The notes beneath the pieces were generated by a model. It was not told the DNA's origin. It searched no databases and worked only from the letters and a program-made list of their open reading frames with translations. The position numbers were made by a program, and so were the translations under genes. A stretch of 64,000 nucleotides of DNA, taken from IMG/VR virus record IMGVR_UViG_3300011934_000017, positions 62,001-126,000 of that record; one strand, given 5' to 3'. How positions within the stretch are numbered: position 1 is the first letter of the stretch; each line of letters begins with the position of its first letter. Below, in pieces: positions 1 to 64,000 of this stretch. The DNA comes from a virus.

Positions 1-231
1 AACGTTAAAGGTTGTCGAATCTAGCACATAGTTAGGAGCACTAAACAACGAGTCTTCGGGAACAGGAGCGTTGATCACTTCGATGGTTTCAAGAACACCG
101 TCCCATAAACGCCAACCGCGTTGTATTAACTCCTTATACATTTCCAAAAACAAAGCACTGTGAGAGTCTTCCCCAGCTATATACGAAAACTTTAAAGAGT
201 TCTCGCCTTGCGGTTCAATTTCAATGGCCAT
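1..231 (-). CDS. Tail-region protein, N-terminal part only
   Basis: This is the first 77 codons of a gene that runs off the window's left edge. It starts at the ATG at 229-231 with AGGAT about six bases upstream, nine bases after the preceding gene's stop. The visible product begins MAIEIEPQGENSLKFSY and is acidic, with no signal peptide or membrane segment. I do not recognise the family. Its place at the end of the tail-fibre operon suggests a virion or fibre-assembly role, which is inference from position only. Confidence 0.6.
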   Translation of the reverse strand, partial: MAIEIEPQGENSLKFSYIAGEDSHSALFLEMYKELIQRGWRLWDGVLETIEVINAPVPEDSLFSAPNYVLDSTTFNV

Positions 232-240
232 ATTCTATCC

Positions 241-1242
241 TCACACAGGGATTAAAAAGCGGTCAGAAGTGGAGCCGACAAACATGTGATCTTTGTATTC
301 TCCCTTCTTAGAAGGAAAATAATCATCTTTTGTTTTATATGGAATTATAGACGTTACAACACCATATCGAGACTGTACGCTTTTTATTCCATATACATTA
401 CCCACTAAGTCTATACCGTTGTTTATTTCAATCAAAGAAATAGGTGACACCATAGGTGCTCGGGACAATCGATTTCGAGACTCGAAGAAACGAATAGGTC
501 CTCCATACCAGAATGAACGGTATCTTGTAGTATAGCGAGAACTATTCCAGTTACAAGATGTGATTCTTTCTACTTGATACCAGTGAGGTTGTGCCATAGG
601 GTCATTAACACTGACATAATAATATCTATAACTGGAGTTGGTAGACCCTGATAGCGACAGCGGAAAAGAGGCGCTTTGCGTCTTATTTATATCGATATCG
701 TTTCCAGTCATTCTACCTGACAAATGATGACCGTCTGTCCAACAAAACTTGGAAGTGCCTCGCGTCTGAAGCTCGAAGCAACCGCTCCATGTGCTTCTGC
801 GATTACCGTACGTTTGGTAGCCAGAATCATTCGATATGTCGGAGAACATTGCTAGCCAACGAGAATGCACGAAAACAAACATCGCACCACCGTAACCAGA
901 AGTGTCTATAACTTGCTGATGGTAGTTCCAACTGTCTAAAGCACAGACGTTTTGAAGTGACGTGGAACCTTCTGCTGCACCGTCTCCTACTTCCAAGCGT
1001 AACATATTAGCACCGCTATTAACGACGCTTAGCCTTACATATTTATAGGTTTCACCGTCGGCGCAAAGAGCTTTTAGAATTTTGGGATTGTTATTGCCCG
1101 GAGAGCTATCGTGATGCATGACCCAACCGTGTTCACCTTCAATAATAACACGACATATCTCAGGTAAAAGTAAATCATTTCCCTCTTGTGGATCAGCGTA
1201 TTCGAAGCGATACGAATTAGGACCGTAGGGAATTACTTTCAT
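241..1242 (-). CDS. Putative tail tip or fibre protein, unknown family
   Basis: This 333-residue protein is rich in Tyr, Trp, Ser and Asn, has no signal peptide or membrane segment, and is spread with short hydrophobic stretches typical of a beta-rich virion protein. No catalytic motif is visible. Its ATG overlaps the TGA of the upstream fibre gene (ATGA), so the two are probably translationally coupled. The coupling and the neighbouring fibre genes suggest a receptor-contact or fibre-distal role. That role is inference, as the family is not recognised. Confidence 0.6.
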   Translation of the reverse strand: MKVIPYGPNSYRFEYADPQEGNDLLLPEICRVIIEGEHGWVMHHDSSPGNNNPKILKALCADGETYKYVRLSVVNSGANMLRLEVGDGAAEGSTSLQNVCALDSWNYHQQVIDTSGYGGAMFVFVHSRWLAMFSDISNDSGYQTYGNRRSTWSGCFELQTRGTSKFCWTDGHHLSGRMTGNDIDINKTQSASFPLSLSGSTNSSYRYYYVSVNDPMAQPHWYQVERITSCNWNSSRYTTRYRSFWYGGPIRFFESRNRLSRAPMVSPISLIEINNGIDLVGNVYGIKSVQSRYGVVTSIIPYKTKDDYFPSKKGEYKDHMFVGSTSDRFLIPV

Positions 1243-2726
1243 GTGCCGTCTCCTAGAATCTGCTCACGGTCTGCGATGTAATCGATACGCACACTAAGAT
1301 CGCTTCCACCGCCTGAAAGAACGCTAAGTGTTATAAAGTCGGACGTATCTAACTTCACACCAATAACATTGTTTCCACTATCGTGTTCTTGAATGGGAAT
1401 GGTAGGCTTTGGGTCTTCTCCAAACAAACTGGTCGTATTGTTCAACAGAACGTCGATGACAATGGGTTGAACGTCAGACGGAGTGTTTACGAAGCAGCGA
1501 ACGTTCGTGAACTCAACAGGGAAAGGAGGATACCAACGAACACCTCCGCTGAACGTGACGATCTGCCCAGGTACACTAGAGAAGATACTGCGAGGCATAG
1601 GTGCTACCATAGACACCTGTTCATCAACATATTTTCTATTTACAATATCAGTAGGTGTAGTAGGTGCATTAGGCTGTTGTACACTACCTGTTAACTCACC
1701 ACCTGATTTGTCTAGTTTCTCATTTAACTGATCTTGAGCGTTAGACGTAAGCCCTGAAATATTACCCAGATCATCAACATTCGCTTCAGATGCTGCCAGC
1801 TTGCCTAAATCTGTTGATACGACTACTTTATTGCCTGTAAGGTTAGCATTAGTTACGGTACTTGCTGCACCTGTAATAGCGTCTTGTTTAGCGGCCAGAG
1901 CCGTGTCGAAGTTACTGATAGCGCTGTTTATTTCATTCAGACGCTCCGTAGTGATATCGCTTTCCCGAATTTTCCCCTGCGTATCGGAAATAACAAGACG
2001 ACCTGGAAGCATGTTTGCGACGGTAAATCCGGACACTGCGCCCGTTACAACGCTTTGACCGTCTGTAATACCATGACCTGCCAAAGTAGAAGGGTTGGTG
2101 CCTCCAATAACGCGCCCAAAGCGATCTACAGTGATACGTCCGTAAGTACCTGACGTAATGCTCTGAACTTCGGCAAGCGCAATAGCATCACCTGTACGTA
2201 CAAGACCAGTACCTACGTTGATCATGCCTTCACCGCTGAAGATAGCAAAATACATGAAGGTTTGACCCAACACCATATTTGAACCGTCTTCAGGGGCACG
2301 TAAAATCCAAGAGCTATTGGAGTTGTGCTCACCATCTTCTACGTAAGTAAACATACCCGGAGTAATATTGCGATCCGAGTTTGCGTCAGAAGGCCGCGTC
2401 CACACTTCTTCTTGTACGACATAGATACCGTTGGTTCTTGGATCGTCCTGATCTTTAAGTAGAACCCTGTCACCAATTTCAACGGTCACTTTATCAATGA
2501 TCTGTTGCCCGTATCGAACATAAGAGGCGCCGTTGGACGCGACTTTAACAGAATCTTTTGCGTCAATGCCGCGCTTGTCTACACCGTCGGACCACTCTTC
2601 ACCTGTCCAATAGTAAAGACCCTTGTTGTAGTTTCCGTACGGCTTTTTCAGATACACGACTTGACCGACTTCCGGCTCTAAAGGAAATGTTTCACGTCCA
2701 ATAAAGACTAGACTATCATAAAGCAT
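1239..2726 (-). CDS. Modular tail fibre protein
   Basis: This 495-residue fibre protein has a recognisable module order. Residues 1-55 are the short N-terminal domain seen in four neighbours (GQVVYL...GLYYWTGEEW). A central part around residues 215-350 carries the ITGAAS...GKLAA...LDKSGG..TGSV pattern, shared with the 568-residue fibre at 5057-6763. A C-terminal beta-rich part ends in ILGDGT. The 'NRKYVDEQV' motif is typical of phage fibre shafts. The ATG at 2726 lies 12 bases after the preceding stop. It probably forms part of the distal fibre set. Specificity cannot be read from the sequence. Confidence 0.72.
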   Translation of the reverse strand: MLYDSLVFIGRETFPLEPEVGQVVYLKKPYGNYNKGLYYWTGEEWSDGVDKRGIDAKDSVKVASNGASYVRYGQQIIDKVTVEIGDRVLLKDQDDPRTNGIYVVQEEVWTRPSDANSDRNITPGMFTYVEDGEHNSNSSWILRAPEDGSNMVLGQTFMYFAIFSGEGMINVGTGLVRTGDAIALAEVQSITSGTYGRITVDRFGRVIGGTNPSTLAGHGITDGQSVVTGAVSGFTVANMLPGRLVISDTQGKIRESDITTERLNEINSAISNFDTALAAKQDAITGAASTVTNANLTGNKVVVSTDLGKLAASEANVDDLGNISGLTSNAQDQLNEKLDKSGGELTGSVQQPNAPTTPTDIVNRKYVDEQVSMVAPMPRSIFSSVPGQIVTFSGGVRWYPPFPVEFTNVRCFVNTPSDVQPIVIDVLLNNTTSLFGEDPKPTIPIQEHDSGNNVIGVKLDTSDFITLSVLSGGGSDLSVRIDYIADREQILGDGT

Positions 2727-2738
2727 AGGGTTCTCCCG

Positions 2739-3713
2739 TTAACTGTTGTAATGCACGTAATATGTTTTGCCTGTTTCAGGATTCAAAATGATTCGAGGCG
2801 GTTCGATAATGTCTGTTAAAGAAATTCCCGTACCTACTTGAACCCATTCACCATTTTCACTTTTCCAGACAGTATTTGACGAAACATCAACGATTCTAGC
2901 GCCAGCAAAAGGTTGATTTATATTCAGGTAGGTAGACCCGGATTGACTGTACGTATAAAAACCGTAGCGTGTAGGTCCTTTAAAGACGCTAAGCTCCGGA
3001 TAATCATTCAGGTCGAGAACTATCTCTTCAAAGGATCCTGGCGCAAACTTCGTTGTGTTTACTCTGAAAATATCTTGATCTCGGTTGATCTTAACGTGAG
3101 TCTCTACGCCTGACCAGCGGCGAGTAACAGATTCTCCAGGAACATCGATTATAATGGAATGACTGTTGGTTTCTCCGTTGTAATACGCGATAGCGTAAGA
3201 GTCTATACCAAATACACCGCCTCTTGTCCGAACTGCGGTCAGTAAGTGAGGTCTATCGTTCACAAAAGAAGCCGACATTACTAGGCCGATGGCATCATCA
3301 TCGCTGTGATGTGAAGTTAAAGTAGCCTCAAATTCAAAAGAGGAATACACGTTAGGGCTTACAATAGTGTTATGCCTGCTAGTGTTATCCGGCATAACAA
3401 AAGAATCACTTGTAGAGTTGAAGTACCAAGAACGGGCATGTCCTGATGCGTTCTCCGCACTATAGATGTTTTGTCCATCTGTTCTCGGCCAGGTATTGAA
3501 AATATCTTTGTTGGACAATGCTGGTGCCGTGTTTACGTGATTCAGCGCCTCTTCCGGAGTATCGAAAAACAACTCTTCGATTACAGGGGTTGTATCTACT
3601 CCGTATCTAGGCAATCCATTGATAAAAGCCATTCTTTCACTCAGAACAGACGTGTCTGAGGTCACAGGTGGCTTAGTTGATGCAGAAGAAGTAGTTACAC
3701 CTTCGATTATCAT
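2739..3713 (-). CDS. Tail fibre protein, paralogue of the C-terminal adhesin domain at 11.7 kb
   Basis: This 324-residue protein aligns over most of its length with the last ~280 residues of the 1140-residue protein at 11726-15148. Shared blocks are FNTWPR.DG.N.Y, a W(Y)(Y/F) pair before FVMP.NT, a DDD(A/S)IGLV strand, RFGFYT-like RYGFYTYSQS, and a closing NP.T...YYV. The alternating strands and acidic DDD motif suggest a jelly-roll or lectin-like sugar-binding domain, which is inference. The first ~40 residues are Ser/Thr-rich. The gene sits 13 bases downstream of the preceding small gene. Confidence 0.68.
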   Translation of the reverse strand: MIIEGVTTSSASTKPPVTSDTSVLSERMAFINGLPRYGVDTTPVIEELFFDTPEEALNHVNTAPALSNKDIFNTWPRTDGQNIYSAENASGHARSWYFNSTSDSFVMPDNTSRHNTIVSPNVYSSFEFEATLTSHHSDDDAIGLVMSASFVNDRPHLLTAVRTRGGVFGIDSYAIAYYNGETNSHSIIIDVPGESVTRRWSGVETHVKINRDQDIFRVNTTKFAPGSFEEIVLDLNDYPELSVFKGPTRYGFYTYSQSGSTYLNINQPFAGARIVDVSSNTVWKSENGEWVQVGTGISLTDIIEPPRIILNPETGKTYYVHYNS

Positions 3714-3726
3714 ATTCTTCTCCTGA

Positions 3727-3936
3727 TTAAACCTGATTGTTAGATTGAGTGTTGTTTAGAGGAGCCTCGTACATGATAGACCTCCAACCTTCTTGAAATA
3801 CATAAAGTCCGGGTGCGTACTCTCCATACGTGGTTAGAAGATAGACAATGCGGTTCTCGTAAGGATTGTCCAGTGCGTGGACGTTTTCAGCTATTAGGGT
3901 GGTATTGCCTTTTAAAGAAGGATCATCGACTAACAT
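3727..3936 (-). CDS. Stand-alone N-terminal fibre domain protein
   Basis: This 69-residue protein consists almost entirely of the short domain found at the N terminus of the fibre proteins at 1239-2726, 4411-5010 and 5057-6763. Its key pattern is YGEYAPGLYVFQEGWRSI, comparable with PYGNYNKGLYYW..EEW. The last ~14 residues are Asn/Gln-rich. The ATG follows the previous stop by nine bases. A single fibre module as a free gene suggests a small structural subunit or assembly partner. No function is established. Confidence 0.55.
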   Translation of the reverse strand: MLVDDPSLKGNTTLIAENVHALDNPYENRIVYLLTTYGEYAPGLYVFQEGWRSIMYEAPLNNTQSNNQV

Positions 3937-3945
3937 GTTCTTACC

Positions 3946-4122
3946 TCATGTGATAAAGACTTTCCGCCAATTACCGTCATGACAAAACACACACAGGCCA
4001 TGATAGTCATGATAAAAGAAGGCGCCTATACTAATATTTTTATCAGGAAAAGTATCTCCGCTTTTAGGTACTATATCAAATATTTCTTTTCCACCAACTT
4101 CTCGCATCTGATCGAAAAACAT
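3946..4122 (-). CDS. Small fibre-domain protein, start revised to 4122
   Basis: The open frame extends to an ATG at 4185, but the first 21 codons of that version would be read from a strong terminator hairpin and its T tract. The ATG at 4120-4122 has GGA eight bases upstream. From there the 58-residue product aligns from its first residue with the 69-residue neighbour (M..D......G and GLCVFCHDGNWRKVF against GLYVFQEGWRSI). I therefore prefer 4122. The longer form cannot be excluded, because ATG 4185 overlaps the upstream TGA. It is probably a one-domain fibre component. Confidence 0.55.
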   Translation of the reverse strand: MFFDQMREVGGKEIFDIVPKSGDTFPDKNISIGAFFYHDYHGLCVFCHDGNWRKVFIT

Positions 4123-4133
4123 AGTTACGTTCC

Positions 4134-4172
4134 AAAAAAAAAATGGGGAGTGAGAATTAACCCACACCCCAT
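4134..4172 (-). terminator. Rho-independent terminator
   Basis: On the minus strand GATGGGG pairs with CCCCAT (arms 4167-4172 and 4143-4148, extended by GTG/CAC after one mismatch). Ten consecutive Ts follow. It lies between the HNLG mini-gene and the 58-residue gene. Confidence 0.75.
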
Positions 4173-4181
4173 CGTTATACA

Positions 4182-4403
4182 TCATCGAACAGCGGCAACA
4201 CCAGCGCGAGGAACGGTGAAGGTAACTTTGAGAGAAAGGTTATCGATAAGCTCTACACCTAGCGGAATAATCTTTTGTCTCTTTCCTTCGTGATCGACGT
4301 ACACATCAACAACTGGCGCCATAGTTCCAAGATTGTGATATACAATCCATTCTGCCGCAGGCTCGGACTGGGTATGTGTGTGACTATAGAAACCTATAGG
4401 CAT
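4182..4403 (-). CDS. Stand-alone HNLG-domain fibre protein
   Basis: From the ATG at 4403 this encodes 73 residues. A longer TTG start at 4427 exists, but it overlaps the upstream gene by 17 bases and looks less likely. Almost the whole product is one copy of the beta domain that ends several fibre proteins here: W.V.HNLGT..P.VDVYVD, IIPLGVE, and L.VTFT.PRAGVA. Free-standing, it could be a small cap or trimerisation subunit; this is inference. It ends in TGA overlapping a possible ATG for the next frame, and a terminator follows immediately. Confidence 0.58.
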   Translation of the reverse strand: MPIGFYSHTHTQSEPAAEWIVYHNLGTMAPVVDVYVDHEGKRQKIIPLGVELIDNLSLKVTFTVPRAGVAAVR

Positions 4404-4410
4404 AGTATTC

Positions 4411-5010
4411 TCACAAGCAACGTACAAAACCAGTGCGCGGCGAACTGAATGTCACAATAGCCGTGTTTAGGTCTTGGTGGTGAATGGAAAGCGGTTGCAC
4501 TTCTTGGTTGCCAACAAACACTCGAACTAACGGCTCTTGACCCAGAAGATGATTCACTTCCCAAATAGCAGAAGCCGTGTCGAAATTCTGTTCGTAAGTG
4601 TAGTTAGCACGAGGAACACCGTCTGTATTACCAATCATAAGAACGGCACGACCTGCCTGCTCTTTCGAAAAGTGAATGGTGGTATTATTGAAATCACATT
4701 GAACTTCGTCAGGAATAATGTGCTTGCCTTCTGTACTAATAACCTGAGCAAGAAGGTGAGAAGTGTTTAGATTGTGATCAATTACCCACTCCGTAGAGGC
4801 CGCAGCTTGATCATGAATGAACGTGTTCATTGGAGGCGTCAAAGGTATCCAAATGGGAAGACCTTCATCAACTTCGATACAGATCATTACACGTTGACCT
4901 TTGAAGATAAACTGACCTACTTTAGGGCTTTCAGGAAAGTTTTCTTGCTGATCAAGCACGGGATTCAAGAGCAGGTTATTTAGCAAGTTTAGATTGCCGT
5001 GTACCTTCAT
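4411..5010 (-). CDS. Short tail fibre protein with two HNLG domains
   Basis: This 199-residue protein begins MKVHGNLNLL, like the neighbour at 5057-6763 (MHVNGNLSVAG). It carries the G..W.PL N-terminal module to about residue 60, then two copies of the HNLG beta domain: EWVIDHNLNTS near residues 74-130 and IWEVNHLLGQEP near 148-199. No membrane segment or enzyme motif is seen. A terminator-like hairpin lies upstream, so it may also be expressed by read-through. It is likely a structural fibre component. Confidence 0.68.
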   Translation of the reverse strand: MKVHGNLNLLNNLLLNPVLDQQENFPESPKVGQFIFKGQRVMICIEVDEGLPIWIPLTPPMNTFIHDQAAASTEWVIDHNLNTSHLLAQVISTEGKHIIPDEVQCDFNNTTIHFSKEQAGRAVLMIGNTDGVPRANYTYEQNFDTASAIWEVNHLLGQEPLVRVFVGNQEVQPLSIHHQDLNTAIVTFSSPRTGFVRCL

Positions 5011-5034
5011 TGTTTAACTCCTATGTTGAGAGAA

Positions 5035-5052
5035 TTGGGGCCGAAGCCCCAA
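5035..5052 (-). terminator. Hairpin terminator with TTCG loop
   Basis: On the minus strand TTGGGGC pairs perfectly with GCCCCAA around a TTCG tetraloop, four bases after the stop of the 568-residue fibre gene. The following tract (TTCTCTC) is only partly T-rich, so termination may be incomplete. Confidence 0.65.
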
Positions 5053-5056
5053 CTAT

Positions 5057-6763
5057 TTATTCCGGAGCCACGGCTTTGAGACCTGTTACAATAACGCGAC
5101 AAGTTGCAGCTTGGGTGAACGTAACGCTCAAGCTATTATCGTCGGTGTATGTAATGCTTTCAGGAATGATAACTTCATCCGAAGAATCTACTACGGTTAC
5201 TTGGACGTACTTATTGCCCAAGTTGTGAGTAACAACGTGAGATACAGCAGCGGTTACTTGCTCCGAATAAACAAAGTAGCCATTTTCCATGCGAGTTGTC
5301 AGCGCTGTGATAGTATCATTTACGCCTGTAATCTGTGTGCCTAAATAACCTTTAGATACAGCAGCAACACCAGTGGAAGCGGACTGATCTTCACTATGAA
5401 GCAGAAGCTCACCCGTCATCGCTTCTGCGCCGTCACGTCCTAAGAATGTATTGCGAAGCTCTGCGCGGTCAACCAACACACCAGTTTCATCTACTGTGAT
5501 ACCGGATTGTGCAGGAGTCTGTACGCTCAGCTTGATACCATCACCGCCTTGCAAGCCGTTAGCAAGGGTTGTGGCATTCAGGTGCGTTTCGTTCAGACCA
5601 GAAGCTTTGGCACGCAAACCTGATTCAGAGTTTTCAAGTGTAGCATTGTCAGCTTTTACAGCAACTTTGGCATCAATGGAGGTGCTGGCGTTAACGCCAT
5701 CTTCAGTCAGGAAAATACCGCCGTTGAGGAGCGCATCAACACCTAACGCATCGTCGTTAGTAGAAGCAACACCAGGACCCATATCAATCTGAATGTTGTT
5801 GCCGTCTTTTTCAAGACCCGTTCCAGCAGTTACACCCGATAGACCACCAAAGTCAGCCCACATAGCGCCATTGTAGAACTGGAAAGATGAACGATTACGA
5901 TTCCAAACCAGAGCACCTACACCGACTTCACTTACATCATATGCAATAACGAACTGAGTACCGTCGTACTGTACAATATCTCCAGCACCAAGTTCTGCAA
6001 TGGTACCGAAGTTAGTGTGAAGAGCTACAGGCGTACCGATAATGTAACGGTCGCCCTCTGCAGGTGTTTCACCAGGGTCGAGAGTATCATCGGTCTGACG
6101 ATCAAGAACGTCAGCTTGGAAATCAAGACCCAGAACAGCAGTCTCAAGGTCTACTTGACGAACGGCATCTGTAGGACCTTCAGGAGAACCTAAACCTTGA
6201 ACGCGAAAACCACTCAAGTTTAGATTGCCGGTCATAGAATCGCCAGCTTTATCTACAGGCACATAACCCAGAGTAGCTTCTTTTCCATCAAGCTGAGTTT
6301 GTACGTTAGCTGTCACACCTGCCAGATGCTCTACTTCGGTAGACTTAGCAGAGGTAGTTGCTGCAATTTTACCAGTTCCGTCTGTAATAGCAATCATGTT
6401 GAATGCTAGATCGTCTACTAGAATAGATGTTGCCGCACCGGTAACGTTGTCTTGCTTTGTGTCGGCTACTGTACTCAGATAGCCTTTAGATACCGCAGTA
6501 GTTGGATCAGAAGACGATTGGTCAGAGCTATTAAGGGTAAGCTCCCCGACCATCGCGTTAGTACCATCCAGGGCCAAATAGTCACCGAGATTACCACCTT
6601 TCGCAATGTTCTGTACTTCGGAACCATCGAAGTATTTCAAAGAGCCGTCTGTAGTGTTAAACCACACACGACTTACAACAGGATCAAGAGGATCTGTAGC
6701 AAGTTGTTCTACTTTAAGGTCTTTGATAAGACCAGCTACACTTAGATTACCATTAACATGCAT
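5057..6763 (-). CDS. Long modular tail fibre protein
   Basis: This 568-residue protein is built from repeats. An N-terminal module (MHVNGNL...GSLKYFDGSEV) is followed by an internally duplicated segment, MVGELTLNSSDQSS...AVSKGYL near residues 72-95 and MTGELLLHSEDQSA...AVSKGYL near 448-475. A VTGAAT..GKIAA...LDGKE...DKAGDSMTG block resembles the fibre at 1239-2726. The protein ends with an HNLG domain (VVTHNLGNKYVQVTV...SVTFTQAA). These features fit an elongated trimeric fibre. It is the largest of the small-fibre cluster and ends in a hairpin terminator. Confidence 0.75.
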   Translation of the reverse strand: MHVNGNLSVAGLIKDLKVEQLATDPLDPVVSRVWFNTTDGSLKYFDGSEVQNIAKGGNLGDYLALDGTNAMVGELTLNSSDQSSSDPTTAVSKGYLSTVADTKQDNVTGAATSILVDDLAFNMIAITDGTGKIAATTSAKSTEVEHLAGVTANVQTQLDGKEATLGYVPVDKAGDSMTGNLNLSGFRVQGLGSPEGPTDAVRQVDLETAVLGLDFQADVLDRQTDDTLDPGETPAEGDRYIIGTPVALHTNFGTIAELGAGDIVQYDGTQFVIAYDVSEVGVGALVWNRNRSSFQFYNGAMWADFGGLSGVTAGTGLEKDGNNIQIDMGPGVASTNDDALGVDALLNGGIFLTEDGVNASTSIDAKVAVKADNATLENSESGLRAKASGLNETHLNATTLANGLQGGDGIKLSVQTPAQSGITVDETGVLVDRAELRNTFLGRDGAEAMTGELLLHSEDQSASTGVAAVSKGYLGTQITGVNDTITALTTRMENGYFVYSEQVTAAVSHVVTHNLGNKYVQVTVVDSSDEVIIPESITYTDDNSLSVTFTQAATCRVIVTGLKAVAPE

Positions 6764-6805
6764 GTTAATTCTCCGAAATTGAGGAAGCGTTATGCTCGTT
6801 TAAAA

Positions 6806-7612
6806 TTAGCTTGTTTGTTCACAGTTAGGATTAACAATCTCCAAATCTTCCAACCAAGTACGGGATTCGATGAAAGTTTGAAGTTCTTCGATGATCTGGG
6901 ATCTTGGTTTAATTCCATCTGATCGTACAACATAATCACGTACTTTAACGTGAATCTTGGAGCGTCTGTCCAGCAGTTTAGACTCATAATACTGGATACG
7001 TTCCACTTCTGCGGACACCTCTCTGTTAGATGAATATTGAAGAGAGATATCGTCCAGATGTAACATCAAAGTCTGCGGATGTTTATTGTTGGTCGAGAGT
7101 TTCTTACGGACAACATCGGAACCTAACAGGCTGTCCAATTCATAAAGCTCAAACAGCGTAGAGTTTAGATATTCTACCAAACATTCTGTAATGTAGGGAA
7201 AGGCAATAATCTGCGTCATACCTTCGACGTCCAAGATCATTCCGCTCAACACTTCCAGCTTTTGTTGATGTATGAACGTCCAATGTTCTACAAATTCTTC
7301 GGTGAACACATCGGCATTGTTAGATAGAATTGTTTCAATCTCTTCCGACATTTCTACCAGGTTAAGTCTTATCTCATTCGCATCTTCAGTTGATATCTCC
7401 TTTTTATCTAGTAGAAAGGTTTCCGTATAGAAAAGCCAATCGGCATAGCGATTGAACATTAGAAGAAGAATTTCCTTTGCTTCTTCACCAAACCCATTAT
7501 CGGACGTGACAAGCTGATTTAAGATGAAAGCTTTGGAATTATAGTAACCCTCCAATGCTTTCGATGCTGCTGACCGGTAACGAATGTTGTTACGTACAAA
7601 GGCCATTATCAT
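6806..7612 (-). CDS. Unknown helical protein
   Basis: This 268-residue protein is acidic, predicted mostly alpha-helical by composition, with no membrane segment and no recognised motif. It starts at 7612 (ATG overlapping the previous TGA); a second in-frame ATG lies two codons on, at 7606. Coupling to the membrane-anchored coiled-coil protein upstream suggests the two act together. Unlike its neighbours it lacks fibre modules, so it may not be a virion component. Family not recognised. Confidence 0.6.
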   Translation of the reverse strand: MIMAFVRNNIRYRSAASKALEGYYNSKAFILNQLVTSDNGFGEEAKEILLLMFNRYADWLFYTETFLLDKKEISTEDANEIRLNLVEMSEEIETILSNNADVFTEEFVEHWTFIHQQKLEVLSGMILDVEGMTQIIAFPYITECLVEYLNSTLFELYELDSLLGSDVVRKKLSTNNKHPQTLMLHLDDISLQYSSNREVSAEVERIQYYESKLLDRRSKIHVKVRDYVVRSDGIKPRSQIIEELQTFIESRTWLEDLEIVNPNCEQTS

Positions 7613-8169
7613 ATTCCTCTATTTCGATCCTGAAGCCTTCCCATACCCAACAAAGCACCCAGGATCTGGTTTTGCTTCTCGTTTAAGTTAGTCATGCTGC
7701 GAGTCAATTCAACAATCTGTCTTTCCAAAGAATCCTCTCGCGCATTTGTATCTGCATTATGAGAAGTTAAGTTGTCGGTTAATTTTGAGACCGCGAAACT
7801 CAAAGCTTCAATCTTAGGCATAAGTTCAGCGGTATCTTTATTCGATGCAGAGGCCTTGATTGTGTCTGAAATTACTTTCTCTACCTGTTGGAGCTTTTCC
7901 CCGCTTTCTGTTGAACCGATTTCCAAAGCTTGTCGCAGTTTGTGAAGCGCAGTTTCCATTTCTTCAAGTTGTTTCGCCAACAGAGAAAAAGAACTTTCGC
8001 CTGCAGCATTTACTCTATCTTGGAGCTCTTCATGCTTTTCCTTTAGGTCCTTGTGAGACTCAATGAGAGGAATTACAAAGAAATAATAGCCCAAAATAGC
8101 GCTGATGCTTAACAACACTGCAATGGATGTCGGAAGGGGATTGCCCGCTAAAGCTGATATGATATCCAT
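7609..8169 (-). CDS. Membrane-anchored coiled-coil protein
   Basis: This 186-residue protein has one N-terminal membrane segment (about residues 14-36, SIAVLLSISAILGYYFF). A long heptad-rich region follows (about 40-175) with many Glu, Lys, Leu and Gln. This layout resembles an inner-membrane spanin or a tail-length/scaffold-type coiled coil. No partner lipoprotein with a clear lipobox is seen next to it, so spanin is only one possibility. The ATG at 8169 lies 11 bases after the preceding gene, and its stop overlaps the next start. Confidence 0.6.
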   Translation of the reverse strand: MDIISALAGNPLPTSIAVLLSISAILGYYFFVIPLIESHKDLKEKHEELQDRVNAAGESSFSLLAKQLEEMETALHKLRQALEIGSTESGEKLQQVEKVISDTIKASASNKDTAELMPKIEALSFAVSKLTDNLTSHNADTNAREDSLERQIVELTRSMTNLNEKQNQILGALLGMGRLQDRNRGI

Positions 8170-8180
8170 TTTGATTCCTA

Positions 8181-8459
8181 TTAACAGTCAGCGTTAGTTG
8201 GTTCGACCAAAATCGTTCTATGGTCCGAGTTATCTTGATCAACCGTGATAAAAATTTTCGATACTCCAGGATTAACAAAGTAGCATTCCTTTCCCGTACT
8301 CTTATCTTCAACGCATACTTTAGAGATGCATTGGAGACTTTCTAGGACAACAGATTCTTTTTCACGGTAGTTGTTGGCTTTGAATATAGGAAAGAGTACG
8401 AGGAACACCATTAAAGCTAAAAGACATAGAAGTAGAAACCGTGCTACCTTTCCATTCAT
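8181..8459 (-). CDS. Small membrane or exported protein
   Basis: This 92-residue protein has a strongly hydrophobic segment at about residues 6-28 preceded by Lys and Arg, followed by a ~60-residue domain with four Cys (for example LQCISKVCVED and GKECYF). The residues after the segment are presumably periplasmic, where the Cys could form disulfides. No lipobox is present. Its ATG overlaps the TGA of the binding-protein-like gene. Function unknown. Confidence 0.6.
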   Translation of the reverse strand: MNGKVARFLLLCLLALMVFLVLFPIFKANNYREKESVVLESLQCISKVCVEDKSTGKECYFVNPGVSKIFITVDQDNSDHRTILVEPTNADC

Positions 8460-9355
8460 CTGCTGGTCTCCACATAAGAGATTTTATTTCCCTCGAAAAG
8501 GACGAACTGAGTTAGATTAAGTTGAGATACTCGACTGAGATTGATTCCTATTTCAGCAGGCAAAGCACTTGTAGGATTACCATCTATTGCTTCTAAAATA
8601 ACAGAAGCAATAGATTCTGTTCCAATGCCTACACCTACCGCTAAAGTTTGATTCGACCTTAATGTTCCTATCTCCACGTGTTTACTGTTGATTCTTGTTA
8701 TTATTGAATCTATTTGTTCGGAATATATAACAGAAAAAGAGTCACCATCTACTATACGAAAAGCATTGTTGATGATAACACCTGAATATTTTTCGCTGTT
8801 TATTTCCAACAAAGCTGCTCGAAGTTCCGTTGCTCTGCTAACGTCGTAAGTTTTAAAATCTACGCCTTTTTCTTTGGAAATTCGCGCAAACTCACGAAGT
8901 CTTCTCTGGCTAAAGTCCGACGTATCGCTTATTAGATAGTATTGAGGACGTATTCTCGATACATGTTCCCGAACAAGACTGCTGACTTCCATTATCGCAG
9001 AAGGAGTAGCAGCCCCTTTATTTCGTATACCTATTACATAAGGAATGTGAGTATAGTTATGATTATTTTGAAAACCAAGATCGGATAAATCTCTTCCTAG
9101 TACAACTAAATTAGAGAAGGAATTCACTCTATCTTTCAAACCTTCGGCTACCAAAACATCTGACTGCGAATAGTTGTCCAGAGAAAAATCACGCAAACTC
9201 AAAGAACTTACTGTCCATTCAGGTCGTTCCCTCTTTATGGCATTTCCTATCGACGTTCCATAAAGATCAGACACGTTTTTAGACTGGATAATATACAAAT
9301 CTGAATAGACAGGGTAAGACAACAACAATAGAACGGTAAAAATAAACTTTAACAC
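8456..9355 (-). CDS. Exported ABC substrate-binding-like protein, GTG start
   Basis: The open frame reaches 9493, but the start is better placed at the GTG at 9353-9355. AGGAGG lies five bases upstream, and the product then begins with a signal peptide (VLKFIFTVLLLLSYPVYS). The mature ~280 residues resemble the uncharacterised ABC substrate-binding family (Pfam ABC_sub_bind type): a two-lobe periplasmic-binding layout with YYLISDTSDFSQRRL, an ELRAALLEI segment, VGVGIGTESIASVILEAIDG, and a closing SALPAEIGINLSRVSQLNL. No permease or ATPase gene is nearby. It could act in the host periplasm; its ligand is unknown. The assignment is by pattern and is moderate. Confidence 0.6.
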   Translation of the reverse strand: MLKFIFTVLLLLSYPVYSDLYIIQSKNVSDLYGTSIGNAIKRERPEWTVSSLSLRDFSLDNYSQSDVLVAEGLKDRVNSFSNLVVLGRDLSDLGFQNNHNYTHIPYVIGIRNKGAATPSAIMEVSSLVREHVSRIRPQYYLISDTSDFSQRRLREFARISKEKGVDFKTYDVSRATELRAALLEINSEKYSGVIINNAFRIVDGDSFSVIYSEQIDSIITRINSKHVEIGTLRSNQTLAVGVGIGTESIASVILEAIDGNPTSALPAEIGINLSRVSQLNLTQFVLFEGNKISYVETSR

Positions 9356-9365
9356 TGAAACCTCC

Positions 9366-10238
9366 TTATGATATAGGTAGCACTTTTGCACCTCCTGCAA
9401 CATCGATAGCAAATGTGACCTTAACGTTGTTTTCATCTTGAACGATAATGTCGGCAGGCCATACAATAGTGTTGCCTTCAAATACTTGCACAATAATATT
9501 GTAAGTATTCAAATTATGAGCAATGTTCCATTCAGAAGTCGGAGTCTCCTGAACGTATGCAAATCCCTTTGCAGCAGAATTGAGCAACGTTTCTTCCAAT
9601 GTTGTCATACCCGTCTGCACTGTATCTAGTCGTCCTTCAACAACCGTCGTTCTGTTTCGAACGCTCCGAATCTGGTTGTTTAGATTGCCAAAGAACATCT
9701 GAAGGGAGCTGGTAAGATAACGTAGAGGTCCGAGACTAAATTCGAGAAAAGAGCGAGGAAACGCCTCATCATCTGCATACTCTTCACCTGCTTCCAATGT
9801 GCGTGTCTTCAATGCCCCTGTTAGCTGACCGCCCGATAGAGGTAGGACTTCCATGTCTTCCGCTGTAGTAGAGTGTGGATTACCTATCAACGCGATATGA
9901 TCGTATAGTTCTTGATGTTCTGGCTCGGGCAAGTCCCAAACCTGATTAACATAGAAGTTGCTTTCCTCTAACACTTCTGACCAAGCGTGAAGATACGTAC
10001 CGGAATTGCTGCGGGAAGACCGACGAAGCACCTTTCCAAAATCCGCGCTATTAGGATCAGTCACTATCCACATAACGTTTAGCGGTGAGGTAACATCATG
10101 TGGTTCATTTTGTGATACAACGAAACGAACATTATTATAATTGGTATTCTGATTACTTAAAGCCACAATAACAGGTAACGAGGCAGAATGCCCGCGCGCT
10201 TCTGCCGCTGACAGAACACGTTCTTTGACATTAATCAT
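9366..10238 (-). CDS. Tail fibre protein with C-terminal HNLG domain
   Basis: This 290-residue protein begins MINVKERVLSAAEARG. A middle segment has LPLSGGQLTGAL, a fibre-shaft signature, followed by a heptad-like stretch (TVVEGRLDTVQTGMTTLEETL). It ends with an HNLG domain (EWNIAHNLNTYNIIVQVFEG...VTFAIDVAGGA). The ATG overlaps the upstream stop region by eight bases. It is probably a short fibre or a connector within the fibre network. Confidence 0.68.
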   Translation of the reverse strand: MINVKERVLSAAEARGHSASLPVIVALSNQNTNYNNVRFVVSQNEPHDVTSPLNVMWIVTDPNSADFGKVLRRSSRSNSGTYLHAWSEVLEESNFYVNQVWDLPEPEHQELYDHIALIGNPHSTTAEDMEVLPLSGGQLTGALKTRTLEAGEEYADDEAFPRSFLEFSLGPLRYLTSSLQMFFGNLNNQIRSVRNRTTVVEGRLDTVQTGMTTLEETLLNSAAKGFAYVQETPTSEWNIAHNLNTYNIIVQVFEGNTIVWPADIIVQDENNVKVTFAIDVAGGAKVLPIS

Positions 10239-10719
10239 TTTTCTCTCCTGTTACTTTGAATTGGCTAGCTTTGTTGTCTATAATCTTTTTCATTACAGTG
10301 AGAAGATCGTCTTTTTTAACATCAACAGACAAAGGTTTGCCGTCTTTATAGGCAAGCGCTTTAAAAACTGTCTTAGGTTCAAAAGAAGCTACAGACAAGC
10401 ACTCCATTAGATAGAGTTGAGCCTCTTTGTCTGCAACAAAGTACACATCATTATGAAAAACACCAGCATCCAGTGGATTGACTGGAGTAGGACGTTCTTC
10501 ACTTACCTCTACAGGAACGCGAGTAAGTTGCTTATGTTCGAGGTCTACCTGAAAAGCAAAAGGTGTTCGAACAACAGCATTTCTCAAATCTTCAGTAATC
10601 TCAATGACAGGTTCGGGAATTTCAGAATGTCGCAAGCTGTTATAAAGTCCTTCTACTTTTCCTGTTGAAGGTTCGTAATGCGCATAGTGAACTGGTTTGT
10701 CTGTGCGTCTACGCTTCAT
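10231..10719 (-). CDS. Unknown protein, possible fibre-assembly factor
   Basis: This 162-residue protein has a basic N terminus (MKRRRTDK) and a mixed alpha/beta composition. It has no membrane segment and no fibre module. Small proteins of this size between fibre genes are often fibre-assembly chaperones. The segment KVEGLYNSLRHSEIPEPVIE is loosely like such proteins, but I cannot confirm the family. It is placed directly after a collagen-like gene and overlaps the next gene by eight bases. Confidence 0.55.
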   Translation of the reverse strand: MKRRRTDKPVHYAHYEPSTGKVEGLYNSLRHSEIPEPVIEITEDLRNAVVRTPFAFQVDLEHKQLTRVPVEVSEERPTPVNPLDAGVFHNDVYFVADKEAQLYLMECLSVASFEPKTVFKALAYKDGKPLSVDVKKDDLLTVMKKIIDNKASQFKVTGEKND

Positions 10720-10720
10720 A

Positions 10721-11527
10721 TTAATCTCCCAAAAGAATCCAATAAAAGTCCCAGCCCGAAGCCGTTACGTTTTGAGTACCGCCAGAACCGTCCGGCTCAA
10801 CATCAAGAAGATTGGTAACGACAGAAAGATTGGCTTTGCCTGTCTCTATAGACGTAACGCGCACTTTGTTCGCTACGTTGGAAGCAGGATTCACCCAAAA
10901 CAGAACTATAGAATGAGGATTAGACACGTCATTCAGCGCTTCAGGAAAAATAATCTCTTTAGTAAGTCCCGGAGTAGGATCAGTAAAACGTCCCCACTGT
11001 AATGAACGTCCAGAAGACACACTTTCCGAAGAAGCTGCATCAGTAGACACAAGAACAGGTGACTCACCATCATAACCTGAGGCACCTTCACCCCCAGCAG
11101 GCCCTTGCGGACCTGTTGCGCCTCTTTCACCTCTTTGCCCAGCGGGACCACGCGGGCCTGCGGGTCCCTGAGGACCCACATCACCTTTCGGACCAGCACA
11201 CCCTGGTACACCAGAACGACCATCGCGACCATTACGCCCACTGTTACCTGGAGCACCTCTAGGTCCTGTAGCGCCACGAGGACCCACACCAATATTGTGT
11301 ACTGTCATGAAGCCTGGGACTTGAACAATCGTTGAGTCGGCGCGATACAGATTTAGAACACCGATTTCCGGATCAAAATCGCCGCGCGTAACATAATTGT
11401 CCTCATCGCTACTATCTCCAGGTGTCTGTACTTCAATTTCACTTCCGTTGTAAACAACATCATCGTTTGGAGACGCATTGTTTCCAGGATCCAGCATGCC
11501 TAGCGGCACTCGTGTTAACTTACCCAT
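10721..11527 (-). CDS. Collagen-like tail fibre protein
   Basis: This 268-residue protein begins MGKLTRVPLGML, the head shared by six collagen-like proteins here. A short beta domain (G.LNLYRADSTIVQVPGFMTVHNIGVGP) leads into Gly-X-Y triplets at about residues 79-152, with a Cys in PGCAGP. The last ~110 residues form a non-collagen C-terminal domain that lacks the DPGAVG cap of its paralogues. Such proteins form triple-helical fibre shafts in phages. It is likely a fibre component. Confidence 0.78.
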   Translation of the reverse strand: MGKLTRVPLGMLDPGNNASPNDDVVYNGSEIEVQTPGDSSDEDNYVTRGDFDPEIGVLNLYRADSTIVQVPGFMTVHNIGVGPRGATGPRGAPGNSGRNGRDGRSGVPGCAGPKGDVGPQGPAGPRGPAGQRGERGATGPQGPAGGEGASGYDGESPVLVSTDAASSESVSSGRSLQWGRFTDPTPGLTKEIIFPEALNDVSNPHSIVLFWVNPASNVANKVRVTSIETGKANLSVVTNLLDVEPDGSGGTQNVTASGWDFYWILLGD

Positions 11528-11537
11528 AATCTATCCT

Positions 11538-11714
11538 CTAGCGTACTGGAAGCCAAGATGTATTATCAGCGCTTCGTACTTTTGTATTTTCTGGAAACAT
11601 TTGAACCCACGAGCTATTGCCGTTTGTTCTTACTTTCCATCCCCAGTTAGAGAAATTTTGTACCCAGTTCGCGTCAGGATTTTCTCTAACACGTAATGTA
11701 ACAACAGTAGCCAT
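11538..11714 (-). CDS. 58-residue tail protein, hidden mini-gene
   Basis: Hand translation of the gap between the two larger genes gives MATVVTLRVRENPDAN... ending SWLPVR, 58 residues from ATG 11714 to TAG 11538. AAGGAG stands seven bases before the ATG. The pattern W.VR....SSW..M.P....VR...N..W matches the first ~55 residues of the 1140-residue protein just upstream (WYVRNAANSGWRRMLPS...YWI). It is therefore a free-standing copy of that protein's N-terminal module. Role unknown; probably structural. Confidence 0.65.
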   Translation of the reverse strand: MATVVTLRVRENPDANWVQNFSNWGWKVRTNGNSSWVQMFPENTKVRSADNTSWLPVR

Positions 11715-11725
11715 CTGTATACTCC

Positions 11726-14700
11726 TTAAGCAGGTCGAGTGACTTTTCTGTAGACGTAGAATCTATCATTTGTATTCGGATTTACGGCAACTCTCGGCCA
11801 GTTAAGCCAGTCGCTGAATGGACGTGTTGTTCCTTGATTTACCCAGCTTCCACTTTCTGCTATCCATGCTCTACCGCTGGATGCACTAAACACCCGCCCT
11901 GCTGTAAACGGCCAAACGACATTTTCGTAGGTAGATTCAGATTGACTGCGAGTGTAGAAACCAAAACGTTGGTCGCCTGAGAATCGAGTCGTTTCTGAAT
12001 AGTCATTTATATTGAAATTACGTGCAGTGAACGAACCTCCGTTAAACTTCTCAGTATCAACTGTAAACGCATCACCGTTTTTACGTACTCTTACTTTGGT
12101 TCTAGCGCCAGACCAACCGCCGGATACATCATCGCCTTCGCCACCCCAGCTCTCTAGCACAGTCACAGAGCTTCCTTCGAGATACAGAAGACCATAACCA
12201 GAAGAAGGTGCATTTCCTCCTTTGTTTCGTACAACAACAAGCTGATAAGGAACACCTCCTTGTACTTGAGCAGCTACCACCAAACCTATACTATCGTCAT
12301 CATTATTGCTAGAGGTTAAAACGGCCTCTAACTCATAATCAGCTACAGCATCAGGACTGATAATGCTGTTGGAGCTACCTGTATTTGTAGGCATTACAAA
12401 GCGATTGTTCGAAGTGTCGTAATACCAATCAGCAGCTTCACCTCCAGCAGAACTTGCCGAAGCATAGTAGTTATCACCATCTACACGCGGCCAAGTGTTA
12501 AACACGTCTTGTAGTGTAGGTGCAGGATTCGCAGCAATAAAGCTTTGGGCTTCTGTATCGGAGTTGAACATGTAAGCTTCAACTTCGGGCATAAAGACAG
12601 AATTTCCAGAACCCAGTGAAACAGTAGGTTCGAAATAAGCACCGCGCCAATCAGATGATGTGATACTGATAACTTCACCTGTATCAATATCGGTGATTTT
12701 CATAATCAGCCAGCTTGGAGTGTTGTGAGGAATGTTCTCACAAAGAACGTATAAGAAATGAACTCCTGGACTGATTGTTACATCTGTCGGCGTAAAATCA
12801 AGCATATCAAGGTCAGCGACGTGCAACCAAGGGCCACCATCTGGCATTACCATAACAGAAGCAAAATCGTCACACTCACCTTGTATACGAATATTACCGG
12901 ATTCTGTGTTGAACATACTTACAGCCATAAATGCTCTGTTACCTTGTACAATCGTATCGCTGGTCAAAGCTATTTGGTAACCATTAAAGCCGTTTGCGTC
13001 GGGTCCTGAAGTCTCTACCATTTTAGGCAGACCTTTAGAGAAGTTGGTAAAGCGTGTTCCTGAATTAGGATGTACAGTAGGACAGTGCGTTCTAAACTGC
13101 CACCAGCTTGCAGAATCATTTATGACTCTTACGTTTTGCAGCCCTGTAGTGGGAGTTATTAAAGCACCAGCACCAACAGCAGGCCAGCGATATACTTCAG
13201 CAACGGTGTCTTCTAAAACAGTACCATCACTTTCAATGCTGATTCTATTAGGTGCACCAGCCGGATACGCAACACTTGGAGCTATTGTGTAGTATTCTGT
13301 TAGAGAGAAGCTATCGTCAGGAGCTATTCCGTCAAATTCAATACGTGTAGCTGCCGCCGAAGTACCTTGATGCTCTTCACTGCAATCCCTTACGCCTTCT
13401 ACACAGTCCATTATATACGACCAATCTGAAACTTCACCTTCTGCTCCATCTACGCGCACTTCGATAAGATCACCAGAAGAAGGATCGTATTCGAACGTGA
13501 GAGAGCCGTTGCCTGACACAGAACCCGATGCTTGAAGTAAATCACCACCTTGAAATACTTGAACATTATCAGGAGAACTGAATGTGTTGAAGCGTATTTT
13601 ACCTTCACCTCCATCAGAACCAAGATCGTGATACATGATAGTAGAAGGTGCACCAACAGAATCTACGCGGCCAGCTTCATCCCCGCAAGTTTTAGGATCG
13701 CTTTCGCTACCACTGCCTATATACGGATCAGAACCACTACCGGATCCACCTCCGCTACTTCCGCCACTTCCACTTCCTCCATGCGGACACCACAAATGAT
13801 ATGTCCATGACTGCATGACTTCTGTAGAGGTGATACGTACAACGACGATAGTATCACCGTCAGCATTCGCAGGATCGTATGGAATTTCTAATAGCCCGTG
13901 ATGATAGCCGGATGCTGCGGTACCTGTTTCAGTAAATCCAGGAGAGGATGCAATTAAGCTGCCTCCATGAAACACTTCACACTTAGCAGCGACCCAAGGA
14001 AACAAATACAGAAGCTCAATCGTTCCAGGTGTAGGTCCCATATCGTGGAACATATCTTGAACCATCGTAGAGGTCGTAGTGACATACGGACCACCACTAT
14101 AAACGCCGCCACATGGATGTATTCTATCCCAAAAGTAGTCACCAGGACAGTAAAGCTTGTAGAGCCAAATAGAGTTCATTGAACCTTCTACTTCTACTCG
14201 AACTTTGCCGTCGCCTCCGTTTCTTCCAGGCCAGAAAAAGTATTCAACTTCACGAGGTGCGATTTCACCCGAGTCTCGTGCAGGAAGCTGAGTCGTAGTG
14301 TGTAACAGTTCGTCACCGTAATAGATTCTATAGCGTTGTGTACCTTCGGTAGACACCCAACGAATATGAACGTTACCTTCAACATCAGGCAAAGTATGAT
14401 AATAACTGCGTCTTTCGGTGTAAGTAGGGTCTTCCTCTAAATGCAAATGTTGATCTACTACAAGCTCGCTACAACCATAAGAATCAGAGTAGTTACCGGA
14501 GCCTGTGGGACTTGTAGAGCTTCCCCCGCCTGTAGTGCCCGGTGGATTTCCGGGACCACCCGATCCTACACTTCCTCCTGTACCGCCACTTCCCGATCCT
14601 CCTGTACCGCCACTTCCCGATCCTCCTGTACCGCCAGAACCTGATCCACCGCTGCCGCCTGTACCTGCACTGCCTCCGCTACCACTTCCACCACTTCCGC

Positions 14701-15148
14701 TTCCTGTGCCTCCATTGTAGTAGCCGTCGTTGTATCCAGAATTTCCAGGACCCCAAGGATATCCTCCAGATGCTCCGTTTCCTGGCCAAGGTGAGCCACC
14801 TCCAGCAGGGCCACCTGTTCCCCAATAACCAGAGTCCCCATCTTCTTCTGCCCAACCCGGCCACGGATCAGTCTCTCCTGGAATTGAGTCAGGTCCACCA
14901 AGATCAGGACCTGAGCCGTTTTCGCCTGTGCCGTCAGGTGTACCACCCATAGCGTCAGACCCACAAAGATCATCAGTAAGACAGTCAATGTTAATCCAAT
15001 AATTATTCGTACCGTGACGCGCTTTCATTCCATTGGAAGGTAACATGCGTCGCCATCCAGAATTTGCTGCATTCCTTACGTACCATTCTGACTGACAGAT
15101 ATCTAGCCAAAGTGAGTTTTCAGGATTTCTTATACGTAAACGACCCAT
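11726..15148 (-). CDS. Large glycine-rich multidomain tail adhesin
   Basis: This is a 1140-residue protein. Residues 1-55 are a Trp-rich module (WYVR...GWRRMLPS). Residues ~59-214 are a Gly/Ser/Pro-rich flexible linker with GSGGTGGSGSGG repeats. From ~214 to ~700 come four divergent beta domains, each closing with a W.Y...C pattern (WLYKLYCPGDY, WTYHLWCPHG, WSYIMDCVEG, WWQFRTHCPTV), with a second Ser/Gly linker between two of them. The final ~280 residues repeat the protein at 2739-3713 (FNTWPRVDGDNYY...RFGFYTRSQS). The layout suggests an extended adhesin with a sugar-binding tip; this is inference. Confidence 0.72.
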   Translation of the reverse strand: MGRLRIRNPENSLWLDICQSEWYVRNAANSGWRRMLPSNGMKARHGTNNYWINIDCLTDDLCGSDAMGGTPDGTGENGSGPDLGGPDSIPGETDPWPGWAEEDGDSGYWGTGGPAGGGSPWPGNGASGGYPWGPGNSGYNDGYYNGGTGSGSGGSGSGGSAGTGGSGGSGSGGTGGSGSGGTGGSGSGGTGGSVGSGGPGNPPGTTGGGSSTSPTGSGNYSDSYGCSELVVDQHLHLEEDPTYTERRSYYHTLPDVEGNVHIRWVSTEGTQRYRIYYGDELLHTTTQLPARDSGEIAPREVEYFFWPGRNGGDGKVRVEVEGSMNSIWLYKLYCPGDYFWDRIHPCGGVYSGGPYVTTTSTMVQDMFHDMGPTPGTIELLYLFPWVAAKCEVFHGGSLIASSPGFTETGTAASGYHHGLLEIPYDPANADGDTIVVVRITSTEVMQSWTYHLWCPHGGSGSGGSSGGGSGSGSDPYIGSGSESDPKTCGDEAGRVDSVGAPSTIMYHDLGSDGGEGKIRFNTFSSPDNVQVFQGGDLLQASGSVSGNGSLTFEYDPSSGDLIEVRVDGAEGEVSDWSYIMDCVEGVRDCSEEHQGTSAAATRIEFDGIAPDDSFSLTEYYTIAPSVAYPAGAPNRISIESDGTVLEDTVAEVYRWPAVGAGALITPTTGLQNVRVINDSASWWQFRTHCPTVHPNSGTRFTNFSKGLPKMVETSGPDANGFNGYQIALTSDTIVQGNRAFMAVSMFNTESGNIRIQGECDDFASVMVMPDGGPWLHVADLDMLDFTPTDVTISPGVHFLYVLCENIPHNTPSWLIMKITDIDTGEVISITSSDWRGAYFEPTVSLGSGNSVFMPEVEAYMFNSDTEAQSFIAANPAPTLQDVFNTWPRVDGDNYYASASSAGGEAADWYYDTSNNRFVMPTNTGSSNSIISPDAVADYELEAVLTSSNNDDDSIGLVVAAQVQGGVPYQLVVVRNKGGNAPSSGYGLLYLEGSSVTVLESWGGEGDDVSGGWSGARTKVRVRKNGDAFTVDTEKFNGGSFTARNFNINDYSETTRFSGDQRFGFYTRSQSESTYENVVWPFTAGRVFSASSGRAWIAESGSWVNQGTTRPFSDWLNWPRVAVNPNTNDRFYVYRKVTRPA
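14576..14647. repeat. Three 24-bp tandem repeats in the glycine linker
   Basis: Two identical and one diverged 24-base unit encode the SGSGGTGG linker of the large adhesin. They are in frame, so unit number could change without a frameshift. Confidence 0.8.
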
Positions 15149-15174
15149 GACACCTCCTAATAGGCATTAATAAA

Positions 15175-15678
15175 TCAAGGACGAATCCAAAGAGCGCCCG
15201 CACCTACAGCACCGGGATCAGCAGACTGAATGTAGATATCTACTTTACCGTCTTCACCTTTAGGGCCTGTAGCACCGGTCGCACCCATAGGCCCCATCTC
15301 GCCTTGAGCACCCATCTCACCTTGCGGACCAGTAGCACCCGGAGTTCCAGGAGGTCCTTCACAGCCCGGAGGCCCTTGTAAGCCGTCTTCACCTAGCAGT
15401 CCGTCAGTCCCGTCAACGCCACCTATACCTTGAGCGCCTGCAGGGCCGACACCTATATCACCCTGAGTCATGAAGCCGCGAATCTCTATACTCTGACCAT
15501 TCACTAACGTCAGCTTTAGAGTGCCTGTAACGTCGTTAAAGCTGCCACCAATAACGCCTGTGTTATTGATATCTTCATCTTCTTGGGTGCCGACTTCTTT
15601 ACCGTCGTATCGAACGTCAGAATTAGGACGACCACGAGCTTCAAGCATCGAAAGCGGTGTTCTAGTTAAGCCTCCCAT
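15175..15678 (-). CDS. Short collagen-like fibre protein
   Basis: This 167-residue protein begins MGGLTRTPLSMLEARG. A short beta segment ends in IEIRGFMTQGDIGVGPAG. Gly-X-Y triplets run from about residue 73 to 146 and include PPGCEGPPG with the conserved Cys. It closes with SADPGAVGAGALWIRP, a cap motif common after phage collagen stretches. It is the minimal member of the six-protein family, with head, collagen and cap only. Its ATG overlaps the stop of the upstream zinc-ribbon gene (TAATG). Confidence 0.8.
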   Translation of the reverse strand: MGGLTRTPLSMLEARGRPNSDVRYDGKEVGTQEDEDINNTGVIGGSFNDVTGTLKLTLVNGQSIEIRGFMTQGDIGVGPAGAQGIGGVDGTDGLLGEDGLQGPPGCEGPPGTPGATGPQGEMGAQGEMGPMGATGATGPKGEDGKVDIYIQSADPGAVGAGALWIRP

Positions 15679-15851
15679 TACACATCCTCCAGTTTTCTTC
15701 GCATACGCTGTTGCTGTTCTTTTAAAACCTTTTCAATATCGGAAGAGGTCAACTTTGATTTTTTACACGACAAACAAGCACCAAACAATTCAACGCTTAT
15801 TGCTTGAGAAGAGTCGTAAGGCCATATTGCTTTGCATTTTGGACATTTCAT
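15678..15851 (-). CDS. 57-residue zinc-ribbon protein, hidden mini-gene
   Basis: Hand translation gives a 57-residue product starting MKCPKCKAIWPYD at ATG 15851 and ending at TAA 15678-15680. CPKC and CLSC pairs lie 23 residues apart (Cys3/Cys6 and Cys26/Cys29), a four-Cys zinc ribbon, followed by a basic helix (QQQRMRRK). The stop overlaps the next start. Unusual between two collagen-fibre genes, it could be a regulator or assembly factor; no function is established. Confidence 0.65.
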   Translation of the reverse strand: MKCPKCKAIWPYDSSQAISVELFGACLSCKKSKLTSSDIEKVLKEQQQRMRRKLEDV

Positions 15852-15863
15852 GTTTTGTTCTCT

Positions 15864-16526
15864 CTAAGGCCAAGGTGTTCCACCGCTTGAGCTGGAAGAA
15901 TACATAGAAGGAGGATTAGCATTGGGATTTATCCATAAGCCACCTCCGCCGATAGAGCCGGGGTCTGAAGTAGATACGACAATGTTTATTGTACCGTCTT
16001 CACCTGGCGGTCCTGGTGGCCCCATATTTCCAGGTTCACCTTGAGGACCAGTAGGGCCAATAGGTCCAATCTCACCAGTAGGACCCATTCTTCCTACAGG
16101 GCCTTTAGCGCCTTTTGTGCCTCGAACTCCGGGAGGGCCTTGCATACCTCTACGTCCTGATCTTCCCTTAGGTCCTTGAGGTCCACGCTCACCTTGAGGT
16201 CCTGCACATCCTTGTTCTCCGGGCAGACCATTTTTTCCGGGTTTACCCGGCTTACCATCTTTTCCTCGCGGTCCTTCGGGGCCAGTAGGTCCTTTTGGGA
16301 TAGTGTCTGCTCTGTGAAAGCCAGAAATGCGAATCCTTTCGCCGTTCTTCATGTGTAAAATTAGACTACCTGTAACAGCATCTAGGTGCCCGTAATCAAT
16401 CTCTGAAATAAGCGCTTCTTTAGGTTGATCAAAATTCAATCTTTCTTGCTGCGCCACTATATCTGTATCAGGTTCTTGTTTTCGAGCACTGATCTGATTT
16501 AATATTGGCTTTGTTAGTCCTGCCAT
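15864..16526 (-). CDS. Collagen-like tail fibre protein
   Basis: This 220-residue protein starts MAGLTKPILNQISARK, with the shared head domain (G.LILHMKNGERIRISGFHRADTIPKGPTGPEGP). Gly-X-Y triplets follow at about residues 75-184, including EQGCAGPQG, and the STSDPGSIGGGGLWINP cap comes next. The tail after the cap is short and Ser-rich (MYSSSSSGG). It is probably a trimeric fibre shaft. It is closely related to the two Calx-beta collagen proteins upstream but lacks their extra domains. Confidence 0.8.
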   Translation of the reverse strand: MAGLTKPILNQISARKQEPDTDIVAQQERLNFDQPKEALISEIDYGHLDAVTGSLILHMKNGERIRISGFHRADTIPKGPTGPEGPRGKDGKPGKPGKNGLPGEQGCAGPQGERGPQGPKGRSGRRGMQGPPGVRGTKGAKGPVGRMGPTGEIGPIGPTGPQGEPGNMGPPGPPGEDGTINIVVSTSDPGSIGGGGLWINPNANPPSMYSSSSSGGTPWP

Positions 16527-16555
16527 ATCAAGTCTCCTTGTTTAAACATACGTAT

Positions 16556-19300
16556 CTATTTTACCAACGTTAGTGTTGCAGGAGTAGTTGATGAACCACC
16601 GTCTATAAATAAAGTATTATTCCATTTCCAGCGAGGATCGCTCATATCAAGTAGCATCTCCGCATATCCTGAAGAGTCAGCGGTAACGCTTTGATAGAGT
16701 GCACCTGCCGGAACATCGAAGTGCAGTTTCATGGTCAAAGTGGCACCTGAACTCCAAATTCTTATTTTTGTGAGGGGGTCAGTACAGCATCCTATCGGTA
16801 TTGTGTAAATCATTCCGTTCGTGCTAGAATCGTATTGCGCAGTTGACCACATACTATGCATCATATCCGAACCTGCAATGATGAATCCATTACAGTTGAA
16901 TGCAATGCCAGATGCTGGACTACCGCTACTTGGATCCGCACAGTGCTCCGGCGGTGGTTCTGGAGGAGGTGGCGGCGGTGGTTCTGGAGGAGGTGGCGGC
17001 GGTGGTTCTGGAGGAGGTGGCGGACTCAATGAGGTATCTTCAATGGAAATATCCGAACTCGTAGCCAACGCGCTAGTACCAGAACACTCATGTAACTTGA
17101 CCTTAAATTTCTCCGTACCTTCGGTTAAGGCATCGTTACGAATACCTATGATAAAACTGCCACTATCTCCAGAAACACTAACACTTCCATTCATGCTATT
17201 TGTAAAGTCATTAGAGTTTATGCTGCCTGATACTGACATTATTGTCCAACAAAGCGTGCCAGAACCGTAATTAGTTGTAGTCACGGACATAATAACTGAC
17301 CCACCTTCACTAACGCTTGTAATGTGCGGCACAATACTGAAGGTAGGCGGAGGCGGAGGTGGAGGTGGAGGTGCCGGGGTTAAAGATGTATCGTTAATAG
17401 AAATAGCCGAGGTTGTGGCGAGAGCACTGGTATTAGAGCACTCGTGCAACTTAACCTTAAACTTTTCTGTACCTTCTGTTAGACTGTCACTTTTAATACC
17501 GATGCCGAATGAAGCGCTGTCGTTAGAAACGTAAATGCTTCCACTCATGGAACTTGTAAAATCGTCAGAGTTTAAGCTACCGCTTACAGGAAGAATCGTC
17601 CAACATAATGTTCCTGATCCAAAGTCAGTAGTATCGACGGACATAATAACTGACCCACCTTCATTCACACTGGTGATGTTAGGTGTTATGGAGTACGTAG
17701 CAGGAGTAGTCGAGGTATCTACAATGGAAATGTCTGAACTCATTGCCAAAGTAGCTGTGCTTCCAGAGCATTCGTGTAGCTTGACTTTGAACTTCTCTAA
17801 CCCTTCTGTTAGGCTGTCCTCTCTTATTCCTATGTTAAAACTTCCACTGTCGTTAGATACGCTGACACTTCCACTCATAGAACCGGTGAAATCATTAGAG
17901 TCTACACTGCCACTAACTGGCATTAGCGTCCAGCATAAAGTGCCCGATCCATAATGCGCGGTAGTCACTGTCATTGTGACTGTGCCGCCTTCATTTATGC
18001 TGGTAGTATTCGGCGCTATAGCATACGTAGGAGGTGTTAACGAGGTGTCGCCAATAGTTACTTCGGAACTCATAGCTAAAGAGGCTGTGCTTCCTGAGCA
18101 CTGGTGAAGTTTCACTTTAAACTTCTCGGTACCTTCAGTGGAATTGTCTTCTCTTATTCCTATGTCAAAAGAGCCGCTGTCATTAGAAATGAACACGCTG
18201 CCACTTATAGGTCCTGTAAAGTCGTCGGAGTTTATGTCACCGTCGGCCGGAAGTATTGTCCAGCACAAAGTACCTGTACCGTAATCAGTGGTATCAACGG
18301 TCATTGTGACAGACTGACCTTCATTCACGTTGTTAACGTTTGGTGTTATTGAGTATGTAGGAGGACTGCGAGAGGTGTCATTTATAGTGATCGCAGCACT
18401 GGTGTCCAAAACAGACCCACTATTCGAACAAGGGTGCAATCGAACTTTAAATTTTTCCGTTCCTTCCGTAAACGTATCCTCACGCACAGCTATATCGAAG
18501 CTACCACTGTTGTCTATAATAGACACGCTGCCTGTCATAGCTGAGTTGAAGTCGTCTTCATCTATATCACCCGAATCTGGCACAATAGTCCAACACAATG
18601 TACCTGAGCCAAACATTGTAGTGGTAACTGTCATAGTCACTATATTGCCTTCATCTACGTTCGTAGAATCGGGTTCAATGCTGTAACTAGGTGGAGTAGG
18701 GTCAACCCACAACACTCCGGGACCTACTGCTCCAGGGTCTGTAGCAGAGACTACAATACTAGGCAGCACTTCTTCGCCTTGTTCTCCGGGAACTCCTACG
18801 CCGCCATCTACACCTCGCGGACCTGTAGGGCCGATTGGCCCTATGTCACCTTCAGATCCCGCAGCTCCTCTTGGTCCTTGAGGTCCTGTAGCACCTCTAA
18901 TTCCGGCAGGACCTCGCATACCTTTTCTTCCATCAAGTCCTGTCTTTCCTCTTGCACCTGTGTCGCCTCGTGTTCCTTCACATCCAGGTTCTCCTACAAG
19001 ACCATCTCTTCCCGGAACGCCTTGCTTACCTGGTGCACCATCATCTCCTTTAGGGCCTGTAAGTCCCATAGGAATTTCATCTTCTACGGGAAAGCCTTCA
19101 ACTTCAATGCGCTCTCCGTTATACAGTTGGAGAACGAGCGACCCTTTCAGTTCATCATAAAAGCCGTACTCAACTTCAGAAACAGTGGATTCTCTAGGAA
19201 TATCTAAAGAGAGTTTTTCATCGCTAACAATGATTTCTGTTTCTTTTTCTGAACCCTTTGCTTTTACTTGTTCTATAACAGGTCTGGTTAATCCTGTCAT
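16556..19300 (-). CDS. Collagen-like fibre with five Calx-beta repeats
   Basis: The start is ATG 19300 (MTGLTRPVIEQ), with AAGGAG upstream, rather than 19318. The 914-residue product has the shared head, Gly-X-Y triplets at ~80-195 with a Cys in EPGCEG, and the DPGAVGPGVLWVDP cap. Five ~108-residue Calx-beta-type repeats follow (~203-757), each with NEG near the start, GTLCWTI and a KLHxC block. A proline stretch separates repeats 4 and 5. A Pro/Glu rod (~757-785) and a ~125-residue terminal domain end it. Each repeat has two conserved Cys. It is likely a long rigid fibre with an adhesive tip. Confidence 0.8.
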   Translation of the reverse strand: MTGLTRPVIEQVKAKGSEKETEIIVSDEKLSLDIPRESTVSEVEYGFYDELKGSLVLQLYNGERIEVEGFPVEDEIPMGLTGPKGDDGAPGKQGVPGRDGLVGEPGCEGTRGDTGARGKTGLDGRKGMRGPAGIRGATGPQGPRGAAGSEGDIGPIGPTGPRGVDGGVGVPGEQGEEVLPSIVVSATDPGAVGPGVLWVDPTPPSYSIEPDSTNVDEGNIVTMTVTTTMFGSGTLCWTIVPDSGDIDEDDFNSAMTGSVSIIDNSGSFDIAVREDTFTEGTEKFKVRLHPCSNSGSVLDTSAAITINDTSRSPPTYSITPNVNNVNEGQSVTMTVDTTDYGTGTLCWTILPADGDINSDDFTGPISGSVFISNDSGSFDIGIREDNSTEGTEKFKVKLHQCSGSTASLAMSSEVTIGDTSLTPPTYAIAPNTTSINEGGTVTMTVTTAHYGSGTLCWTLMPVSGSVDSNDFTGSMSGSVSVSNDSGSFNIGIREDSLTEGLEKFKVKLHECSGSTATLAMSSDISIVDTSTTPATYSITPNITSVNEGGSVIMSVDTTDFGSGTLCWTILPVSGSLNSDDFTSSMSGSIYVSNDSASFGIGIKSDSLTEGTEKFKVKLHECSNTSALATTSAISINDTSLTPAPPPPPPPPPTFSIVPHITSVSEGGSVIMSVTTTNYGSGTLCWTIMSVSGSINSNDFTNSMNGSVSVSGDSGSFIIGIRNDALTEGTEKFKVKLHECSGTSALATSSDISIEDTSLSPPPPPEPPPPPPPEPPPPPPPEPPPEHCADPSSGSPASGIAFNCNGFIIAGSDMMHSMWSTAQYDSSTNGMIYTIPIGCCTDPLTKIRIWSSGATLTMKLHFDVPAGALYQSVTADSSGYAEMLLDMSDPRWKWNNTLFIDGGSSTTPATLTLVK
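16952..17023. repeat. Three 24-bp tandem repeats encoding a Pro/Glu rod
   Basis: Three identical 24-base units encode EPPPPPPP repeats on the minus strand. They are in-frame coding repeats, so expansion or contraction would alter rod length only. Confidence 0.8.
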
Positions 19301-19330
19301 ATCGTATCTCCTTAACAAGCATAGAAGCGC

Positions 19331-21127
19331 CTATTTCACTAGCGTCAATGTAGCAGGTGTAGTTGATGAACCTCCATCAATAAACAAAGTATTATTCCAT
19401 TTCCACCCTGGGTTACTCATATCTATAGGCATTTCTAAAAAGCCAGTAGAAGGATCCGCAGTCATACTCATATAAAGAGAACCCGGAGGAACATCAAAGT
19501 ATATTTTCAACGTTAATGTCGCACCTGAACTCCAAAGACGGATAGCCGTAAGAGGATCGTCGCAACACCCGATAGGTATTGTGTAGATCATTCCGTTCGT
19601 GCTAGAGTCGTACTGTGCTGTTGACCACATAGAGTGTTGCATATCCGAACCTGCAATGATGAATCCATTACAGTTGAATGCTATACCTGAGGCTGGACTA
19701 CCACTACTCGGATCCAAACAATGCGCCGGAGGAGGCGGTGGAGGTGGTGGACTCGGAGGTGGTGGTTCTGGTGCCGGAGGAGGTGGTGGTTCTGGTGCCG
19801 GAGGAGGTGGTGGAGGTGGTGGTGGAGGTGGTGGAGGTGGAGGTGGTGGTGGTGGCGCGGGACTCAAAGACGTGTCGCCAATCGTTATAACAGAACTCAT
19901 AGCGAGCGTCGCACTGCTTCCTGTACACCTGTGAAGCTTAACTTTAAATTTCTCCGTTCCTTCTGTACTACTGTCGTTACGAATACCTATGTTAAAACTG
20001 CCGCTATCGTTAGATATATCCACACTTCCACTCATAGACCCTGTGAAGTCGTTAGAGCTTATTGAGCCTGCTACGGAAAGAATCGTCCAACAAAGGGTAC
20101 CCGATCCATAATCTGTCGTGTTTACAGTCATGGTAACGGAAGAACCTTCATTCACACTTGTACTACTTGGAGAAATCGAATAAGTAGCAGGACTTCGGGA
20201 GGTATCATTGATCGTTATTGCTGAGCTTGTAGCTAAAACAGAACCACTATCAGAACAAGGATGCAGTCGCACTTTAAATCTTTCAGTGCCTTCTGTTAAG
20301 CTATCATCCCGAATAGGTATATTAAAAGAACCGCTATTATCTGTTATCGATACACTACCTGTCATAGATGAATTAAAATCGTCTTCGTTTATAGTGCCAG
20401 AGTCTTGCACAATAGTCCAACACAACGATCCTGATCCGAACATCGTTGTAGTGACCGTCATCGCGACAGACGATCCTTCATCCACGTTAGTAGAGTCTGG
20501 TTCAATATCATAGCTAGGAGGTGTAGGATCGACCCACAGAACTCCAGGACCAACAGCACCAGGATCGGTAGCAGAGACTACAATACTGGGAGACGCTTCT
20601 TCACCGGTCTCACCCGCAGGGCCCATTTCACCATCTTCGCCTCTAGGTCCTGTTGGCCCAATCGGTCCTATATCACCCTTCGGGCCTGTAATGCCTCGGG
20701 GCCCTTGAATGCCTGTTCTGCCTCGGATTCCAGGTTCTCCTTCTACACCTTCTCTTCCGTCAGGTCCAATTTCTCCTTGCGAGCCTGTATCACCTCGCAT
20801 TCCTTCACAGCCCGGCTCACCTGTTAAACCGTCTCTACCTAGTAGACCGGGTTGTCCGTCTTTTCCATCACCTCCTTTAGGGCCTGTGACACCTGCAGGT
20901 ACTTTAGAAGCCGTAGGAAAACCCTTTACCTCAATACGCTCTCCATTATATAGCTGTAGAACAAGTGCGCCTTTTAACGGGTCAAAGAATCCGTACTCAA
21001 CTTCAGAAACAGTAGACTCTCTAGGAATATCTAAAGATAGCTTGTCTTCTTGTACGACAATCTCCGTCTCTTTTTCCGACCCTTTCGCATGTACTTGTTC
21101 TATAACAGGTCTGGTTAATCCTGCCAT
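19331..21127 (-). CDS. Collagen-like fibre with two Calx-beta repeats and polyproline
   Basis: The start is ATG 21127 (MAGLTRPVIEQ), with GGAG seven bases upstream, not 21139. This 598-residue paralogue of the next gene has the same head, collagen stretch (~74-190) and cap. It has only two Calx-beta repeats (~196-419), then a ~48-residue Pro-rich rod with PAPEP units, then the same terminal domain (~469-598), nearly identical between the two. That terminal domain has NCNGFIIAGSD, PIGCC and a final SSTTPATLTLVK. The pair looks like a tandem duplication that later diverged in repeat number. Confidence 0.8.
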   Translation of the reverse strand: MAGLTRPVIEQVHAKGSEKETEIVVQEDKLSLDIPRESTVSEVEYGFFDPLKGALVLQLYNGERIEVKGFPTASKVPAGVTGPKGGDGKDGQPGLLGRDGLTGEPGCEGMRGDTGSQGEIGPDGREGVEGEPGIRGRTGIQGPRGITGPKGDIGPIGPTGPRGEDGEMGPAGETGEEASPSIVVSATDPGAVGPGVLWVDPTPPSYDIEPDSTNVDEGSSVAMTVTTTMFGSGSLCWTIVQDSGTINEDDFNSSMTGSVSITDNSGSFNIPIRDDSLTEGTERFKVRLHPCSDSGSVLATSSAITINDTSRSPATYSISPSSTSVNEGSSVTMTVNTTDYGSGTLCWTILSVAGSISSNDFTGSMSGSVDISNDSGSFNIGIRNDSSTEGTEKFKVKLHRCTGSSATLAMSSVITIGDTSLSPAPPPPPPPPPPPPPPPPPPPAPEPPPPPAPEPPPPSPPPPPPPPAHCLDPSSGSPASGIAFNCNGFIIAGSDMQHSMWSTAQYDSSTNGMIYTIPIGCCDDPLTAIRLWSSGATLTLKIYFDVPPGSLYMSMTADPSTGFLEMPIDMSNPGWKWNNTLFIDGGSSTTPATLTLVK

Positions 21128-21148
21128 ATTAAACTCCACAAAGTCTGT

Positions 21149-21907
21149 TCAAACTTGTTCTGGCTTACCCCAGATTACTGCATTTCCTCCGGGATTAGAT
21201 TCAGATATGATTACGGTAGATTCTATTGTTGCGCCAGCAGGACCGGCAGGACCGTCTTCGCCTCCAATACACTCAGGTCCAGGCTGACCTCGAGCACCTT
21301 CATGCCCGTATCTTCCTTTTTCACCTACAGGGCCTTGAATACCCACATCACCTTCTGGTCCCATAGGTCCTTTACGTCCTTGTATACCGTCTTCGCCAGG
21401 ATCACCCTGCTCGCCAGGAAGTCCAAGCGGACCAGGAGGTCCTTCACAACCTACTGCACCGTCTGGACCATCGTCGCCGGTGTCACCATCGTCGCCGTCG
21501 TTACCTCTTTCACCTCTAGGTCCTGTAGGGCCTCTGCCGAAGTCACTCTGTATCAGAAAGTCTTTTATTTGAACTACTTCGCCATTTCTTCGGACAAGAT
21601 TAAGCGTACCATCTTTAGACTCGAATGCGGCTTCTACAAGCAATCCGTCGTTTTTTACTTCCCGTGTATTAAAATCAACGGTATCGGTATTGACGTTACG
21701 CTTTGCGGCTTTTGATTCTCTATCGTCCCCAAAAACATCAAACTGTTCCATGTGCAACGATGTTAAAGGGGAACCAGAAGAGTGAGGAAGCAGCTTTTTA
21801 TCTACCTGAGAAGCCGTATTAGTCAGAATGTTCTTTCCTACTGGAACACTATGATCATTCCCTTCATATAGGTTAGATAGCAGCTTACTTTCTTTAATGC
21901 CTTTCAT
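21149..21907 (-). CDS. Collagen-like tail fibre protein with long N-terminal arm
   Basis: This 252-residue protein has an N-terminal arm of ~90 residues that differs from the MxGLTRP head of the other members. It then has the shared segment (GTLNLVRRNGEVVQIKDFLIQSDFGRGPTGP), Gly-X-Y triplets at ~126-219 with GAVGCEGPPG, and a shortened cap ESNPGGNAVIWGKP. It is the first collagen gene in transcription order. Its ATG overlaps the previous TGA. The different arm may attach it to another baseplate protein, which is inference. Confidence 0.75.
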   Translation of the reverse strand: MKGIKESKLLSNLYEGNDHSVPVGKNILTNTASQVDKKLLPHSSGSPLTSLHMEQFDVFGDDRESKAAKRNVNTDTVDFNTREVKNDGLLVEAAFESKDGTLNLVRRNGEVVQIKDFLIQSDFGRGPTGPRGERGNDGDDGDTGDDGPDGAVGCEGPPGPLGLPGEQGDPGEDGIQGRKGPMGPEGDVGIQGPVGEKGRYGHEGARGQPGPECIGGEDGPAGPAGATIESTVIISESNPGGNAVIWGKPEQV

Positions 21908-22476
21908 GATACCCTCCGTATCCTTTGTACGGCCTTTTGAGCAATATCTGAAATTTCGTTTGAAGTCTTAGCGGAGCCTAATAGATCAAAAGTACGCTTC
22001 ATATCAAGGCTTAGCGTGTTGTGTTTTTCCACCAACAGAGCGAGAACCTTCTTAACATCGGACGGAATGAGAAGAATAGGACCTTCTGAACTCTTAACAA
22101 AGAAGTCTTTATCTAGCGCAACTGCGGCTACCATGAGAGTAATGTCTTTATCTTCTACAAATACAGTTAGGTTTTTACGGTTATCCAGTAAAACTTCTTT
22201 TTTAGACTCGTCGCAAAGCTTTTGGAGCTTCTCTTTTGTCTCACGTAAGAATCTATTAGGATTCGGACCTTCGCACACCAAATCGCCGTGAACATATCGA
22301 TACAAAAGTCCATCTTCTAGTCCACTAATGATCTGCACGTAAATAAATTCTGAAACAACTACTTCAAAATCACTTAGAGGCACAGATGAAGTTGCGGTGT
22401 GTTCATTGGCTCCTGAAACAATACCGTTCGAGTCGATCTGTAGTGTATAAACAATGCTCTTATCGGAAGTATCCAA
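21904..22476 (-). CDS. Unknown tail-region protein, TTG start
   Basis: This is a 190-residue protein. The start is a TTG at 22474-22476 with GAGGTG five to six bases upstream, a strong site that justifies the rare codon. The N-terminal ~85 residues look beta-rich (IVYTLQIDSNGIVSG). The rest is helical and basic/acidic mixed, ending AQKAVQRIRRVS. No fibre module or enzyme motif is seen. It lies between the collar fibre and the collagen genes with a 4-base overlap, so an assembly role is possible. Family not recognised. Confidence 0.58.
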   Translation of the reverse strand: MDTSDKSIVYTLQIDSNGIVSGANEHTATSSVPLSDFEVVVSEFIYVQIISGLEDGLLYRYVHGDLVCEGPNPNRFLRETKEKLQKLCDESKKEVLLDNRKNLTVFVEDKDITLMVAAVALDKDFFVKSSEGPILLIPSDVKKVLALLVEKHNTLSLDMKRTFDLLGSAKTSNEISDIAQKAVQRIRRVS

Positions 22477-22488
22477 TTTAACACCTCG

Positions 22489-24807
22489 CTATCGAATCAA
22501 AGGAGTACCAATGATATTGAAATTCATACCAAGCTTCGAGCCGTACTTGGAAATACTGGCATGACGAACTCGCATACGTGCAACAACATCAATATAACCT
22601 GCTGGAATGTTGTCTTTGAGTACATCAAACACCTGAGTCAAGGAAGCATTGCTAAAAGCACGTTCATTGTTGCTGCCGCTCAGACTGCTAAAGCCTGCTT
22701 CGCCTGTGCCTTTGATATCACGTCCGTATTCAGGTTCTTTGCTTGACGTAGTTCGGAAGCCGATTACGTATTGCATTACTTCAATACCTTCAGGACTGAT
22801 AAAGCCGGGACCCAACATCGAAGAAAAGTCTACGGATACCTGAAGCATAACATCGCTTGTTAGGTTCACGCGGTACGTATAGATAATCTCTTCGGAATCA
22901 TCTTGGCGACGCAATGTGCTAAACTTAAAGCTGGTGTTTTCGTTAAACCGTTGAGCGAACGTACTTTCTACTTTGTATGAAGGATGCTGGCCTGTGATTC
23001 GTATTCCATTGCCTGCTGTTAGATCAATACCTGGAATGGGAAGAACAACAGGATGATCGTCATGACGCAAAAGCTTCAGCGACCGTGATGTGAGAACAGC
23101 ATCGGTCACAACACCTCGCAGATTAGTTTGCGGTGTACCCTCACTTTTAACATTGTGAAAAACAACAGCTTCAATCTCAAGACCACCGGATGCGGGAGCA
23201 CTTAAAATTATTTTGTTGTCCACCACAGAGTACAGATTGCGGTGAATATGGGTACCACTAACAGAAACAAACGTCTGATCTTTAGTCTGTGGTTCTACAG
23301 GAAGCTCAATGAAAAGCGTATCGCCTACTGTAATGTTAGTCGTGCTCAGAACAGTTGTACTATAGCCTTCTTCTCTTCGACCTGCAATAGAGGATATCTC
23401 AATGTCAAGACCTTCATTAGGCGGACTTACAAAGACAATCTCCTGAGTAGCAGAATCGTATGTGTAAGCGGTCGTTGACTGAAGAAGTCCTCGAACGTAG
23501 ACAAAGGCATACTCGGAGCTTTCTACAGGCTGAGAAAGACCAAAGCGCCGTTGCATTCCATCGCCTGTATAAGCGTCTGTCATTATCTCAGTGAACGAAC
23601 CACTTCCTGGCTCTTTTGTGATAAGACGAAAATCAATCGAAGCATGAGGAGGAATGCTGTCTGCAAACTCTAGTTCTGAACCTGCGATATCATACGCTGA
23701 TTTATGCTGTGTAACACCCCCAACTGCCGTTATACAATGGTTAACGTCTTTAAGCACAACAGAACCAAGAGGATAGCGGCGCGTTTGGCCGGTACCGGCA
23801 TCATTCATAGCAGATATGCGAAGCTTGCCCGGAGACGTGAACAACGTGTTAGTAGCGCCTCCACCTTTTGCTGGCGGCGCCCAAACAGGCATGCTGCCAA
23901 CCCCGCGTGTCAATACCCAATCACGAGGAACGTTAGCCATAGAAGGTGGATATTCTGAACTACAGTTACCACCTCCTTCAAGTCTGCGCCAGACTGAAAC
24001 AGTATCACCAGGAGCAAGCCCTGTTACAGGCTTACCGTCTTTTTCGTGAAAGCATTCGGTGCCATTATCATAGTAAAACTTTCGAACAGCGCCGCGAGCA
24101 GCGCCTGTCATAACGAAGATAATTACCACTTCGCCATTACGAAAGCGAACAGCATCGGTCAAAGCTTTAACACAAACTTTGGTAGACGATACGCTTCCTG
24201 GTTCTCCTGAATAAACACGATCAAAGCCGGGAAACGCCCATTGTAAACCACCAGCACCAAAACGAACAGCAAAGCCGGGAGACTGTGTGCCGTCTGAATT
24301 GTCGAATAAGTTGTTAACGACAATCACATTGAAGTCGCCTTCTTCGGGTAGAGGAAGACGATCAACAGAAGGCGTAGCAGGCATACTACAGGAATCACCG
24401 ATGCTTACATTGATAACGCTCGGATCAATTCTTGACGTAACGAGGATCGCATGAATACGAGAACCTCTACCTTCGTGCAGATAGTAGGGGTCTGCAAACA
24501 CACAACGACCAAACATCACGCCGTTGTCCATAAACAAGCCCACTTCTTTCATGTACAGACCAGCATCAGGAACTACATGGTCAGGTACTTCGAACGTGAA
24601 CTTAACGGCATGCGTGTCGAGCACTTCAACCAGATGAATATTTCCTTGGTACAATGTACTTCCAATTATATCATCATCTGTGTCTTTTGTTGCAATGTTA
24701 GAATCACCGATCTTGAAAGAAACAATATTTACCAAAAAGCCGCCAGCTTCAGCATTATTAGCAGCTTGAAGGCCAAGATCGGTGATATGAATTACATTAT
24801 CAGCCAT
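22489..24807 (-). CDS. Tail-collar fibre protein (DUF3751-like N terminus)
   Basis: This 772-residue protein has ~130 N-terminal residues matching the phage tail-collar fibre family: HITDLGLQAANNAEAGGF, FKIGDS, STLYQGNIH, and VPDAGLYMKEVGLFMDNGVMFGR. In known phages this domain joins a fibre to the baseplate. The middle holds repeated beta segments (FVYVRGLLQ.....Y, FVSVSGTHIHRNLYSVVDNKIILS) like shaft repeats, and the C terminus is a beta domain ending NIIGTPLIR. No tip enzyme is recognised. It is probably a main baseplate-attached fibre. Confidence 0.78.
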   Translation of the reverse strand: MADNVIHITDLGLQAANNAEAGGFLVNIVSFKIGDSNIATKDTDDDIIGSTLYQGNIHLVEVLDTHAVKFTFEVPDHVVPDAGLYMKEVGLFMDNGVMFGRCVFADPYYLHEGRGSRIHAILVTSRIDPSVINVSIGDSCSMPATPSVDRLPLPEEGDFNVIVVNNLFDNSDGTQSPGFAVRFGAGGLQWAFPGFDRVYSGEPGSVSSTKVCVKALTDAVRFRNGEVVIIFVMTGAARGAVRKFYYDNGTECFHEKDGKPVTGLAPGDTVSVWRRLEGGGNCSSEYPPSMANVPRDWVLTRGVGSMPVWAPPAKGGGATNTLFTSPGKLRISAMNDAGTGQTRRYPLGSVVLKDVNHCITAVGGVTQHKSAYDIAGSELEFADSIPPHASIDFRLITKEPGSGSFTEIMTDAYTGDGMQRRFGLSQPVESSEYAFVYVRGLLQSTTAYTYDSATQEIVFVSPPNEGLDIEISSIAGRREEGYSTTVLSTTNITVGDTLFIELPVEPQTKDQTFVSVSGTHIHRNLYSVVDNKIILSAPASGGLEIEAVVFHNVKSEGTPQTNLRGVVTDAVLTSRSLKLLRHDDHPVVLPIPGIDLTAGNGIRITGQHPSYKVESTFAQRFNENTSFKFSTLRRQDDSEEIIYTYRVNLTSDVMLQVSVDFSSMLGPGFISPEGIEVMQYVIGFRTTSSKEPEYGRDIKGTGEAGFSSLSGSNNERAFSNASLTQVFDVLKDNIPAGYIDVVARMRVRHASISKYGSKLGMNFNIIGTPLIR

Positions 24808-24818
24808 GCCGAACTCCC

Positions 24819-25043
24819 TTACTCGCCAGTTGAAAGAGGAAGGGATACACGGCAGTTATCGCAGTAGTATACTTCTTCCGAGCCTGCGATAGCTGTTCCC
24901 ATCTGCTGTTGACATTTAGGGCACTGACCTTCAATCTCTAAAGACATAGCACCAGCAGTTGCTTCCATAGAAGCAGACTTACTAACGGATGTGTTGTCCA
25001 ACTTCCAAAGATTTACAGGTGTTTCTCTGTTTGAGTTTTTCAT
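24819..25043 (-). CDS. Small zinc-ribbon protein
   Basis: This 74-residue protein has an unstructured N-terminal half and a four-Cys zinc ribbon in the second half (CPKC...CDNC, 18 residues apart). The ATG at 25043 is preceded by AAGGAG. It sits between the 1968-residue tail protein and the collar fibre. It is not obviously related in sequence to the other zinc-ribbon mini-gene at 15678-15851 apart from the Cys pairs. Function unknown. Confidence 0.65.
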   Translation of the reverse strand: MKNSNRETPVNLWKLDNTSVSKSASMEATAGAMSLEIEGQCPKCQQQMGTAIAGSEEVYYCDNCRVSLPLSTGE

Positions 25044-25082
25044 TTTAATCTCCTTTAATACTCTAAATTAGATGATAGACCG

Positions 25083-28000
25083 TTAGCTATAATCAACGCG
25101 GAAGGTAATCTCGCCAATACCGGGAAAGTCTGAACGATACAGGTACCAATCTTCATCGACACCGCCTATAGTGCGTGTCACTGTAAGAGGTCCGTAAGTT
25201 GAACCTATACCACCTGCTGGCCATGTTGCTCCATCCATACCGCCTGATAGACCCAGCGAAGGTTCTGTGAACGTAGCAGTTCCTAACGCCGCAGGATGCG
25301 CATAATAAATGTAATTGCTTCCTGTCGTTTCTGTAGTGAAAGAATTACCGGACGATGATGTAGACATAGTATCATTCAGATACGTGCCAAGTGAAGCAAA
25401 GTCACTTAATCCTTCTGGTCCAACACCATACATAGGAGCATACGAAGGTGCAGAGGGCGGAGGCGGTGGAGTAGGAGCGGCACTACCTGCTGTGATATTG
25501 ATAAGCTTAGTTGCTTCTACCGAATGCAAGCCGTCTTCATATCGCGCTTTAATCGTTATACTGGTACCGGTCGGTACGTTACCTATATAAAGCACACCAT
25601 CATCTTCGATACTCACATTAGGAATTATAGTTTGAACAGACCACTCGATAGATTCGTTCGGAAGCACAGTGCCTGTTCCAGGAGAAACAATGTCACCTAC
25701 ATAGAAAAGCTCCGTGTTGTATGACTCGAACGAATTAGCAGGCACAGAACTTTCACCTAGAATGATCAACGTTTGTAACGGTGAAGCTTCTGCGAGCAAT
25801 GTTACCTGCATTGTGTCTGTAGCGGTATGTCCGTCACACGCCCAGTCTGCCGTAATGTTAACAACCGTTGTCTGGTTGTTCATGGAACGCAAGAAACCAT
25901 TGCGATCTATAATAGCAACATCGGGCGATACATCGATACTCCAGTCATTCGAAACTGCCAGCTCTTGATTGCATCCGTTGTCAAACTCAATCATAAACAC
26001 GTATGAACCCATACGACTCACAGGAATCACGGACGGTCCTGAAATACGCGAACTAATAGGAACAGAAGGTCCCGGTCGATCATGCCTTTTTACTACAACA
26101 GGAAACTCTGCTACTTCGCGGAAATAACGCGCAACGACAATTACCAGTGTGTCCTCTTCAACAGAACGACCTTGCATTATGCCCGGACTAACGATATCAG
26201 CTTCAGCTTCTGGGTTATTCAGAGGATCGGGACTACGCACTGTCCAAACAGGTTCTACAAGCTCGTCGCTTCCATCTTCATACCAAGCCCGTGCCTCAAA
26301 AGTCACTCTTCGATTTTCAAGAACTTCTGAATCACCTAGAATGCGTAGACCTGTAATCAAGTTAACATCAGGTATGAGAACAATAGGTTTAGTCTGGACG
26401 TGTCTTTTAGCTCCGCTATCGAAGACAGCACGTATTTCAACAATGCCTGCATTCCCAGAAGTAAACGTTAGCTCACCTGCAGGTGTCATGGTAACACCGG
26501 GATACGAACCATTGAGTGACCACACAGGACTAACTTCTATCTCACGACCGTCAGAATAGCGAGCAAATGCACGATAGTTAGCGGCTATTCCTTGTCTTAC
26601 GTTCTCTTGCCCTACAATGTTTATGCTTTCGATGTTTATAGGCGTCGTGTATACCGAAACCACTTTCGACACAGTAATATCTAGCGCTCTAGCTGTTAGC
26701 TCTACGGAAATAGATGTGCTTACAGAACCTGTCGTGAAAACACCTGATTCTGATATGGAGAAACGATCTGACATCCACACAGGATCAACTTGAGTGGTAA
26801 CGCCGTTTGACCATTCGATAATAGCGACAAAACGATGATTGGAAAGCTCTACTACACTGCTTGGTCCTTGAATCGTTAACGTCTTAGGTGTTATATAGTC
26901 TCTCTTTATCTCTACGACTTTTACCGCAATATGTTTTTGTCCTTGGTGTTGATACGTAGCTTTCAGCTCAGCTAAATAATCGGCATCAGGAATACCAGCA
27001 GATGCTCTGCCGCCTTGATCTACATAAAGTCCAGGAGAAGAGGACTCCCATAGCGCAAGCACGTCTTCTTGCGAACCGTCTGAATAAAATACGTGAGCGC
27101 GATAGGTATGCGAAGTATTTTCAGAAAGTTCTGGAGGTCCGATTATATGAATGGAATCGACTTTGATGTTTGTACTGACGGCTTTTATAATAACAGGTCG
27201 AACCGACTTTAGATGATAGCTATCAGCAGTGACGTAGCTGGCTTCAACATACACCACTTTATCTTCTTCCGGATTCCCTGTAAAAACTTCGTAGCCTTTG
27301 ATTCCGGTCACGTAAGGCGAAAGCACTTTTATCGTTACGTCGTTGAGCGCTTTGGTAGTTCTGTCATCGAAGTAACCTTCTACAGTCACCTTGAAAGAAT
27401 TTCCACCTGACACAGAAGTCGGAGCGTTCAACAGTATGCTTTCAAGTACAGCGCCAGCACCTTTGACTATTACGGTTTTAGTGTTACTCATTCCACCGAA
27501 CGTCGATGTGATATTTACTGTGGTATCACGGTAAACAGGAGCGAATACTGCAACACCGCTCGCCGTGAACGACACAATATCAGGACGGTCTGTAGTCATC
27601 ACAGGAGAAGGAACGCGAACAAGTCTACGGCCTGCTGTACTTGGAGGAGCGGAGTCAAATTTCACGGAGAATGTATGAGAACCTACGCCCGGAAGTTGAG
27701 TACGATATATGTACCAAGTCTGAAGCTTTCCATCTACGCGGCGATACAAATACATGGGAAGAGGGCTGCTATCGCCTTCCCACTTCACTGTGTTGCTTGG
27801 GTTTTGAATAGTAGCGTAACCAAGATACGCAGGATAAGCGAAGTAGCCGTAATGCCCGGCCGGTACGTTAAGTGAAAAAGACGGTGAAGCGAGGCTAGAT
27901 ACACTGCTTGTTAAAAACGTGTTCACATCAGCATTGTTTTCAACAGGAGTATCGGCAGAGCCATATACAGGCATCGTGCTTGTCGTAGTGTATCCCGACC

Positions 28001-30989
28001 AAGCAGCTAAAGGTGCGGGAACACCTTTGACAGTACAAGGTACCGAGTCTCCAATAGACAGTCCAGGAGCATCAAAGAATATCTGAAAAGTGCTGTTTCC
28101 TATAGACGGCAGATCAGTACGATACAGATACCAAGGCGAAGGTACACCACCTACGTTCACGTTAACAAGCACAGGACCTGTAGAGAACTCAATAGAACCT
28201 TCAGGCCATGTAGCGCCATCCCAACCGCCTTCGATGCCTGTAGCTTTAGATACAAATCGAGCGAAGCCCATTGCAGCAGGATACGCAAACCAACCATATT
28301 TGTCAGTATCAACGTCGATTGTCAGGTCTTGATGACTTGTGGATGCTACAGGAGATAGATCGAGGATGTCAGACGCTTTCCACAAATTGTTCCCAGTACC
28401 GAATCTGGGATATCCATTCACAGTACATGATACAGAAGCAACGTAAGGTACTGACTTTGTACTCATTCTAGTTGGTGCAGACATAGAACCATGATCAAAT
28501 TCAGGTGCTGAACCCGTATCGCAAGAGTCCATTGTATACCCGACGGTTAGTCCTGCGTTCTCGAACGAAACACGAAACTCTTGATTACCTAGCGAAGGCC
28601 AATCAGTACGATACACATACCACTTAGATGTTAATGATCCTACAGTGTGCTCAATCAAAGCTGGACCGAAGCTAGTTCCAATGCTTCCATCTTCTTCCCA
28701 AGTAGCACCACCCCATCCTCCTACAAGATTGCTATTCACTTCAATGAATGTAGCTTGGCCCAAAGAGGCAGGATAAGAGAAGTATCCGTACTTTCCGTTT
28801 TCTACGTTGATTGAAAAAGTCTGATTGTCCGTAGAAGGCAGTTCGTTAGGTAAGACAGCAGGTGTACTTCCTTTCATTGAAGTCAAAGAACCAAAGCGCG
28901 GAAGGGCGTTCAAGTGACAAGGAAGAGAGGCGACAGAATCATCGACAGGTGCAGTAGGATCACCTTCAGTTGGAGGAAATGCAATTAGCGTGTCTACGCA
29001 TCTTCCAGCTTCGGGAAACTCTACTGAGAAACCTGTCTCAGGCATCGTATGTGTGTTAGTACGATGCAAGTACCAGTCATACAGTCTACCTGATATCTGT
29101 CGTTGAATAATTATCGGGCCGGTATTCGTACCTACAGAACCATCTACAGGCCAACTCGCACCGTTCCAAAGCTCTGTGTCACCGGTTGAAAGCTCAGTGA
29201 TTGTAGCAACACCTAACTCTACAGGGTATGCGAAGTATCCGTATTCATATTCGTCTAACTCACCCACTAACGAGGTGTTTTCAGTAGAACCCAGCACGAA
29301 ACCGTAGTCTTCCAAAGCTGTGTCTATGTCAACGTCGATAGGACCTAAAGTAAAAGTAGGATAGCCGCTTACGCAAGTCTCTTCCTCTTCGTCTTCATCA
29401 CCTTCTACAGGAAGCACCAGTCCTGGGTGTCCGAATGAAACATCGAACGTTTGCGATCCAATACCTGAAAAATCAGTACGATAGATAAACCATTCAACAG
29501 CAGTACCGCAGATATTACGAACGACTTTTATAGGTTCTTTACTGTCACCTACTTCACCGTCTGCCCAAGTAGCTCCTTCCCAGCCGCCTTCAAGACCTGA
29601 AGATGCTTCTACAAATCGTGCATACCCAAGGTCAACAGGATAAGCAAAGTAGCCATATTTACCTGAAGGCACGTCTACTGTGAAGCGACGATCATTATTG
29701 TCGGGAAACGAGTTGGGTAGAAATTCAATCTCTGCGTCTGTGTTTAATCCGTAGTTGAACGAACCATACTGTGGTGTCATGTTAGGCACGCAAGGCACAG
29801 TCACATCGTTATCATCATCAGGCTCTTCCGGTGCAGGTTCAGCAGACGGAGAAGAATGTTCGAATTTAACATCACAGGAGTTCTGAATGCCTGGGTTATC
29901 AAACTGAATTTCAAAAGTCGTTTCGTCTACTAGCTTGGCATCAGTACGATAGACGTACCAATCTTGGTCTTTGCCTGCTATGTTGATTACAGTCAGCTTA
30001 GGGCCGTTGTCTTCTAAGCCTTCCCAACCACCTTCAAGCTTTGAATCTTTTTCTATAAACAAGGCTTTTCCAAGAGCAGCAGGGAACGCGAAGAAAACAT
30101 ACTTTCCTCTACTAAAGGCTACAGTGGCATTGTTTGTTGTGTCCAGTTCCTCTGTGAGCACAGAAAAAGCGGATGCCGCTGTCATAGAAGGTGAGTTCGA
30201 ATACCCGTATCGCGGTGTGAGTAGGTCGTAACAATCACCAGAGTAAAGAAGTGCATCTGTATGAACAGGAAACGATGAACCCGAAACCACGCTGTCTGGT
30301 AGCTTGACTTGAACGTTGCGTAAAACTTCACCGCCTAAACCTATAGTAATGAAATCTATAGGGTAGAAGATGACTTTACCTGCAACTCCCAAAGATATCT
30401 GGGACTTCACCATGAAGTAAAATTCACGCACAACATGGTTAATAGGAGCAAACTCGAAATAAGCATCCATAAGACGATCAGACAGATTCTTTCCGACAGG
30501 TAAGATCATGTTAACGTCAGACGGGATCAGCTCCATACCAAGATCAACATGTGTAGTCTTGTACCAGTCGCCGCCCTCTTTAATCATGGGACCAGCAGGC
30601 TTTCGATAGAAATTTTCGTAGTCTTGAGTATATGTGTGGCTTACTTCTATGTCACGACCCAAAACGAACCTAACGCCTTTCACAAAGTCTTCCGTTCCAC
30701 TTTTTTCATGGATCAAAGACAGCATGTAGACAGACTTGGCTAGACGTTGAGCGTTGTGTCTAATCAAATCAGCAGGAATATCAAAGCCAAGTTGCTTGAT
30801 TGTACGCGCTATGATTTCAGGGTCTGTAGTTTCGACTATGTGGCGAATGTCTTCTATTTCACCGATAGGTTCACGAATCTGCTCCTGAATAACATCAGCC
30901 AGACCTTCCATGAACTCAGACCATGTAGGTTCGTTCGCAAAGAACTCTGGCTGAAGACTCGTTAAGTCGATTTTAGCTTTATCCGACAT
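25083..30989 (-). CDS. 1968-residue tail/baseplate protein with FAYP and Ig-like repeats
   Basis: The N-terminal ~190 residues resemble tail protein I-type baseplate proteins (ANEPTWSEFMEGLADVIQEQI, GFDIPADLIRHNAQ, a YMLSLIHEKSGT stretch). Seven copies of an ~85-residue repeat follow at about residues 283-366, 430-520, 570-660, 723-811, 886-971, 1040-1111 and 1885-1968, with the core YGYFAYP..LG.A.F, GGW.GATW and WY.YRTD...G...F.V.F. Between copies 6 and 7 are roughly six bacterial Ig-like repeats (I.I.G...V......Y.A...YSDG....V.P.W). The start overlaps the J-like gene's stop (TAATG), as in a baseplate operon. It is probably a long baseplate-anchored fibre or adhesin. Confidence 0.78.
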   Translation of the reverse strand: MSDKAKIDLTSLQPEFFANEPTWSEFMEGLADVIQEQIREPIGEIEDIRHIVETTDPEIIARTIKQLGFDIPADLIRHNAQRLAKSVYMLSLIHEKSGTEDFVKGVRFVLGRDIEVSHTYTQDYENFYRKPAGPMIKEGGDWYKTTHVDLGMELIPSDVNMILPVGKNLSDRLMDAYFEFAPINHVVREFYFMVKSQISLGVAGKVIFYPIDFITIGLGGEVLRNVQVKLPDSVVSGSSFPVHTDALLYSGDCYDLLTPRYGYSNSPSMTAASAFSVLTEELDTTNNATVAFSRGKYVFFAFPAALGKALFIEKDSKLEGGWEGLEDNGPKLTVINIAGKDQDWYVYRTDAKLVDETTFEIQFDNPGIQNSCDVKFEHSSPSAEPAPEEPDDDNDVTVPCVPNMTPQYGSFNYGLNTDAEIEFLPNSFPDNNDRRFTVDVPSGKYGYFAYPVDLGYARFVEASSGLEGGWEGATWADGEVGDSKEPIKVVRNICGTAVEWFIYRTDFSGIGSQTFDVSFGHPGLVLPVEGDEDEEEETCVSGYPTFTLGPIDVDIDTALEDYGFVLGSTENTSLVGELDEYEYGYFAYPVELGVATITELSTGDTELWNGASWPVDGSVGTNTGPIIIQRQISGRLYDWYLHRTNTHTMPETGFSVEFPEAGRCVDTLIAFPPTEGDPTAPVDDSVASLPCHLNALPRFGSLTSMKGSTPAVLPNELPSTDNQTFSINVENGKYGYFSYPASLGQATFIEVNSNLVGGWGGATWEEDGSIGTSFGPALIEHTVGSLTSKWYVYRTDWPSLGNQEFRVSFENAGLTVGYTMDSCDTGSAPEFDHGSMSAPTRMSTKSVPYVASVSCTVNGYPRFGTGNNLWKASDILDLSPVASTSHQDLTIDVDTDKYGWFAYPAAMGFARFVSKATGIEGGWDGATWPEGSIEFSTGPVLVNVNVGGVPSPWYLYRTDLPSIGNSTFQIFFDAPGLSIGDSVPCTVKGVPAPLAAWSGYTTTSTMPVYGSADTPVENNADVNTFLTSSVSSLASPSFSLNVPAGHYGYFAYPAYLGYATIQNPSNTVKWEGDSSPLPMYLYRRVDGKLQTWYIYRTQLPGVGSHTFSVKFDSAPPSTAGRRLVRVPSPVMTTDRPDIVSFTASGVAVFAPVYRDTTVNITSTFGGMSNTKTVIVKGAGAVLESILLNAPTSVSGGNSFKVTVEGYFDDRTTKALNDVTIKVLSPYVTGIKGYEVFTGNPEEDKVVYVEASYVTADSYHLKSVRPVIIKAVSTNIKVDSIHIIGPPELSENTSHTYRAHVFYSDGSQEDVLALWESSSPGLYVDQGGRASAGIPDADYLAELKATYQHQGQKHIAVKVVEIKRDYITPKTLTIQGPSSVVELSNHRFVAIIEWSNGVTTQVDPVWMSDRFSISESGVFTTGSVSTSISVELTARALDITVSKVVSVYTTPINIESINIVGQENVRQGIAANYRAFARYSDGREIEVSPVWSLNGSYPGVTMTPAGELTFTSGNAGIVEIRAVFDSGAKRHVQTKPIVLIPDVNLITGLRILGDSEVLENRRVTFEARAWYEDGSDELVEPVWTVRSPDPLNNPEAEADIVSPGIMQGRSVEEDTLVIVVARYFREVAEFPVVVKRHDRPGPSVPISSRISGPSVIPVSRMGSYVFMIEFDNGCNQELAVSNDWSIDVSPDVAIIDRNGFLRSMNNQTTVVNITADWACDGHTATDTMQVTLLAEASPLQTLIILGESSVPANSFESYNTELFYVGDIVSPGTGTVLPNESIEWSVQTIIPNVSIEDDGVLYIGNVPTGTSITIKARYEDGLHSVEATKLINITAGSAAPTPPPPPSAPSYAPMYGVGPEGLSDFASLGTYLNDTMSTSSSGNSFTTETTGSNYIYYAHPAALGTATFTEPSLGLSGGMDGATWPAGGIGSTYGPLTVTRTIGGVDEDWYLYRSDFPGIGEITFRVDYS

Positions 30990-32458
30990 TAGTAACTGCT
31001 CCTTACACCGAGAGAGCGCTCAGAATAAACAACATCAATAATAGGTTGCCCATCTAAAACAGCGTAATGTGTGCGATCTGGCATTAGAATGTCTTCTTCT
31101 GGGCTAGCCAGTACCACATAATCCACACCTTCGATCTTGCGAATAGCGTCCGTAATGTCAGACTGTGAAAGGCGACGTCCAAGTATTCCGGGCTTCTTTT
31201 GAAACAGCTTCAGAATATTCTCCATCGCCACAATTCGAATCTCACCGTCTTTCGCGCTTGGGACGATAGCAATCTTAATACGAACCTTGACGAAGACTTT
31301 AACAGGATTCCAAGTCTGCACGTCATACGCATCGTGCAAGTGTGGAATGAGCCATCGTGAAAACTGATTCCACGAGCTAGACTGCGGATTAGGATTAGCG
31401 CCACCAAACGTGTCCGACTCTTCTGGCAAAACACACATACGCATCATGTTCATCCAGCGAAGATCGTTTGGTGCAATATCTCTCTGACCTAAAGGCGAAC
31501 AGTCAGCAACACCTGGATAACGCATCACAGTAGCACGAATGTCGGCACCGCTAATCGCCCGACGCTTCGTTCGGAACATGTTAGGTGCAAACATTTTGTA
31601 GTACAGGGCACTCTTTTGATCCGAACCTCCAGCGATTGTAGTGATTGTTTCACCCTTTAGCTCGCTATCACTGCGAACACGTAAGGCAATACCAGGAAGA
31701 CCGCTATTGTCTGCGCTACCGTCTGTTGTGACATACCGAATGATCAACGTAGAATCTCGGTCAAGTATCTTACCGTTCTCTCCGTCTCCAAAGAAGAAAG
31801 ACGTATCCCCGTCCCGTGCGGTGCTTTCGAAGTAAATTGCCTCTTCACCGTGATGTTCAAATACAGCCTTATCAGTCGGTTCCCAAATCTGCGTGGTGCC
31901 CGTGTCGTTATTTTGCGTATACACAAGCACATCTTCAGACGAAACGATAAATCTAGGTTCATCCAAGTAAAACTCTCGCAACGCTACATCAGGATACGCT
32001 TTTAGATCAAAGCGCTTCTCTGCAACGTTGCCAGAGTAGAGGGATACGTTTGAAATAGTGGAACCCGGAGGAATAACGTACTGCTGGCGATTGAAAAACG
32101 TGCGACCAGATAGATCGAACATAGAGTACGGAGGAATGTACTTTGTGCGTGTCGAGTAGTTAGACACTTCGGCGACACAGGACGCACATGTTTTCCTAGA
32201 TATCTGGACACCCAACATGCGAGTGCCTGCAAAGATCGAGCTGTCACGCACAGCAGTCGGAAGAAAAGCTTCACGAAAAGCCATATCCAGATAAAACTGA
32301 TTTGATACATGCGAGCCTGCAAACGTGTCAAGAATGGTAGTACCTACAGAAGTAGGCATCATATCTACCCACGTGCGCTTCTGTTCAAGCTTACGCTGTA
32401 GCTCATTAAACAGAAGTTGGAAATCAGGTGTTACTTTGCTAATAGGTACGGAAGCCAT
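30989..32458 (-). CDS. Baseplate J/gp6-like wedge protein
   Basis: This 489-residue protein is of the Baseplate_J family type. It has TPDFQLLFNELQRKLEQKRTW at the start, a GTTILDTFAGSH motif, Ala/Gly-rich wedge segments, and FFFGDGENGKILDRDSTLIIRYVTTDGSADNSG, which matches the family's conserved G(D)G..G..P..G..I.V.Y..T.G. block. The product is expected to form part of the baseplate inner ring. It follows the gp25-like gene with a TAATG overlap and precedes the tail protein I-like gene, the canonical order. Confidence 0.85.
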   Translation of the reverse strand: MASVPISKVTPDFQLLFNELQRKLEQKRTWVDMMPTSVGTTILDTFAGSHVSNQFYLDMAFREAFLPTAVRDSSIFAGTRMLGVQISRKTCASCVAEVSNYSTRTKYIPPYSMFDLSGRTFFNRQQYVIPPGSTISNVSLYSGNVAEKRFDLKAYPDVALREFYLDEPRFIVSSEDVLVYTQNNDTGTTQIWEPTDKAVFEHHGEEAIYFESTARDGDTSFFFGDGENGKILDRDSTLIIRYVTTDGSADNSGLPGIALRVRSDSELKGETITTIAGGSDQKSALYYKMFAPNMFRTKRRAISGADIRATVMRYPGVADCSPLGQRDIAPNDLRWMNMMRMCVLPEESDTFGGANPNPQSSSWNQFSRWLIPHLHDAYDVQTWNPVKVFVKVRIKIAIVPSAKDGEIRIVAMENILKLFQKKPGILGRRLSQSDITDAIRKIEGVDYVVLASPEEDILMPDRTHYAVLDGQPIIDVVYSERSLGVRSSY

Positions 32459-32847
32459 TAACTAAATCCTCGCGCTAGGTTAAATTGAAAAGTGAATTGG
32501 CGAGCTTCAAGCTCTGGCGCCCTGTATCGAATGTTCACAAAATACTGACTGTTTTGCGGATCAGGAATAACGATGATTTGATCAAAGACAATTCGAAACT
32601 CACCATTGTCTTCTAAGGCACGTTCCATATCGTATTGAATGCGACTCGCTGTAACGTCGTCAATAGGTTCAAAAAGGTGCTTGCCTACATCGCTTCCTAA
32701 ACGCGGTCGAAACCACTTTGATCGCTTCGGTGTCTCGAAGATACAGGCAATATTTTGGTTAAGGCTGTGCTCATTCTTAACCAGTTCGTTCTGCGTTACA
32801 CCTGCATACAGGTTAACGTCTGAATATAAAACATCAATGATAGCCAT
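32458..32847 (-). CDS. gp25-like baseplate wedge protein
   Basis: The start is placed at ATG 32847 (MAIIDVLYSDVN), because the longer frame to 33006 would run through the PAAR gene in another frame and its extra residues are not protein-like. The 129-residue product has the family layout: DVNLYAG...ELVKNEHSLNQNIACIFETPKRSKWFRPRLGSD, LFEPIDD and a final ARQFTFQFNLARGF. gp25 is the lysozyme-fold wedge subunit that helps start sheath assembly. AGG lies upstream inside the end of the PAAR gene. Confidence 0.85.
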   Translation of the reverse strand: MAIIDVLYSDVNLYAGVTQNELVKNEHSLNQNIACIFETPKRSKWFRPRLGSDVGKHLFEPIDDVTASRIQYDMERALEDNGEFRIVFDQIIVIPDPQNSQYFVNIRYRAPELEARQFTFQFNLARGFS

Positions 32848-32849
32848 AA

Positions 32850-33140
32850 TTAACCTGCAAAAACGTCTGGAGAACCGGTAGCCGCACTGTCGCCACAGCC
32901 CATCATATCGCCGATTCTTTGTTTGTTGAGTTGATCCGCGTAGACAGAAGAGCTTCCTTGAACAGTGACAGGAACGTGACACGAAAAGCAGCAATGCACA
33001 ACCCACTTGTCAGTAAGCCGAACCTGCGCCATTTGATCTGTAAACACGGTAGTCGATGCGGTAGCAGGTCGTGTAGGTGGAAAGCACCCGTGTCCTGTAG
33101 ACATATCGATAGGAAGTCGCACACAAGGTATACCAGCCAT
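32850..33140 (-). CDS. PAAR-domain spike tip protein
   Basis: This 96-residue protein is rich in Cys and Gly. It shows a PAAR-like repeat pattern: STGHGCFPPTRPA, VFTDQMAQVRLTDKW, GSSSVYADQLNKQRIGD, and a closing CGDSAATGSPDVFAG. PAAR proteins bind a metal and sharpen the tip of contractile-tail spikes. The start has AAGGAG seven bases upstream. It is the first minus-strand gene after the divergent intergenic region and leads the distal baseplate operon. Confidence 0.85.
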   Translation of the reverse strand: MAGIPCVRLPIDMSTGHGCFPPTRPATASTTVFTDQMAQVRLTDKWVVHCCFSCHVPVTVQGSSSVYADQLNKQRIGDMMGCGDSAATGSPDVFAG

Positions 33141-33160
33141 AATTTATCTCCTTTGATCTG

Positions 33161-33189
33161 TTGAAATTATTACGACTAAACTGTAAATA
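33161..33189 (+). promoter_or_regulatory. Putative promoter of the thymidylate synthase operon
   Basis: TTGAAA (33161-33166) and TAAATA (33184-33189) are 17 bases apart and lie 41 bases before the start codon. The -35 matches the sigma-70 consensus at five of six positions. The -10 is weak at three of six, but TAAATA also resembles phage late-promoter cores. Confidence 0.4.
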
Positions 33190-33215
33190 AGTGTCGTTAT
33201 TATCGGTTATTTACA
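33182..33215. promoter_or_regulatory. Inverted repeat in the divergent intergenic region
   Basis: TGTAAATAA (33182-33190) and TTATTTACA (33207-33215) form perfect 9-base arms with a 16-base spacer. They sit between the divergent PAAR and thymidylate synthase genes. The repeat could be an operator or a pair of opposed promoter cores. Confidence 0.5.
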
Positions 33216-33229
33216 CAAAAAGGTAACGT

Positions 33230-34369
33230 ATGAAAGCTTATTTGAAGACCGCAAAAGAACTGTTGTCTGTGTCGGCGAAGCGGAAAATGGATCGCACAGG
33301 TGTCGGCACTTCGTTCAAAGTGTTCAACGAAGAAGAGTTTAATCTAAAGTTTGGTGGGCAGTTTCCTATTGTCACCACAAAGCAAGTAGCAATCCGAGCT
33401 GTAATAGGTGAACTACTTGGCTTCATTCGTGCTGCCGACAGTGCTGCTACATTCCGAGAACTTGATTGTAACGTATGGAACGCAAACGCGAATCAAGAAA
33501 ACGAAACAGGTTCGAAAAATGCGTGGTTGCGCAGCCCGTGGCGTAAAGGTGAAGACGATCTCGGTAGAATCTATGGCGTACAGTGGCGTGAATGGGACGA
33601 CACGCGGATAAGCAATGCTGAAGATCATCAGCGCTTTTTGCGTGATGGGTACAAAGCTGTTGCTCAGTTCGATCAAGACGGTCAGCGAAAAGTGGTTTGG
33701 AACAGAAAGGTAGATCAGCTACAACAAGCTGTCAATCTAATCCAGAAAAACCCAGAAAGCCGGCGCATAATCATCAGTGGTTGGAATCCTTCTGATCTGG
33801 ACAAGGGCGCTCTACCTCCATGTCATATTCTACAGCACTTTATCTGCGAACCCTTAGGCGAACAGGAAAGAATCGAAGCACACATAAAGAATATGGAAAA
33901 CGAGGCAATCTGGAACGGAGCAGAAAGAGAAATAATTGCGACCAATGTTAGAAATCATATTCTACACCTGTTTAATACGGATAGTCCTTCGCACGAACAG
34001 CTAGACGAGTACAATCTTCCACGGTACAAGCTAAATCTGGTGGTCTATCAACGTAGTGCTGACTGGTTGCTTGGCGTTCCATTCAATATCTCCAGCTATG
34101 CGACGATGATAAACATAATGAGTAGAATCACAGGCACAGCGCCCGGTACTCTGCACTATTGCACAGGCGACACGCACCTGTATAACAATCATCGGAATGC
34201 GATGAAAGAACAGACTACAAGAACACCTTCGTCTGAAATAACAAGGCTATTAATTAATCCACAGTTGAAGACGTTGGAAGACTTTGAACAAGCAAGCCCT
34301 TCTGACTTTCGATTGTTTAACTACCAACATCAAGGCAAGCTGAAGAACCCAGCACCTATGGCAATTTAA
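33230..34369 (+). CDS. thyA: Thymidylate synthase family protein
   Basis: This 379-residue protein methylates dUMP to dTMP with methylene-tetrahydrofolate in this family. It has DRTGVGT (21-27), FPIVTTK (45-51), IYGVQWREW (114-122), the catalytic Cys198 in LPPCHI, YQRSAD (273-278), GVPFNISSY (282-290) with Asn286 that favours dUMP over dCMP, and GDTHLYNNH (313-321). It is longer than cellular enzymes (~264), partly through a ~55-residue insertion after Cys198 (~210-265). dUMP hydroxymethylase cannot be fully excluded. It leads the only plus-strand operon, with AAAGG upstream. Confidence 0.88.
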   Translation: MKAYLKTAKELLSVSAKRKMDRTGVGTSFKVFNEEEFNLKFGGQFPIVTTKQVAIRAVIGELLGFIRAADSAATFRELDCNVWNANANQENETGSKNAWLRSPWRKGEDDLGRIYGVQWREWDDTRISNAEDHQRFLRDGYKAVAQFDQDGQRKVVWNRKVDQLQQAVNLIQKNPESRRIIISGWNPSDLDKGALPPCHILQHFICEPLGEQERIEAHIKNMENEAIWNGAEREIIATNVRNHILHLFNTDSPSHEQLDEYNLPRYKLNLVVYQRSADWLLGVPFNISSYATMINIMSRITGTAPGTLHYCTGDTHLYNNHRNAMKEQTTRTPSSEITRLLINPQLKTLEDFEQASPSDFRLFNYQHQGKLKNPAPMAI

Positions 34370-34379
34370 AGGCAGCACT

Positions 34380-34766
34380 ATGGACATGAAAAGAAAGAGG
34401 GTGTATGTAGAAGAAATAGACACAACGCTTCAAGGCTATATGATAGACAAGCCTTACGTATCAGCAGCGATGTTCATCAAAAGCCTGAGTGACCTACCTA
34501 TTGTTGTTTGCAGGCAGATAACGAATACTTATTCTATAAGGAACGTATTCAAGCGAATCGAAATTGGAAGCGAGGAGATTCCTTTATTTCCTTTAGACTC
34601 CTTCGAACCTCTGTCCGATGTACTATCAGAAATAGAAAACAGAAAATTCAGGGAACTCCGTAAACATAAAAAGCGTTGTGAACCAAGCGATTATCAGATC
34701 GACGAAAATCTGGCCGAATTGGTAATGATGAAACTTGCACAGTCAATAGGAAAAGAAAATGATTGA
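34380..34766 (+). CDS. Unknown protein downstream of thymidylate synthase
   Basis: This 128-residue protein is basic at the N terminus (MDMKRKRVYVEE) with a charged helical C-terminal half (NRKFRELRKHKKRC). There is no signal peptide, membrane segment or recognised motif. It begins 10 bases after thymidylate synthase with AAAGG upstream and overlaps the next gene by eight bases, so the three form one operon. A role in nucleotide metabolism would be a guess from context only. Confidence 0.62.
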   Translation: MDMKRKRVYVEEIDTTLQGYMIDKPYVSAAMFIKSLSDLPIVVCRQITNTYSIRNVFKRIEIGSEEIPLFPLDSFEPLSDVLSEIENRKFRELRKHKKRCEPSDYQIDENLAELVMMKLAQSIGKEND

Positions 34767-35247
34767 TATTGAAAAAAGTAAATGGTGTTTGGAGCCGGAC
34801 ACTCTGTACAAGCTTGCCTTAGACATGGAGAAAAACAGGAAGCTTTCTTTCACTGAAACAGAAACGGGCATAAAGGAATGTACTGTACCTCTTCGAAGCG
34901 CTGCTGTAAAGGACGTATTTTATTCAATAGAAATTCGTAGAGGTCCGAGTGGTGGTGAAATAACAATAAATATGACAGATGGAGATTCAGGAGAAAAGGT
35001 AAAAGTATACGAGAACGGAAGGATATTACGATGGGGAGCTTGGGCATTAGAGCTTATGCAAGCGTTACCTCCTCTCATTGCAAGGGAAAGTAACGCTGCT
35101 GCCCATATCAAGGAAGGAAACGCTCGAATTGAAAGCGTTTTGTTTGACACATTGGACGGAAGAATTGGAGTATTCTTCGGTAAGGAAGAGCATCAACGCA
35201 TTTTGGAAGAAGACAAAAGCGGTATGCTAGTTCGTTCTCTATACTAG
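34759..35247 (+). CDS. Unknown protein, last gene of the plus-strand island
   Basis: This 162-residue protein is of mixed alpha/beta composition, with segments such as GGEITINMTDGDSGEKVKVYENG and a Leu/Ala-rich middle. No known motif is visible. It overlaps the preceding gene by eight bases. Its TAG stop shares a CTAG palindrome with the stop of the convergent minus-strand gene, so both genes end on the same four bases. Function unknown. Confidence 0.6.
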   Translation: MIDIEKSKWCLEPDTLYKLALDMEKNRKLSFTETETGIKECTVPLRSAAVKDVFYSIEIRRGPSGGEITINMTDGDSGEKVKVYENGRILRWGAWALELMQALPPLIARESNAAAHIKEGNARIESVLFDTLDGRIGVFFGKEEHQRILEEDKSGMLVRSLY

Positions 35248-35588
35248 AGTTTACCTTTAGGACCTCCAACAATCGTGCGTCCTTTGGGAGGAGCAGAATC
35301 GCGTTCGTGTCTGCCCTCCCATATTTCACGTTTAACATGGACGTCACGCGCAGAACCTGGATCCTGTGCATCTGTTCCCGATCGAGGAAGCGCAAGATCA
35401 CGCTTAGGTTTCTTGCCTTTCTTTTTGTGGCGATGTTTAAACTCTTCGACAGTTTCATCCCAAAGATCGCCATTATCTTCCTGCCTCGGCAATCTTTGCC
35501 CTTCCCCTCTGCTACCCGAATTATCTGGTGTAGTAGCAGCCTCTTCTTCTGAATCAGTGTAAGACCTTTCAACGAAAATCTTAGCCAT
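35244..35588 (-). CDS. Charged, probably disordered protein
   Basis: From ATG 35588 (MAKIFVERSYTDSEEE), with AAGGTG six bases upstream, this encodes 114 residues. A GTG at 35597 would add three. The product is very rich in Lys, Arg, Glu, Asp, Gly and Pro (for example HRHKKKGKKPKRDL) and probably disordered, which fits a nucleic-acid- or partner-binding tail. It starts directly after topoisomerase IB, whose stop TAA lies in the ribosome-binding region. Function unknown. Confidence 0.6.
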   Translation of the reverse strand: MAKIFVERSYTDSEEEAATTPDNSGSRGEGQRLPRQEDNGDLWDETVEEFKHRHKKKGKKPKRDLALPRSGTDAQDPGSARDVHVKREIWEGRHERDSAPPKGRTIVGGPKGKL

Positions 35589-35589
35589 A

Positions 35590-37308
35590 TTATGCACCTT
35601 TTACAGAATCGATAGCTTTCTGAATCTTAGCGGGAGGACGAATACCTAGGTTCGTATAGAACTCTGCTAAGATTTCAGGACTAATATAGTTTCCGATCGC
35701 CGTGCTTGTTGTGACTTTTTCTCCGCTGGTATGACCAAGCTCATTACCTACATCCATAATCTGTTCTTCTACCCACTGGTTTACCTCTCGCTCAGTCCAA
35801 TCTCCGCCTTTCTTGAACGGACTCTTCTTCAGAATGTCTGCGACCATCTTAGTAGCTTTAGATGTTCTGAATTTATGAACAGTGAAGTCGGGATGACCAC
35901 CAAGCGTTCTAAGATACTTAGTGACTAGCGTACTCGTAGGTGTCTTTTGGACACCGCCTTGACCTTTCACCAAAAATATACTATCAGTAGCTTTTTTACC
36001 TTTCATGTACCGCTTAAGGTTCTTAACCAGCAGCTTTAATGCAGGGGAGCTATTATAATGAATAACGTGGTGTTGTTGGGCACCTGTATTACTGGACTGA
36101 GACTTACCTTTGTATTTAACGATGACCTTGGTTTCGTCTATCTTGACGTGACGAACTTGAAGCTGGGTAGTGGCGTAGGTGGTTTCACCTTTTGACGCGG
36201 TACCTGGGTTACCTGGACGTGCAGAAGTAGTGTATATAAACTCCAGGATAGTAGCAAGCTTTCCATTCAATGTGTCCGGCTGCTTCATATCCAAGCGCCA
36301 TTTACGCGCCATTGCAGGTAGCTTGGGCATAGTTGCAGTAACGGCGGCAAACTTTTTATTTTTGGAAGCTGCACGATAATCTTCGGTATAAGCTTTAGAA
36401 GAATCTGTTGCACCGAAAGGAGTGAATCGGCAGACATACGTGTTATCTAGTTTCGGGTCGTACTCTGGGTTCATACGAACTTCACCGGAAGGTGCCGTTA
36501 GAAGTTTCTTGCCTTTGGTTGTATAGAACTTGCCCGCGTCATCTATCATACCGATAAAATCTTTAGGCAAAGTGTTAGGGATGCCTTCATCTTTTAAAGC
36601 TTGAACAACTTCTCCAACAGGTAAGTACGGCTTACCGCTGCTGCGGACCAAAGATTTCAAACGAGTCTTCATTGTGTTTCGAAGCGTTGTTTGCAGCTTC
36701 AAGTATCGAACATGGTCGTCCAGTTTCTTACCTTTAACCTTAGCTATTTTTTGCCACTGTTGAAGAGTGTCTAGCGGAAGTGTTAGACCCGGAGTACCTG
36801 CATACTTCTCTACTAGAGTTTCTAACTCAGAAGTCTCGCCCGAAATGTCATCATGCTCTTCGATAAACATTTCATTAACATCTGGATCTTGAAAGCGTGT
36901 CACAACCTTAGAAAGCCTAGACGACGCAGCACCACTTCCCTTCGTTTGTATGAGGCGCAAATCATTAAGAAGAGCAAGGTCTTCTTTAGTTAGATCCAGC
37001 TCTTCCTTTAGATCAGGTGTCTTACTTTTTAAATCCATAACAACGTCGGTTATAGATTGCTCAAAGTCTTCATCTTCGTTAGGATCCGCACCAGCGACTA
37101 ACTGCTTATGCGCTTTTGTAAGCAGGGTTTTCTTGAGCTTAAAGCGCTTTACGAACGGTTCCATTCGAGCCATCCAGAGATTTACCTTGCGCATATAAGA
37201 AGGTTTATACTCAAACTCCTTAGACATTACAAGAGACATTATAACTTTCATATAAGCCTCAGCACTGTCCTTTTCTACTGCACTAAGTGAAACGAAACCT
37301 CGAAGCAT
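35590..37308 (-). CDS. DNA topoisomerase IB
   Basis: This 572-residue type IB enzyme relaxes supercoils by a transient 3'-phosphotyrosine link. The C-terminal half carries the family set: Arg in TTSARPGNPG with TTQLQVRHVKI after it, the Lys loop VKYKGKSQSS, Arg in VHKFRTSKAT, and LGHTS followed by NYISPEI with the predicted active Tyr541. The N-terminal ~180 residues are helical and unlike the viral or bacterial enzymes of ~310-350 residues. It is longer than poxvirus-type enzymes, so a virion- or phage-specific N-terminal region is likely. ATG 37308. Confidence 0.82.
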   Translation of the reverse strand: MLRGFVSLSAVEKDSAEAYMKVIMSLVMSKEFEYKPSYMRKVNLWMARMEPFVKRFKLKKTLLTKAHKQLVAGADPNEDEDFEQSITDVVMDLKSKTPDLKEELDLTKEDLALLNDLRLIQTKGSGAASSRLSKVVTRFQDPDVNEMFIEEHDDISGETSELETLVEKYAGTPGLTLPLDTLQQWQKIAKVKGKKLDDHVRYLKLQTTLRNTMKTRLKSLVRSSGKPYLPVGEVVQALKDEGIPNTLPKDFIGMIDDAGKFYTTKGKKLLTAPSGEVRMNPEYDPKLDNTYVCRFTPFGATDSSKAYTEDYRAASKNKKFAAVTATMPKLPAMARKWRLDMKQPDTLNGKLATILEFIYTTSARPGNPGTASKGETTYATTQLQVRHVKIDETKVIVKYKGKSQSSNTGAQQHHVIHYNSSPALKLLVKNLKRYMKGKKATDSIFLVKGQGGVQKTPTSTLVTKYLRTLGGHPDFTVHKFRTSKATKMVADILKKSPFKKGGDWTEREVNQWVEEQIMDVGNELGHTSGEKVTTSTAIGNYISPEILAEFYTNLGIRPPAKIQKAIDSVKGA

Positions 37309-37318
37309 TTTAATTCTC

Positions 37319-37747
37319 CTACAAGAACAATCGGTTGAATTTATTTAGGTATAAAAAGTTTTTGTGCTCAGAACGAGGCACTGGATATCCAATGTAGCGC
37401 ACAGTAGGCGTCCATTGTATTCCAGCAGTAGGCTCTACAACTTGATCGTTCTGCACACAAAAAGAATGAGTGATAATGCGAGGATCGGGATCCCACTCGT
37501 CAGGTACAATAAGATACCCAACGTACACAGGAAGATCGTTCTCTTCAGCAAAAGCTACAGCATTATCATGAGGTGTGGTTCTTGAAAGCGCCCCTATGTT
37601 CTTTCCTTTAGGAATTGATTGTAATGTCCGAAGACGCATCAGTATATCTGGCATATACATGTACTTTCGAGACAGCTTTTGAATAATCAATTCGGGCAAA
37701 GGATTAACATTGGTTTTAGGCGACATTCTGGATATTGATATAAACAT
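37319..37747 (-). CDS. Unknown phage protein
   Basis: This 142-residue protein begins MFISISRMSPK. It has a helical N-terminal half and a beta-rich second half with PVYVGYLIVPDEWDP, THSFCVQNDQVVEPTAG and RYIGYPVP. The 'SHSFCV...VVEPT' arrangement recurs in uncharacterised phage proteins as I recall, but no function is known to me. It lies between the P-loop NTPase and topoisomerase IB with short gaps of nine and ten bases, so it is co-transcribed with them. Confidence 0.6.
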   Translation of the reverse strand: MFISISRMSPKTNVNPLPELIIQKLSRKYMYMPDILMRLRTLQSIPKGKNIGALSRTTPHDNAVAFAEENDLPVYVGYLIVPDEWDPDPRIITHSFCVQNDQVVEPTAGIQWTPTVRYIGYPVPRSEHKNFLYLNKFNRLFL

Positions 37748-37755
37748 TACGAATC

Positions 37756-38325
37756 CTATATGTCTTGAAGCCCTAGAAGTCTCGCAGCGTGGAAAGGACG
37801 ATCTTCTAAAGAAATGTTGTAAGGAAGAACAGGAGCACCTAACATAATTCCCATGCTGGACATTGTGTTTTCTAGCAGGCGCATGTGCTGTGCGTCTTTA
37901 CGTCCCTTATAAGGCTCGTCTTTATGTTCCAGATTAGCGTGGGACTGAACAACCAACACCTTATCAAACCTATCTACCAGACTTTTGGCGTTTTGCATAT
38001 ATTCGACAAAAGCCTGATGATCATGGTCACCACGTTCTACAACTGTTGTCATAGTATAACCAATCAGGTCTATTGTGGTTCGATCAAATATCGTGCTCTG
38101 TTGACGGCCTAAACAAAGGTCTAGCGCTTCGTGCATTTTATGAAGTGCTGTATTCTGCACGGCAATACGTTGATTCCAAGGTAGAATCTGATCAGGCAAT
38201 AGACCGTGATGTTCGAAGCTGGCGCGAATAACAGAGGGTTGAAAGTATAGATCGTACTTTTCAGCCAAGGTCATGGCTAAATAGGTTTTACCGCAACGAT
38301 GTACTCCTGAAAGACCGTAAATCAT
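37756..38325 (-). CDS. P-loop NTPase or nucleotide kinase
   Basis: This 189-residue protein has the Walker A motif GVHRCGKT (7-14), an FDRTTIDLIGY segment, and a KVLVVQSH strand suited to Walker B-adjacent beta structure. Its size and layout fit AAA-type or NadR/thymidylate-kinase-like small NTPases found in phages, which phosphorylate nucleosides, cofactors or nucleotides. The substrate cannot be told from the sequence. Its ATG overlaps the TGA of the MmcB-like gene. Thymidylate synthase nearby makes nucleotide salvage plausible. Confidence 0.68.
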   Translation of the reverse strand: MIYGLSGVHRCGKTYLAMTLAEKYDLYFQPSVIRASFEHHGLLPDQILPWNQRIAVQNTALHKMHEALDLCLGRQQSTIFDRTTIDLIGYTMTTVVERGDHDHQAFVEYMQNAKSLVDRFDKVLVVQSHANLEHKDEPYKGRKDAQHMRLLENTMSSMGIMLGAPVLPYNISLEDRPFHAARLLGLQDI

Positions 38326-38816
38326 TTTTGTTCCTTATCTATGTATAGACGTTTGCGACGCTTATGTATACGCTTAGACTCTCCTCCACGCCAAGCCATG
38401 CGTAGTATAAGGGCTTGGACAATAGTAGGGTCAACTTCTTTACGCTTTGCGTTCAAAGCTACCTTGATATATCCACTTCTTTCGCAGAGAATCATAACGC
38501 CGACGCCGTGCTCTTTTAACTCGGCACGCACCTTCTTTTGGAACTTGGGTTTGCTCCAAAGCGCTTCAGTGAACACCATATAAAGACGATTGGTGTAAGG
38601 CAAATAGGTCTTCCACTTGTTGTCAGCATTATAGTCTGCAACACAGCTTTTGACTTCGCAGCCTATAAGATCGCCTTTTGTATTCAAGGCAAGTATATCA
38701 AGGCGTTTCTTTCCCCAGCTTTCAACTCCAAGCTCTATATGGCAGGAGTAGCGCTTATGACTCAGGTAGTACACGGCAGCCTTCGTCAGGACGCTGGTTG
38801 TGTGTTTTCTCGACAT
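38322..38816 (-). CDS. MmcB-like PD-(D/E)xK DNA repair nuclease
   Basis: The start is set at ATG 38816 (MSRKHTTSV), with GGA upstream, because a TATAAT-like element overlaps the longer start at 38843. The 164-residue product matches the MmcB family: RLDILALNTKGDLIGCEVKSCVADYNADNKW, with Asp40, Glu54 and Lys56 as the PD-(D/E)xK set, then a TNRLYMVF strand. MmcB proteins are repair-linked nucleases in bacteria. The basic C terminus (KRIHKRRKRL) could bind DNA. It overlaps the NTPase gene by four bases. Confidence 0.72.
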   Translation of the reverse strand: MSRKHTTSVLTKAAVYYLSHKRYSCHIELGVESWGKKRLDILALNTKGDLIGCEVKSCVADYNADNKWKTYLPYTNRLYMVFTEALWSKPKFQKKVRAELKEHGVGVMILCERSGYIKVALNAKRKEVDPTIVQALILRMAWRGGESKRIHKRRKRLYIDKEQK

Positions 38817-38845
38817 AACTTTTCCACGCTGAAACAATAACATAA

Positions 38846-38851
38846 ATTATA
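38846..38851 (-). promoter_or_regulatory. TATAAT element upstream of the MmcB-like gene
   Basis: TATAAT lies on the minus strand, 30 bases before the ATG and just after a terminator. No clear -35 is seen. Confidence 0.4.
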
Positions 38852-38874
38852 TCGAATTTTGAGGCTGGAGACCG

Positions 38875-38908
38875 AAAAAAGGGCTAGAGTCGAATGACCC
38901 CAGCCCTT
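38875..38908 (-). terminator. Rho-independent terminator
   Basis: On the minus strand AAGGGCT (38902-38908) pairs with AGCCCTT (38879-38885), followed by TTTTTT. It ends transcription after the basic coiled-coil gene. Confidence 0.8.
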
Positions 38909-38926
38909 GAGTATAAAGCTTCTGCG

Positions 38927-39256
38927 TTATTTACCCAATGAGGTTCTACGTGCAACCTTTTCAGCCATACGCTTTTTACGCGGAGCTTCGGAAGCTTCTT
39001 GGCCAATGTCTGCCAGCTTGTCGTTGATATCGTCCACAGCATCACTCAGTTTTCGATATTCAGGAAGCAATTTTCTAATCGCTGCCTTATCTCCTTTATC
39101 TTCGGCTCTATCCATTTTAAGCTTAATGCCGTTCAATTTGGACATCAAAGGCTTTTTCTTTTCTTTCAGCTTGTCAGCTTTTGGGCCTTTAGCTTTGCGC
39201 CTTAGACCAGCATAAGGATCGTCTTGGCTTTTGCTTGTAGAAATAAATACTTGCAT
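38927..39256 (-). CDS. Basic coiled-coil protein
   Basis: This 109-residue protein is very rich in Lys, Arg, Ala and Asp. After a short beta start (MQVFISTSKSQDDPYAG), like the start of the neighbouring GNAT protein (MKIFISSASDKP), it has heptad-like helices (KLNGIKLKMDRAEDKGD, RKLSDAVDDINDKLADI). It may bind nucleic acid or a partner. A terminator follows its stop. The family is not recognised. Confidence 0.62.
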   Translation of the reverse strand: MQVFISTSKSQDDPYAGLRRKAKGPKADKLKEKKKPLMSKLNGIKLKMDRAEDKGDKAAIRKLLPEYRKLSDAVDDINDKLADIGQEASEAPRKKRMAEKVARRTSLGK

Positions 39257-39266
39257 TGTGTTTCTC

Positions 39267-39647
39267 CTAGAATTTTTTCAGATATACTGCGGAATTTTCT
39301 TTGCGTATCTGCAAAGCATCGTTAATAGTGCCACCTTGAACTAAACGAAAGCCGTTTTTCCAAAACAAGCGAACGCTAGTATCACTACTACATTGCGCTC
39401 CAATATCACGAGGATAAACGGAGAGCACTTCTTTCAGAAGCTTATCTGCTACACCCTTGTTACGCATTTCAGGGCTTACGAAAGTCTCAACCACAGAATA
39501 CTTAGCAGGAGCATACGGCGGCTTTATGGCTACCACAATTCTGCTTTTAGGGTCTTCATCGTGCTCGAATACATGACCCTTTACATTATCGAACAGGTGT
39601 ATCATTTTTGCAGGTTTGTCGGAAGCACTGGATATGAAAATTTTCAT
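39267..39647 (-). CDS. GNAT-like acetyltransferase
   Basis: This 126-residue protein has the GNAT core: ETFVSPEMRNKGVADKLLKEVLSVYP matches the acetyl-CoA pyrophosphate-binding motif (R-x-x-G-x-A), and SSDTSVRLFWKNGFRLVQGG matches the C-terminal conserved strand/helix. It is short for the family (~140-150), with a compact N terminus. The substrate is unknown; phage GNATs can modify host proteins. It starts after the nuclease gene in the accessory block. Confidence 0.72.
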   Translation of the reverse strand: MKIFISSASDKPAKMIHLFDNVKGHVFEHDEDPKSRIVVAIKPPYAPAKYSVVETFVSPEMRNKGVADKLLKEVLSVYPRDIGAQCSSDTSVRLFWKNGFRLVQGGTINDALQIRKENSAVYLKKF

Positions 39648-39656
39648 ATGATTCTC

Positions 39657-40166
39657 TTATGTTTCAAACAGACCCACGCGCTCTTCTACAGGGTTCAGTT
39701 CAGGCATTATAGAAAGCAACTCTTCTTTCTTCATGTAAGGCCAATTTTTAGGCATGCGCAGTCTATTACCTTTCTTGTCCATTAAAAGCAGCATGAACCT
39801 GAAACCCTTTTTATGGCAAGCAATAGCCTTAGCGCAAGTCATACTCCAACCACGCTGCTTATTTCCATGGAGTCCTAACGTGTGTGTAGACTTTACTTCT
39901 ACCACGAGACGTTTTGAAATTACAAATAGGTCTGGATAGTAAGTACGCATTTTCTTCCGGTACTTATAACGAATGTTCAATGCGTTTCCAAACTCTTCTT
40001 CACATCGAATATCAGAAGCTTCAAGTCCCAGTTCGTCCGTTAAGTAGCGTATGGCTTGCGGCTCATAGCCTTGAACCTTTACGTGTCTGTCACCTATTGT
40101 GGTTTCATACTGTCTAAACTTTTTTGTCTTTCTTCGCCGTCGCTTATGTTTGTGTGCGGAAAGCAT
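39657..40166 (-). CDS. PD-(D/E)xK nuclease
   Basis: This 169-residue protein has a basic N terminus (KHKRRRRKTKKF) and a VQGYEPQAIRYL helix. The nuclease core is YYPDLFVISKRLVVEVKST, with Pro78-Asp79 and Glu90-x-Lys92, and a following helix (MTCAKAIACHKKG). This arrangement resembles small phage endonucleases that use 'VQGYE...' as a pre-core signature. DNA target unknown: it could be a homing-, repair- or host-DNA-degrading enzyme. No partner methylase is seen. Confidence 0.7.
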   Translation of the reverse strand: MLSAHKHKRRRRKTKKFRQYETTIGDRHVKVQGYEPQAIRYLTDELGLEASDIRCEEEFGNALNIRYKYRKKMRTYYPDLFVISKRLVVEVKSTHTLGLHGNKQRGWSMTCAKAIACHKKGFRFMLLLMDKKGNRLRMPKNWPYMKKEELLSIMPELNPVEERVGLFET

Positions 40167-40173
40167 GGTACAC

Positions 40174-40419
40174 CTATAGATCGAGAGAAATCTGGACCAT
40201 GTGAGAAGATGATTCGGAAGCAGTTTCGTATCCTGACATTCGCTTCCAAATTCCCATCACATAGGCATAAAACTCGTTAGAGTCTAGCTCAAGTCCTTTT
40301 TTCTCCGCTATAGTCTTAGCGCGTTCCCAAAGAGCTTCTAGCTCTTCAAAAGCCTCTTCCTCTTCGATATCGTGGCGTTCAGCGTAGGTTTTGGCAAAAG
40401 AACGAATAACGGCAGGCAT
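40174..40419 (-). CDS. Small acidic helical protein
   Basis: This 81-residue protein is Glu-rich and helical (ERHDIEEEEAFEELEALWERAK) with a YAYVMGIWKRM segment. The first ~30 residues resemble a short helical module seen in phage proteins of unknown role. A TATAAT-like element lies 31 bases before its ATG. It is followed directly by the nuclease gene. Function unknown. Confidence 0.58.
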   Translation of the reverse strand: MPAVIRSFAKTYAERHDIEEEEAFEELEALWERAKTIAEKKGLELDSNEFYAYVMGIWKRMSGYETASESSSHMVQISLDL

Positions 40420-40449
40420 AAGTAAACTCCTAAAGTGCTCTTAGGGTAA

Positions 40450-40455
40450 ATTATA
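40450..40455 (-). promoter_or_regulatory. TATAAT element before the small acidic gene
   Basis: TATAAT on the minus strand lies 31 bases upstream of ATG 40419. TTGAAT sits 15 bases further upstream, a short spacer, so it is a weak promoter candidate. Confidence 0.35.
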
Positions 40456-40472
40456 TGCCTACCGTCGAATAT

Positions 40473-40949
40473 TCAAACAGTTTCTTCTAGCTTATCTAGC
40501 ATAGGAGATAGCGCAGAAGGCAGTTTCTTTCGTGCTTTTTCAATAGTGAACCACTTTCGTTGGCGTCGTTCGGCTTCTGGCCATTCTGTCAGTCGTTCTT
40601 TTACTTCCATTGCATACACATCAACTTTCTGCGGACGACCTGTAGCACCCTTGATATAAGCATACTTTCCAAGCTTCTTTTTAGCTTTGCCTAGAAGACC
40701 TGCCTCTTCGTATGCTTCTGTCTCAGCAGACTTGCGCTTGGTCATATCGGGCTCTACGCCGCCTTTGGGAAGTCCCCACTTTTCAGAGTGGGAGCTGGAG
40801 ACCAGTAGAACTTGAAGCTCTCCATGTTTGTTGAAACGATAGGGAATAACGCCCGATTGCTTGCGAGGCTTTCGAGACGCATTCTTTCTTCGAATCTTTT
40901 TAGGCAGTTTTTGAGTAGGCCCTGATGCTAATGAAACAGTGATTTCCAT
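40473..40949 (-). CDS. Nudix hydrolase
   Basis: This 158-residue protein has a basic N terminus followed by a Nudix fold: VIPYRFNKHGELQVLLVSS, WGLPKGGVEP, and a Nudix box with TEAYEEAGLLG (the box Glu pair intact, while the usual Arg and first Glu are replaced). The same substitutions occur in the diphosphoinositol-phosphatase-like subfamily with the PKG...EAYEEAG pattern and a late WPE..ER.R.WF block, all seen here. The substrate is unknown. It follows the cell-wall hydrolase by ten bases. Confidence 0.78.
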   Translation of the reverse strand: MEITVSLASGPTQKLPKKIRRKNASRKPRKQSGVIPYRFNKHGELQVLLVSSSHSEKWGLPKGGVEPDMTKRKSAETEAYEEAGLLGKAKKKLGKYAYIKGATGRPQKVDVYAMEVKERLTEWPEAERRQRKWFTIEKARKKLPSALSPMLDKLEETV

Positions 40950-40959
40950 CGTATTATCC

Positions 40960-41457
40960 TCACCAGTTTTGAACTACACTTGCTACAGCGTAGCGTGGTT
41001 TACCGGGTCGTTTGAAAAATTCGTGATTACCGATCTTGCCTAAAAATTCGTATTCAAAATACCAATCTGGCAGCAAATGATCTGGAATGACGCTTGGGTT
41101 TAAGTAATGAGTAGCGCCTTTGACAGGCGAGTCTGGTAGACCGTCGTAAAGGAAGCTATAGACTATTCGCGCTACTGCAAGCTCCTCTTCCTCTGAAGGG
41201 TCCCCAATAGGATGACCTTCAATAGTCCAAGAAAACTGATAGGGCTGGTATATCACTTTAGACACACCTTCAGGAAAGTCTGTTCTTAGCGATCTTTCGT
41301 GAACAACTTCAAGAACAGCCAGTTGGCCCAAAAGAGGTTCACCACGCGCCTCATGTAATACGTTTTCGATCAGGTTAGCGTGTGAAGGATATTGCATATC
41401 GGAATTATGAAGATCAACAACAACCGCCATAGGAAGTAGCAAGGATTCGAGTAACAT
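40960..41457 (-). CDS. SleB-type cell-wall hydrolase
   Basis: This 165-residue hydrolase of the SleB/CwlJ family (Hydrolase_2) cleaves peptidoglycan, probably as a glycosylase or amidase. It has HEARGE (35-40) with the likely catalytic Glu36, QLAVLEVVHERS, VIYQPYQFSW, KGATHYLNP and IGNHEFF. The hydrophobic N terminus (MLLESLLLPMAVVV) may be a signal-anchor, so it could be an endolysin released late. An extended -10 element lies ~85 bases upstream. It could instead be a virion-bound lysin. Confidence 0.78.
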   Translation of the reverse strand: MLLESLLLPMAVVVDLHNSDMQYPSHANLIENVLHEARGEPLLGQLAVLEVVHERSLRTDFPEGVSKVIYQPYQFSWTIEGHPIGDPSEEEELAVARIVYSFLYDGLPDSPVKGATHYLNPSVIPDHLLPDWYFEYEFLGKIGNHEFFKRPGKPRYAVASVVQNW

Positions 41458-41542
41458 AAAAGCTCCTAGATAAAATGTGCAAACTTTTCAAGTTTAACAA
41501 AGTGCGTAACCACTTTTCTGAATACATCAGGGTTACTCTTTC

Positions 41543-41551
41543 ATTATATCA
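41543..41551 (-). promoter_or_regulatory. Extended -10 promoter before the hydrolase
   Basis: TGATATAAT on the minus strand is an exact extended -10 (TG-n-TATAAT), about 86 bases before ATG 41457. No clear -35 is needed for this class. The leader contains a GTAACC/GGTTAC inverted repeat (41506-41511 and 41531-41536). Confidence 0.5.
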
Positions 41552-41568
41552 TAGGTAGCTTTTAAAAT

Positions 41569-43086
41569 CTAGTCCCAGCGCTTGTGTAGCGCTTCTATCA
41601 GTCCCTTCTCTATTGCCTTGTCCGTCATAACAATAATATCGCCGAACGCTTCCAAGCATAGGTCCACATATCTTTGGTACTCGATACGGCCTTCGTAGGC
41701 GTTCTTATCATAACCTTTCGATAACCACTGGATAGCCTCTTCGCCGTCCAATTTGCGTAAAAGCATTTCCTTACGCAACATCTTAAAGTGGTCGCTTTTG
41801 AGTAAGTGACGATCTTCAATAGAGGCCCACTTTTTCTCAGCAGCCTGATACTCTGCCTGTGAAAGCTTATCCCGCGCTATGTCCAAAGCGCGAAGCATGG
41901 CATTACCATCAGCGTGTCCAGAAATGCGGGCAAAAGACAAAATACCGTGCATAAACCGGTTCAGATTCTGATCTATGATGACTGTGGCTGCATCTATAGC
42001 TCCTTTAATTTCAGGGCGAATATCCCCACGCACTGGAGTCAAGTCGCCTTCGTCCTTAATCGTCATGTTTTTAACAAGGGATTCTACATGCCTTTTAGGG
42101 AACAGTAAAAGACGCCGATTTTTGCTAATAGCGTTTCGGGCAGTCAGTTTAAGTCCTTCGAACGCATAAGAGCTGGTTGTAGTGCCATACTTGTAGCTTA
42201 TGAAAGACATTTTTACGTCTATACGATAGCGAAGTTCTTCCAAAAGATCAGGAATATTTTTCTTGAAATCTTTGGACGAATGGAGAACCAAATACTTATC
42301 ACCTTCAAGTTCCAATAACATTGTAGGTTCGGGACTAGCTAAGGTCGCTTCTGTTAGATCGTACTCCTTAGTGTCAATCTTATACCCGTGCTTATTGAGC
42401 CGGTGCATATCTTCCAAGAACAACGGGCCGTGACCTGCTTGATTGTACAGTGCGTTTCCATCTTCGTAGAAACGCTTATAGTGAAGCAAGTGTATCATTT
42501 CATGCAATACAACTTCGCACACACGCGGAATATCGGTCAAAGCGTGTTTAGCCAGCTTCAATGTGTAGTTAAGCTGACCGCCTTTCATCTTTAACATGGC
42601 TTGTCCGGAAAACTTGGACGCTTCTGAAAGCAGAAAGCGCACTTGGGTCGGACACTCATTCTTGAAATGTAGCTTATTGAAATAGTTATAGAGCCTAGCT
42701 ATGTCCTGCTTCTTAGGCGGCATAGGAATACTGGGAAAGAATTTCTCAGGTAAACCAGCGTCAGGATTGTGAACACGTTCACCTGTCTTAACGTCTTTGC
42801 CTCCAATGCCTGCTTTCAGACTTACACCCTTAACACGTCCCGAATATCCTGTAGAAAGACGAATAATCTTTTTGACTTCTGCTTCGGTCATAGTGAAGAC
42901 AATGCTTGGATCCGCAAGAACCGCGAGCTTCAGCTTGCCTGCATAAGTACGAATGCCATACTTCATCTTAGGTGCTAAGTCTAAATCATATTTCGGATTG
43001 TGATTTTCAAACGAAAGAGTTTTCTTACCTTGATATTGGTACCACTGGTATTTATCAATGGATACAGCAGCTAATGAAGTAAACAT
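41569..43086 (-). CDS. SprT-like zinc metallopeptidase with cryptic N-terminal domain
   Basis: This 505-residue protein has a SprT-like zinc site at residues 195-199 (VVLHEMIHLLHY), with a third ligand His219 in AGHGPLF. The N-terminal ~100 residues share a cryptic domain with the protein at 51677-52564: YQWYQYQGKK.L, MKYGI, T(E)AEVKKIIRLSTGYSGRV and GIGGKDVK. The C-terminal ~270 residues hold a basic helical region (LTARNAISKNRRLLLFPKRH) and are unrecognised. Target unknown. It follows the HNLG gene by 10 bases, so it may be virion-associated; this is inference. Confidence 0.72.
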   Translation of the reverse strand: MFTSLAAVSIDKYQWYQYQGKKTLSFENHNPKYDLDLAPKMKYGIRTYAGKLKLAVLADPSIVFTMTEAEVKKIIRLSTGYSGRVKGVSLKAGIGGKDVKTGERVHNPDAGLPEKFFPSIPMPPKKQDIARLYNYFNKLHFKNECPTQVRFLLSEASKFSGQAMLKMKGGQLNYTLKLAKHALTDIPRVCEVVLHEMIHLLHYKRFYEDGNALYNQAGHGPLFLEDMHRLNKHGYKIDTKEYDLTEATLASPEPTMLLELEGDKYLVLHSSKDFKKNIPDLLEELRYRIDVKMSFISYKYGTTTSSYAFEGLKLTARNAISKNRRLLLFPKRHVESLVKNMTIKDEGDLTPVRGDIRPEIKGAIDAATVIIDQNLNRFMHGILSFARISGHADGNAMLRALDIARDKLSQAEYQAAEKKWASIEDRHLLKSDHFKMLRKEMLLRKLDGEEAIQWLSKGYDKNAYEGRIEYQRYVDLCLEAFGDIIVMTDKAIEKGLIEALHKRWD

Positions 43087-43096
43087 GGCGTACTCC

Positions 43097-43525
43097 TTAA
43101 ACGAAAATCACGTTTGCGACTCCCGCCTGAGGAGTATGAAAACTAATAGTAACAGCATTAAAATCTACGGAAAGAGTGTCGTACAAAACACCTTCAAAAT
43201 TTTCATCTAGGATTGTAACAACGACATTCCTACTGTTCTTGTCATGCTCTATTACCCATTCAGAAGCAGGTTCGCCCATTACAAAAGAGACACCTTCCGC
43301 AGTACCTGTAGCACCTCCTCCAAGCTCAACAAAGTCAGCGAGACTGATTGAGGACAGTGCGCCGTCTACCATAGCGAGCATCTGTCCGTCTTCCAGTACA
43401 AGACCTGATAACTGTCTAGGTCCCGCACCGCGTCTCACTATGACAGATTCTTTTGGAGCATCCTCTTCTAAATAAGGACGTTTGGGAAGCTCTAGTTGTA
43501 TAAACGACTCAAATTGGTTTGCCAT
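43097..43525 (-). CDS. Small tail protein with C-terminal HNLG domain
   Basis: This 142-residue protein has an N-terminal ~75 residues with no clear module, then residues ~85-142 forming one HNLG domain in a variant form (EWVIEHDKNSRNVVVTILDE...VTISFHTPQAGVA). Its ATG overlaps the upstream stop (TAATG), so it is coupled to the 684-residue tail protein. It is probably part of the same complex. Confidence 0.66.
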   Translation of the reverse strand: MANQFESFIQLELPKRPYLEEDAPKESVIVRRGAGPRQLSGLVLEDGQMLAMVDGALSSISLADFVELGGGATGTAEGVSFVMGEPASEWVIEHDKNSRNVVVTILDENFEGVLYDTLSVDFNAVTISFHTPQAGVANVIFV

Positions 43526-45579
43526 TATGATAGCTCCTCTATATCTAGTTCAAGTGTTCCCGAAGTGTTAGCGCTGGCAAAATCAACGTCGCTCAACCAA
43601 ATATGAGTACCCATGGAAGCCTTGTAATTACCTTCGCTGTCTACCACAGAATAAGAAGCGCGAGCATCCCGAGTGTCGGTTCTTAACGTTAAAAGAGAAT
43701 CGGAGCCAGCATAGTTTACACGAGTATTTGTGACGTTGTAAACGGGAACGCCGATAGGAGCAATGCGAGAAAGTGCGGGCATGGTTATCGTTGTCTTCGT
43801 AAAACCAGCAACAGCATAACTTAGATCAGGTTTTTCAGTTACAGGCATACCAGAAAGACCTTGTGCTGCTAGGTCCGAAAATACTGTAACACCACGAACA
43901 TCAGAGTTCGTGATTTTCAAGTTTCGAGACCAAACTGTATCGCTTTCTTTAGTCCAAACTCCTGTCCAAGAACCTACAGGAGGCGTTAAGAATGGAGAAG
44001 CATGTAATTCTTGATCAAACTCAAGTCTTACCTTATAATCAATCCCATCGGGCGAAGAGCGTAGGTGTGGAATTGGCGTAGCTTCACCTACTTCAAGTCC
44101 TGGATTTTGGAAAGACACTAAAAAGGGCGAAATAATTCCTTGAAAGTCTGTGCGATACACATACCAATTTTCACCGTTCTTAGATAGAGGAGCGGGACCA
44201 GTCGTTGAGCCTACAGAACCATCAGAAGGCCATGTTGCCCCATCCCAACCACCAACACTTCCCGTAGATAGATCAATAAACGTCGCTCGGCCTAACGCAG
44301 CAGGATAAGCAAAATATCCGTAACCCGCCGGAGCTTCTAAGAAGAAGTCCTGATCGTTTGTAGAGGAAAGTGTCTGTGCTAAAGAATCGATACCGGAGAC
44401 AGAAAGATTAGGAGACGTAGATGCTCCATAAACAGGAAGACTGGATATCTTCTGAGAACTGCCTCGAAGCACAGAATTTTCTATAACGAGAGACAGCATT
44501 GAAGGTGCGATACTGGAGATAGGAATATCAAAGACCCCTTCAAAGTAGGTATCGTTAGAGTCTTTCCAAGCACGAATTGTTATGCCTCCGGAAAGACTAT
44601 AAGTTGCCACATCCACAGTCAACGTGCGCGAAGAAAGAATAGCAGAAGGAGAACCGTCAAAAGTACCATGATCGAAAGAAAACTCGCTACGCTCTGCGTT
44701 CAGGTACGAAATAGTAGCCAAACACGTATCGTTAAGACCCAGAGCATCCTTGTTGTTACTGAAAGCTGAAAGTGTCACGGTCACTTGCGGAACTGTTTGA
44801 TCAAGGCGTATTGGATCCGACTCGAAGCTAGTTCCTTTTGTTCCTAATTGATTTTCAGCATACAGTGAGATCCTATTTAAACCAGAAGCATTGGATGCCT
44901 CAACAACACCGCTAAAGACTCTGTATCCATCAGAAGAACTATTAGCGGCACCTAAAGTTAAAGTATAGTTGCGAGAAGTGGCAGCACCTAAGTTTAAAGC
45001 TTTTATTTCGACAGCAGAGTTCTCAACAGAACCCTCGACAGAAATAAGGTCGCCAGCCTTAACTGCGGTCTGTACTCCGGGAAAAGCTGTCACGCTCAAG
45101 CTTGTAATAACAGGTCCGCTACCTTCGACGCTAATACTAATAGAAGCTTCAGTCCCTTGAGAGGACTTTAACGTTAAAGTACCACTTTCAGACATTTCAA
45201 TAGGTACGCTACCTGTAAACGAGTTCGGACTTCCTTCTACCCCTTCTACATTTGCGTAGCTTAATAAAACATCATTCATCCATACCGACACTTCAGGTGC
45301 ATCAAACGCGATTTTACTATCGCAGATAAAACCTACAGTAATAAAAGCAGTGTCCGAAACACAACTGTTGATTATTTTGTTAGGCGGTGTGGTGTCTTTA
45401 TACTGTTTGTTACCTACATTGCCTTCAGAAGTGGGCATAACGCTAGTGATGAATATTGGACGCTGTGAGGTATCGTTAAATACTTTATCCAAGTCCTCTT
45501 TTCGAATAGCATGATCGGGTTCCGTAGGAGCATAATGCAGACGTAAGAAGCCTAATGCTTCCAAATTGTGTGCTTTCAC
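43525..45579 (-). CDS. Tail protein with one FAYP domain, GTG start
   Basis: The start is placed at GTG 45577-45579 with GGAG eight bases upstream. A start at 45672 would lie before a terminator and overlap the upstream gene. The 684-residue protein begins VKAHNLEALGFLRLHYAPTEPDHAIRKEDLD, a fibre-type N terminus. It has Ig-like beta repeats (TSLSVTAFPGVQTAV) and one copy of the FAYP domain at ~411-493 (YGYFAYPAALGRATF...GGWDGATWP...WYVYRTDF). It is probably a baseplate-linked fibre related to the 1968-residue protein. Confidence 0.7.
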   Translation of the reverse strand: MKAHNLEALGFLRLHYAPTEPDHAIRKEDLDKVFNDTSQRPIFITSVMPTSEGNVGNKQYKDTTPPNKIINSCVSDTAFITVGFICDSKIAFDAPEVSVWMNDVLLSYANVEGVEGSPNSFTGSVPIEMSESGTLTLKSSQGTEASISISVEGSGPVITSLSVTAFPGVQTAVKAGDLISVEGSVENSAVEIKALNLGAATSRNYTLTLGAANSSSDGYRVFSGVVEASNASGLNRISLYAENQLGTKGTSFESDPIRLDQTVPQVTVTLSAFSNNKDALGLNDTCLATISYLNAERSEFSFDHGTFDGSPSAILSSRTLTVDVATYSLSGGITIRAWKDSNDTYFEGVFDIPISSIAPSMLSLVIENSVLRGSSQKISSLPVYGASTSPNLSVSGIDSLAQTLSSTNDQDFFLEAPAGYGYFAYPAALGRATFIDLSTGSVGGWDGATWPSDGSVGSTTGPAPLSKNGENWYVYRTDFQGIISPFLVSFQNPGLEVGEATPIPHLRSSPDGIDYKVRLEFDQELHASPFLTPPVGSWTGVWTKESDTVWSRNLKITNSDVRGVTVFSDLAAQGLSGMPVTEKPDLSYAVAGFTKTTITMPALSRIAPIGVPVYNVTNTRVNYAGSDSLLTLRTDTRDARASYSVVDSEGNYKASMGTHIWLSDVDFASANTSGTLELDIEELS

Positions 45580-45595
45580 TTTTGACTCTCCAAAT

Positions 45596-45621
45596 AAAAA
45601 AGGGGCCAAAAGAGGCCCCTT
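45596..45621 (-). terminator. Rho-independent terminator
   Basis: On the minus strand AAGGGGCC (45614-45621) pairs with GGCCCCTT around a short CTCTTT-like loop, and a run of Ts follows. It ends transcription after the 88-residue gene. The next gene's GTG lies 17 bases on. Confidence 0.8.
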
Positions 45622-45629
45622 ACGATAAA

Positions 45630-45896
45630 TTACGGTGCATAGTGTCGAAACATTTCTTCCGTGTCGTCGCAAGTGATGACTTGCTCACCGTTCAACACAG
45701 CAGCTTTTACAGATGCTCCAGCATTTTTGCATTTGTACCTGTAATCCGCATCATGTTGTAAGGGGATGAACATTGCGGTATTTTTAGGTCCAGAAGCGAG
45801 CACGTACACATGCTTTTCGCCAAGAAAAGAAACCACACGTTGTGAAATCTTAACTTCATTCAAATTTTCTTTTGTTAAATTAGTTACCATATCCAC
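45630..45896 (-). CDS. Small unknown protein
   Basis: This encodes 88 residues from a GTG at 45896, with AAGGA close upstream, or 86 residues from the ATG at 45890. It is a mixed sheet/helix protein with KISQRVVSFLGEKHVYVLASG and a Cys at YRYKCKNAG. No motif is known to me. It is followed by a strong terminator, so it ends a transcription unit. Role unknown. Confidence 0.55.
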   Translation of the reverse strand: MDMVTNLTKENLNEVKISQRVVSFLGEKHVYVLASGPKNTAMFIPLQHDADYRYKCKNAGASVKAAVLNGEQVITCDDTEEMFRHYAP

Positions 45897-45906
45897 TGAT
45901 TCCTTG

Positions 45907-46269
45907 TTATTGCATAGTCACTTTAAAAGAGATATTACCTTCTCGGATCACCTTGGGGAGTTGATTCAAGGCTTGCTGCTCTGCTTGCTCTAACGTGTCC
46001 ATCTTATCGAAAAACGGCTGCTTCTCACGATCCGACAATGTGTTTCCATTTACCATGGGACGTACTTTACGCATCTGATCGCGGATGTGCGCAAGACGTT
46101 TTTCCCGCTCATTTACAAATCTAGGAAATACGTCAGAAGCATCGGGATGTTGAAGGCAAGCCTTTAACTCGTTTGAAGTTAACGCTATATAACTAACCGA
46201 AGAAGATTGCTCTGCCTTCGAAATTAAACTTTTTAATTCTAGTAACGGGTCGTCATAAACGATACGCAT
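45907..46269 (-). CDS. Unknown helical protein
   Basis: This 120-residue protein is strongly helical with charged heptads (FVNEREKRLAHIRDQMRKV) and a short C-terminal strand (GNISFKVTM). It lies between two small baseplate-region genes in a short operon (gaps of nine and ten bases). It could be a baseplate or assembly factor. Family not recognised. Confidence 0.58.
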   Translation of the reverse strand: MRIVYDDPLLELKSLISKAEQSSSVSYIALTSNELKACLQHPDASDVFPRFVNEREKRLAHIRDQMRKVRPMVNGNTLSDREKQPFFDKMDTLEQAEQQALNQLPKVIREGNISFKVTMQ

Positions 46270-46278
46270 AGGTTCCCC

Positions 46279-46476
46279 TCAGTGTAGGTAGGTGGAAGCG
46301 TTCTCTGAAAGAAAACGCGAGTTAGGAGGCTTAGGAAATATTCTAAAGCCTCGATACAGATGGCGATCAAACAAAGGATCGACAGACTTTATATTCTCAG
46401 TCATGGCAGGATCGTTTTGTTTGGCTCCCCAAATAGATAACGTATTCAAATAACGTCTTTCTTCGAAAAGCTTCAT
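46279..46476 (-). CDS. Small unknown baseplate-region protein
   Basis: This 65-residue protein is basic and aromatic, with no motif seen (MKLFEERRYLNTLSIWGAKQN...). Its ATG overlaps the TAA of the spike gene (TAATG), so it is coupled to it. Small proteins at this place are often baseplate or spike partners, but nothing in the sequence proves it. Confidence 0.55.
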   Translation of the reverse strand: MKLFEERRYLNTLSIWGAKQNDPAMTENIKSVDPLFDRHLYRGFRIFPKPPNSRFLSENASTYLH

Positions 46477-47288
46477 TAACCGTTAGTCTCCGAGCGCGTA
46501 CATTGGATGCGATGCAACAGGTCTATCGTTTCCCAACGATTCTTTTTAACGCGAACCCAGTCGTTTCCATCAATAACAGTCTTTCGATTGCCTTTGATAT
46601 GAGTAGTCTGGTCGCCTGTTATATAGGTGTGCTGATTACCTGAATATCCTTTAGCTAATAGACCTTTAAAAGGCACACGCTTTGCTGGCTTGGCACTCAA
46701 ACCACTTAGAACGGTCTCTGGAGCATTTAGCAGATAGCCCGGAATGTCGCCTTTCGAACCTGACACAGTTAGCTGTTGGTTACCGATGATGTACTGATTC
46801 ACATCACCAAGAAAGGTCATGTTCAGATCGCCAGGATTATTGAAAAACACCTCATTGGTGCGAGTATCAATAATCATGTAGCAGCCGTTAGAGAACTTGA
46901 ATACGGCACGATCTGGATAGTTCACGTCTTGGTGTTCAGGAAGTGCAGTCTGATCATCGACAGTGTAAGTAGTCCACACAGGTCGATGTGGATCACCAGT
47001 AGGAAACTTCAGTCCCACTTTATGATCTTTCTTAGGAACCCACGCCATGCCGGAACGTTCGGTAGAGTTGCCTCCAGGATTATATGCGCCATCGGGATGA
47101 TTAAACTCCGGTATCGCCCACGGTAAATCACCGTCTGGAATACCATCGAACACGCCCTCAATGCGAGCTTGAATACGACAGATTTTTCTCTGGTCAAAAT
47201 TGTTTACGACTTTTGCTTCGTAAACCATGCGAGGATCAAGCCCTTGTTTTGACAGGTACTTCGTCGCATTTATTGTTCCTCCTGCCAT
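46476..47288 (-). CDS. Baseplate hub/spike protein, gp5/gpV-like
   Basis: This 270-residue protein has an OB-fold region at the N terminus (VVNNFDQRKICRIQARIEGVFDG, WVPKKDHKVGLKFPTGDPHRPVW), typical of gp5/gpV proteins. Repeated beta-helix-like segments follow (GDVNQYIIGNQQLTVSG, GNQHTYITGDQTTHIKGNRKTVIDGNDWV), which suit the trimeric needle. It should form the cell-puncturing spike capped by PAAR. It lacks a lysozyme domain; the SleB protein may supply lytic activity, which is inference. Confidence 0.8.
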   Translation of the reverse strand: MAGGTINATKYLSKQGLDPRMVYEAKVVNNFDQRKICRIQARIEGVFDGIPDGDLPWAIPEFNHPDGAYNPGGNSTERSGMAWVPKKDHKVGLKFPTGDPHRPVWTTYTVDDQTALPEHQDVNYPDRAVFKFSNGCYMIIDTRTNEVFFNNPGDLNMTFLGDVNQYIIGNQQLTVSGSKGDIPGYLLNAPETVLSGLSAKPAKRVPFKGLLAKGYSGNQHTYITGDQTTHIKGNRKTVIDGNDWVRVKKNRWETIDLLHRIQCTRSETNG

Positions 47289-47291
47289 GAT

Positions 47292-47501
47292 TCACTCCAG
47301 AATTATTTGAACGAGTTCTTTTAGCTCTGAAATGGAGCTAGCCGAAGAATAATGGAAAAGACTTTCCATAACGCTATCCACATCAACTTGGTCTTGCTGT
47401 TTTAGCAGTAAAGAGGCTGCGGCGCTGATAGAGCCTGAGTTTAACAGATTAGCGGTTGAACGCACTACTTCCAATTCTAAGTGAGCATTTTTAGGTGTCA
47501 C
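47292..47501 (-). CDS. Small unknown protein, GTG start
   Basis: This 69-residue protein starts at a GTG (47499-47501) overlapping the TGA of the previous gene (GTGA), an arrangement that supports coupling. It is helical, rich in Ser, Leu and Glu (MESLFHYSSASSISELKELVQIILE). No motif. It lies between the spike gene and two other small unknown genes. Confidence 0.52.
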   Translation of the reverse strand: MTPKNAHLELEVVRSTANLLNSGSISAAASLLLKQQDQVDVDSVMESLFHYSSASSISELKELVQIILE

Positions 47502-47863
47502 ACTTTTTCGCCTTTCGCTGTCCAGTACAAGGCTAAAGCTCGATTTTCAATAGGTAACATCAACAGGTTTTTGTAATACTTAGAAGCGGCTTCACCTGTC
47601 TGTCTTAGAGACCTGCTCATGCCTACGTAAGTTAGCGCTCCTGTTTCTGACATAGCGTTGGTAACATAAAGCTTGAGAGAATCTTCAGGCAAAGAAGTTT
47701 CGCAAGCGGCAATTAAGTTACTGTCTAAAACAGCAGGTTGCCCTTCTACGTGAATAATAGAGCCTTGTTGTTCCAATTCTTTATTCAGAATAAACTTGGA
47801 TAACCAGGCAGCTTTTTCATTATCGCTCATTACTCCCCAGCCCATTATTTCAAAATCTTCCAC
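47498..47863 (-). CDS. Unknown protein, GTG start
   Basis: This 121-residue protein starts at a GTG (47861-47863) preceded by GGAG at about seven bases; an ATG seven codons on is an alternative. It is mixed helical with Trp and Tyr (MGWGVMSDNEKAAWLSKF, LALYWTAKGEKV). Function unknown. It is coupled to the next gene and probably belongs to the baseplate/tail set by position. Confidence 0.55.
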   Translation of the reverse strand: MEDFEIMGWGVMSDNEKAAWLSKFILNKELEQQGSIIHVEGQPAVLDSNLIAACETSLPEDSLKLYVTNAMSETGALTYVGMSRSLRQTGEAASKYYKNLLMLPIENRALALYWTAKGEKV

Positions 47864-47874
47864 AATGCTCTCCT

Positions 47875-48270
47875 CTAACTGAAAGAAAAACGTTCACCAC
47901 CTCTGCGAGTCAACGTCTCTTCGATATCTAGGTCATGCTTTTCCATTTCGCGTATATCAAACTTAACAGCATCGCAGCTATTTTTCTCTAGCTCTGTAAA
48001 ATTGTTTATGTCAATCGCTAAGAAGCCGCCGTCTTGGCCTCGATGTAACACAGATACCGTCCAAAGAACGTTCAGTTTGTTTTCATCTACGAAAGTCACA
48101 GGTTTAACACCTATGAAGAAATCGCATACCTCCGTAATATAGACACAGGAGTTTAAAAGATCATTGCGATGTTTTTTCAGATCGATTTTAGCAGCAGGAT
48201 CGTCTGTGGCTACACCTTGTCTAATCATAACGCCAAGATTTAGATGGCGTAGAAATTCAGAATGAAGCAT
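47875..48270 (-). CDS. Unknown structural-region protein
   Basis: This 131-residue protein has an N-terminal helix (MLHSEFLRHLNLGVMIRQG) and a beta-rich middle with KLNVLWTVSVLHRGQDGGFLAIDIN. It ends with a charged segment (EETLTRRGGERFSFS). No motif is recognised. It follows the portal gene by ten bases, a place often held by head-tail connector or tail-completion proteins. Confidence 0.55.
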   Translation of the reverse strand: MLHSEFLRHLNLGVMIRQGVATDDPAAKIDLKKHRNDLLNSCVYITEVCDFFIGVKPVTFVDENKLNVLWTVSVLHRGQDGGFLAIDINNFTELEKNSCDAVKFDIREMEKHDLDIEETLTRRGGERFSFS

Positions 48271-48280
48271 GACTATTTCC

Positions 48281-51200
48281 TTAGAAAGATCGCGTATTTT
48301 TCTTTGACTGTTTTGGAGTCACAGAGCCGTGAGTAAGAGGAGTTTTCTTATTCGCTGTGATATCACCAAGTGCTCGGGCTATTTCACGATTCGACCGCTC
48401 ATTAGCTTTCTTCTGATCTGGCACAAACTTCTTTTTACCTGTTTTGGTGCGACCTACAATCTCTTCGTCTTCACCAAAGTCACGATTCAACATTGAAGGT
48501 CTACGGCCCATCTTTTGAGCAAGCACAGAGGAGCGCGTTCCTTCAGAGTAGTTCATAAGCTCGCGTAGGTCTTCATTGCCGCCAGAAGCGAAAGCACTTC
48601 CGTCATCACCACCTTCTTTGGGTCCGTACTTCGATTTAATCTCACCTACTTTCTTACTGTACTCTGACACCTTCTGCAAAAGCTCTAGGTCATCATCAGC
48701 ATCGGAAAGCAACGTGTCCAAGTTAAAGCCACCTGCCGCTGCAATAGCGCGAAGAGGAACGGGTACACCTTTTTCGGATAACGTAGTAAGCATTTCCATG
48801 TACTGCGTATCACCTTCAGGCTTTAGCTGCTTAGACCAGTGAACGTTAGGTATCAACAATCGAGTACCATCAGCCATCTTATCCAGATTAGCTTGCATGT
48901 TATCTGTATCAAGCAAGCCGTCTTTTCGAATCAGTTTACCACGTTCGTTGATTGTGTAGCCATTAACAAGGCTAACAAGCGGGAAAATCTTGTTGTAGAA
49001 AAGCTTGCGTGTCAGCATATCGCGGAATGCACGGATACTTTCAATGAATACCGTCAAGCTTGAGTCAGCAGTGTTGTGAACCACGAGACCATTCGCTACA
49101 AATGCAGGCTCTACTCCCGGCTGCATGGATATGTCGTAAACGTGTTGTTTACCGTTATCGTTGATAGATTTGATAGGAACAACCATATAACGAAGAGCAA
49201 CTAAGTCCATTACTCTACGATACATGGAAGGCGAAATTTGCTCCAATCTCTCAAGCAGACCGTTGTAATCGCCATTGTCGTATTTATCGTACATGAAGTT
49301 TTTACCGCACATGGAGTACATGTTTTCTCGGCAATTACGAAGTACGATAACTTGACCAGAATCATTCAAATAAGCTACACCTCCTCCGGCTGGACCGACT
49401 TTTCGTGCTTCCAAGAAGTCTTTAAGGAAGCGGTTAGGAAAACCATAGTCTTGTCTTGGTTTAACTCCGCGGTATTTACTCATATCCAGCTTTTTGGAAC
49501 ACAGATAAGTCTCAATCTTATTCCAGAATAGACGACTATCCGTGAAACTAAGCTCTACAAAAGATTTCCTACGGTGAGACAGAACACCGTGCGCAAGCAA
49601 CATGACCTGCACTTGTTCCATAAGTGTCGGGCTAGCAGAAGAAAAGGCAATTCTATCGCTGACATGTGCATCACCTTCCATGTACGCAGCCAAGAAAGCT
49701 AGTTGACTTTTCTCGTCGGCCTGCAAAACCGTCCAAGGTATTTCCTGATTATAGCTAGGCAGTTCACTTCCTTTTCGAGTATAAATAAAACCAAGTTCTT
49801 TGATCCAATGAACGATAGTTTTACTTCCTACTTCAAGAACATAGCAGTCTGCGTTTGCAACACCTGTCTTACCTTGAATATCGTAGTCGTCTGCTTTGGA
49901 AATACGTTTACGTACAGTAGCTTTGACTCCGAACAAATCTTTGAAGAATTTGGCTGTACGCTTGAGGAGCTTTTTGTCTGAGTTGGTGATAGCAAGCTTT
50001 TTGTCGCCTATTAGGTTACCTTCACTCACTAGCAAACCTAATAAGTACGCAAGCTTTGGTGTCATTTCAACAGGTTGCTTTAGATGTTTGCGCTTTCCAC
50101 GACGTCCTACTAAAGAGGTCTGATCTGTTAACTCGACAAGCAAACGATCGGAACGAACAAGTCCTTTTGTAGGAATACAAAGCGGATCTCCTAAGTTTAA
50201 GCTACCTGCTTGGATCCATTCTGTAGTTCCAGTGTCGTTAAAAACTAGGAATGGATGATTAGCAGTAGAAGCAAGTTCGTTTCCTTTTGAAGTAACGACC
50301 TTCAAAGTGTCGGCATAACCACTATACTTCCAAGAAGAGGTCTTCTCGTTTGCGTAGCGAGACTGCACAGTAGCGTCTAAGGGTACTTCAATGTCTTTTA
50401 AGGACTCGGAAGTATCTTTAGGTAGATGTTTTTCACCTACCATTTGATCAATACGAAGTAACCCCTTATTAGTAGGGATCAAAGAGTCGCCTGTTAAGCA
50501 AGCGTAGTTAGCCTCACCTGAGAGGAATGACTCACTGATACCGAGGGCGCGTAGCTTAAATGTAGCGGTGCTGTCCCATGTGTCTGTTACTTTCCAGAAG
50601 TCACCGCCTTGGCGAATTTCATCGGTTGTTACACCGAGGCGTGTTGCGATGATTGCGCCAAGCGGATCACTGTCAGCATTCATGAACAGGTCAGTCATGA
50701 ACTCCATGTCCGCTACAGTAGGTTCCCACTGGTCTCCATCACCCAAAGAAATATGAAGTATACCGCGCTGCCTACGACTAGATTCAACAAGCGTACCGCG
50801 AAACAGATTCTTTTCAATCAGGTAAAGAGGCAGTACGCGACGATAGAACGATACGCCTTCACCACTCGTGAAAGTCTTACGTGGAATATACACTGTAGTC
50901 AGCGGATCCAACTCAAGTGCATCTTGTTGGAGAAGCTGAACAACGTCTTCACCTAAACGGCTCTTCAAGTTTTGCATTCGAGGTCCGTCAGAACTCAACG
51001 ACGCTTGAACGCTCTCTGGAATTGATACTGTGATGATAGGGTCTTGACCGTAGAACGGCAGACTATCTATCTTGGCGTTATCATTACGATGCGGCATCAT
51101 ATCGAAGAAACGCTTGGAGCTTTTGTTGTATAACAGACTTCCGATGAATGCACCGTCTACCAAGTGGTCAGTAGATAGGTGAGGAAGAATAGTACGAATG

Positions 51201-51613
51201 TTAAGGCGTTCTACGGTTTCCCGAAAAGAACGCATGGCGCGTTTGTCTGTAACACCGCCGATTGTGAAGTCGGAGAACGGAAGCGTAGACAGCATATCGA
51301 CCGCACTTCCGCATACCGCATCGTTGTAATAAATATCTCGGTAAAGACGGTTAACTAGCTTCTTTTGTTCGAGGTCTTCCGAGAACACAATGTCTTTCAG
51401 AAGAGGATCAACGTCTACCTCAATAGGCATTTGGCTGACACTGGTGTTTTGCATACTTGTACCGGCGGCAGTTGCAGACCAATCTTTAGCCTCTGCGGGA
51501 ACACGGCTCTTACCTGAGCTATTTGTTCCTAGACTAGCTTTTTTGCCTGGAGGTGCCACCTCTTGCTGATCCGAAGAAGTTGCATACGTGGGTTTTCGCT
51601 TAAAGCGCATCAT
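48281..51613 (-). CDS. Portal protein interrupted by an intein
   Basis: This 1110-residue precursor includes a 634-residue portal extein (residues 1-371 and 848-1110) and a 476-residue intein (372-847). Portal features include YYNDAVCGSAVDMLSTLPFSDF, HLVDGAFIGSLLYNKSS, DPLTTVYIPRKTFTSGEG, RGTLVESSRRQRGILHISLGDG and a charged, disordered C terminus. Portals form the dodecameric DNA entry ring. The intein sits inside GEANYA/TADSSLTVF. ATG 51613 begins with two Met codons; GGAGG is upstream in a short leader ORF. The neighbours (terminase, KTSC protein) fit. Confidence 0.85.
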   Translation of the reverse strand: MMRFKRKPTYATSSDQQEVAPPGKKASLGTNSSGKSRVPAEAKDWSATAAGTSMQNTSVSQMPIEVDVDPLLKDIVFSEDLEQKKLVNRLYRDIYYNDAVCGSAVDMLSTLPFSDFTIGGVTDKRAMRSFRETVERLNIRTILPHLSTDHLVDGAFIGSLLYNKSSKRFFDMMPHRNDNAKIDSLPFYGQDPIITVSIPESVQASLSSDGPRMQNLKSRLGEDVVQLLQQDALELDPLTTVYIPRKTFTSGEGVSFYRRVLPLYLIEKNLFRGTLVESSRRQRGILHISLGDGDQWEPTVADMEFMTDLFMNADSDPLGAIIATRLGVTTDEIRQGGDFWKVTDTWDSTATFKLRALGISESFLSGEANYACLTGDSLIPTNKGLLRIDQMVGEKHLPKDTSESLKDIEVPLDATVQSRYANEKTSSWKYSGYADTLKVVTSKGNELASTANHPFLVFNDTGTTEWIQAGSLNLGDPLCIPTKGLVRSDRLLVELTDQTSLVGRRGKRKHLKQPVEMTPKLAYLLGLLVSEGNLIGDKKLAITNSDKKLLKRTAKFFKDLFGVKATVRKRISKADDYDIQGKTGVANADCYVLEVGSKTIVHWIKELGFIYTRKGSELPSYNQEIPWTVLQADEKSQLAFLAAYMEGDAHVSDRIAFSSASPTLMEQVQVMLLAHGVLSHRRKSFVELSFTDSRLFWNKIETYLCSKKLDMSKYRGVKPRQDYGFPNRFLKDFLEARKVGPAGGGVAYLNDSGQVIVLRNCRENMYSMCGKNFMYDKYDNGDYNGLLERLEQISPSMYRRVMDLVALRYMVVPIKSINDNGKQHVYDISMQPGVEPAFVANGLVVHNTADSSLTVFIESIRAFRDMLTRKLFYNKIFPLVSLVNGYTINERGKLIRKDGLLDTDNMQANLDKMADGTRLLIPNVHWSKQLKPEGDTQYMEMLTTLSEKGVPVPLRAIAAAGGFNLDTLLSDADDDLELLQKVSEYSKKVGEIKSKYGPKEGGDDGSAFASGGNEDLRELMNYSEGTRSSVLAQKMGRRPSMLNRDFGEDEEIVGRTKTGKKKFVPDQKKANERSNREIARALGDITANKKTPLTHGSVTPKQSKKNTRSF
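49073..50500 (-). other. Intein with LAGLIDADG endonuclease, inside the portal gene
   Basis: The 476-residue intein begins with Cys1 in block A (CLTGDSLIPT), has block B (STANHPFLVF), two LAGLIDADG-type motifs (LLGLLVSEG and LAAYMEGDA with acidic residues kept), and ends with blocks F-G (YDISMQPG.EPAFVANGLVVHN). The next extein residue is Thr. All residues needed for self-splicing appear present, and the endonuclease looks intact, so it may still home. Confidence 0.85.
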
Positions 51614-51666
51614 TTAAATAAACCTCCAAGGCTTTCCTGTACTTTTTGAATGAACGTGATACTCAT
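51610..51666 (-). CDS. 18-residue leader ORF before the portal gene
   Basis: MSITFIQKVQESLGGLFK is encoded from ATG 51666, with AAGGTG six bases upstream. It ends with a TGA that overlaps the portal's ATG. The portal's GGAGG lies inside this ORF. It may couple translation of the portal or be a tiny protein; a chance ORF is possible. It is below usual annotation limits. Confidence 0.35.
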   Translation of the reverse strand: MSITFIQKVQESLGGLFK

Positions 51667-51676
51667 TATTTACACC

Positions 51677-52564
51677 TTATACCCAGTCAGCGCTTAGCTC
51701 CCACGCTTTGCAACTCCAATAACCCGGTGTTGTTTTGTCTTTCTTGGTGCTACATTGATGGCGTGCCATGAAAGACTTTCGACGCGCAGGATCGTCACGT
51801 TTAATCGACATATTAGGATCGCCGAACTTGACTTGAATGATGTTTCCCTTATCGTTTTTCACGTACACGCCAAACTTCTTTTTGCTTCCCTTAGGCAGAC
51901 GAAACGGCTTTTCTAGCGTTACTTGCTTTCCCTTGTATTCACCAGAACTTGCTTCAACTGAACTTGCGGTCGATTCGTCTATACGCATTGCAGGCTTTAG
52001 AGGTTTGATCTTACGTGCAAAATAACTGCCTTGAGAAGCGGCTCTTTCGAGCGACGTAGCCTCTTTCTTCGACACTAGCTGATATTCCCAATGCGCTCCA
52101 TTGTGGAACGTTACATACAATATCTCTTTCTTCGGGTCGTGCACCAGTCGAGAGAATACGGAGCTATCCGCAGTAAGGACTGTGTGGCCTTCAGTTGTTT
52201 TCCTAGACTTGCGCTTTTCCTTAGGGTCTTTGCCTCCTATAAAAGGAAGTACCTTGTACCGGCTAATCTTTCCTTCGTACCCCTTAGAGTTCGCAATGAT
52301 ACGTCTAGCATCCGTGATATCGAGCCGAAATTGAACAGACAGATTAGACTCGTCCAGAATATAAGTAAAGCCACGGAAGTTTTTAACACCAAACTTCTCG
52401 CCTTTTGTTATCTCTAGCTCATACTCTTTTCTGTCAGAACCTACAACGTCAAGAACAAACTTTCGGCCTACGTATTCCAACCAACGGTACTTTCTTGGGT
52501 CCCTCTTTTCAGAAGCTAGTGCTTCAAATTCAGGTAATTGTGAAAAGGATCGCATATTAAGCAT
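51677..52564 (-). CDS. KTSC-domain protein with cryptic N-terminal domain
   Basis: This 295-residue protein has three parts. Residues ~26-113 form the domain shared with the SprT-like protein at 41.6-43.1 kb (YRWLEYVGRK...GEKFGV...DARRIIANSKGYEGKI...IGGKDPK). Residues ~133-190 are a KTSC domain (SSVFSRLVHDPKKEILYVTF, WEYQLVS, ASQGSYFARKI). Residues ~211-289 match a segment of phage proteins I recall near prohead genes (KPFRLP, KNDKGNIIQVKFGDPNM, RRKSFMARH, YWSCKAW). Placed between terminase and portal, it may be a head or capsid-maturation protein, which is inference. Confidence 0.7.
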   Translation of the reverse strand: MLNMRSFSQLPEFEALASEKRDPRKYRWLEYVGRKFVLDVVGSDRKEYELEITKGEKFGVKNFRGFTYILDESNLSVQFRLDITDARRIIANSKGYEGKISRYKVLPFIGGKDPKEKRKSRKTTEGHTVLTADSSVFSRLVHDPKKEILYVTFHNGAHWEYQLVSKKEATSLERAASQGSYFARKIKPLKPAMRIDESTASSVEASSGEYKGKQVTLEKPFRLPKGSKKKFGVYVKNDKGNIIQVKFGDPNMSIKRDDPARRKSFMARHQCSTKKDKTTPGYWSCKAWELSADWV

Positions 52565-52597
52565 AGTGAATTCCTGTTGAGAATATAATGGTTAAAA

Positions 52598-54787
52598 TTA
52601 GCGACCCCTCTTCCACGTGCCTAGTTGTCCATCAAATGACGTTCCGGTACCGCTACCTACCGACTTTCCTCCTCCAGAACCTAGCTTAGACACGGCGAAT
52701 GCTTGAGGACGAAAGCGTTCATCTTCTTCATCGGCTTCTGGAACTGACATATACTCATAATAGCGTTCATTGGTGAGTCCCCATACAAGAAGACAAGTAG
52801 CGCGCCACAGATCGTCTGTTAGACCATCACCTTTGTTTACTTGGGTCCCTGTATCTTGTACCGTCAAAGTCTGTAGGATAAAATGCTCGACAGGCTTTCC
52901 CTTGTAGCAAAGCGGGTAATTGTCTGTGTCAATGATAGCCATAGCATCATCAACAGAAGAACCTTTAACAGAAGGGCGAGGCAACTTAATTGCGCCCGAC
53001 TCTAAAAAAGAACGAGTTAATCCTATGTCTTTGTACTTTAATGAATACTGTTCCGCAAGTATGTCAAGACCTTGTTCAATATCTTGTAGGATTTTGATGC
53101 TATTCCAACGATCAGCAAGAACGACCTGAGTGTTCTGGGCTAGGCACACTTCTTCCAAAATCTCTTCATTGATCATGGTATAGTTAAGAGGAATACCTGG
53201 CTCCGGCATAATCTCAAATAACAGGTTGATAACAATAGTGCCTTCATCATCCAGGCGCCCTACAGCACAGGCAAAGCTGTTATTGGTATAACCAGCATCA
53301 ATCGCAAGCATAGTAGGTTTACGACATTTACCTACACGATCCGCTTCAGCCCACTTAGTAGCACTGCCTTGCCTCTTTCTGTTCTTCACTATGTCCCGAA
53401 GAATGATCTTGTTCGGCTTATCTGTCAATGCGTTTTTCAACCACACCTTATTTGTGATGTAAGGATTAGCTGAAAGTGGAGGATTAGCACCGTAATCTCG
53501 CTCCGCGTCAAGAGGGTTCTTTTGATACTCTGACACGATGACTTTACTGTTACGAGGCAGTGTCGGATTCACTTCCCATGTAGGACGCAAAATGCCGTAC
53601 ATAGACTCGGAATCCATAGACTGTCGAACCAGCTCACATATCTTGTCTCGCTGACTGGACGGAGACGATACGTTCATGGAATAACCAGTCAGTATGTTAT
53701 CAAAGCCTGCTGCGATAAGCCTATCTGCGGCACCTCTCACAGTCAACAAAGAGCGATCCAATGCCGTGTAGACCTCCCGCGCACTGGTCTTTACTTTCTT
53801 ACTGTCTGCTGCGTTGTCGAACCAGCCTATTTCATCAATGCCTGCAAAGATACGTGTACGACCACGAAGAACTCGTTTGTCAGGACCTGCAGGGTAAAAC
53901 ATCAGACTACGTGGGCGATAAACAACGAAGGTATCATTGAATTTTAGAAGTTGTTGTCCATAACGTTCTTCGTAGTATTTTAAAAGGCCGTGGTACTGCT
54001 GGAACCATTTTGATTCTACCAGAGTACCGTAGTAGAACTCCCACAGTGTTTCTTTTGCTTGCGCGTATGTCAGAGCTACGAACGTACCGTGAAGCATGGT
54101 AGACCCAGCAATGCCGTATACGTCGTTAGGCTTCTGCATTTTCAGTACGCGATGGGTCAAATACGGAGTCAGCAGGCCGCCAGTAGCAGCGGACTTACCA
54201 GAACGCTGACCTGCACACACCGCAAGCTCTTGGTAGAAAGGCATCAGACCACTACGTACAAAGTCAGACTTTCGACCCTTGCACGATGGACATATACCGT
54301 GTTCTAGCAGGCATACTTTCTTTTCAAAGTGGACAAACGTATCATCCGGCTTGTGAGTCTCAAGCAAGTATGAATTATCCGAACATACAGGACACCACTC
54401 ACCAAAGACCACTATACCCCAGACAAGCTGCTCCAGAAAAGGTGTCATAACCGTTCCTGCAAACTCGTCTTTCATTACCCATTCATAAAAGTTTTTAGCT
54501 AACGGCATATCCCCGTCATCAATTTTGATATCTTTAGGTACGAGGTTGTTTTCATCTAGCACACCTCGCACCATGGAAGCGATATCAACTTCCTTCATCA
54601 TCATATCTTCACTGAAGTTCGCTATGCCGCGTCTTGCTTTACCGCTTCCCAGGGATTCTGGATCAAACTCTTCCATATTTCCGCTTTTTGCTTCTTTTAG
54701 CTGACGCAGAAAATCAAACGGATCTTCACCAGGATCGGGAAGTCTTTCGTAGTTCAGCGTTTTTGGTTCTCGATTTTTTATCTTCAT
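52598..54787 (-). CDS. Terminase large subunit
   Basis: This 729-residue packaging motor starts at ATG 54787; the frame opens further to 54868, but a terminator lies within that stretch. Walker A is GQRSGKS (193-199), Walker B IFAGIDE (Asp318, Glu319), and the RNase H-like nuclease Asp set is Asp497 (LAIDAGY), Asp559 (VLADRW) and Asp613/614 (SSVDDAM). A Cys-rich stretch before Walker A (CPVC 132-135, Cys159, CPSC 166-169) may bind zinc. The layout is T4 gp17-like. It follows an unknown gene and precedes the KTSC and portal genes. Confidence 0.88.
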   Translation of the reverse strand: MKIKNREPKTLNYERLPDPGEDPFDFLRQLKEAKSGNMEEFDPESLGSGKARRGIANFSEDMMMKEVDIASMVRGVLDENNLVPKDIKIDDGDMPLAKNFYEWVMKDEFAGTVMTPFLEQLVWGIVVFGEWCPVCSDNSYLLETHKPDDTFVHFEKKVCLLEHGICPSCKGRKSDFVRSGLMPFYQELAVCAGQRSGKSAATGGLLTPYLTHRVLKMQKPNDVYGIAGSTMLHGTFVALTYAQAKETLWEFYYGTLVESKWFQQYHGLLKYYEERYGQQLLKFNDTFVVYRPRSLMFYPAGPDKRVLRGRTRIFAGIDEIGWFDNAADSKKVKTSAREVYTALDRSLLTVRGAADRLIAAGFDNILTGYSMNVSSPSSQRDKICELVRQSMDSESMYGILRPTWEVNPTLPRNSKVIVSEYQKNPLDAERDYGANPPLSANPYITNKVWLKNALTDKPNKIILRDIVKNRKRQGSATKWAEADRVGKCRKPTMLAIDAGYTNNSFACAVGRLDDEGTIVINLLFEIMPEPGIPLNYTMINEEILEEVCLAQNTQVVLADRWNSIKILQDIEQGLDILAEQYSLKYKDIGLTRSFLESGAIKLPRPSVKGSSVDDAMAIIDTDNYPLCYKGKPVEHFILQTLTVQDTGTQVNKGDGLTDDLWRATCLLVWGLTNERYYEYMSVPEADEEDERFRPQAFAVSKLGSGGGKSVGSGTGTSFDGQLGTWKRGR

Positions 54788-54802
54788 TTTTGCCACCAAA
54801 CG

Positions 54803-54825
54803 AAAAACCCGACACAAGGCCGGGT
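54803..54825 (-). terminator. Rho-independent terminator before terminase
   Basis: ACCCG pairs with CGGGT around a nine-base loop, followed on the minus strand by TTTTT. It lies between the 305-residue gene's stop and the terminase ATG, 16 bases upstream of that ATG. The stem is short, so read-through is likely. Confidence 0.6.
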
Positions 54826-54833
54826 AAGAATTT

Positions 54834-55748
54834 CTATTCAAAACGAACGCCAGCATTCTGAGCTTCATTAAATGCGTGTTGGTCGTTCACGGCGCTGCCT
54901 TTAGGTGAGTTACCGTCGGATCGGTGCTTAACGACACCGAGTTGTGAAGCAATTTCTCCGGCAGCACTGTCGGGAGAGTTCTTCATGCGAGCCTGAAGAT
55001 TTTTTAGAACGGCATTGTATTTTTCGGATGTTATGGTCTTCTGAATTGAGGTATGTGTATCTTCTGCAATCTTCTCAGTCAACACCCGAAGGTACCGATC
55101 TTTAATCTTCTGGGGCAGTGACATTTGATCCATGTATGCGGATATCATGTTGAGCCGCATCATGTGGCTTATTGCTTCTGAAACCGAACTATCTATCTCA
55201 ACTGATATTCCAAGACCGTCTTTAAGGACAGCTTCGGCAAAAGAGGAAGCATCATCGTAGGATATCAAAAGAGCGGCGCCTTCTTCCAGCAATCTCTTCT
55301 GTATCTCTTTTGTGGCTGCTTCTGCTTTTGCTTCCACCTTGTCTATATCTTCTTTCTCATACGTGACTAGATTATCTATAGGAATTCGGGATTCTGCGTC
55401 ACGCTCTGGCGAATAATCTTCATCATCAACAATGTCAGGATTGATACCAAATACAGGATGACGCTTGGGTACTTCTCGATCAGGAATCTCAGTGTACGTA
55501 TGATAGTCCCACTCTTTCTTCGAAGGAACAGCAAAAGGAAGCGGATTCTTATTTGATTTTCCTGTAAGCTCGTTTATTTTCTGAGAAAACTTTCGCAACT
55601 CTTTTTTGCTTTTAGCTCGCTTGAACGGTCTGTGGCGAACAGGACGACTAGCAGTAGGCAGAAAGTCTTCAGAAGAGGAAGTAGTGTTACCGAAGATATA
55701 GTCGGGACCTATTGGTTCGCCATCTTCAATATCTTCAAGAGAGTGCAT
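54834..55748 (-). CDS. Unknown protein upstream of terminase
   Basis: The start is set at ATG 55748, with GAGG about nine bases upstream, rather than 55766. The 304-residue product has a Lys/Arg-rich disordered N-terminal third (RHRPFKRAKSKKELRKF) and a helical C-terminal half. A small terminase subunit is one possibility by position and size, but no helix-turn-helix is clear. It overlaps the helicase stop by about 14 bases. Confidence 0.58.
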   Translation of the reverse strand: MHSLEDIEDGEPIGPDYIFGNTTSSSEDFLPTASRPVRHRPFKRAKSKKELRKFSQKINELTGKSNKNPLPFAVPSKKEWDYHTYTEIPDREVPKRHPVFGINPDIVDDEDYSPERDAESRIPIDNLVTYEKEDIDKVEAKAEAATKEIQKRLLEEGAALLISYDDASSFAEAVLKDGLGISVEIDSSVSEAISHMMRLNMISAYMDQMSLPQKIKDRYLRVLTEKIAEDTHTSIQKTITSEKYNAVLKNLQARMKNSPDSAAGEIASQLGVVKHRSDGNSPKGSAVNDQHAFNEAQNAGVRFE

Positions 55749-57105
55749 AATCGTCGTCCTCTTCATCGCCAGACTGTTCAGAATTTTCGCTCAGGTCAAT
55801 TTCTTCTTCATCAGTGTCGTCGTTGCCGTAGCCTGAGTCACCTTCAATATTCTCAGCAGTCATAATATCGAAGCGCTCTCCCAGCTCAAAGGTAAACAAT
55901 TCACCATCACGCGCTTTATCAACACCTACAGGAATAATACGAAGTTCGCGCTGTTCTTTCTTGGTGTAGTTCCATGCCCACATAACGTCGGCGTGTTCTT
56001 TCATGCCGCGAGAGTAACGAATGCGATCAGTATCGGCATCAAGCTGCGCAAGTACAATGACCAAACATTTATTCTCACGACTGAATACCTTACAGTCACG
56101 CACGATGGAACTCAACACACGCCATTGGTTTTCATCATCAACACCTTCAAGCAGGGATACATAGTCAATACCTACAACGTCAAAACCGAATGGCTTGACC
56201 ATACGTAAAGCATCATCTATACGAACACCGCGAGTAGGACTGATAGAGGTGAATACACAATCGTTGTCTTCGCCGAACTGCTTAAATTTGTTGTAAGCTT
56301 GGTTGATTCTCTGCTTTTCTTTTGGACTCAGCTTGTTTTGCTTGATCTTCCAGAAAGGTACAGAAGAAAGACGCGATAACAAACGTTGCATTTCCTGTCT
56401 GTCGCCCATCTCCAAAGAAATACGACACACACGCTTCTTGGACAACATGTACAGGTTAACAAGCAGGTTCATCAGTATGGCAGACTTACCACCAGAAGTG
56501 GTAGCTGCCATTATCATGACACCTTCTTCAGGCAGACCGCCATTCTTTTCATCGTACTTGGTGAAGCCTGTCTTCATCATCTGCTCAACAACGGAGTTAA
56601 GCACATCGTTTACTATATCATCGGCGTTGTTGTTTTTACCGATAACAACAAACTGATCTTCTTCGTTTATGTTACGTCTGGCACGTGTAAGCTTTTCGCC
56701 TATGGTGTCCAAAAGATTATCAACGTCTAAAGCATCACCTTCGATGTTCTCTAGCGCTGTATTCGCCACATCGTAAACAATCCGAATCTTTCTATACGAA
56801 TCCAGACTGTCTAACATTCGCTCTATGGCTTTCTTATTCTTGCACGACTTTACATCGGTATCGCGCAATATGTCACGGAAGTCTTCTTCTAGTGCAGGGT
56901 CTTCCAGTAAGTCTGAAAAATCCATAAGCTCGAATCTTTTTCGAGCAAGTACGTCGATACGGTTAAAAGCGGCTGCGCATGGAGGATAATGAAAAAATTC
57001 TTTACTCAACTTGCCTAGTAACGTACTTCGAATATTTTCGGGTACCTTCGAGTTAGTCAACGTCACTATGCAGCGCACCTCCATATCTTGGGAATAAAGC
57101 TGCAT
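55735..57105 (-). CDS. DnaB/gp41-type replicative helicase
   Basis: This 456-residue RecA-fold helicase has Walker A ATTSGGKS (201-208), an ISLEMGDRQEMQRL helix, Walker B GFDVVGIDYVSLLEG with Asp313, and a VIVLAQLD strand followed by SRGMKEHADVMW, matching DnaB-family helicases. It should unwind DNA at the phage fork. The N-terminal ~150 residues are helical, and the acidic C terminus (DEEEIDLSENSEQSG) is likely disordered. Its ATG lies 15 bases after the small gene's stop, suggesting a replication cluster. Confidence 0.83.
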   Translation of the reverse strand: MQLYSQDMEVRCIVTLTNSKVPENIRSTLLGKLSKEFFHYPPCAAAFNRIDVLARKRFELMDFSDLLEDPALEEDFRDILRDTDVKSCKNKKAIERMLDSLDSYRKIRIVYDVANTALENIEGDALDVDNLLDTIGEKLTRARRNINEEDQFVVIGKNNNADDIVNDVLNSVVEQMMKTGFTKYDEKNGGLPEEGVMIMAATTSGGKSAILMNLLVNLYMLSKKRVCRISLEMGDRQEMQRLLSRLSSVPFWKIKQNKLSPKEKQRINQAYNKFKQFGEDNDCVFTSISPTRGVRIDDALRMVKPFGFDVVGIDYVSLLEGVDDENQWRVLSSIVRDCKVFSRENKCLVIVLAQLDADTDRIRYSRGMKEHADVMWAWNYTKKEQRELRIIPVGVDKARDGELFTFELGERFDIMTAENIEGDSGYGNDDTDEEEIDLSENSEQSGDEEDDDYALS

Positions 57106-57120
57106 TACAATTCTCCAAAA

Positions 57121-57522
57121 TCAGGCGCTGGAAATATTCTTATACTCTGGAAATGTCTCTAGTAACTGATCAATCCAGTGCGATATAACGTGTTGATTAT
57201 CCTTTCGAAGGCGTAAATGGATAATCTTCTTTCGCTTGTTCTCACCTTTCTTGACTGCCATATTGAACTTAGAAACGGCATAGAAAAGTCTAGGATTACA
57301 TAGGGCCTGAAGAGCAATATCAATATCTTCGCTACTCATAGCTAATTCAGTCTTCAGGATCCATTTAAGTTTATTTACAGTAATACCTTCAGAAGCCTTG
57401 ATCTTGGAGTAAACAGTAAGCAGCAAGAGACGCTTAAACTCGGTAGGTCTTTCCATAGGAAACAAACTGAAGTAAAGGGTCTCCGCGATCTGTGCTTGGC
57501 GCTCGGTATCTTCGGTGTACAT
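57121..57522 (-). CDS. Unknown protein, possible helicase partner
   Basis: This 133-residue protein is mostly helical, with a basic patch in the middle (KKGENKRKKIIHLRLRK). Its helical first half (EGITVNKLKWILKTELAMSS) could be a winged helix, but this is not certain. It lies between the sigma-like gene (1-base gap) and the helicase gene, so a helicase-loader or replication role is plausible but unproven. Confidence 0.55.
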   Translation of the reverse strand: MYTEDTERQAQIAETLYFSLFPMERPTEFKRLLLLTVYSKIKASEGITVNKLKWILKTELAMSSEDIDIALQALCNPRLFYAVSKFNMAVKKGENKRKKIIHLRLRKDNQHVISHWIDQLLETFPEYKNISSA

Positions 57523-57523
57523 A

Positions 57524-58666
57524 TTAACTCTCCGCTGAAAAGTCAGGATACGCCTTGTTAGCTAAATGCTGCAAAAAGCGTTTCGCTTTCCAACTACGAA
57601 TATTCAGGTGACGACATACAGCCTCAAGATACGTTTCCGAATCAACCTCGTCGCTGTAGTCTACGTTGTCTTGGTCATGGTTTATTCTTTTAGTGTCAGC
57701 CAAATACTTAGAAAAACATTTACTTTCTTGTCCTGCCATAAGACGAATAAAGGCTCTACGTTTTCGAGTAATTCCAAACTTCTTTATGACAGACTGTAGG
57801 TTCAAGCTATCTTCAGCACTTTTGGTGCTGTCTTGAATTTGATTGGCGCCTAACATAGAGTCGTAAGTAGGGTGCTCAATGCCGAAGGTCTTGAATAACT
57901 GATTCTCCGACATAACAGGTATTTCATACTTGTAACCACCGAAGCCGTCTGCTGCGCCTTGAACCATGCGCTTTCTTTTCTGAGACGTATACGACTTGAT
58001 CATATTGGTCGTGTGGTTACTTACGGAAGTCCGTATGTAGTTCGTTATGTAAAGCTCCGACTTATCTGTGGGAATCATCTTCACATAGGTCTGCAAGGCT
58101 TTACACATGAGTTCCATCTGAAGATCATAGAACTCCATATTGGAACTCACGGATATGAAACGTAGTTTGGTGTATACCCTGCGCTTGATGTGTTGCATGA
58201 TAGCGGGGTATATTTTGTTGAATAAATTGAACACTTCTTGAAAGGCTTTTATGGAAACTTGGTTTCTCTCTATAGAACGGAGCCTTTCTGATTTTTGCAT
58301 TTCCGCACGGAAGCCTCTCTGCTTCAGTACCTTATTGATCAGCACAACATCATTGCGCCTCAGATTGAAATCTTCAACACCTTTCTTCAGCCGAGTTTCG
58401 TTTATACCATGCTTCAATAGGTGTAAGCAAAAGAATTTTAAGTTCAGTTGAAGGTATGACATATCAGAAATATAAAGTCGAAATTTCTGAGGGCTGAAAG
58501 GACTTTTGGTGAAGTCAAAAGCCTCTTTCAAGCTTTTCTGACAGTCGTAGGCACCGTCAACACCTACGAGGTGTCGAATAATGGAAGTAGCAGTACATAA
58601 GAACTCCGGAGAGTCCTTATCTACGCCAAGATCAATCAGTATTTCAAATAAGGAAGGTGATTGCAT
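57524..58666 (-). CDS. Sigma-70-like factor (putative)
   Basis: This 380-residue protein contains a segment like sigma region 2: YDLQMELMCKALQTYVKM, then YITNYIRTSVSNHTTNMIKSYTSQKRKRM, in the order of region 2.2-2.4. The C-terminal part (RKRRAFIRLMAGQES and LEAVCRHLNIRSWKAKRFLQHL) could be region 4. Phage late sigma factors (for example T4 gp55) are divergent, and this is divergent too. It could direct late transcription of the structural operons. The call is moderate and rests on pattern reading. Confidence 0.45.
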   Translation of the reverse strand: MQSPSLFEILIDLGVDKDSPEFLCTATSIIRHLVGVDGAYDCQKSLKEAFDFTKSPFSPQKFRLYISDMSYLQLNLKFFCLHLLKHGINETRLKKGVEDFNLRRNDVVLINKVLKQRGFRAEMQKSERLRSIERNQVSIKAFQEVFNLFNKIYPAIMQHIKRRVYTKLRFISVSSNMEFYDLQMELMCKALQTYVKMIPTDKSELYITNYIRTSVSNHTTNMIKSYTSQKRKRMVQGAADGFGGYKYEIPVMSENQLFKTFGIEHPTYDSMLGANQIQDSTKSAEDSLNLQSVIKKFGITRKRRAFIRLMAGQESKCFSKYLADTKRINHDQDNVDYSDEVDSETYLEAVCRHLNIRSWKAKRFLQHLANKAYPDFSAES

Positions 58667-58701
58667 TACGACCTCGCAAGTAAAGAATTGAAGTGTAGCG
58701 T

Positions 58702-59526
58702 TTAGGAAACATCGAAGTGCTTAATGCCTCCTTTCTTCTCACCTTTAACTTGCTTTTTGGTCGTGCTCTTTCCTTTCTTAGGTCTTTCGGGCTTGACGGA
58801 ATAACCGCTTTCGATAGCGTTAACAATACTGACAAGATCATTTGACTTGGACTTCTTGACGCCATTTGTCTTGAATACCTTGTCAATCGTAGGTATCTCA
58901 CCGATATCAATCTTTTCAGATAGACCCAGTTCGTATTCTTCCAAAGTACGTAAATGCTTTGCTACATGTTTCTGGACATTAGGATCGGCGTAACGCTTTT
59001 TCTTCAGCATCTTCAGACGAATAGGCTCAAAGGCTTCATCATCATAGATAGCTTCTTGCGCACGACCTGAGAAGGTCATTGTGAGTTTACCATCACGACT
59101 ACAAATACGGATAACATCTTTGTCGGCATACATTATGTATGCCGTCATGAAATTGGATAAATAATCTGCGCGAGCCTGCCCCCTGTAACGTACATAAACT
59201 TTTTGCCCCATGTTAAAGCCTTCGGCACGGGTTTGCTTTTCGCGCATAAGCAAAGCACCAAGCTTCCGGAGTTGCGCATCGTCTACAGCATTCACAATGC
59301 GAGACAAGGCGATAAAGGTCTCTTCGTCTTCCACTAGCGAAGAGAGGGAATTTGTGTCTGGAACAAACTGACGGCATGGCTTTTGTGTTTCCATGATACC
59401 GCGCTCACAGCACAACTTTTTATCGCGTACAATTTCACATTCGAAGCCAACACAATCACCACAAGTCAGGCGTTGTTCTTTTAATGACTCGATGACCTTC
59501 GCTTCGATGTTTTTCTGCATTCCCAT
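58702..59526 (-). CDS. Cys-rich N-terminal protein with basic tail
   Basis: This 274-residue protein has a Cys-rich N terminus with TCGDCVGFECEIVRDKK and CCERG...KPCRQF, which suggests a zinc knuckle or disulfide cluster. A middle domain with KVYVRYRGQARADYL follows, then a Lys-rich tail (KKGKSTTKKQVKGEKKGG) suited to nucleic acid. Its start (ATG 59526) overlaps the HNH gene by ~71 bases, which is unusual. Later ATGs are not better placed. Family not recognised. Confidence 0.6.
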   Translation of the reverse strand: MGMQKNIEAKVIESLKEQRLTCGDCVGFECEIVRDKKLCCERGIMETQKPCRQFVPDTNSLSSLVEDEETFIALSRIVNAVDDAQLRKLGALLMREKQTRAEGFNMGQKVYVRYRGQARADYLSNFMTAYIMYADKDVIRICSRDGKLTMTFSGRAQEAIYDDEAFEPIRLKMLKKKRYADPNVQKHVAKHLRTLEEYELGLSEKIDIGEIPTIDKVFKTNGVKKSKSNDLVSIVNAIESGYSVKPERPKKGKSTTKKQVKGEKKGGIKHFDVS

Positions 59527-59965
59527 TTGTAAAACCCTTATGTTTGAGCGTTTCCGCTATACAATACAATACGGCGCCTTGCAGTGTAGTTACTCCATCC
59601 AAATCTTGCTTGAGCAAGTGAAGAGAGCTATGTACAGATGCAGGAACCTCCAACTGTAGTTTGTACCCTTTATCCTGTGGAAGAACGGGAGGATCAAGGA
59701 TAGCATCGACTAGAATGCCTAAATACTTTTGAGCATTTTCAGCCATTCTAGTGGTACGCCAATAGTGGCGCGTTATGGGTTTACCGCTACGAATCTTTGC
59801 TACAATGGCTTCTCCGTGAGCGTGGAGAACATTGTGACAGTCAGAGCATAAAGGAATTTGCAGACTGTCTTTTCCACCAAGCGCTTGTGGAACTGTATGA
59901 TGCCAGTGTAACAGAGAAAACATATTTTCGCAAATAGAGCATTTACCACTCTTGTATTTATCCAT
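59456..59965 (-). CDS. HNH endonuclease
   Basis: This 169-residue protein has an HNH site: CSICENMF, WHHTVPQALGGKDSLQIPLCSDCHNVLH, with paired Cys holding a structural zinc and the His-Asn-His set in place. The C-terminal ~80 residues (LDPPVLPQDKGY...) are unrelated and may bind DNA. HNH genes in phages are often mobile or packaging-related. It overlaps the Cys-rich gene in a different frame by 71 bases, so the two are expressed together. Confidence 0.78.
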   Translation of the reverse strand: MDKYKSGKCSICENMFSLLHWHHTVPQALGGKDSLQIPLCSDCHNVLHAHGEAIVAKIRSGKPITRHYWRTTRMAENAQKYLGILVDAILDPPVLPQDKGYKLQLEVPASVHSSLHLLKQDLDGVTTLQGAVLYCIAETLKHKGFTNGNAEKHRSEGHRVIKRTTPDLW

Positions 59966-59973
59966 GCGAACCT

Positions 59974-61050
59974 CTACAAGGTAGCGTTAGCTTCACGCGA
60001 CCAAGGCAAGCCCCAGGATAAATTCGCCATGTTAGCATTGCGTTCAAACATCGAATAGATACGACGAGGCATAATCCAAGCTAATGCGATATTGCCGTTA
60101 GAAGGGTTGCCTTGGAACTTAGAAGATACCAAAACATAATCTTCGTCCGATACCTCGTTGATCTGTTCAATCACGTCCAACACAAACTCTTCTTGCATAG
60201 TCTTATGTTTGGTGGAACGTTGACGTGCTTTCAGACCTTTGACATTGAGAGCCGCTTTACCTGACTTGCGACCCTTGTACTCTGTCGCTTTTATAGCGTC
60301 GAAAGCCAACAGGTATTGATCTTTTAGTACGACGAATGAAGACTCATCCACAATTTCGTACTTCAGACCGGTACGTCTTAAAAACTTAGGAGTTAATACA
60401 TGGAAATTGGATGTTACGAAAGGAACTACGGGCATTTGAATCATCTTGAACATCTTGCCGCGTAGAGAGGAAGGTAACTTGGATTTATGCTTCATGAGGC
60501 TGTTAACTTTCATCTTAGCCTCTTTGCTGACACCTTCAACGTTTCTGTTTGGTGTAGCTTCTTTTTCAGACTCTTTGCCAGCATTCTTTAAAATGCGTAA
60601 TGCATCTTTGTGACCTTGAGTCTGTGAAACATGCTTGATCTGCTCTTTAAGTTCTTCCGTTGAAACACCAGAAGGAAAATATTCTTGAGCAATCTTTACC
60701 AAGTTATTCTTAACAGGAAGGAGGTATGTTTTAACAGCGTCTCTGAATTTGGTTAAATTCATTTCACCGTTCTGAACTCCGGTACTAATAGAGTCCAATA
60801 CCTTTTGTGCTTCTTGCATAGGCTTTTTAACCGGGGATAGGGCGCCTACTGAGCCTGCTGAAGCGGGGGATGAAGAACGTCTCTTCAATTCGGATAGGAA
60901 TGTCTTTAAGGATGCTTCTAAGCCATCCACTTCTTCAAGTATAACAGAACGTTTTCGGAGTTCGTTCTTTGCAACTGCCGAAACAAAGCCTGAAACGGCG
61001 TTAACTTGTTCGACCAGCTTGTCGAATAGGTACTTCTCAACTTCTTTCAT
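59974..61050 (-). CDS. Unknown protein, start revised to 61050
   Basis: The start is placed at ATG 61050 (MKEVEKYLFDKL), with AGGTG six bases upstream, rather than 61107. The 358-residue product is helical in its first half (KYLFDKLVEQVNAVSGF, SLKTFLSELKRR) with a Ser/Pro/Ala linker at ~100. The second half is beta-rich (FVTSNFHVLTPKFLRR, SSFVVLKDQYLLAFDAIK). No motif is recognised. A TATAAT promoter-like site and two inverted repeats lie upstream. Confidence 0.6.
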   Translation of the reverse strand: MKEVEKYLFDKLVEQVNAVSGFVSAVAKNELRKRSVILEEVDGLEASLKTFLSELKRRSSSPASAGSVGALSPVKKPMQEAQKVLDSISTGVQNGEMNLTKFRDAVKTYLLPVKNNLVKIAQEYFPSGVSTEELKEQIKHVSQTQGHKDALRILKNAGKESEKEATPNRNVEGVSKEAKMKVNSLMKHKSKLPSSLRGKMFKMIQMPVVPFVTSNFHVLTPKFLRRTGLKYEIVDESSFVVLKDQYLLAFDAIKATEYKGRKSGKAALNVKGLKARQRSTKHKTMQEEFVLDVIEQINEVSDEDYVLVSSKFQGNPSNGNIALAWIMPRRIYSMFERNANMANLSWGLPWSREANATL

Positions 61051-61069
61051 TGTCGCACCTGTTGATTGA

Positions 61070-61139
61070 TACGTCCGAACATGGACGTATGATAGACACT
61101 TAATCAAATTAGTAAAGCGAAAATCGATTAAGAAGTGTC
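61070..61139 (-). promoter_or_regulatory. Structured leader of the 358-residue gene
   Basis: Two inverted repeats lie in the 5' leader: TACGTCC/GGACGTA (61070-61076, 61083-61089) and GACACTT/AAGTGTC with TAATC/GATTA inside it (61095-61139). They follow the TATAAT at 61146-61151. They could be operators, RNA structures or an early regulatory hairpin. Confidence 0.5.
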
Positions 61140-61145
61140 GAGCGC

Positions 61146-61151
61146 ATTATA
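61146..61151 (-). promoter_or_regulatory. TATAAT element before the 358-residue gene
   Basis: An exact TATAAT on the minus strand, about 96 bases before ATG 61050. The -35 region is weak. The 129-base gap between the genes supports a promoter here. Confidence 0.42.
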
Positions 61152-61179
61152 CGCTAGGATGAAAAATTCACCACTTAGA

Positions 61180-61656
61180 CTACCAGTTATTTTCGCAGTA
61201 TCGAATAAACATTCTCTCCAACATACGTAAGGCGAGGTCATCAATCTTTTCTGACGACTCTATGATTCTGAATACAGGTTCACCTACTTCAGTTATAGCA
61301 TCAGGATCCAAAGAAGGTGGAATATAAAGAACAACAACACGACCTACAAAGCTGCCTTTGTGGCGTACATCAAAAAGGCATGTATTCTCTTCTAGCAACA
61401 CAATACCATGCTCGTGCGAGGTCCTGTGAACAAAGTTAGTGAAGCCTGTTACAAACTCTTTGATCACGGTGTGGTCGCAAGGCACGTCTTCAATGTCCAA
61501 CACAAACATTTCAGGAACATGAAGCGTGTTCTCAGGATCGGAAGAGCCTAAGCGTAACACTTCACCAGAAAGGACAGCCGTGTAGGGACTGGTGTAGAAC
61601 TTGCTGTAATAGGTGCCGTACTTTTGATCTTTGAGTAGATAGATGCGATCAGACAT
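61180..61656 (-). CDS. Unknown protein
   Basis: This 158-residue protein is of alpha/beta composition, starting MSDRIYLLKDQKYGTYYSKF and with a Val-rich segment (GRVVVLYIPPSLDPDAI). No motif is recognised. A small palindrome (AATAGT/ACTATT) lies just upstream and may regulate it. It ends a few dozen bases before the promoter region of the next gene. Confidence 0.6.
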   Translation of the reverse strand: MSDRIYLLKDQKYGTYYSKFYTSPYTAVLSGEVLRLGSSDPENTLHVPEMFVLDIEDVPCDHTVIKEFVTGFTNFVHRTSHEHGIVLLEENTCLFDVRHKGSFVGRVVVLYIPPSLDPDAITEVGEPVFRIIESSEKIDDLALRMLERMFIRYCENNW

Positions 61657-61676
61657 AAAAATCTCCTATTTATCCC

Positions 61677-61694
61677 AATAGTATTTACACTATT
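61677..61694. promoter_or_regulatory. Small inverted repeat
   Basis: AATAGT (61677-61682) and ACTATT (61689-61694) with a six-base spacer, ahead of the 158-residue gene, overlapping a TGTAAATA core also seen near 33.2 kb. Weak operator candidate. Confidence 0.35.
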
Positions 61695-62487
61695 TAAGTT
61701 TTCGATATTCTTTGATGGAGCGAATATTTTCTGTGAACCAGACACCTTTCGAATCGGCTTTGGTGAACAGAACAAAGTCTTCCAAAGTCACGTCATCGTA
61801 CACGTACTGGCTGTCATTGTGGAACGTTACAAGCAACTTTTCTTTTTCGATATTGTAAGCCACTCGCTTTATCGTAGAAGAGTGTACTTCCATTTTCCAT
61901 ACAGGCTTGTGCTTTCTTTTCTCTTTCATGGGCAACCTCTTTAAAGGTAGATGAATGGTACGGGACTTCTCTGCGTTGATGCGTCGCTGTCGTAACGTAT
62001 CGGGCAATACTGTATTATCAGGCCACCAATCAGGAGGTGGTCGCCTCGTCCACTTGGCAAACGTCTTATCACACAGGTAAAACACATGATATGCTTGAAC
62101 GGCATCATCGCATTTATAGGCTTCAGGCATTGCTTGTGCGAAGTCAGTAAGGCCAATATCAGAAAGATTCTTTGGAGGATTCTCTAAGGCTTCTCTACGT
62201 TCAAGGTACGTGTTGTGAACTTTGCCGTATCGATACTCGTACTCTGCACAAAGCTCCTCAAACAACTCAAACAACCAAATATAGTTAGACCGTGAAGCAT
62301 ACGACCAGAGAGAACAAGGATGCTTTGGATTAAACGACTTGCAAAGGCCATCATGCGTAGCGTTATCTAACAGCAGATGACCTTCGCTCAACATCTGTGC
62401 CGTCTCAATAGGCATCTTGATGATATGTTGGTCGCATTGCATTCGTGCGGCTACTTTAGGATTTCGATCCAGCACGAAGATGTTCAC
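61690..62487 (-). CDS. Phage protein with C-terminal KTSC domain, GTG start
   Basis: The start is placed at GTG 62487 (VNIFVLDRNPKVAA), with GAGGA seven bases upstream. The longer ATG at 62535 adds residues that do not match the family. The first ~160 of 265 residues belong to an uncharacterised phage family with NIFVLD, a QHIIKMPIETAQMLS motif, HPCSLW and NYIWLFELF. The last ~65 residues are a KTSC domain (VHSSTIKRVAYNIEKEKLLVTF, YVYDDV). KTSC often joins nucleic-acid proteins; its function here is unknown. Confidence 0.7.
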   Translation of the reverse strand: MNIFVLDRNPKVAARMQCDQHIIKMPIETAQMLSEGHLLLDNATHDGLCKSFNPKHPCSLWSYASRSNYIWLFELFEELCAEYEYRYGKVHNTYLERREALENPPKNLSDIGLTDFAQAMPEAYKCDDAVQAYHVFYLCDKTFAKWTRRPPPDWWPDNTVLPDTLRQRRINAEKSRTIHLPLKRLPMKEKRKHKPVWKMEVHSSTIKRVAYNIEKEKLLVTFHNDSQYVYDDVTLEDFVLFTKADSKGVWFTENIRSIKEYRKLK

Positions 62488-62644
62488 GATGCGTTCCTCT
62501 AAAGAATCTTGAGTCAGGCTTCTTAGGTGTTTCAACTAAAGCGTTAAGCTGTGCACCTAAGTCTTTGGACTGTTTCTGACCTGCCAGAAGTTCTTTGAGA
62601 AAATCGTCGTCGCTCATTGTCATAATGCGCTTGTTATTCGTCAT
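62456..62644 (-). CDS. Small unknown protein
   Basis: This 62-residue protein is hydrophilic (MTMSDDDFLKELLAGQKQSKDLGAQL...), with GGAAG upstream of ATG 62644. It starts inside the end of the MgtC-like gene (11-base overlap) and ends 31 bases inside the next gene. It fills what would otherwise be a gap, so I include it. No function known. Confidence 0.52.
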   Translation of the reverse strand: MTNNKRIMTMSDDDFLKELLAGQKQSKDLGAQLNALVETPKKPDSRFFRGTHREHLRAGSKS

Positions 62645-63305
62645 ACTTTTCTTCCTTTCGTTCGCGTAAAAGAGTACGGCGTTTTTTAGCCATGCGGATC
62701 AAATCACCATCATACCGAGACTTATGGTAGAAAATAAGTTTGGTCGCATCGGCTAGAACATCGTCAAATGAATCTACAACAATCAAGATAATCGCACCGA
62801 GAGTTGAAACTTTTATAGCCGTAGCGATAGCACCTACACCAATACATACACCGATCGAGGCTAACAGCCAAACTGTCGCTGCGCTAGTCACACCGTTAAC
62901 GCTGCCTTTCTTCGTGAACATCACACCAGCACCAAGAAAGCCAATACCTGAAACGATCTGTCCAATTATGCGGCTTGGATCAGTAACGATAGTAGCATCG
63001 GACATAGGCATATTGTTAGCCATGTGAATTGATACAGCCACAAAGATGTACGAACCTAAAGAAATGAGCATTGACGTTCTCATGCCTATAGGCTTCTTGC
63101 GTAGCTGTCTTTCCCAACCTAAAATGCCGCCACAGAAGAGGGCAGCGAATACGCTTTTCCAGCTTAAAAGACCAAGCTCGGTTATTTGACTCCACACCTC
63201 TTCAATAGATTGACCTGATAAAAGAACCAGAGCAATCGAACCTAGAGCTAGAGGAATGACAGACAAAAAGATTGACGGCATTTTACGCCGTTTGAATATA
63301 ATCAT
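62634..63305 (-). CDS. MgtC/SapB-like inner-membrane protein
   Basis: This 223-residue protein has several membrane segments and the MgtC signature: GWERQLRKKPIGMRT (63-77), DPSRIIGQIVSGIGFLGAG (109-127) and GVTSAATVWLLASIG (138-152), where bacterial MgtC binds and inhibits the F1Fo ATPase or affects Mg2+ stress. The basic C terminus is cytoplasmic. In a phage it could tune host energy state or membrane during infection, which is inference. It overlaps the small gene by 11 bases. Confidence 0.83.
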   Translation of the reverse strand: MIIFKRRKMPSIFLSVIPLALGSIALVLLSGQSIEEVWSQITELGLLSWKSVFAALFCGGILGWERQLRKKPIGMRTSMLISLGSYIFVAVSIHMANNMPMSDATIVTDPSRIIGQIVSGIGFLGAGVMFTKKGSVNGVTSAATVWLLASIGVCIGVGAIATAIKVSTLGAIILIVVDSFDDVLADATKLIFYHKSRYDGDLIRMAKKRRTLLRERKEEKYDE

Positions 63306-63317
63306 ACAAGATTGCCT

Positions 63318-63818
63318 TTAAGGAGTAGGAAAATCAATATCAAGAAGTTCAGCCGCCTCGATCAAGGTTGCTTCAACTCCTACTATAGTAAAGCGTTTAG
63401 CGCCTTTACCGTATAGAGGTGAGAGTAGAACATTGCTTTTCTCTTCTAAGGCGTTTTCAGTTATCACGCTTTTCTGTTTGCCGTCTAACCAATCAGTTAT
63501 CTGTCGGAATACAGGATAAGATATGCGGCATATTGTCGTTTCTTCCTCCTCTACAAAGTAGTCAACGGTCAACAAAACTCTGCTAATCTTTTCAGACTGA
63601 ACTATCCACGAGTACGTCTTAGGTTCACCTGTTTGTTTGTCAAACGTTTTAGGTGTTCTACGTGTAACGGCAGGGCAACCAAACAATTTAGGAACTTCGT
63701 CGAGTATGCCTATCACCGTGTCTTTCTTGGCTATCTGCTCTTTGATGTTTCGTGTGACGGACGGTGTTTTAACTTCATGACCGTTACGAAATCGAGGACC
63801 ATCTATAAGTCTAAGCAT
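63318..63818 (-). CDS. Unknown protein
   Basis: This 166-residue protein has mixed composition with KLFGCPAVTRRTPKTFD and VLLTVDYFVEEEETTICRISY. No motif or membrane segment is seen. The ATG at 63818 follows the preceding gene's stop by 13 bases, and the MgtC-like gene follows it by 12 bases. Family not recognised. Confidence 0.58.
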   Translation of the reverse strand: MLRLIDGPRFRNGHEVKTPSVTRNIKEQIAKKDTVIGILDEVPKLFGCPAVTRRTPKTFDKQTGEPKTYSWIVQSEKISRVLLTVDYFVEEEETTICRISYPVFRQITDWLDGKQKSVITENALEEKSNVLLSPLYGKGAKRFTIVGVEATLIEAAELLDIDFPTP

Positions 63819-63831
63819 TACAAGGACTCCG

Positions 63832-64000
63832 TTATAAAATAACTTGGGGAAACTGTTGCAATCTTTTCAGATTAACGGCTTTTTGTTGGGGTGTATATTT
63901 CTTAGTGGAATTCCAAGCCCACTGAAGTAAGGCTTGTCGCTGTCTCATTCTTTTGCTTTCATCTTTTAAATTTCCGGACTTGGTAATCTGGCCTTGGTGA
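63832..64000 (-). CDS. C-terminal end of an unknown gene
   Basis: Only the last 55 codons are inside the window (ending RLQQFPQVIL, TAA at 63832-63834). The visible part is basic and Gln-rich (RMRQRQALLQWAWN), perhaps a DNA- or RNA-binding tail. The start lies beyond the window's right edge, so no family is assigned. Confidence 0.5.
   Translation of the reverse strand, partial: HQGQITKSGNLKDESKRMRQRQALLQWAWNSTKKYTPQQKAVNLKRLQQFPQVIL

Follow-up and report, generated by a model that had tools for sequence, protein, structure and literature searches.

The repeat described here is a genuine domain family, unnamed until now, of which eleven distinct copies are distributed over five proteins of a single PaBG-like jumbo myophage. 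The expansion of the domain in this phage is striking, and adhesion is the most likely function of the domain. The analysed window, a stretch of 64,000 nucleotides, corresponds to bases 62001-126000 of a 220,237-base IMG/VR virus record and holds two genes of the family, P0001 and P0002, both on the minus strand. HMMs built on seven copies and used to find the eighth recovered all copies, with E-values from 3.8e-24 to 1.5e-40, whereas 1000 shuffles per copy reached at best 0.025-0.43; the repeat is therefore real, far beyond chance. These results bear out the first-pass annotation in placing seven copies in a 1968-residue protein and one in a 684-residue protein. Its total of eight copies did not stand, since the search of the whole record added three outside the window, where a six-frame scan gave zero copies beyond the eight; reversed translations of the window and of related loci gave zero domain matches. 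The unit had also been drawn too short, at ~85 residues. The extent that is homologous and confidently folded is 110-124 residues, starting with P-x-[YF]-G (the P.YG motif) ~40 residues ahead of YGYFAYP and ending with F-x-V-x-F, and the earlier core lies within its C-terminal two thirds. Pairwise identity among the window copies is 25-47%; across 38 sequences from various proteins and phages, P49, G53, G70 and R102 never vary, and W68, W73, W98 and Y101 hardly do. The features of the window are as follows.

25083..30989, minus strand: P0001, Ig-rich fibre-like tail protein of 1968 aa, putatively anchored at the baseplate (phrog_14098, E 2.3e-287)
30345..30989, minus strand: N-terminal domain of P0001, residues 1-215, baseplate-anchor-like (kept in all relatives; synteny; weak structural lead)
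29889..30218, minus strand: copy 1, residues 258-367 (HMM, copy alignment)
29421..29783, minus strand: copy 2, residues 403-523 (HMM, copy alignment, AF2 model mf99805ca2fa7)
29004..29375, minus strand: copy 3, residues 539-662 (HMM, copy alignment)
28551..28910, minus strand: copy 4, residues 694-813 (HMM, copy alignment)
28065..28424, minus strand: copy 5, residues 856-975 (HMM, copy alignment)
27648..27983, minus strand: copy 6, residues 1003-1114, most of the GGWDGATW loop missing (HMM, copy alignment)
25446..27647, minus strand: Ig-like block of P0001, residues 1115-1848, between copies 6 and 7 (phmmer against the genome's own Ig fibre)
25086..25445, minus strand: copy 7, residues 1849-1968, exact C-terminal cap (HMM, copy alignment)
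30989..32458, minus strand: gp6-like baseplate wedge gene, immediately upstream of P0001 (phrog_219, E 3.9e-65)
32458..33006, minus strand: gp25-like baseplate wedge gene (phrog_261, E 4.1e-26)
43525..45579, minus strand: P0002, second tail-associated protein (its PaBG homologue PaBG_00093 matches a virion band; PMC7412058 Table 1)
44098..44448, minus strand: domain copy in P0002 (HMM, copy alignment, ortholog comparison)

In Lupandier phages, the ortholog of P0001 is the 'SinH'/tail protein (PHROG 14098), and the profile of this family matches P0001 over its full length in 11 stretches. The copies had been described as split by Ig-like repeats, which holds between copies 6 and 7 only; copies 1-6 (residues 258-1114) stand in direct tandem with linkers of ~15-42 residues. 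The intervening block is similar to the genome's own Ig fibre (phmmer E 1.9e-28), which in turn matches Pfam Big_2. Relatives of P0001 carry the annotation 'Ig-like virion protein'. Of the seven, copy 7 is the one retained by PaBG, NCTB and the Dickeya/Erwinia phages. Conservation is highest at the N-terminus (residues 1-215), with 72% identity to the ortholog in the related locus L009 and 26-45% to other relatives; towards the same L009 protein, the Ig block reaches 54% and copies 1-6 35-50%. The order of a gp25-like gene, a gp6-like gene and a P0001 homologue is also found in PaBG, Lu11, HRDY3 and Dickeya phages, and because this order after the wedge genes recurs, we infer that P0001 is anchored at the baseplate through its N-terminus. 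The AF2 model of this N-terminal domain is of low confidence (pLDDT 49.5), and in Foldseek the top three hits to it all come from the baseplates of contractile systems; a PDB profile search with the same region returned one insignificant match and nothing more. The tail-protein setting that had been proposed for these genes is consistent with PHROG 14098, with the wedge-gene neighbours and with the virion bands of PaBG discussed below.

The domain is predicted to fold autonomously as a ~115-residue beta domain of tailed-phage virions. AlphaFold2, run on copy 2 with 38 sequences, gave a confident model (pLDDT 94.2, pTM 0.88) composed mostly of beta strands with short helices, in agreement with the compact beta fold suggested at first. 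The absence of a named family was likewise upheld: Pfam gave zero families for the eight copies at E up to 10 and, for nine relatives, a single weak Rib match under its cut-off, with BACON (PF13004) unmatched; NCBIfam and PDB sequence searches, the latter with a single protein and with a profile, returned zero credible matches. Foldseek against the PDB gave nothing under E 0.3 (best E 0.34; TM at most 0.38 among the matches listed), and assignment to a CBM, an Ig domain, a jelly roll or another known fold was rejected on this basis. As regards Big_2 and other bacterial Ig-like domains, the repeat unit showed neither a Pfam match nor an Ig fold in Foldseek against the PDB. Among the predicted viral structures of BFVD, there were 26 matches at E at or below 0.001, with E down to 2e-12. 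They comprise PaBG proteins (TM 0.92, 0.79 and 0.67), Erwinia and Dickeya tail proteins and, more remotely, tail-fibre, collagen-repeat and crAss-like tail proteins, the TM of these relatives being 0.6-0.9 overall. A profile-profile link (95% probability, E 2e-8) was also found to a shorter YYAYP domain carried by smaller phage contigs (L013/L019-L021).

Each of the three copies outside the window forms the C-terminus of a fibre-like protein. One belongs to an Ig-like long fibre that spans the record ends, with a frame of 1506 aa to its C-terminus (L066), and the two others end shorter proteins, one of 182 aa and one lying in an open frame of 266 aa. The long-fibre copy is seen again at 2330-2650 of the record; since it is found twice, the record ends overlap. 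A related contig (G370, comprising L009/L010) carries the same set of eleven copies, and another (G372) a five-copy array; four copies occur in three proteins of PaBG, and other phages have two or three. The domain is recurrent in PaBG-like ('Lupandier') jumbo phages, with 1 to 7 copies per protein, and it lies at the extreme C-terminus of fibre-like proteins in G370, PaBG, NCTB and the JA29 and AD1 phages; a near-standalone version exists in PaBG as a 139-residue protein. At the evolutionary level, the seven-copy array is old, with its positions individually maintained: in the tree, array positions 1, 2, 3, 5, 6 and 7 and the P0002 copy each pair with their L009 counterpart, while position 4 is unpaired and yet has its best identity to position 4 of L009. 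Homogenisation of the array through recent duplication was considered and rejected, since most positions pair with their L009 counterparts.

The location of the domain on particles can be read from the structural proteome of PaBG, determined by mass spectrometry, in which gene product 215 is a 'long tail fibre' of 159,716 Da (PMC7412058 Table 1). PaBG_00215, which computes to 159,812 Da, has the domain as its end, and the domain is therefore part of a fibre in the virions of a cultured relative; membership of a tail fibre is accordingly observed through this PaBG homologue, not through the window phage itself. The same table contains a 'tail assembly protein' of 54,891.94 Da, numbered 94 (PMC7412058 Table 1), which was paired by mass and name with the P0002 homologue PaBG_00093 (computed 54,891 Da), so that P0002 falls in a virion protein family. 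No P0001 homologue is present among the 14 PaBG virion bands (PMC7412058). 'Tail sheath' labels on P0002 homologues look like database propagation. The copy in P0002 is inserted cleanly and in frame: both orthologs, from PaBG and NCTB, align on either flank and have no copy. Given this clean presence and absence, the confident fold and the standalone PaBG version, the domain is a mobile module.

A single bacterial occurrence was found. In a Gammaproteobacteria metagenome bin (L070), a 1488-aa secreted-looking protein carries one copy of the domain together with two Lcl_C domains, HYR, bacterial-surface Ig-like domains and a C-terminal hydrophobic segment. A tyrosine-recombinase-like gene adjoins the gene of this protein. 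This was the only one of 43 loci from a DNA-pattern search of bacterial genomes to have the domain, and the others appear to be fortuitous hits in different reading frames. When the class and the order around the genome of L070 were surveyed (369 and 41 genomes), no second bacterial case came up, and a plasmid collection gave no domain match.

On balance, we lean towards the proposal that the domain is an adhesin-like module, placed on the baseplate fibre and on tail-fibre tips, that holds the host. The six-copy tandem array and the C-terminal cap would be borne by a long Ig-like protein with its N-terminus at the baseplate, and the N-terminal domain and Ig-like spacers would keep the units away from the virion; further sites of display would be the insert in P0002 and the terminal domains of the long tail fibre and of two short fibre-like proteins. 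Many weakly binding units, together with the fibre tips, may keep the particle at the host envelope until attachment becomes irreversible. Surface binding, avidity and a ligand are what we infer here, and avidity is plausible. This proposal is supported by the C-terminal placement of the domain, the Ig-like stalks, the copy expansion and the copy in a bacterial surface protein, as well as by the PaBG long tail fibre with the domain in the virion and the tail-fibre relatives in BFVD. It also draws on the faster change of copies 1-6 relative to the anchor and to the Ig block, a habit of receptor-facing phage parts. However, divergence faster than that of the anchor is expected of plain spacers too, as the intermediate identity of the Ig block illustrates, and array positions conserved in two phages suit a scaffold as well as binding, while the strongly constant motifs resemble positions of the core or fold. 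The main rival is accordingly that the copies are passive beta domains which fix the length of fibres or decorate the tail, binding being located elsewhere, and we consider it unlikely, if worth weighing seriously. The conservation of the seven-copy array position by position in two phages, the constancy of the motif residues, the heavy intermixing of copies with Ig-like domains and the dispensability of the P0002 insert, which orthologs do without, would all suit such a role, for which BACON offers a precedent, a domain named for carbohydrate binding and found by structure to be a linker (PMC6949934). Against it, the domain is terminal in most other proteins, including at the tip of the long tail fibre, a standalone version exists in PaBG, and copies 1-6 are more divergent than the Ig block. 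To our knowledge, spacers are seldom terminal.

The first-pass annotation had taken the constant Trp, Tyr, Arg and Gly positions to suggest an aromatic surface, such as a carbohydrate-binding site. In such a scheme, the Trp and Tyr residues would form an aromatic surface and the array would confer avidity for LPS or capsule, to which the predicted beta fold, the conserved aromatics, the tandem array and the fibre tips would all be suited. The comparison of the copy 2 model with known structures gave no likeness to carbohydrate-binding modules, CBM11 reaching E 0.36-1.4 and TM at most 0.27 in Foldseek against the PDB, and Pfam gave no CBM match. In addition, the aromatics are constant over divergent copies and in phages of different hosts, which speaks against a glycan-specific site; constancy at 25-47% identity and in Pseudomonas, Dickeya and Erwinia phages would be expected no less of residues that define the fold than of a host-specific site, and we regard the carbohydrate-binding function as improbable. 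The presence of the domain in several virion-type proteins of one phage, with its constant motifs always kept, could also reflect a module for docking or oligomerisation, with fibres joined to other tail proteins through one shared socket. This role in virion assembly seems very improbable, as its C-terminal site is opposite to the apparent N-terminal anchor of P0001, and seven copies in that protein and one in a bacterial surface protein are a misfit with a single socket. Returning to the adhesin-like module, a bolder version, which we find rather doubtful, is that of a new adhesin fold family without a solved relative, a common but so far overlooked beta domain, in which, for PaBG-like jumbo phages, the eleven copies per genome would form a multivalent, position-specialised receptor array, each copy perhaps recognising a different host structure, and be traded with bacterial surface proteins.

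The family provides a well-delimited domain, worthy of a name, for large genes labelled 'tail protein' or 'hypothetical' in jumbo and other tailed phages, and, since its model is confident yet has no PDB counterpart, it is well suited to structural work. The presence or absence of the copy in P0002 and copy numbers of 1, 2, 5 and 7 are natural comparisons for relating multivalency to adsorption strength or host range. Should the domain prove adhesive, a single HMM would flag candidate receptor-binding tips in many phages that are now without annotated ones.

The domain family itself is new, but tandem beta domains in tail fibres are already known, for example the crAss-BACON arrays (BACON, PF13004). 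In crAss-like phages, up to eight tandem Ig-sized beta domains occur in a tail-associated protein, with an own clade per array position and with copies known in bacterial surface proteins too (PMC6949934). The P0001 array resembles them in all three respects, and differs in that Pfam BACON is unmatched, the motifs and the phage group are others, and no relative has been solved. Tentaclins are long adhesin-like phage proteins that combine Ig domains with a C-type lectin subject to DGR hypermutation (PMC10743442); P0001 shares with them its long adhesin-like build and the mixing of Ig domains with a putative binding domain. Identity with such a diversity-generating C-lectin was set aside, the binding domain being different and no C-type lectin being seen here. 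Big_2-type Ig-like domains are beta repeats that neighbour the domain in shared proteins, with no sequence or structure likeness to it found. The YYAYP domain and, in BFVD, the unannotated C-termini of phage tail-fibre, collagen-repeat and crAss-like tail proteins have a common predicted fold with it (TM 0.6-0.9), although in YYAYP domains the GGWDGATW loop is largely missing and they are found singly, at the C-terminus; neither a name nor an experimental test for these relatives was found in the sources searched. The closest known entity is PHROG 14098, the 'tail protein' of PaBG, Lu11, NCTB and Dickeya-Erwinia phages, of which P0001 is a full-length member, C-terminal copy included. This cluster groups whole proteins and describes no domains, and its relatives carry 1-2 copies, compared with seven in the window phage and in L009.

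One and the same copy of the domain, with its gene, is present at either end of the 220-kb record of the virus (L065, the locus at one end, 2330-2650; L066, at the other). The ends therefore overlap by a direct repeat, and the virus genome is probably circular or terminally redundant. In L065, a 236-residue protein rich in HDHD/THDHDxxYA repeats (2705-3415) has the long fibre on one side and the short fibre-like proteins on the other. The phage-type domain also lies within a bacterial surface-type protein, encoded in a Gammaproteobacteria metagenome bin (L070, 3474-7940), whose gene is adjoined by a tyrosine-recombinase-like gene; a transfer of the domain between phage and host is possible.

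Further features of the window are the following:
48281-51613, minus: portal protein gene with intein (Pfam Intein_splicing, LAGLIDADG_3)
35590-37308, minus: topoisomerase IB-core protein (PF01028, E 1.9e-16)
41569-43086, minus: SprT-like metallopeptidase with KMPT-N domain

The intein, which bears a LAGLIDADG-type homing endonuclease domain, is matched at portal protein residues about 418-847. The topoisomerase-like protein contains the catalytic core of DNA topoisomerase I of the eukaryotic type. The SprT-like gene is close to that of P0002, a tail-associated protein with one domain copy, and a SprT-like gene is likewise located in the corresponding neighbourhood of the related cultured jumbo phage PaBG.
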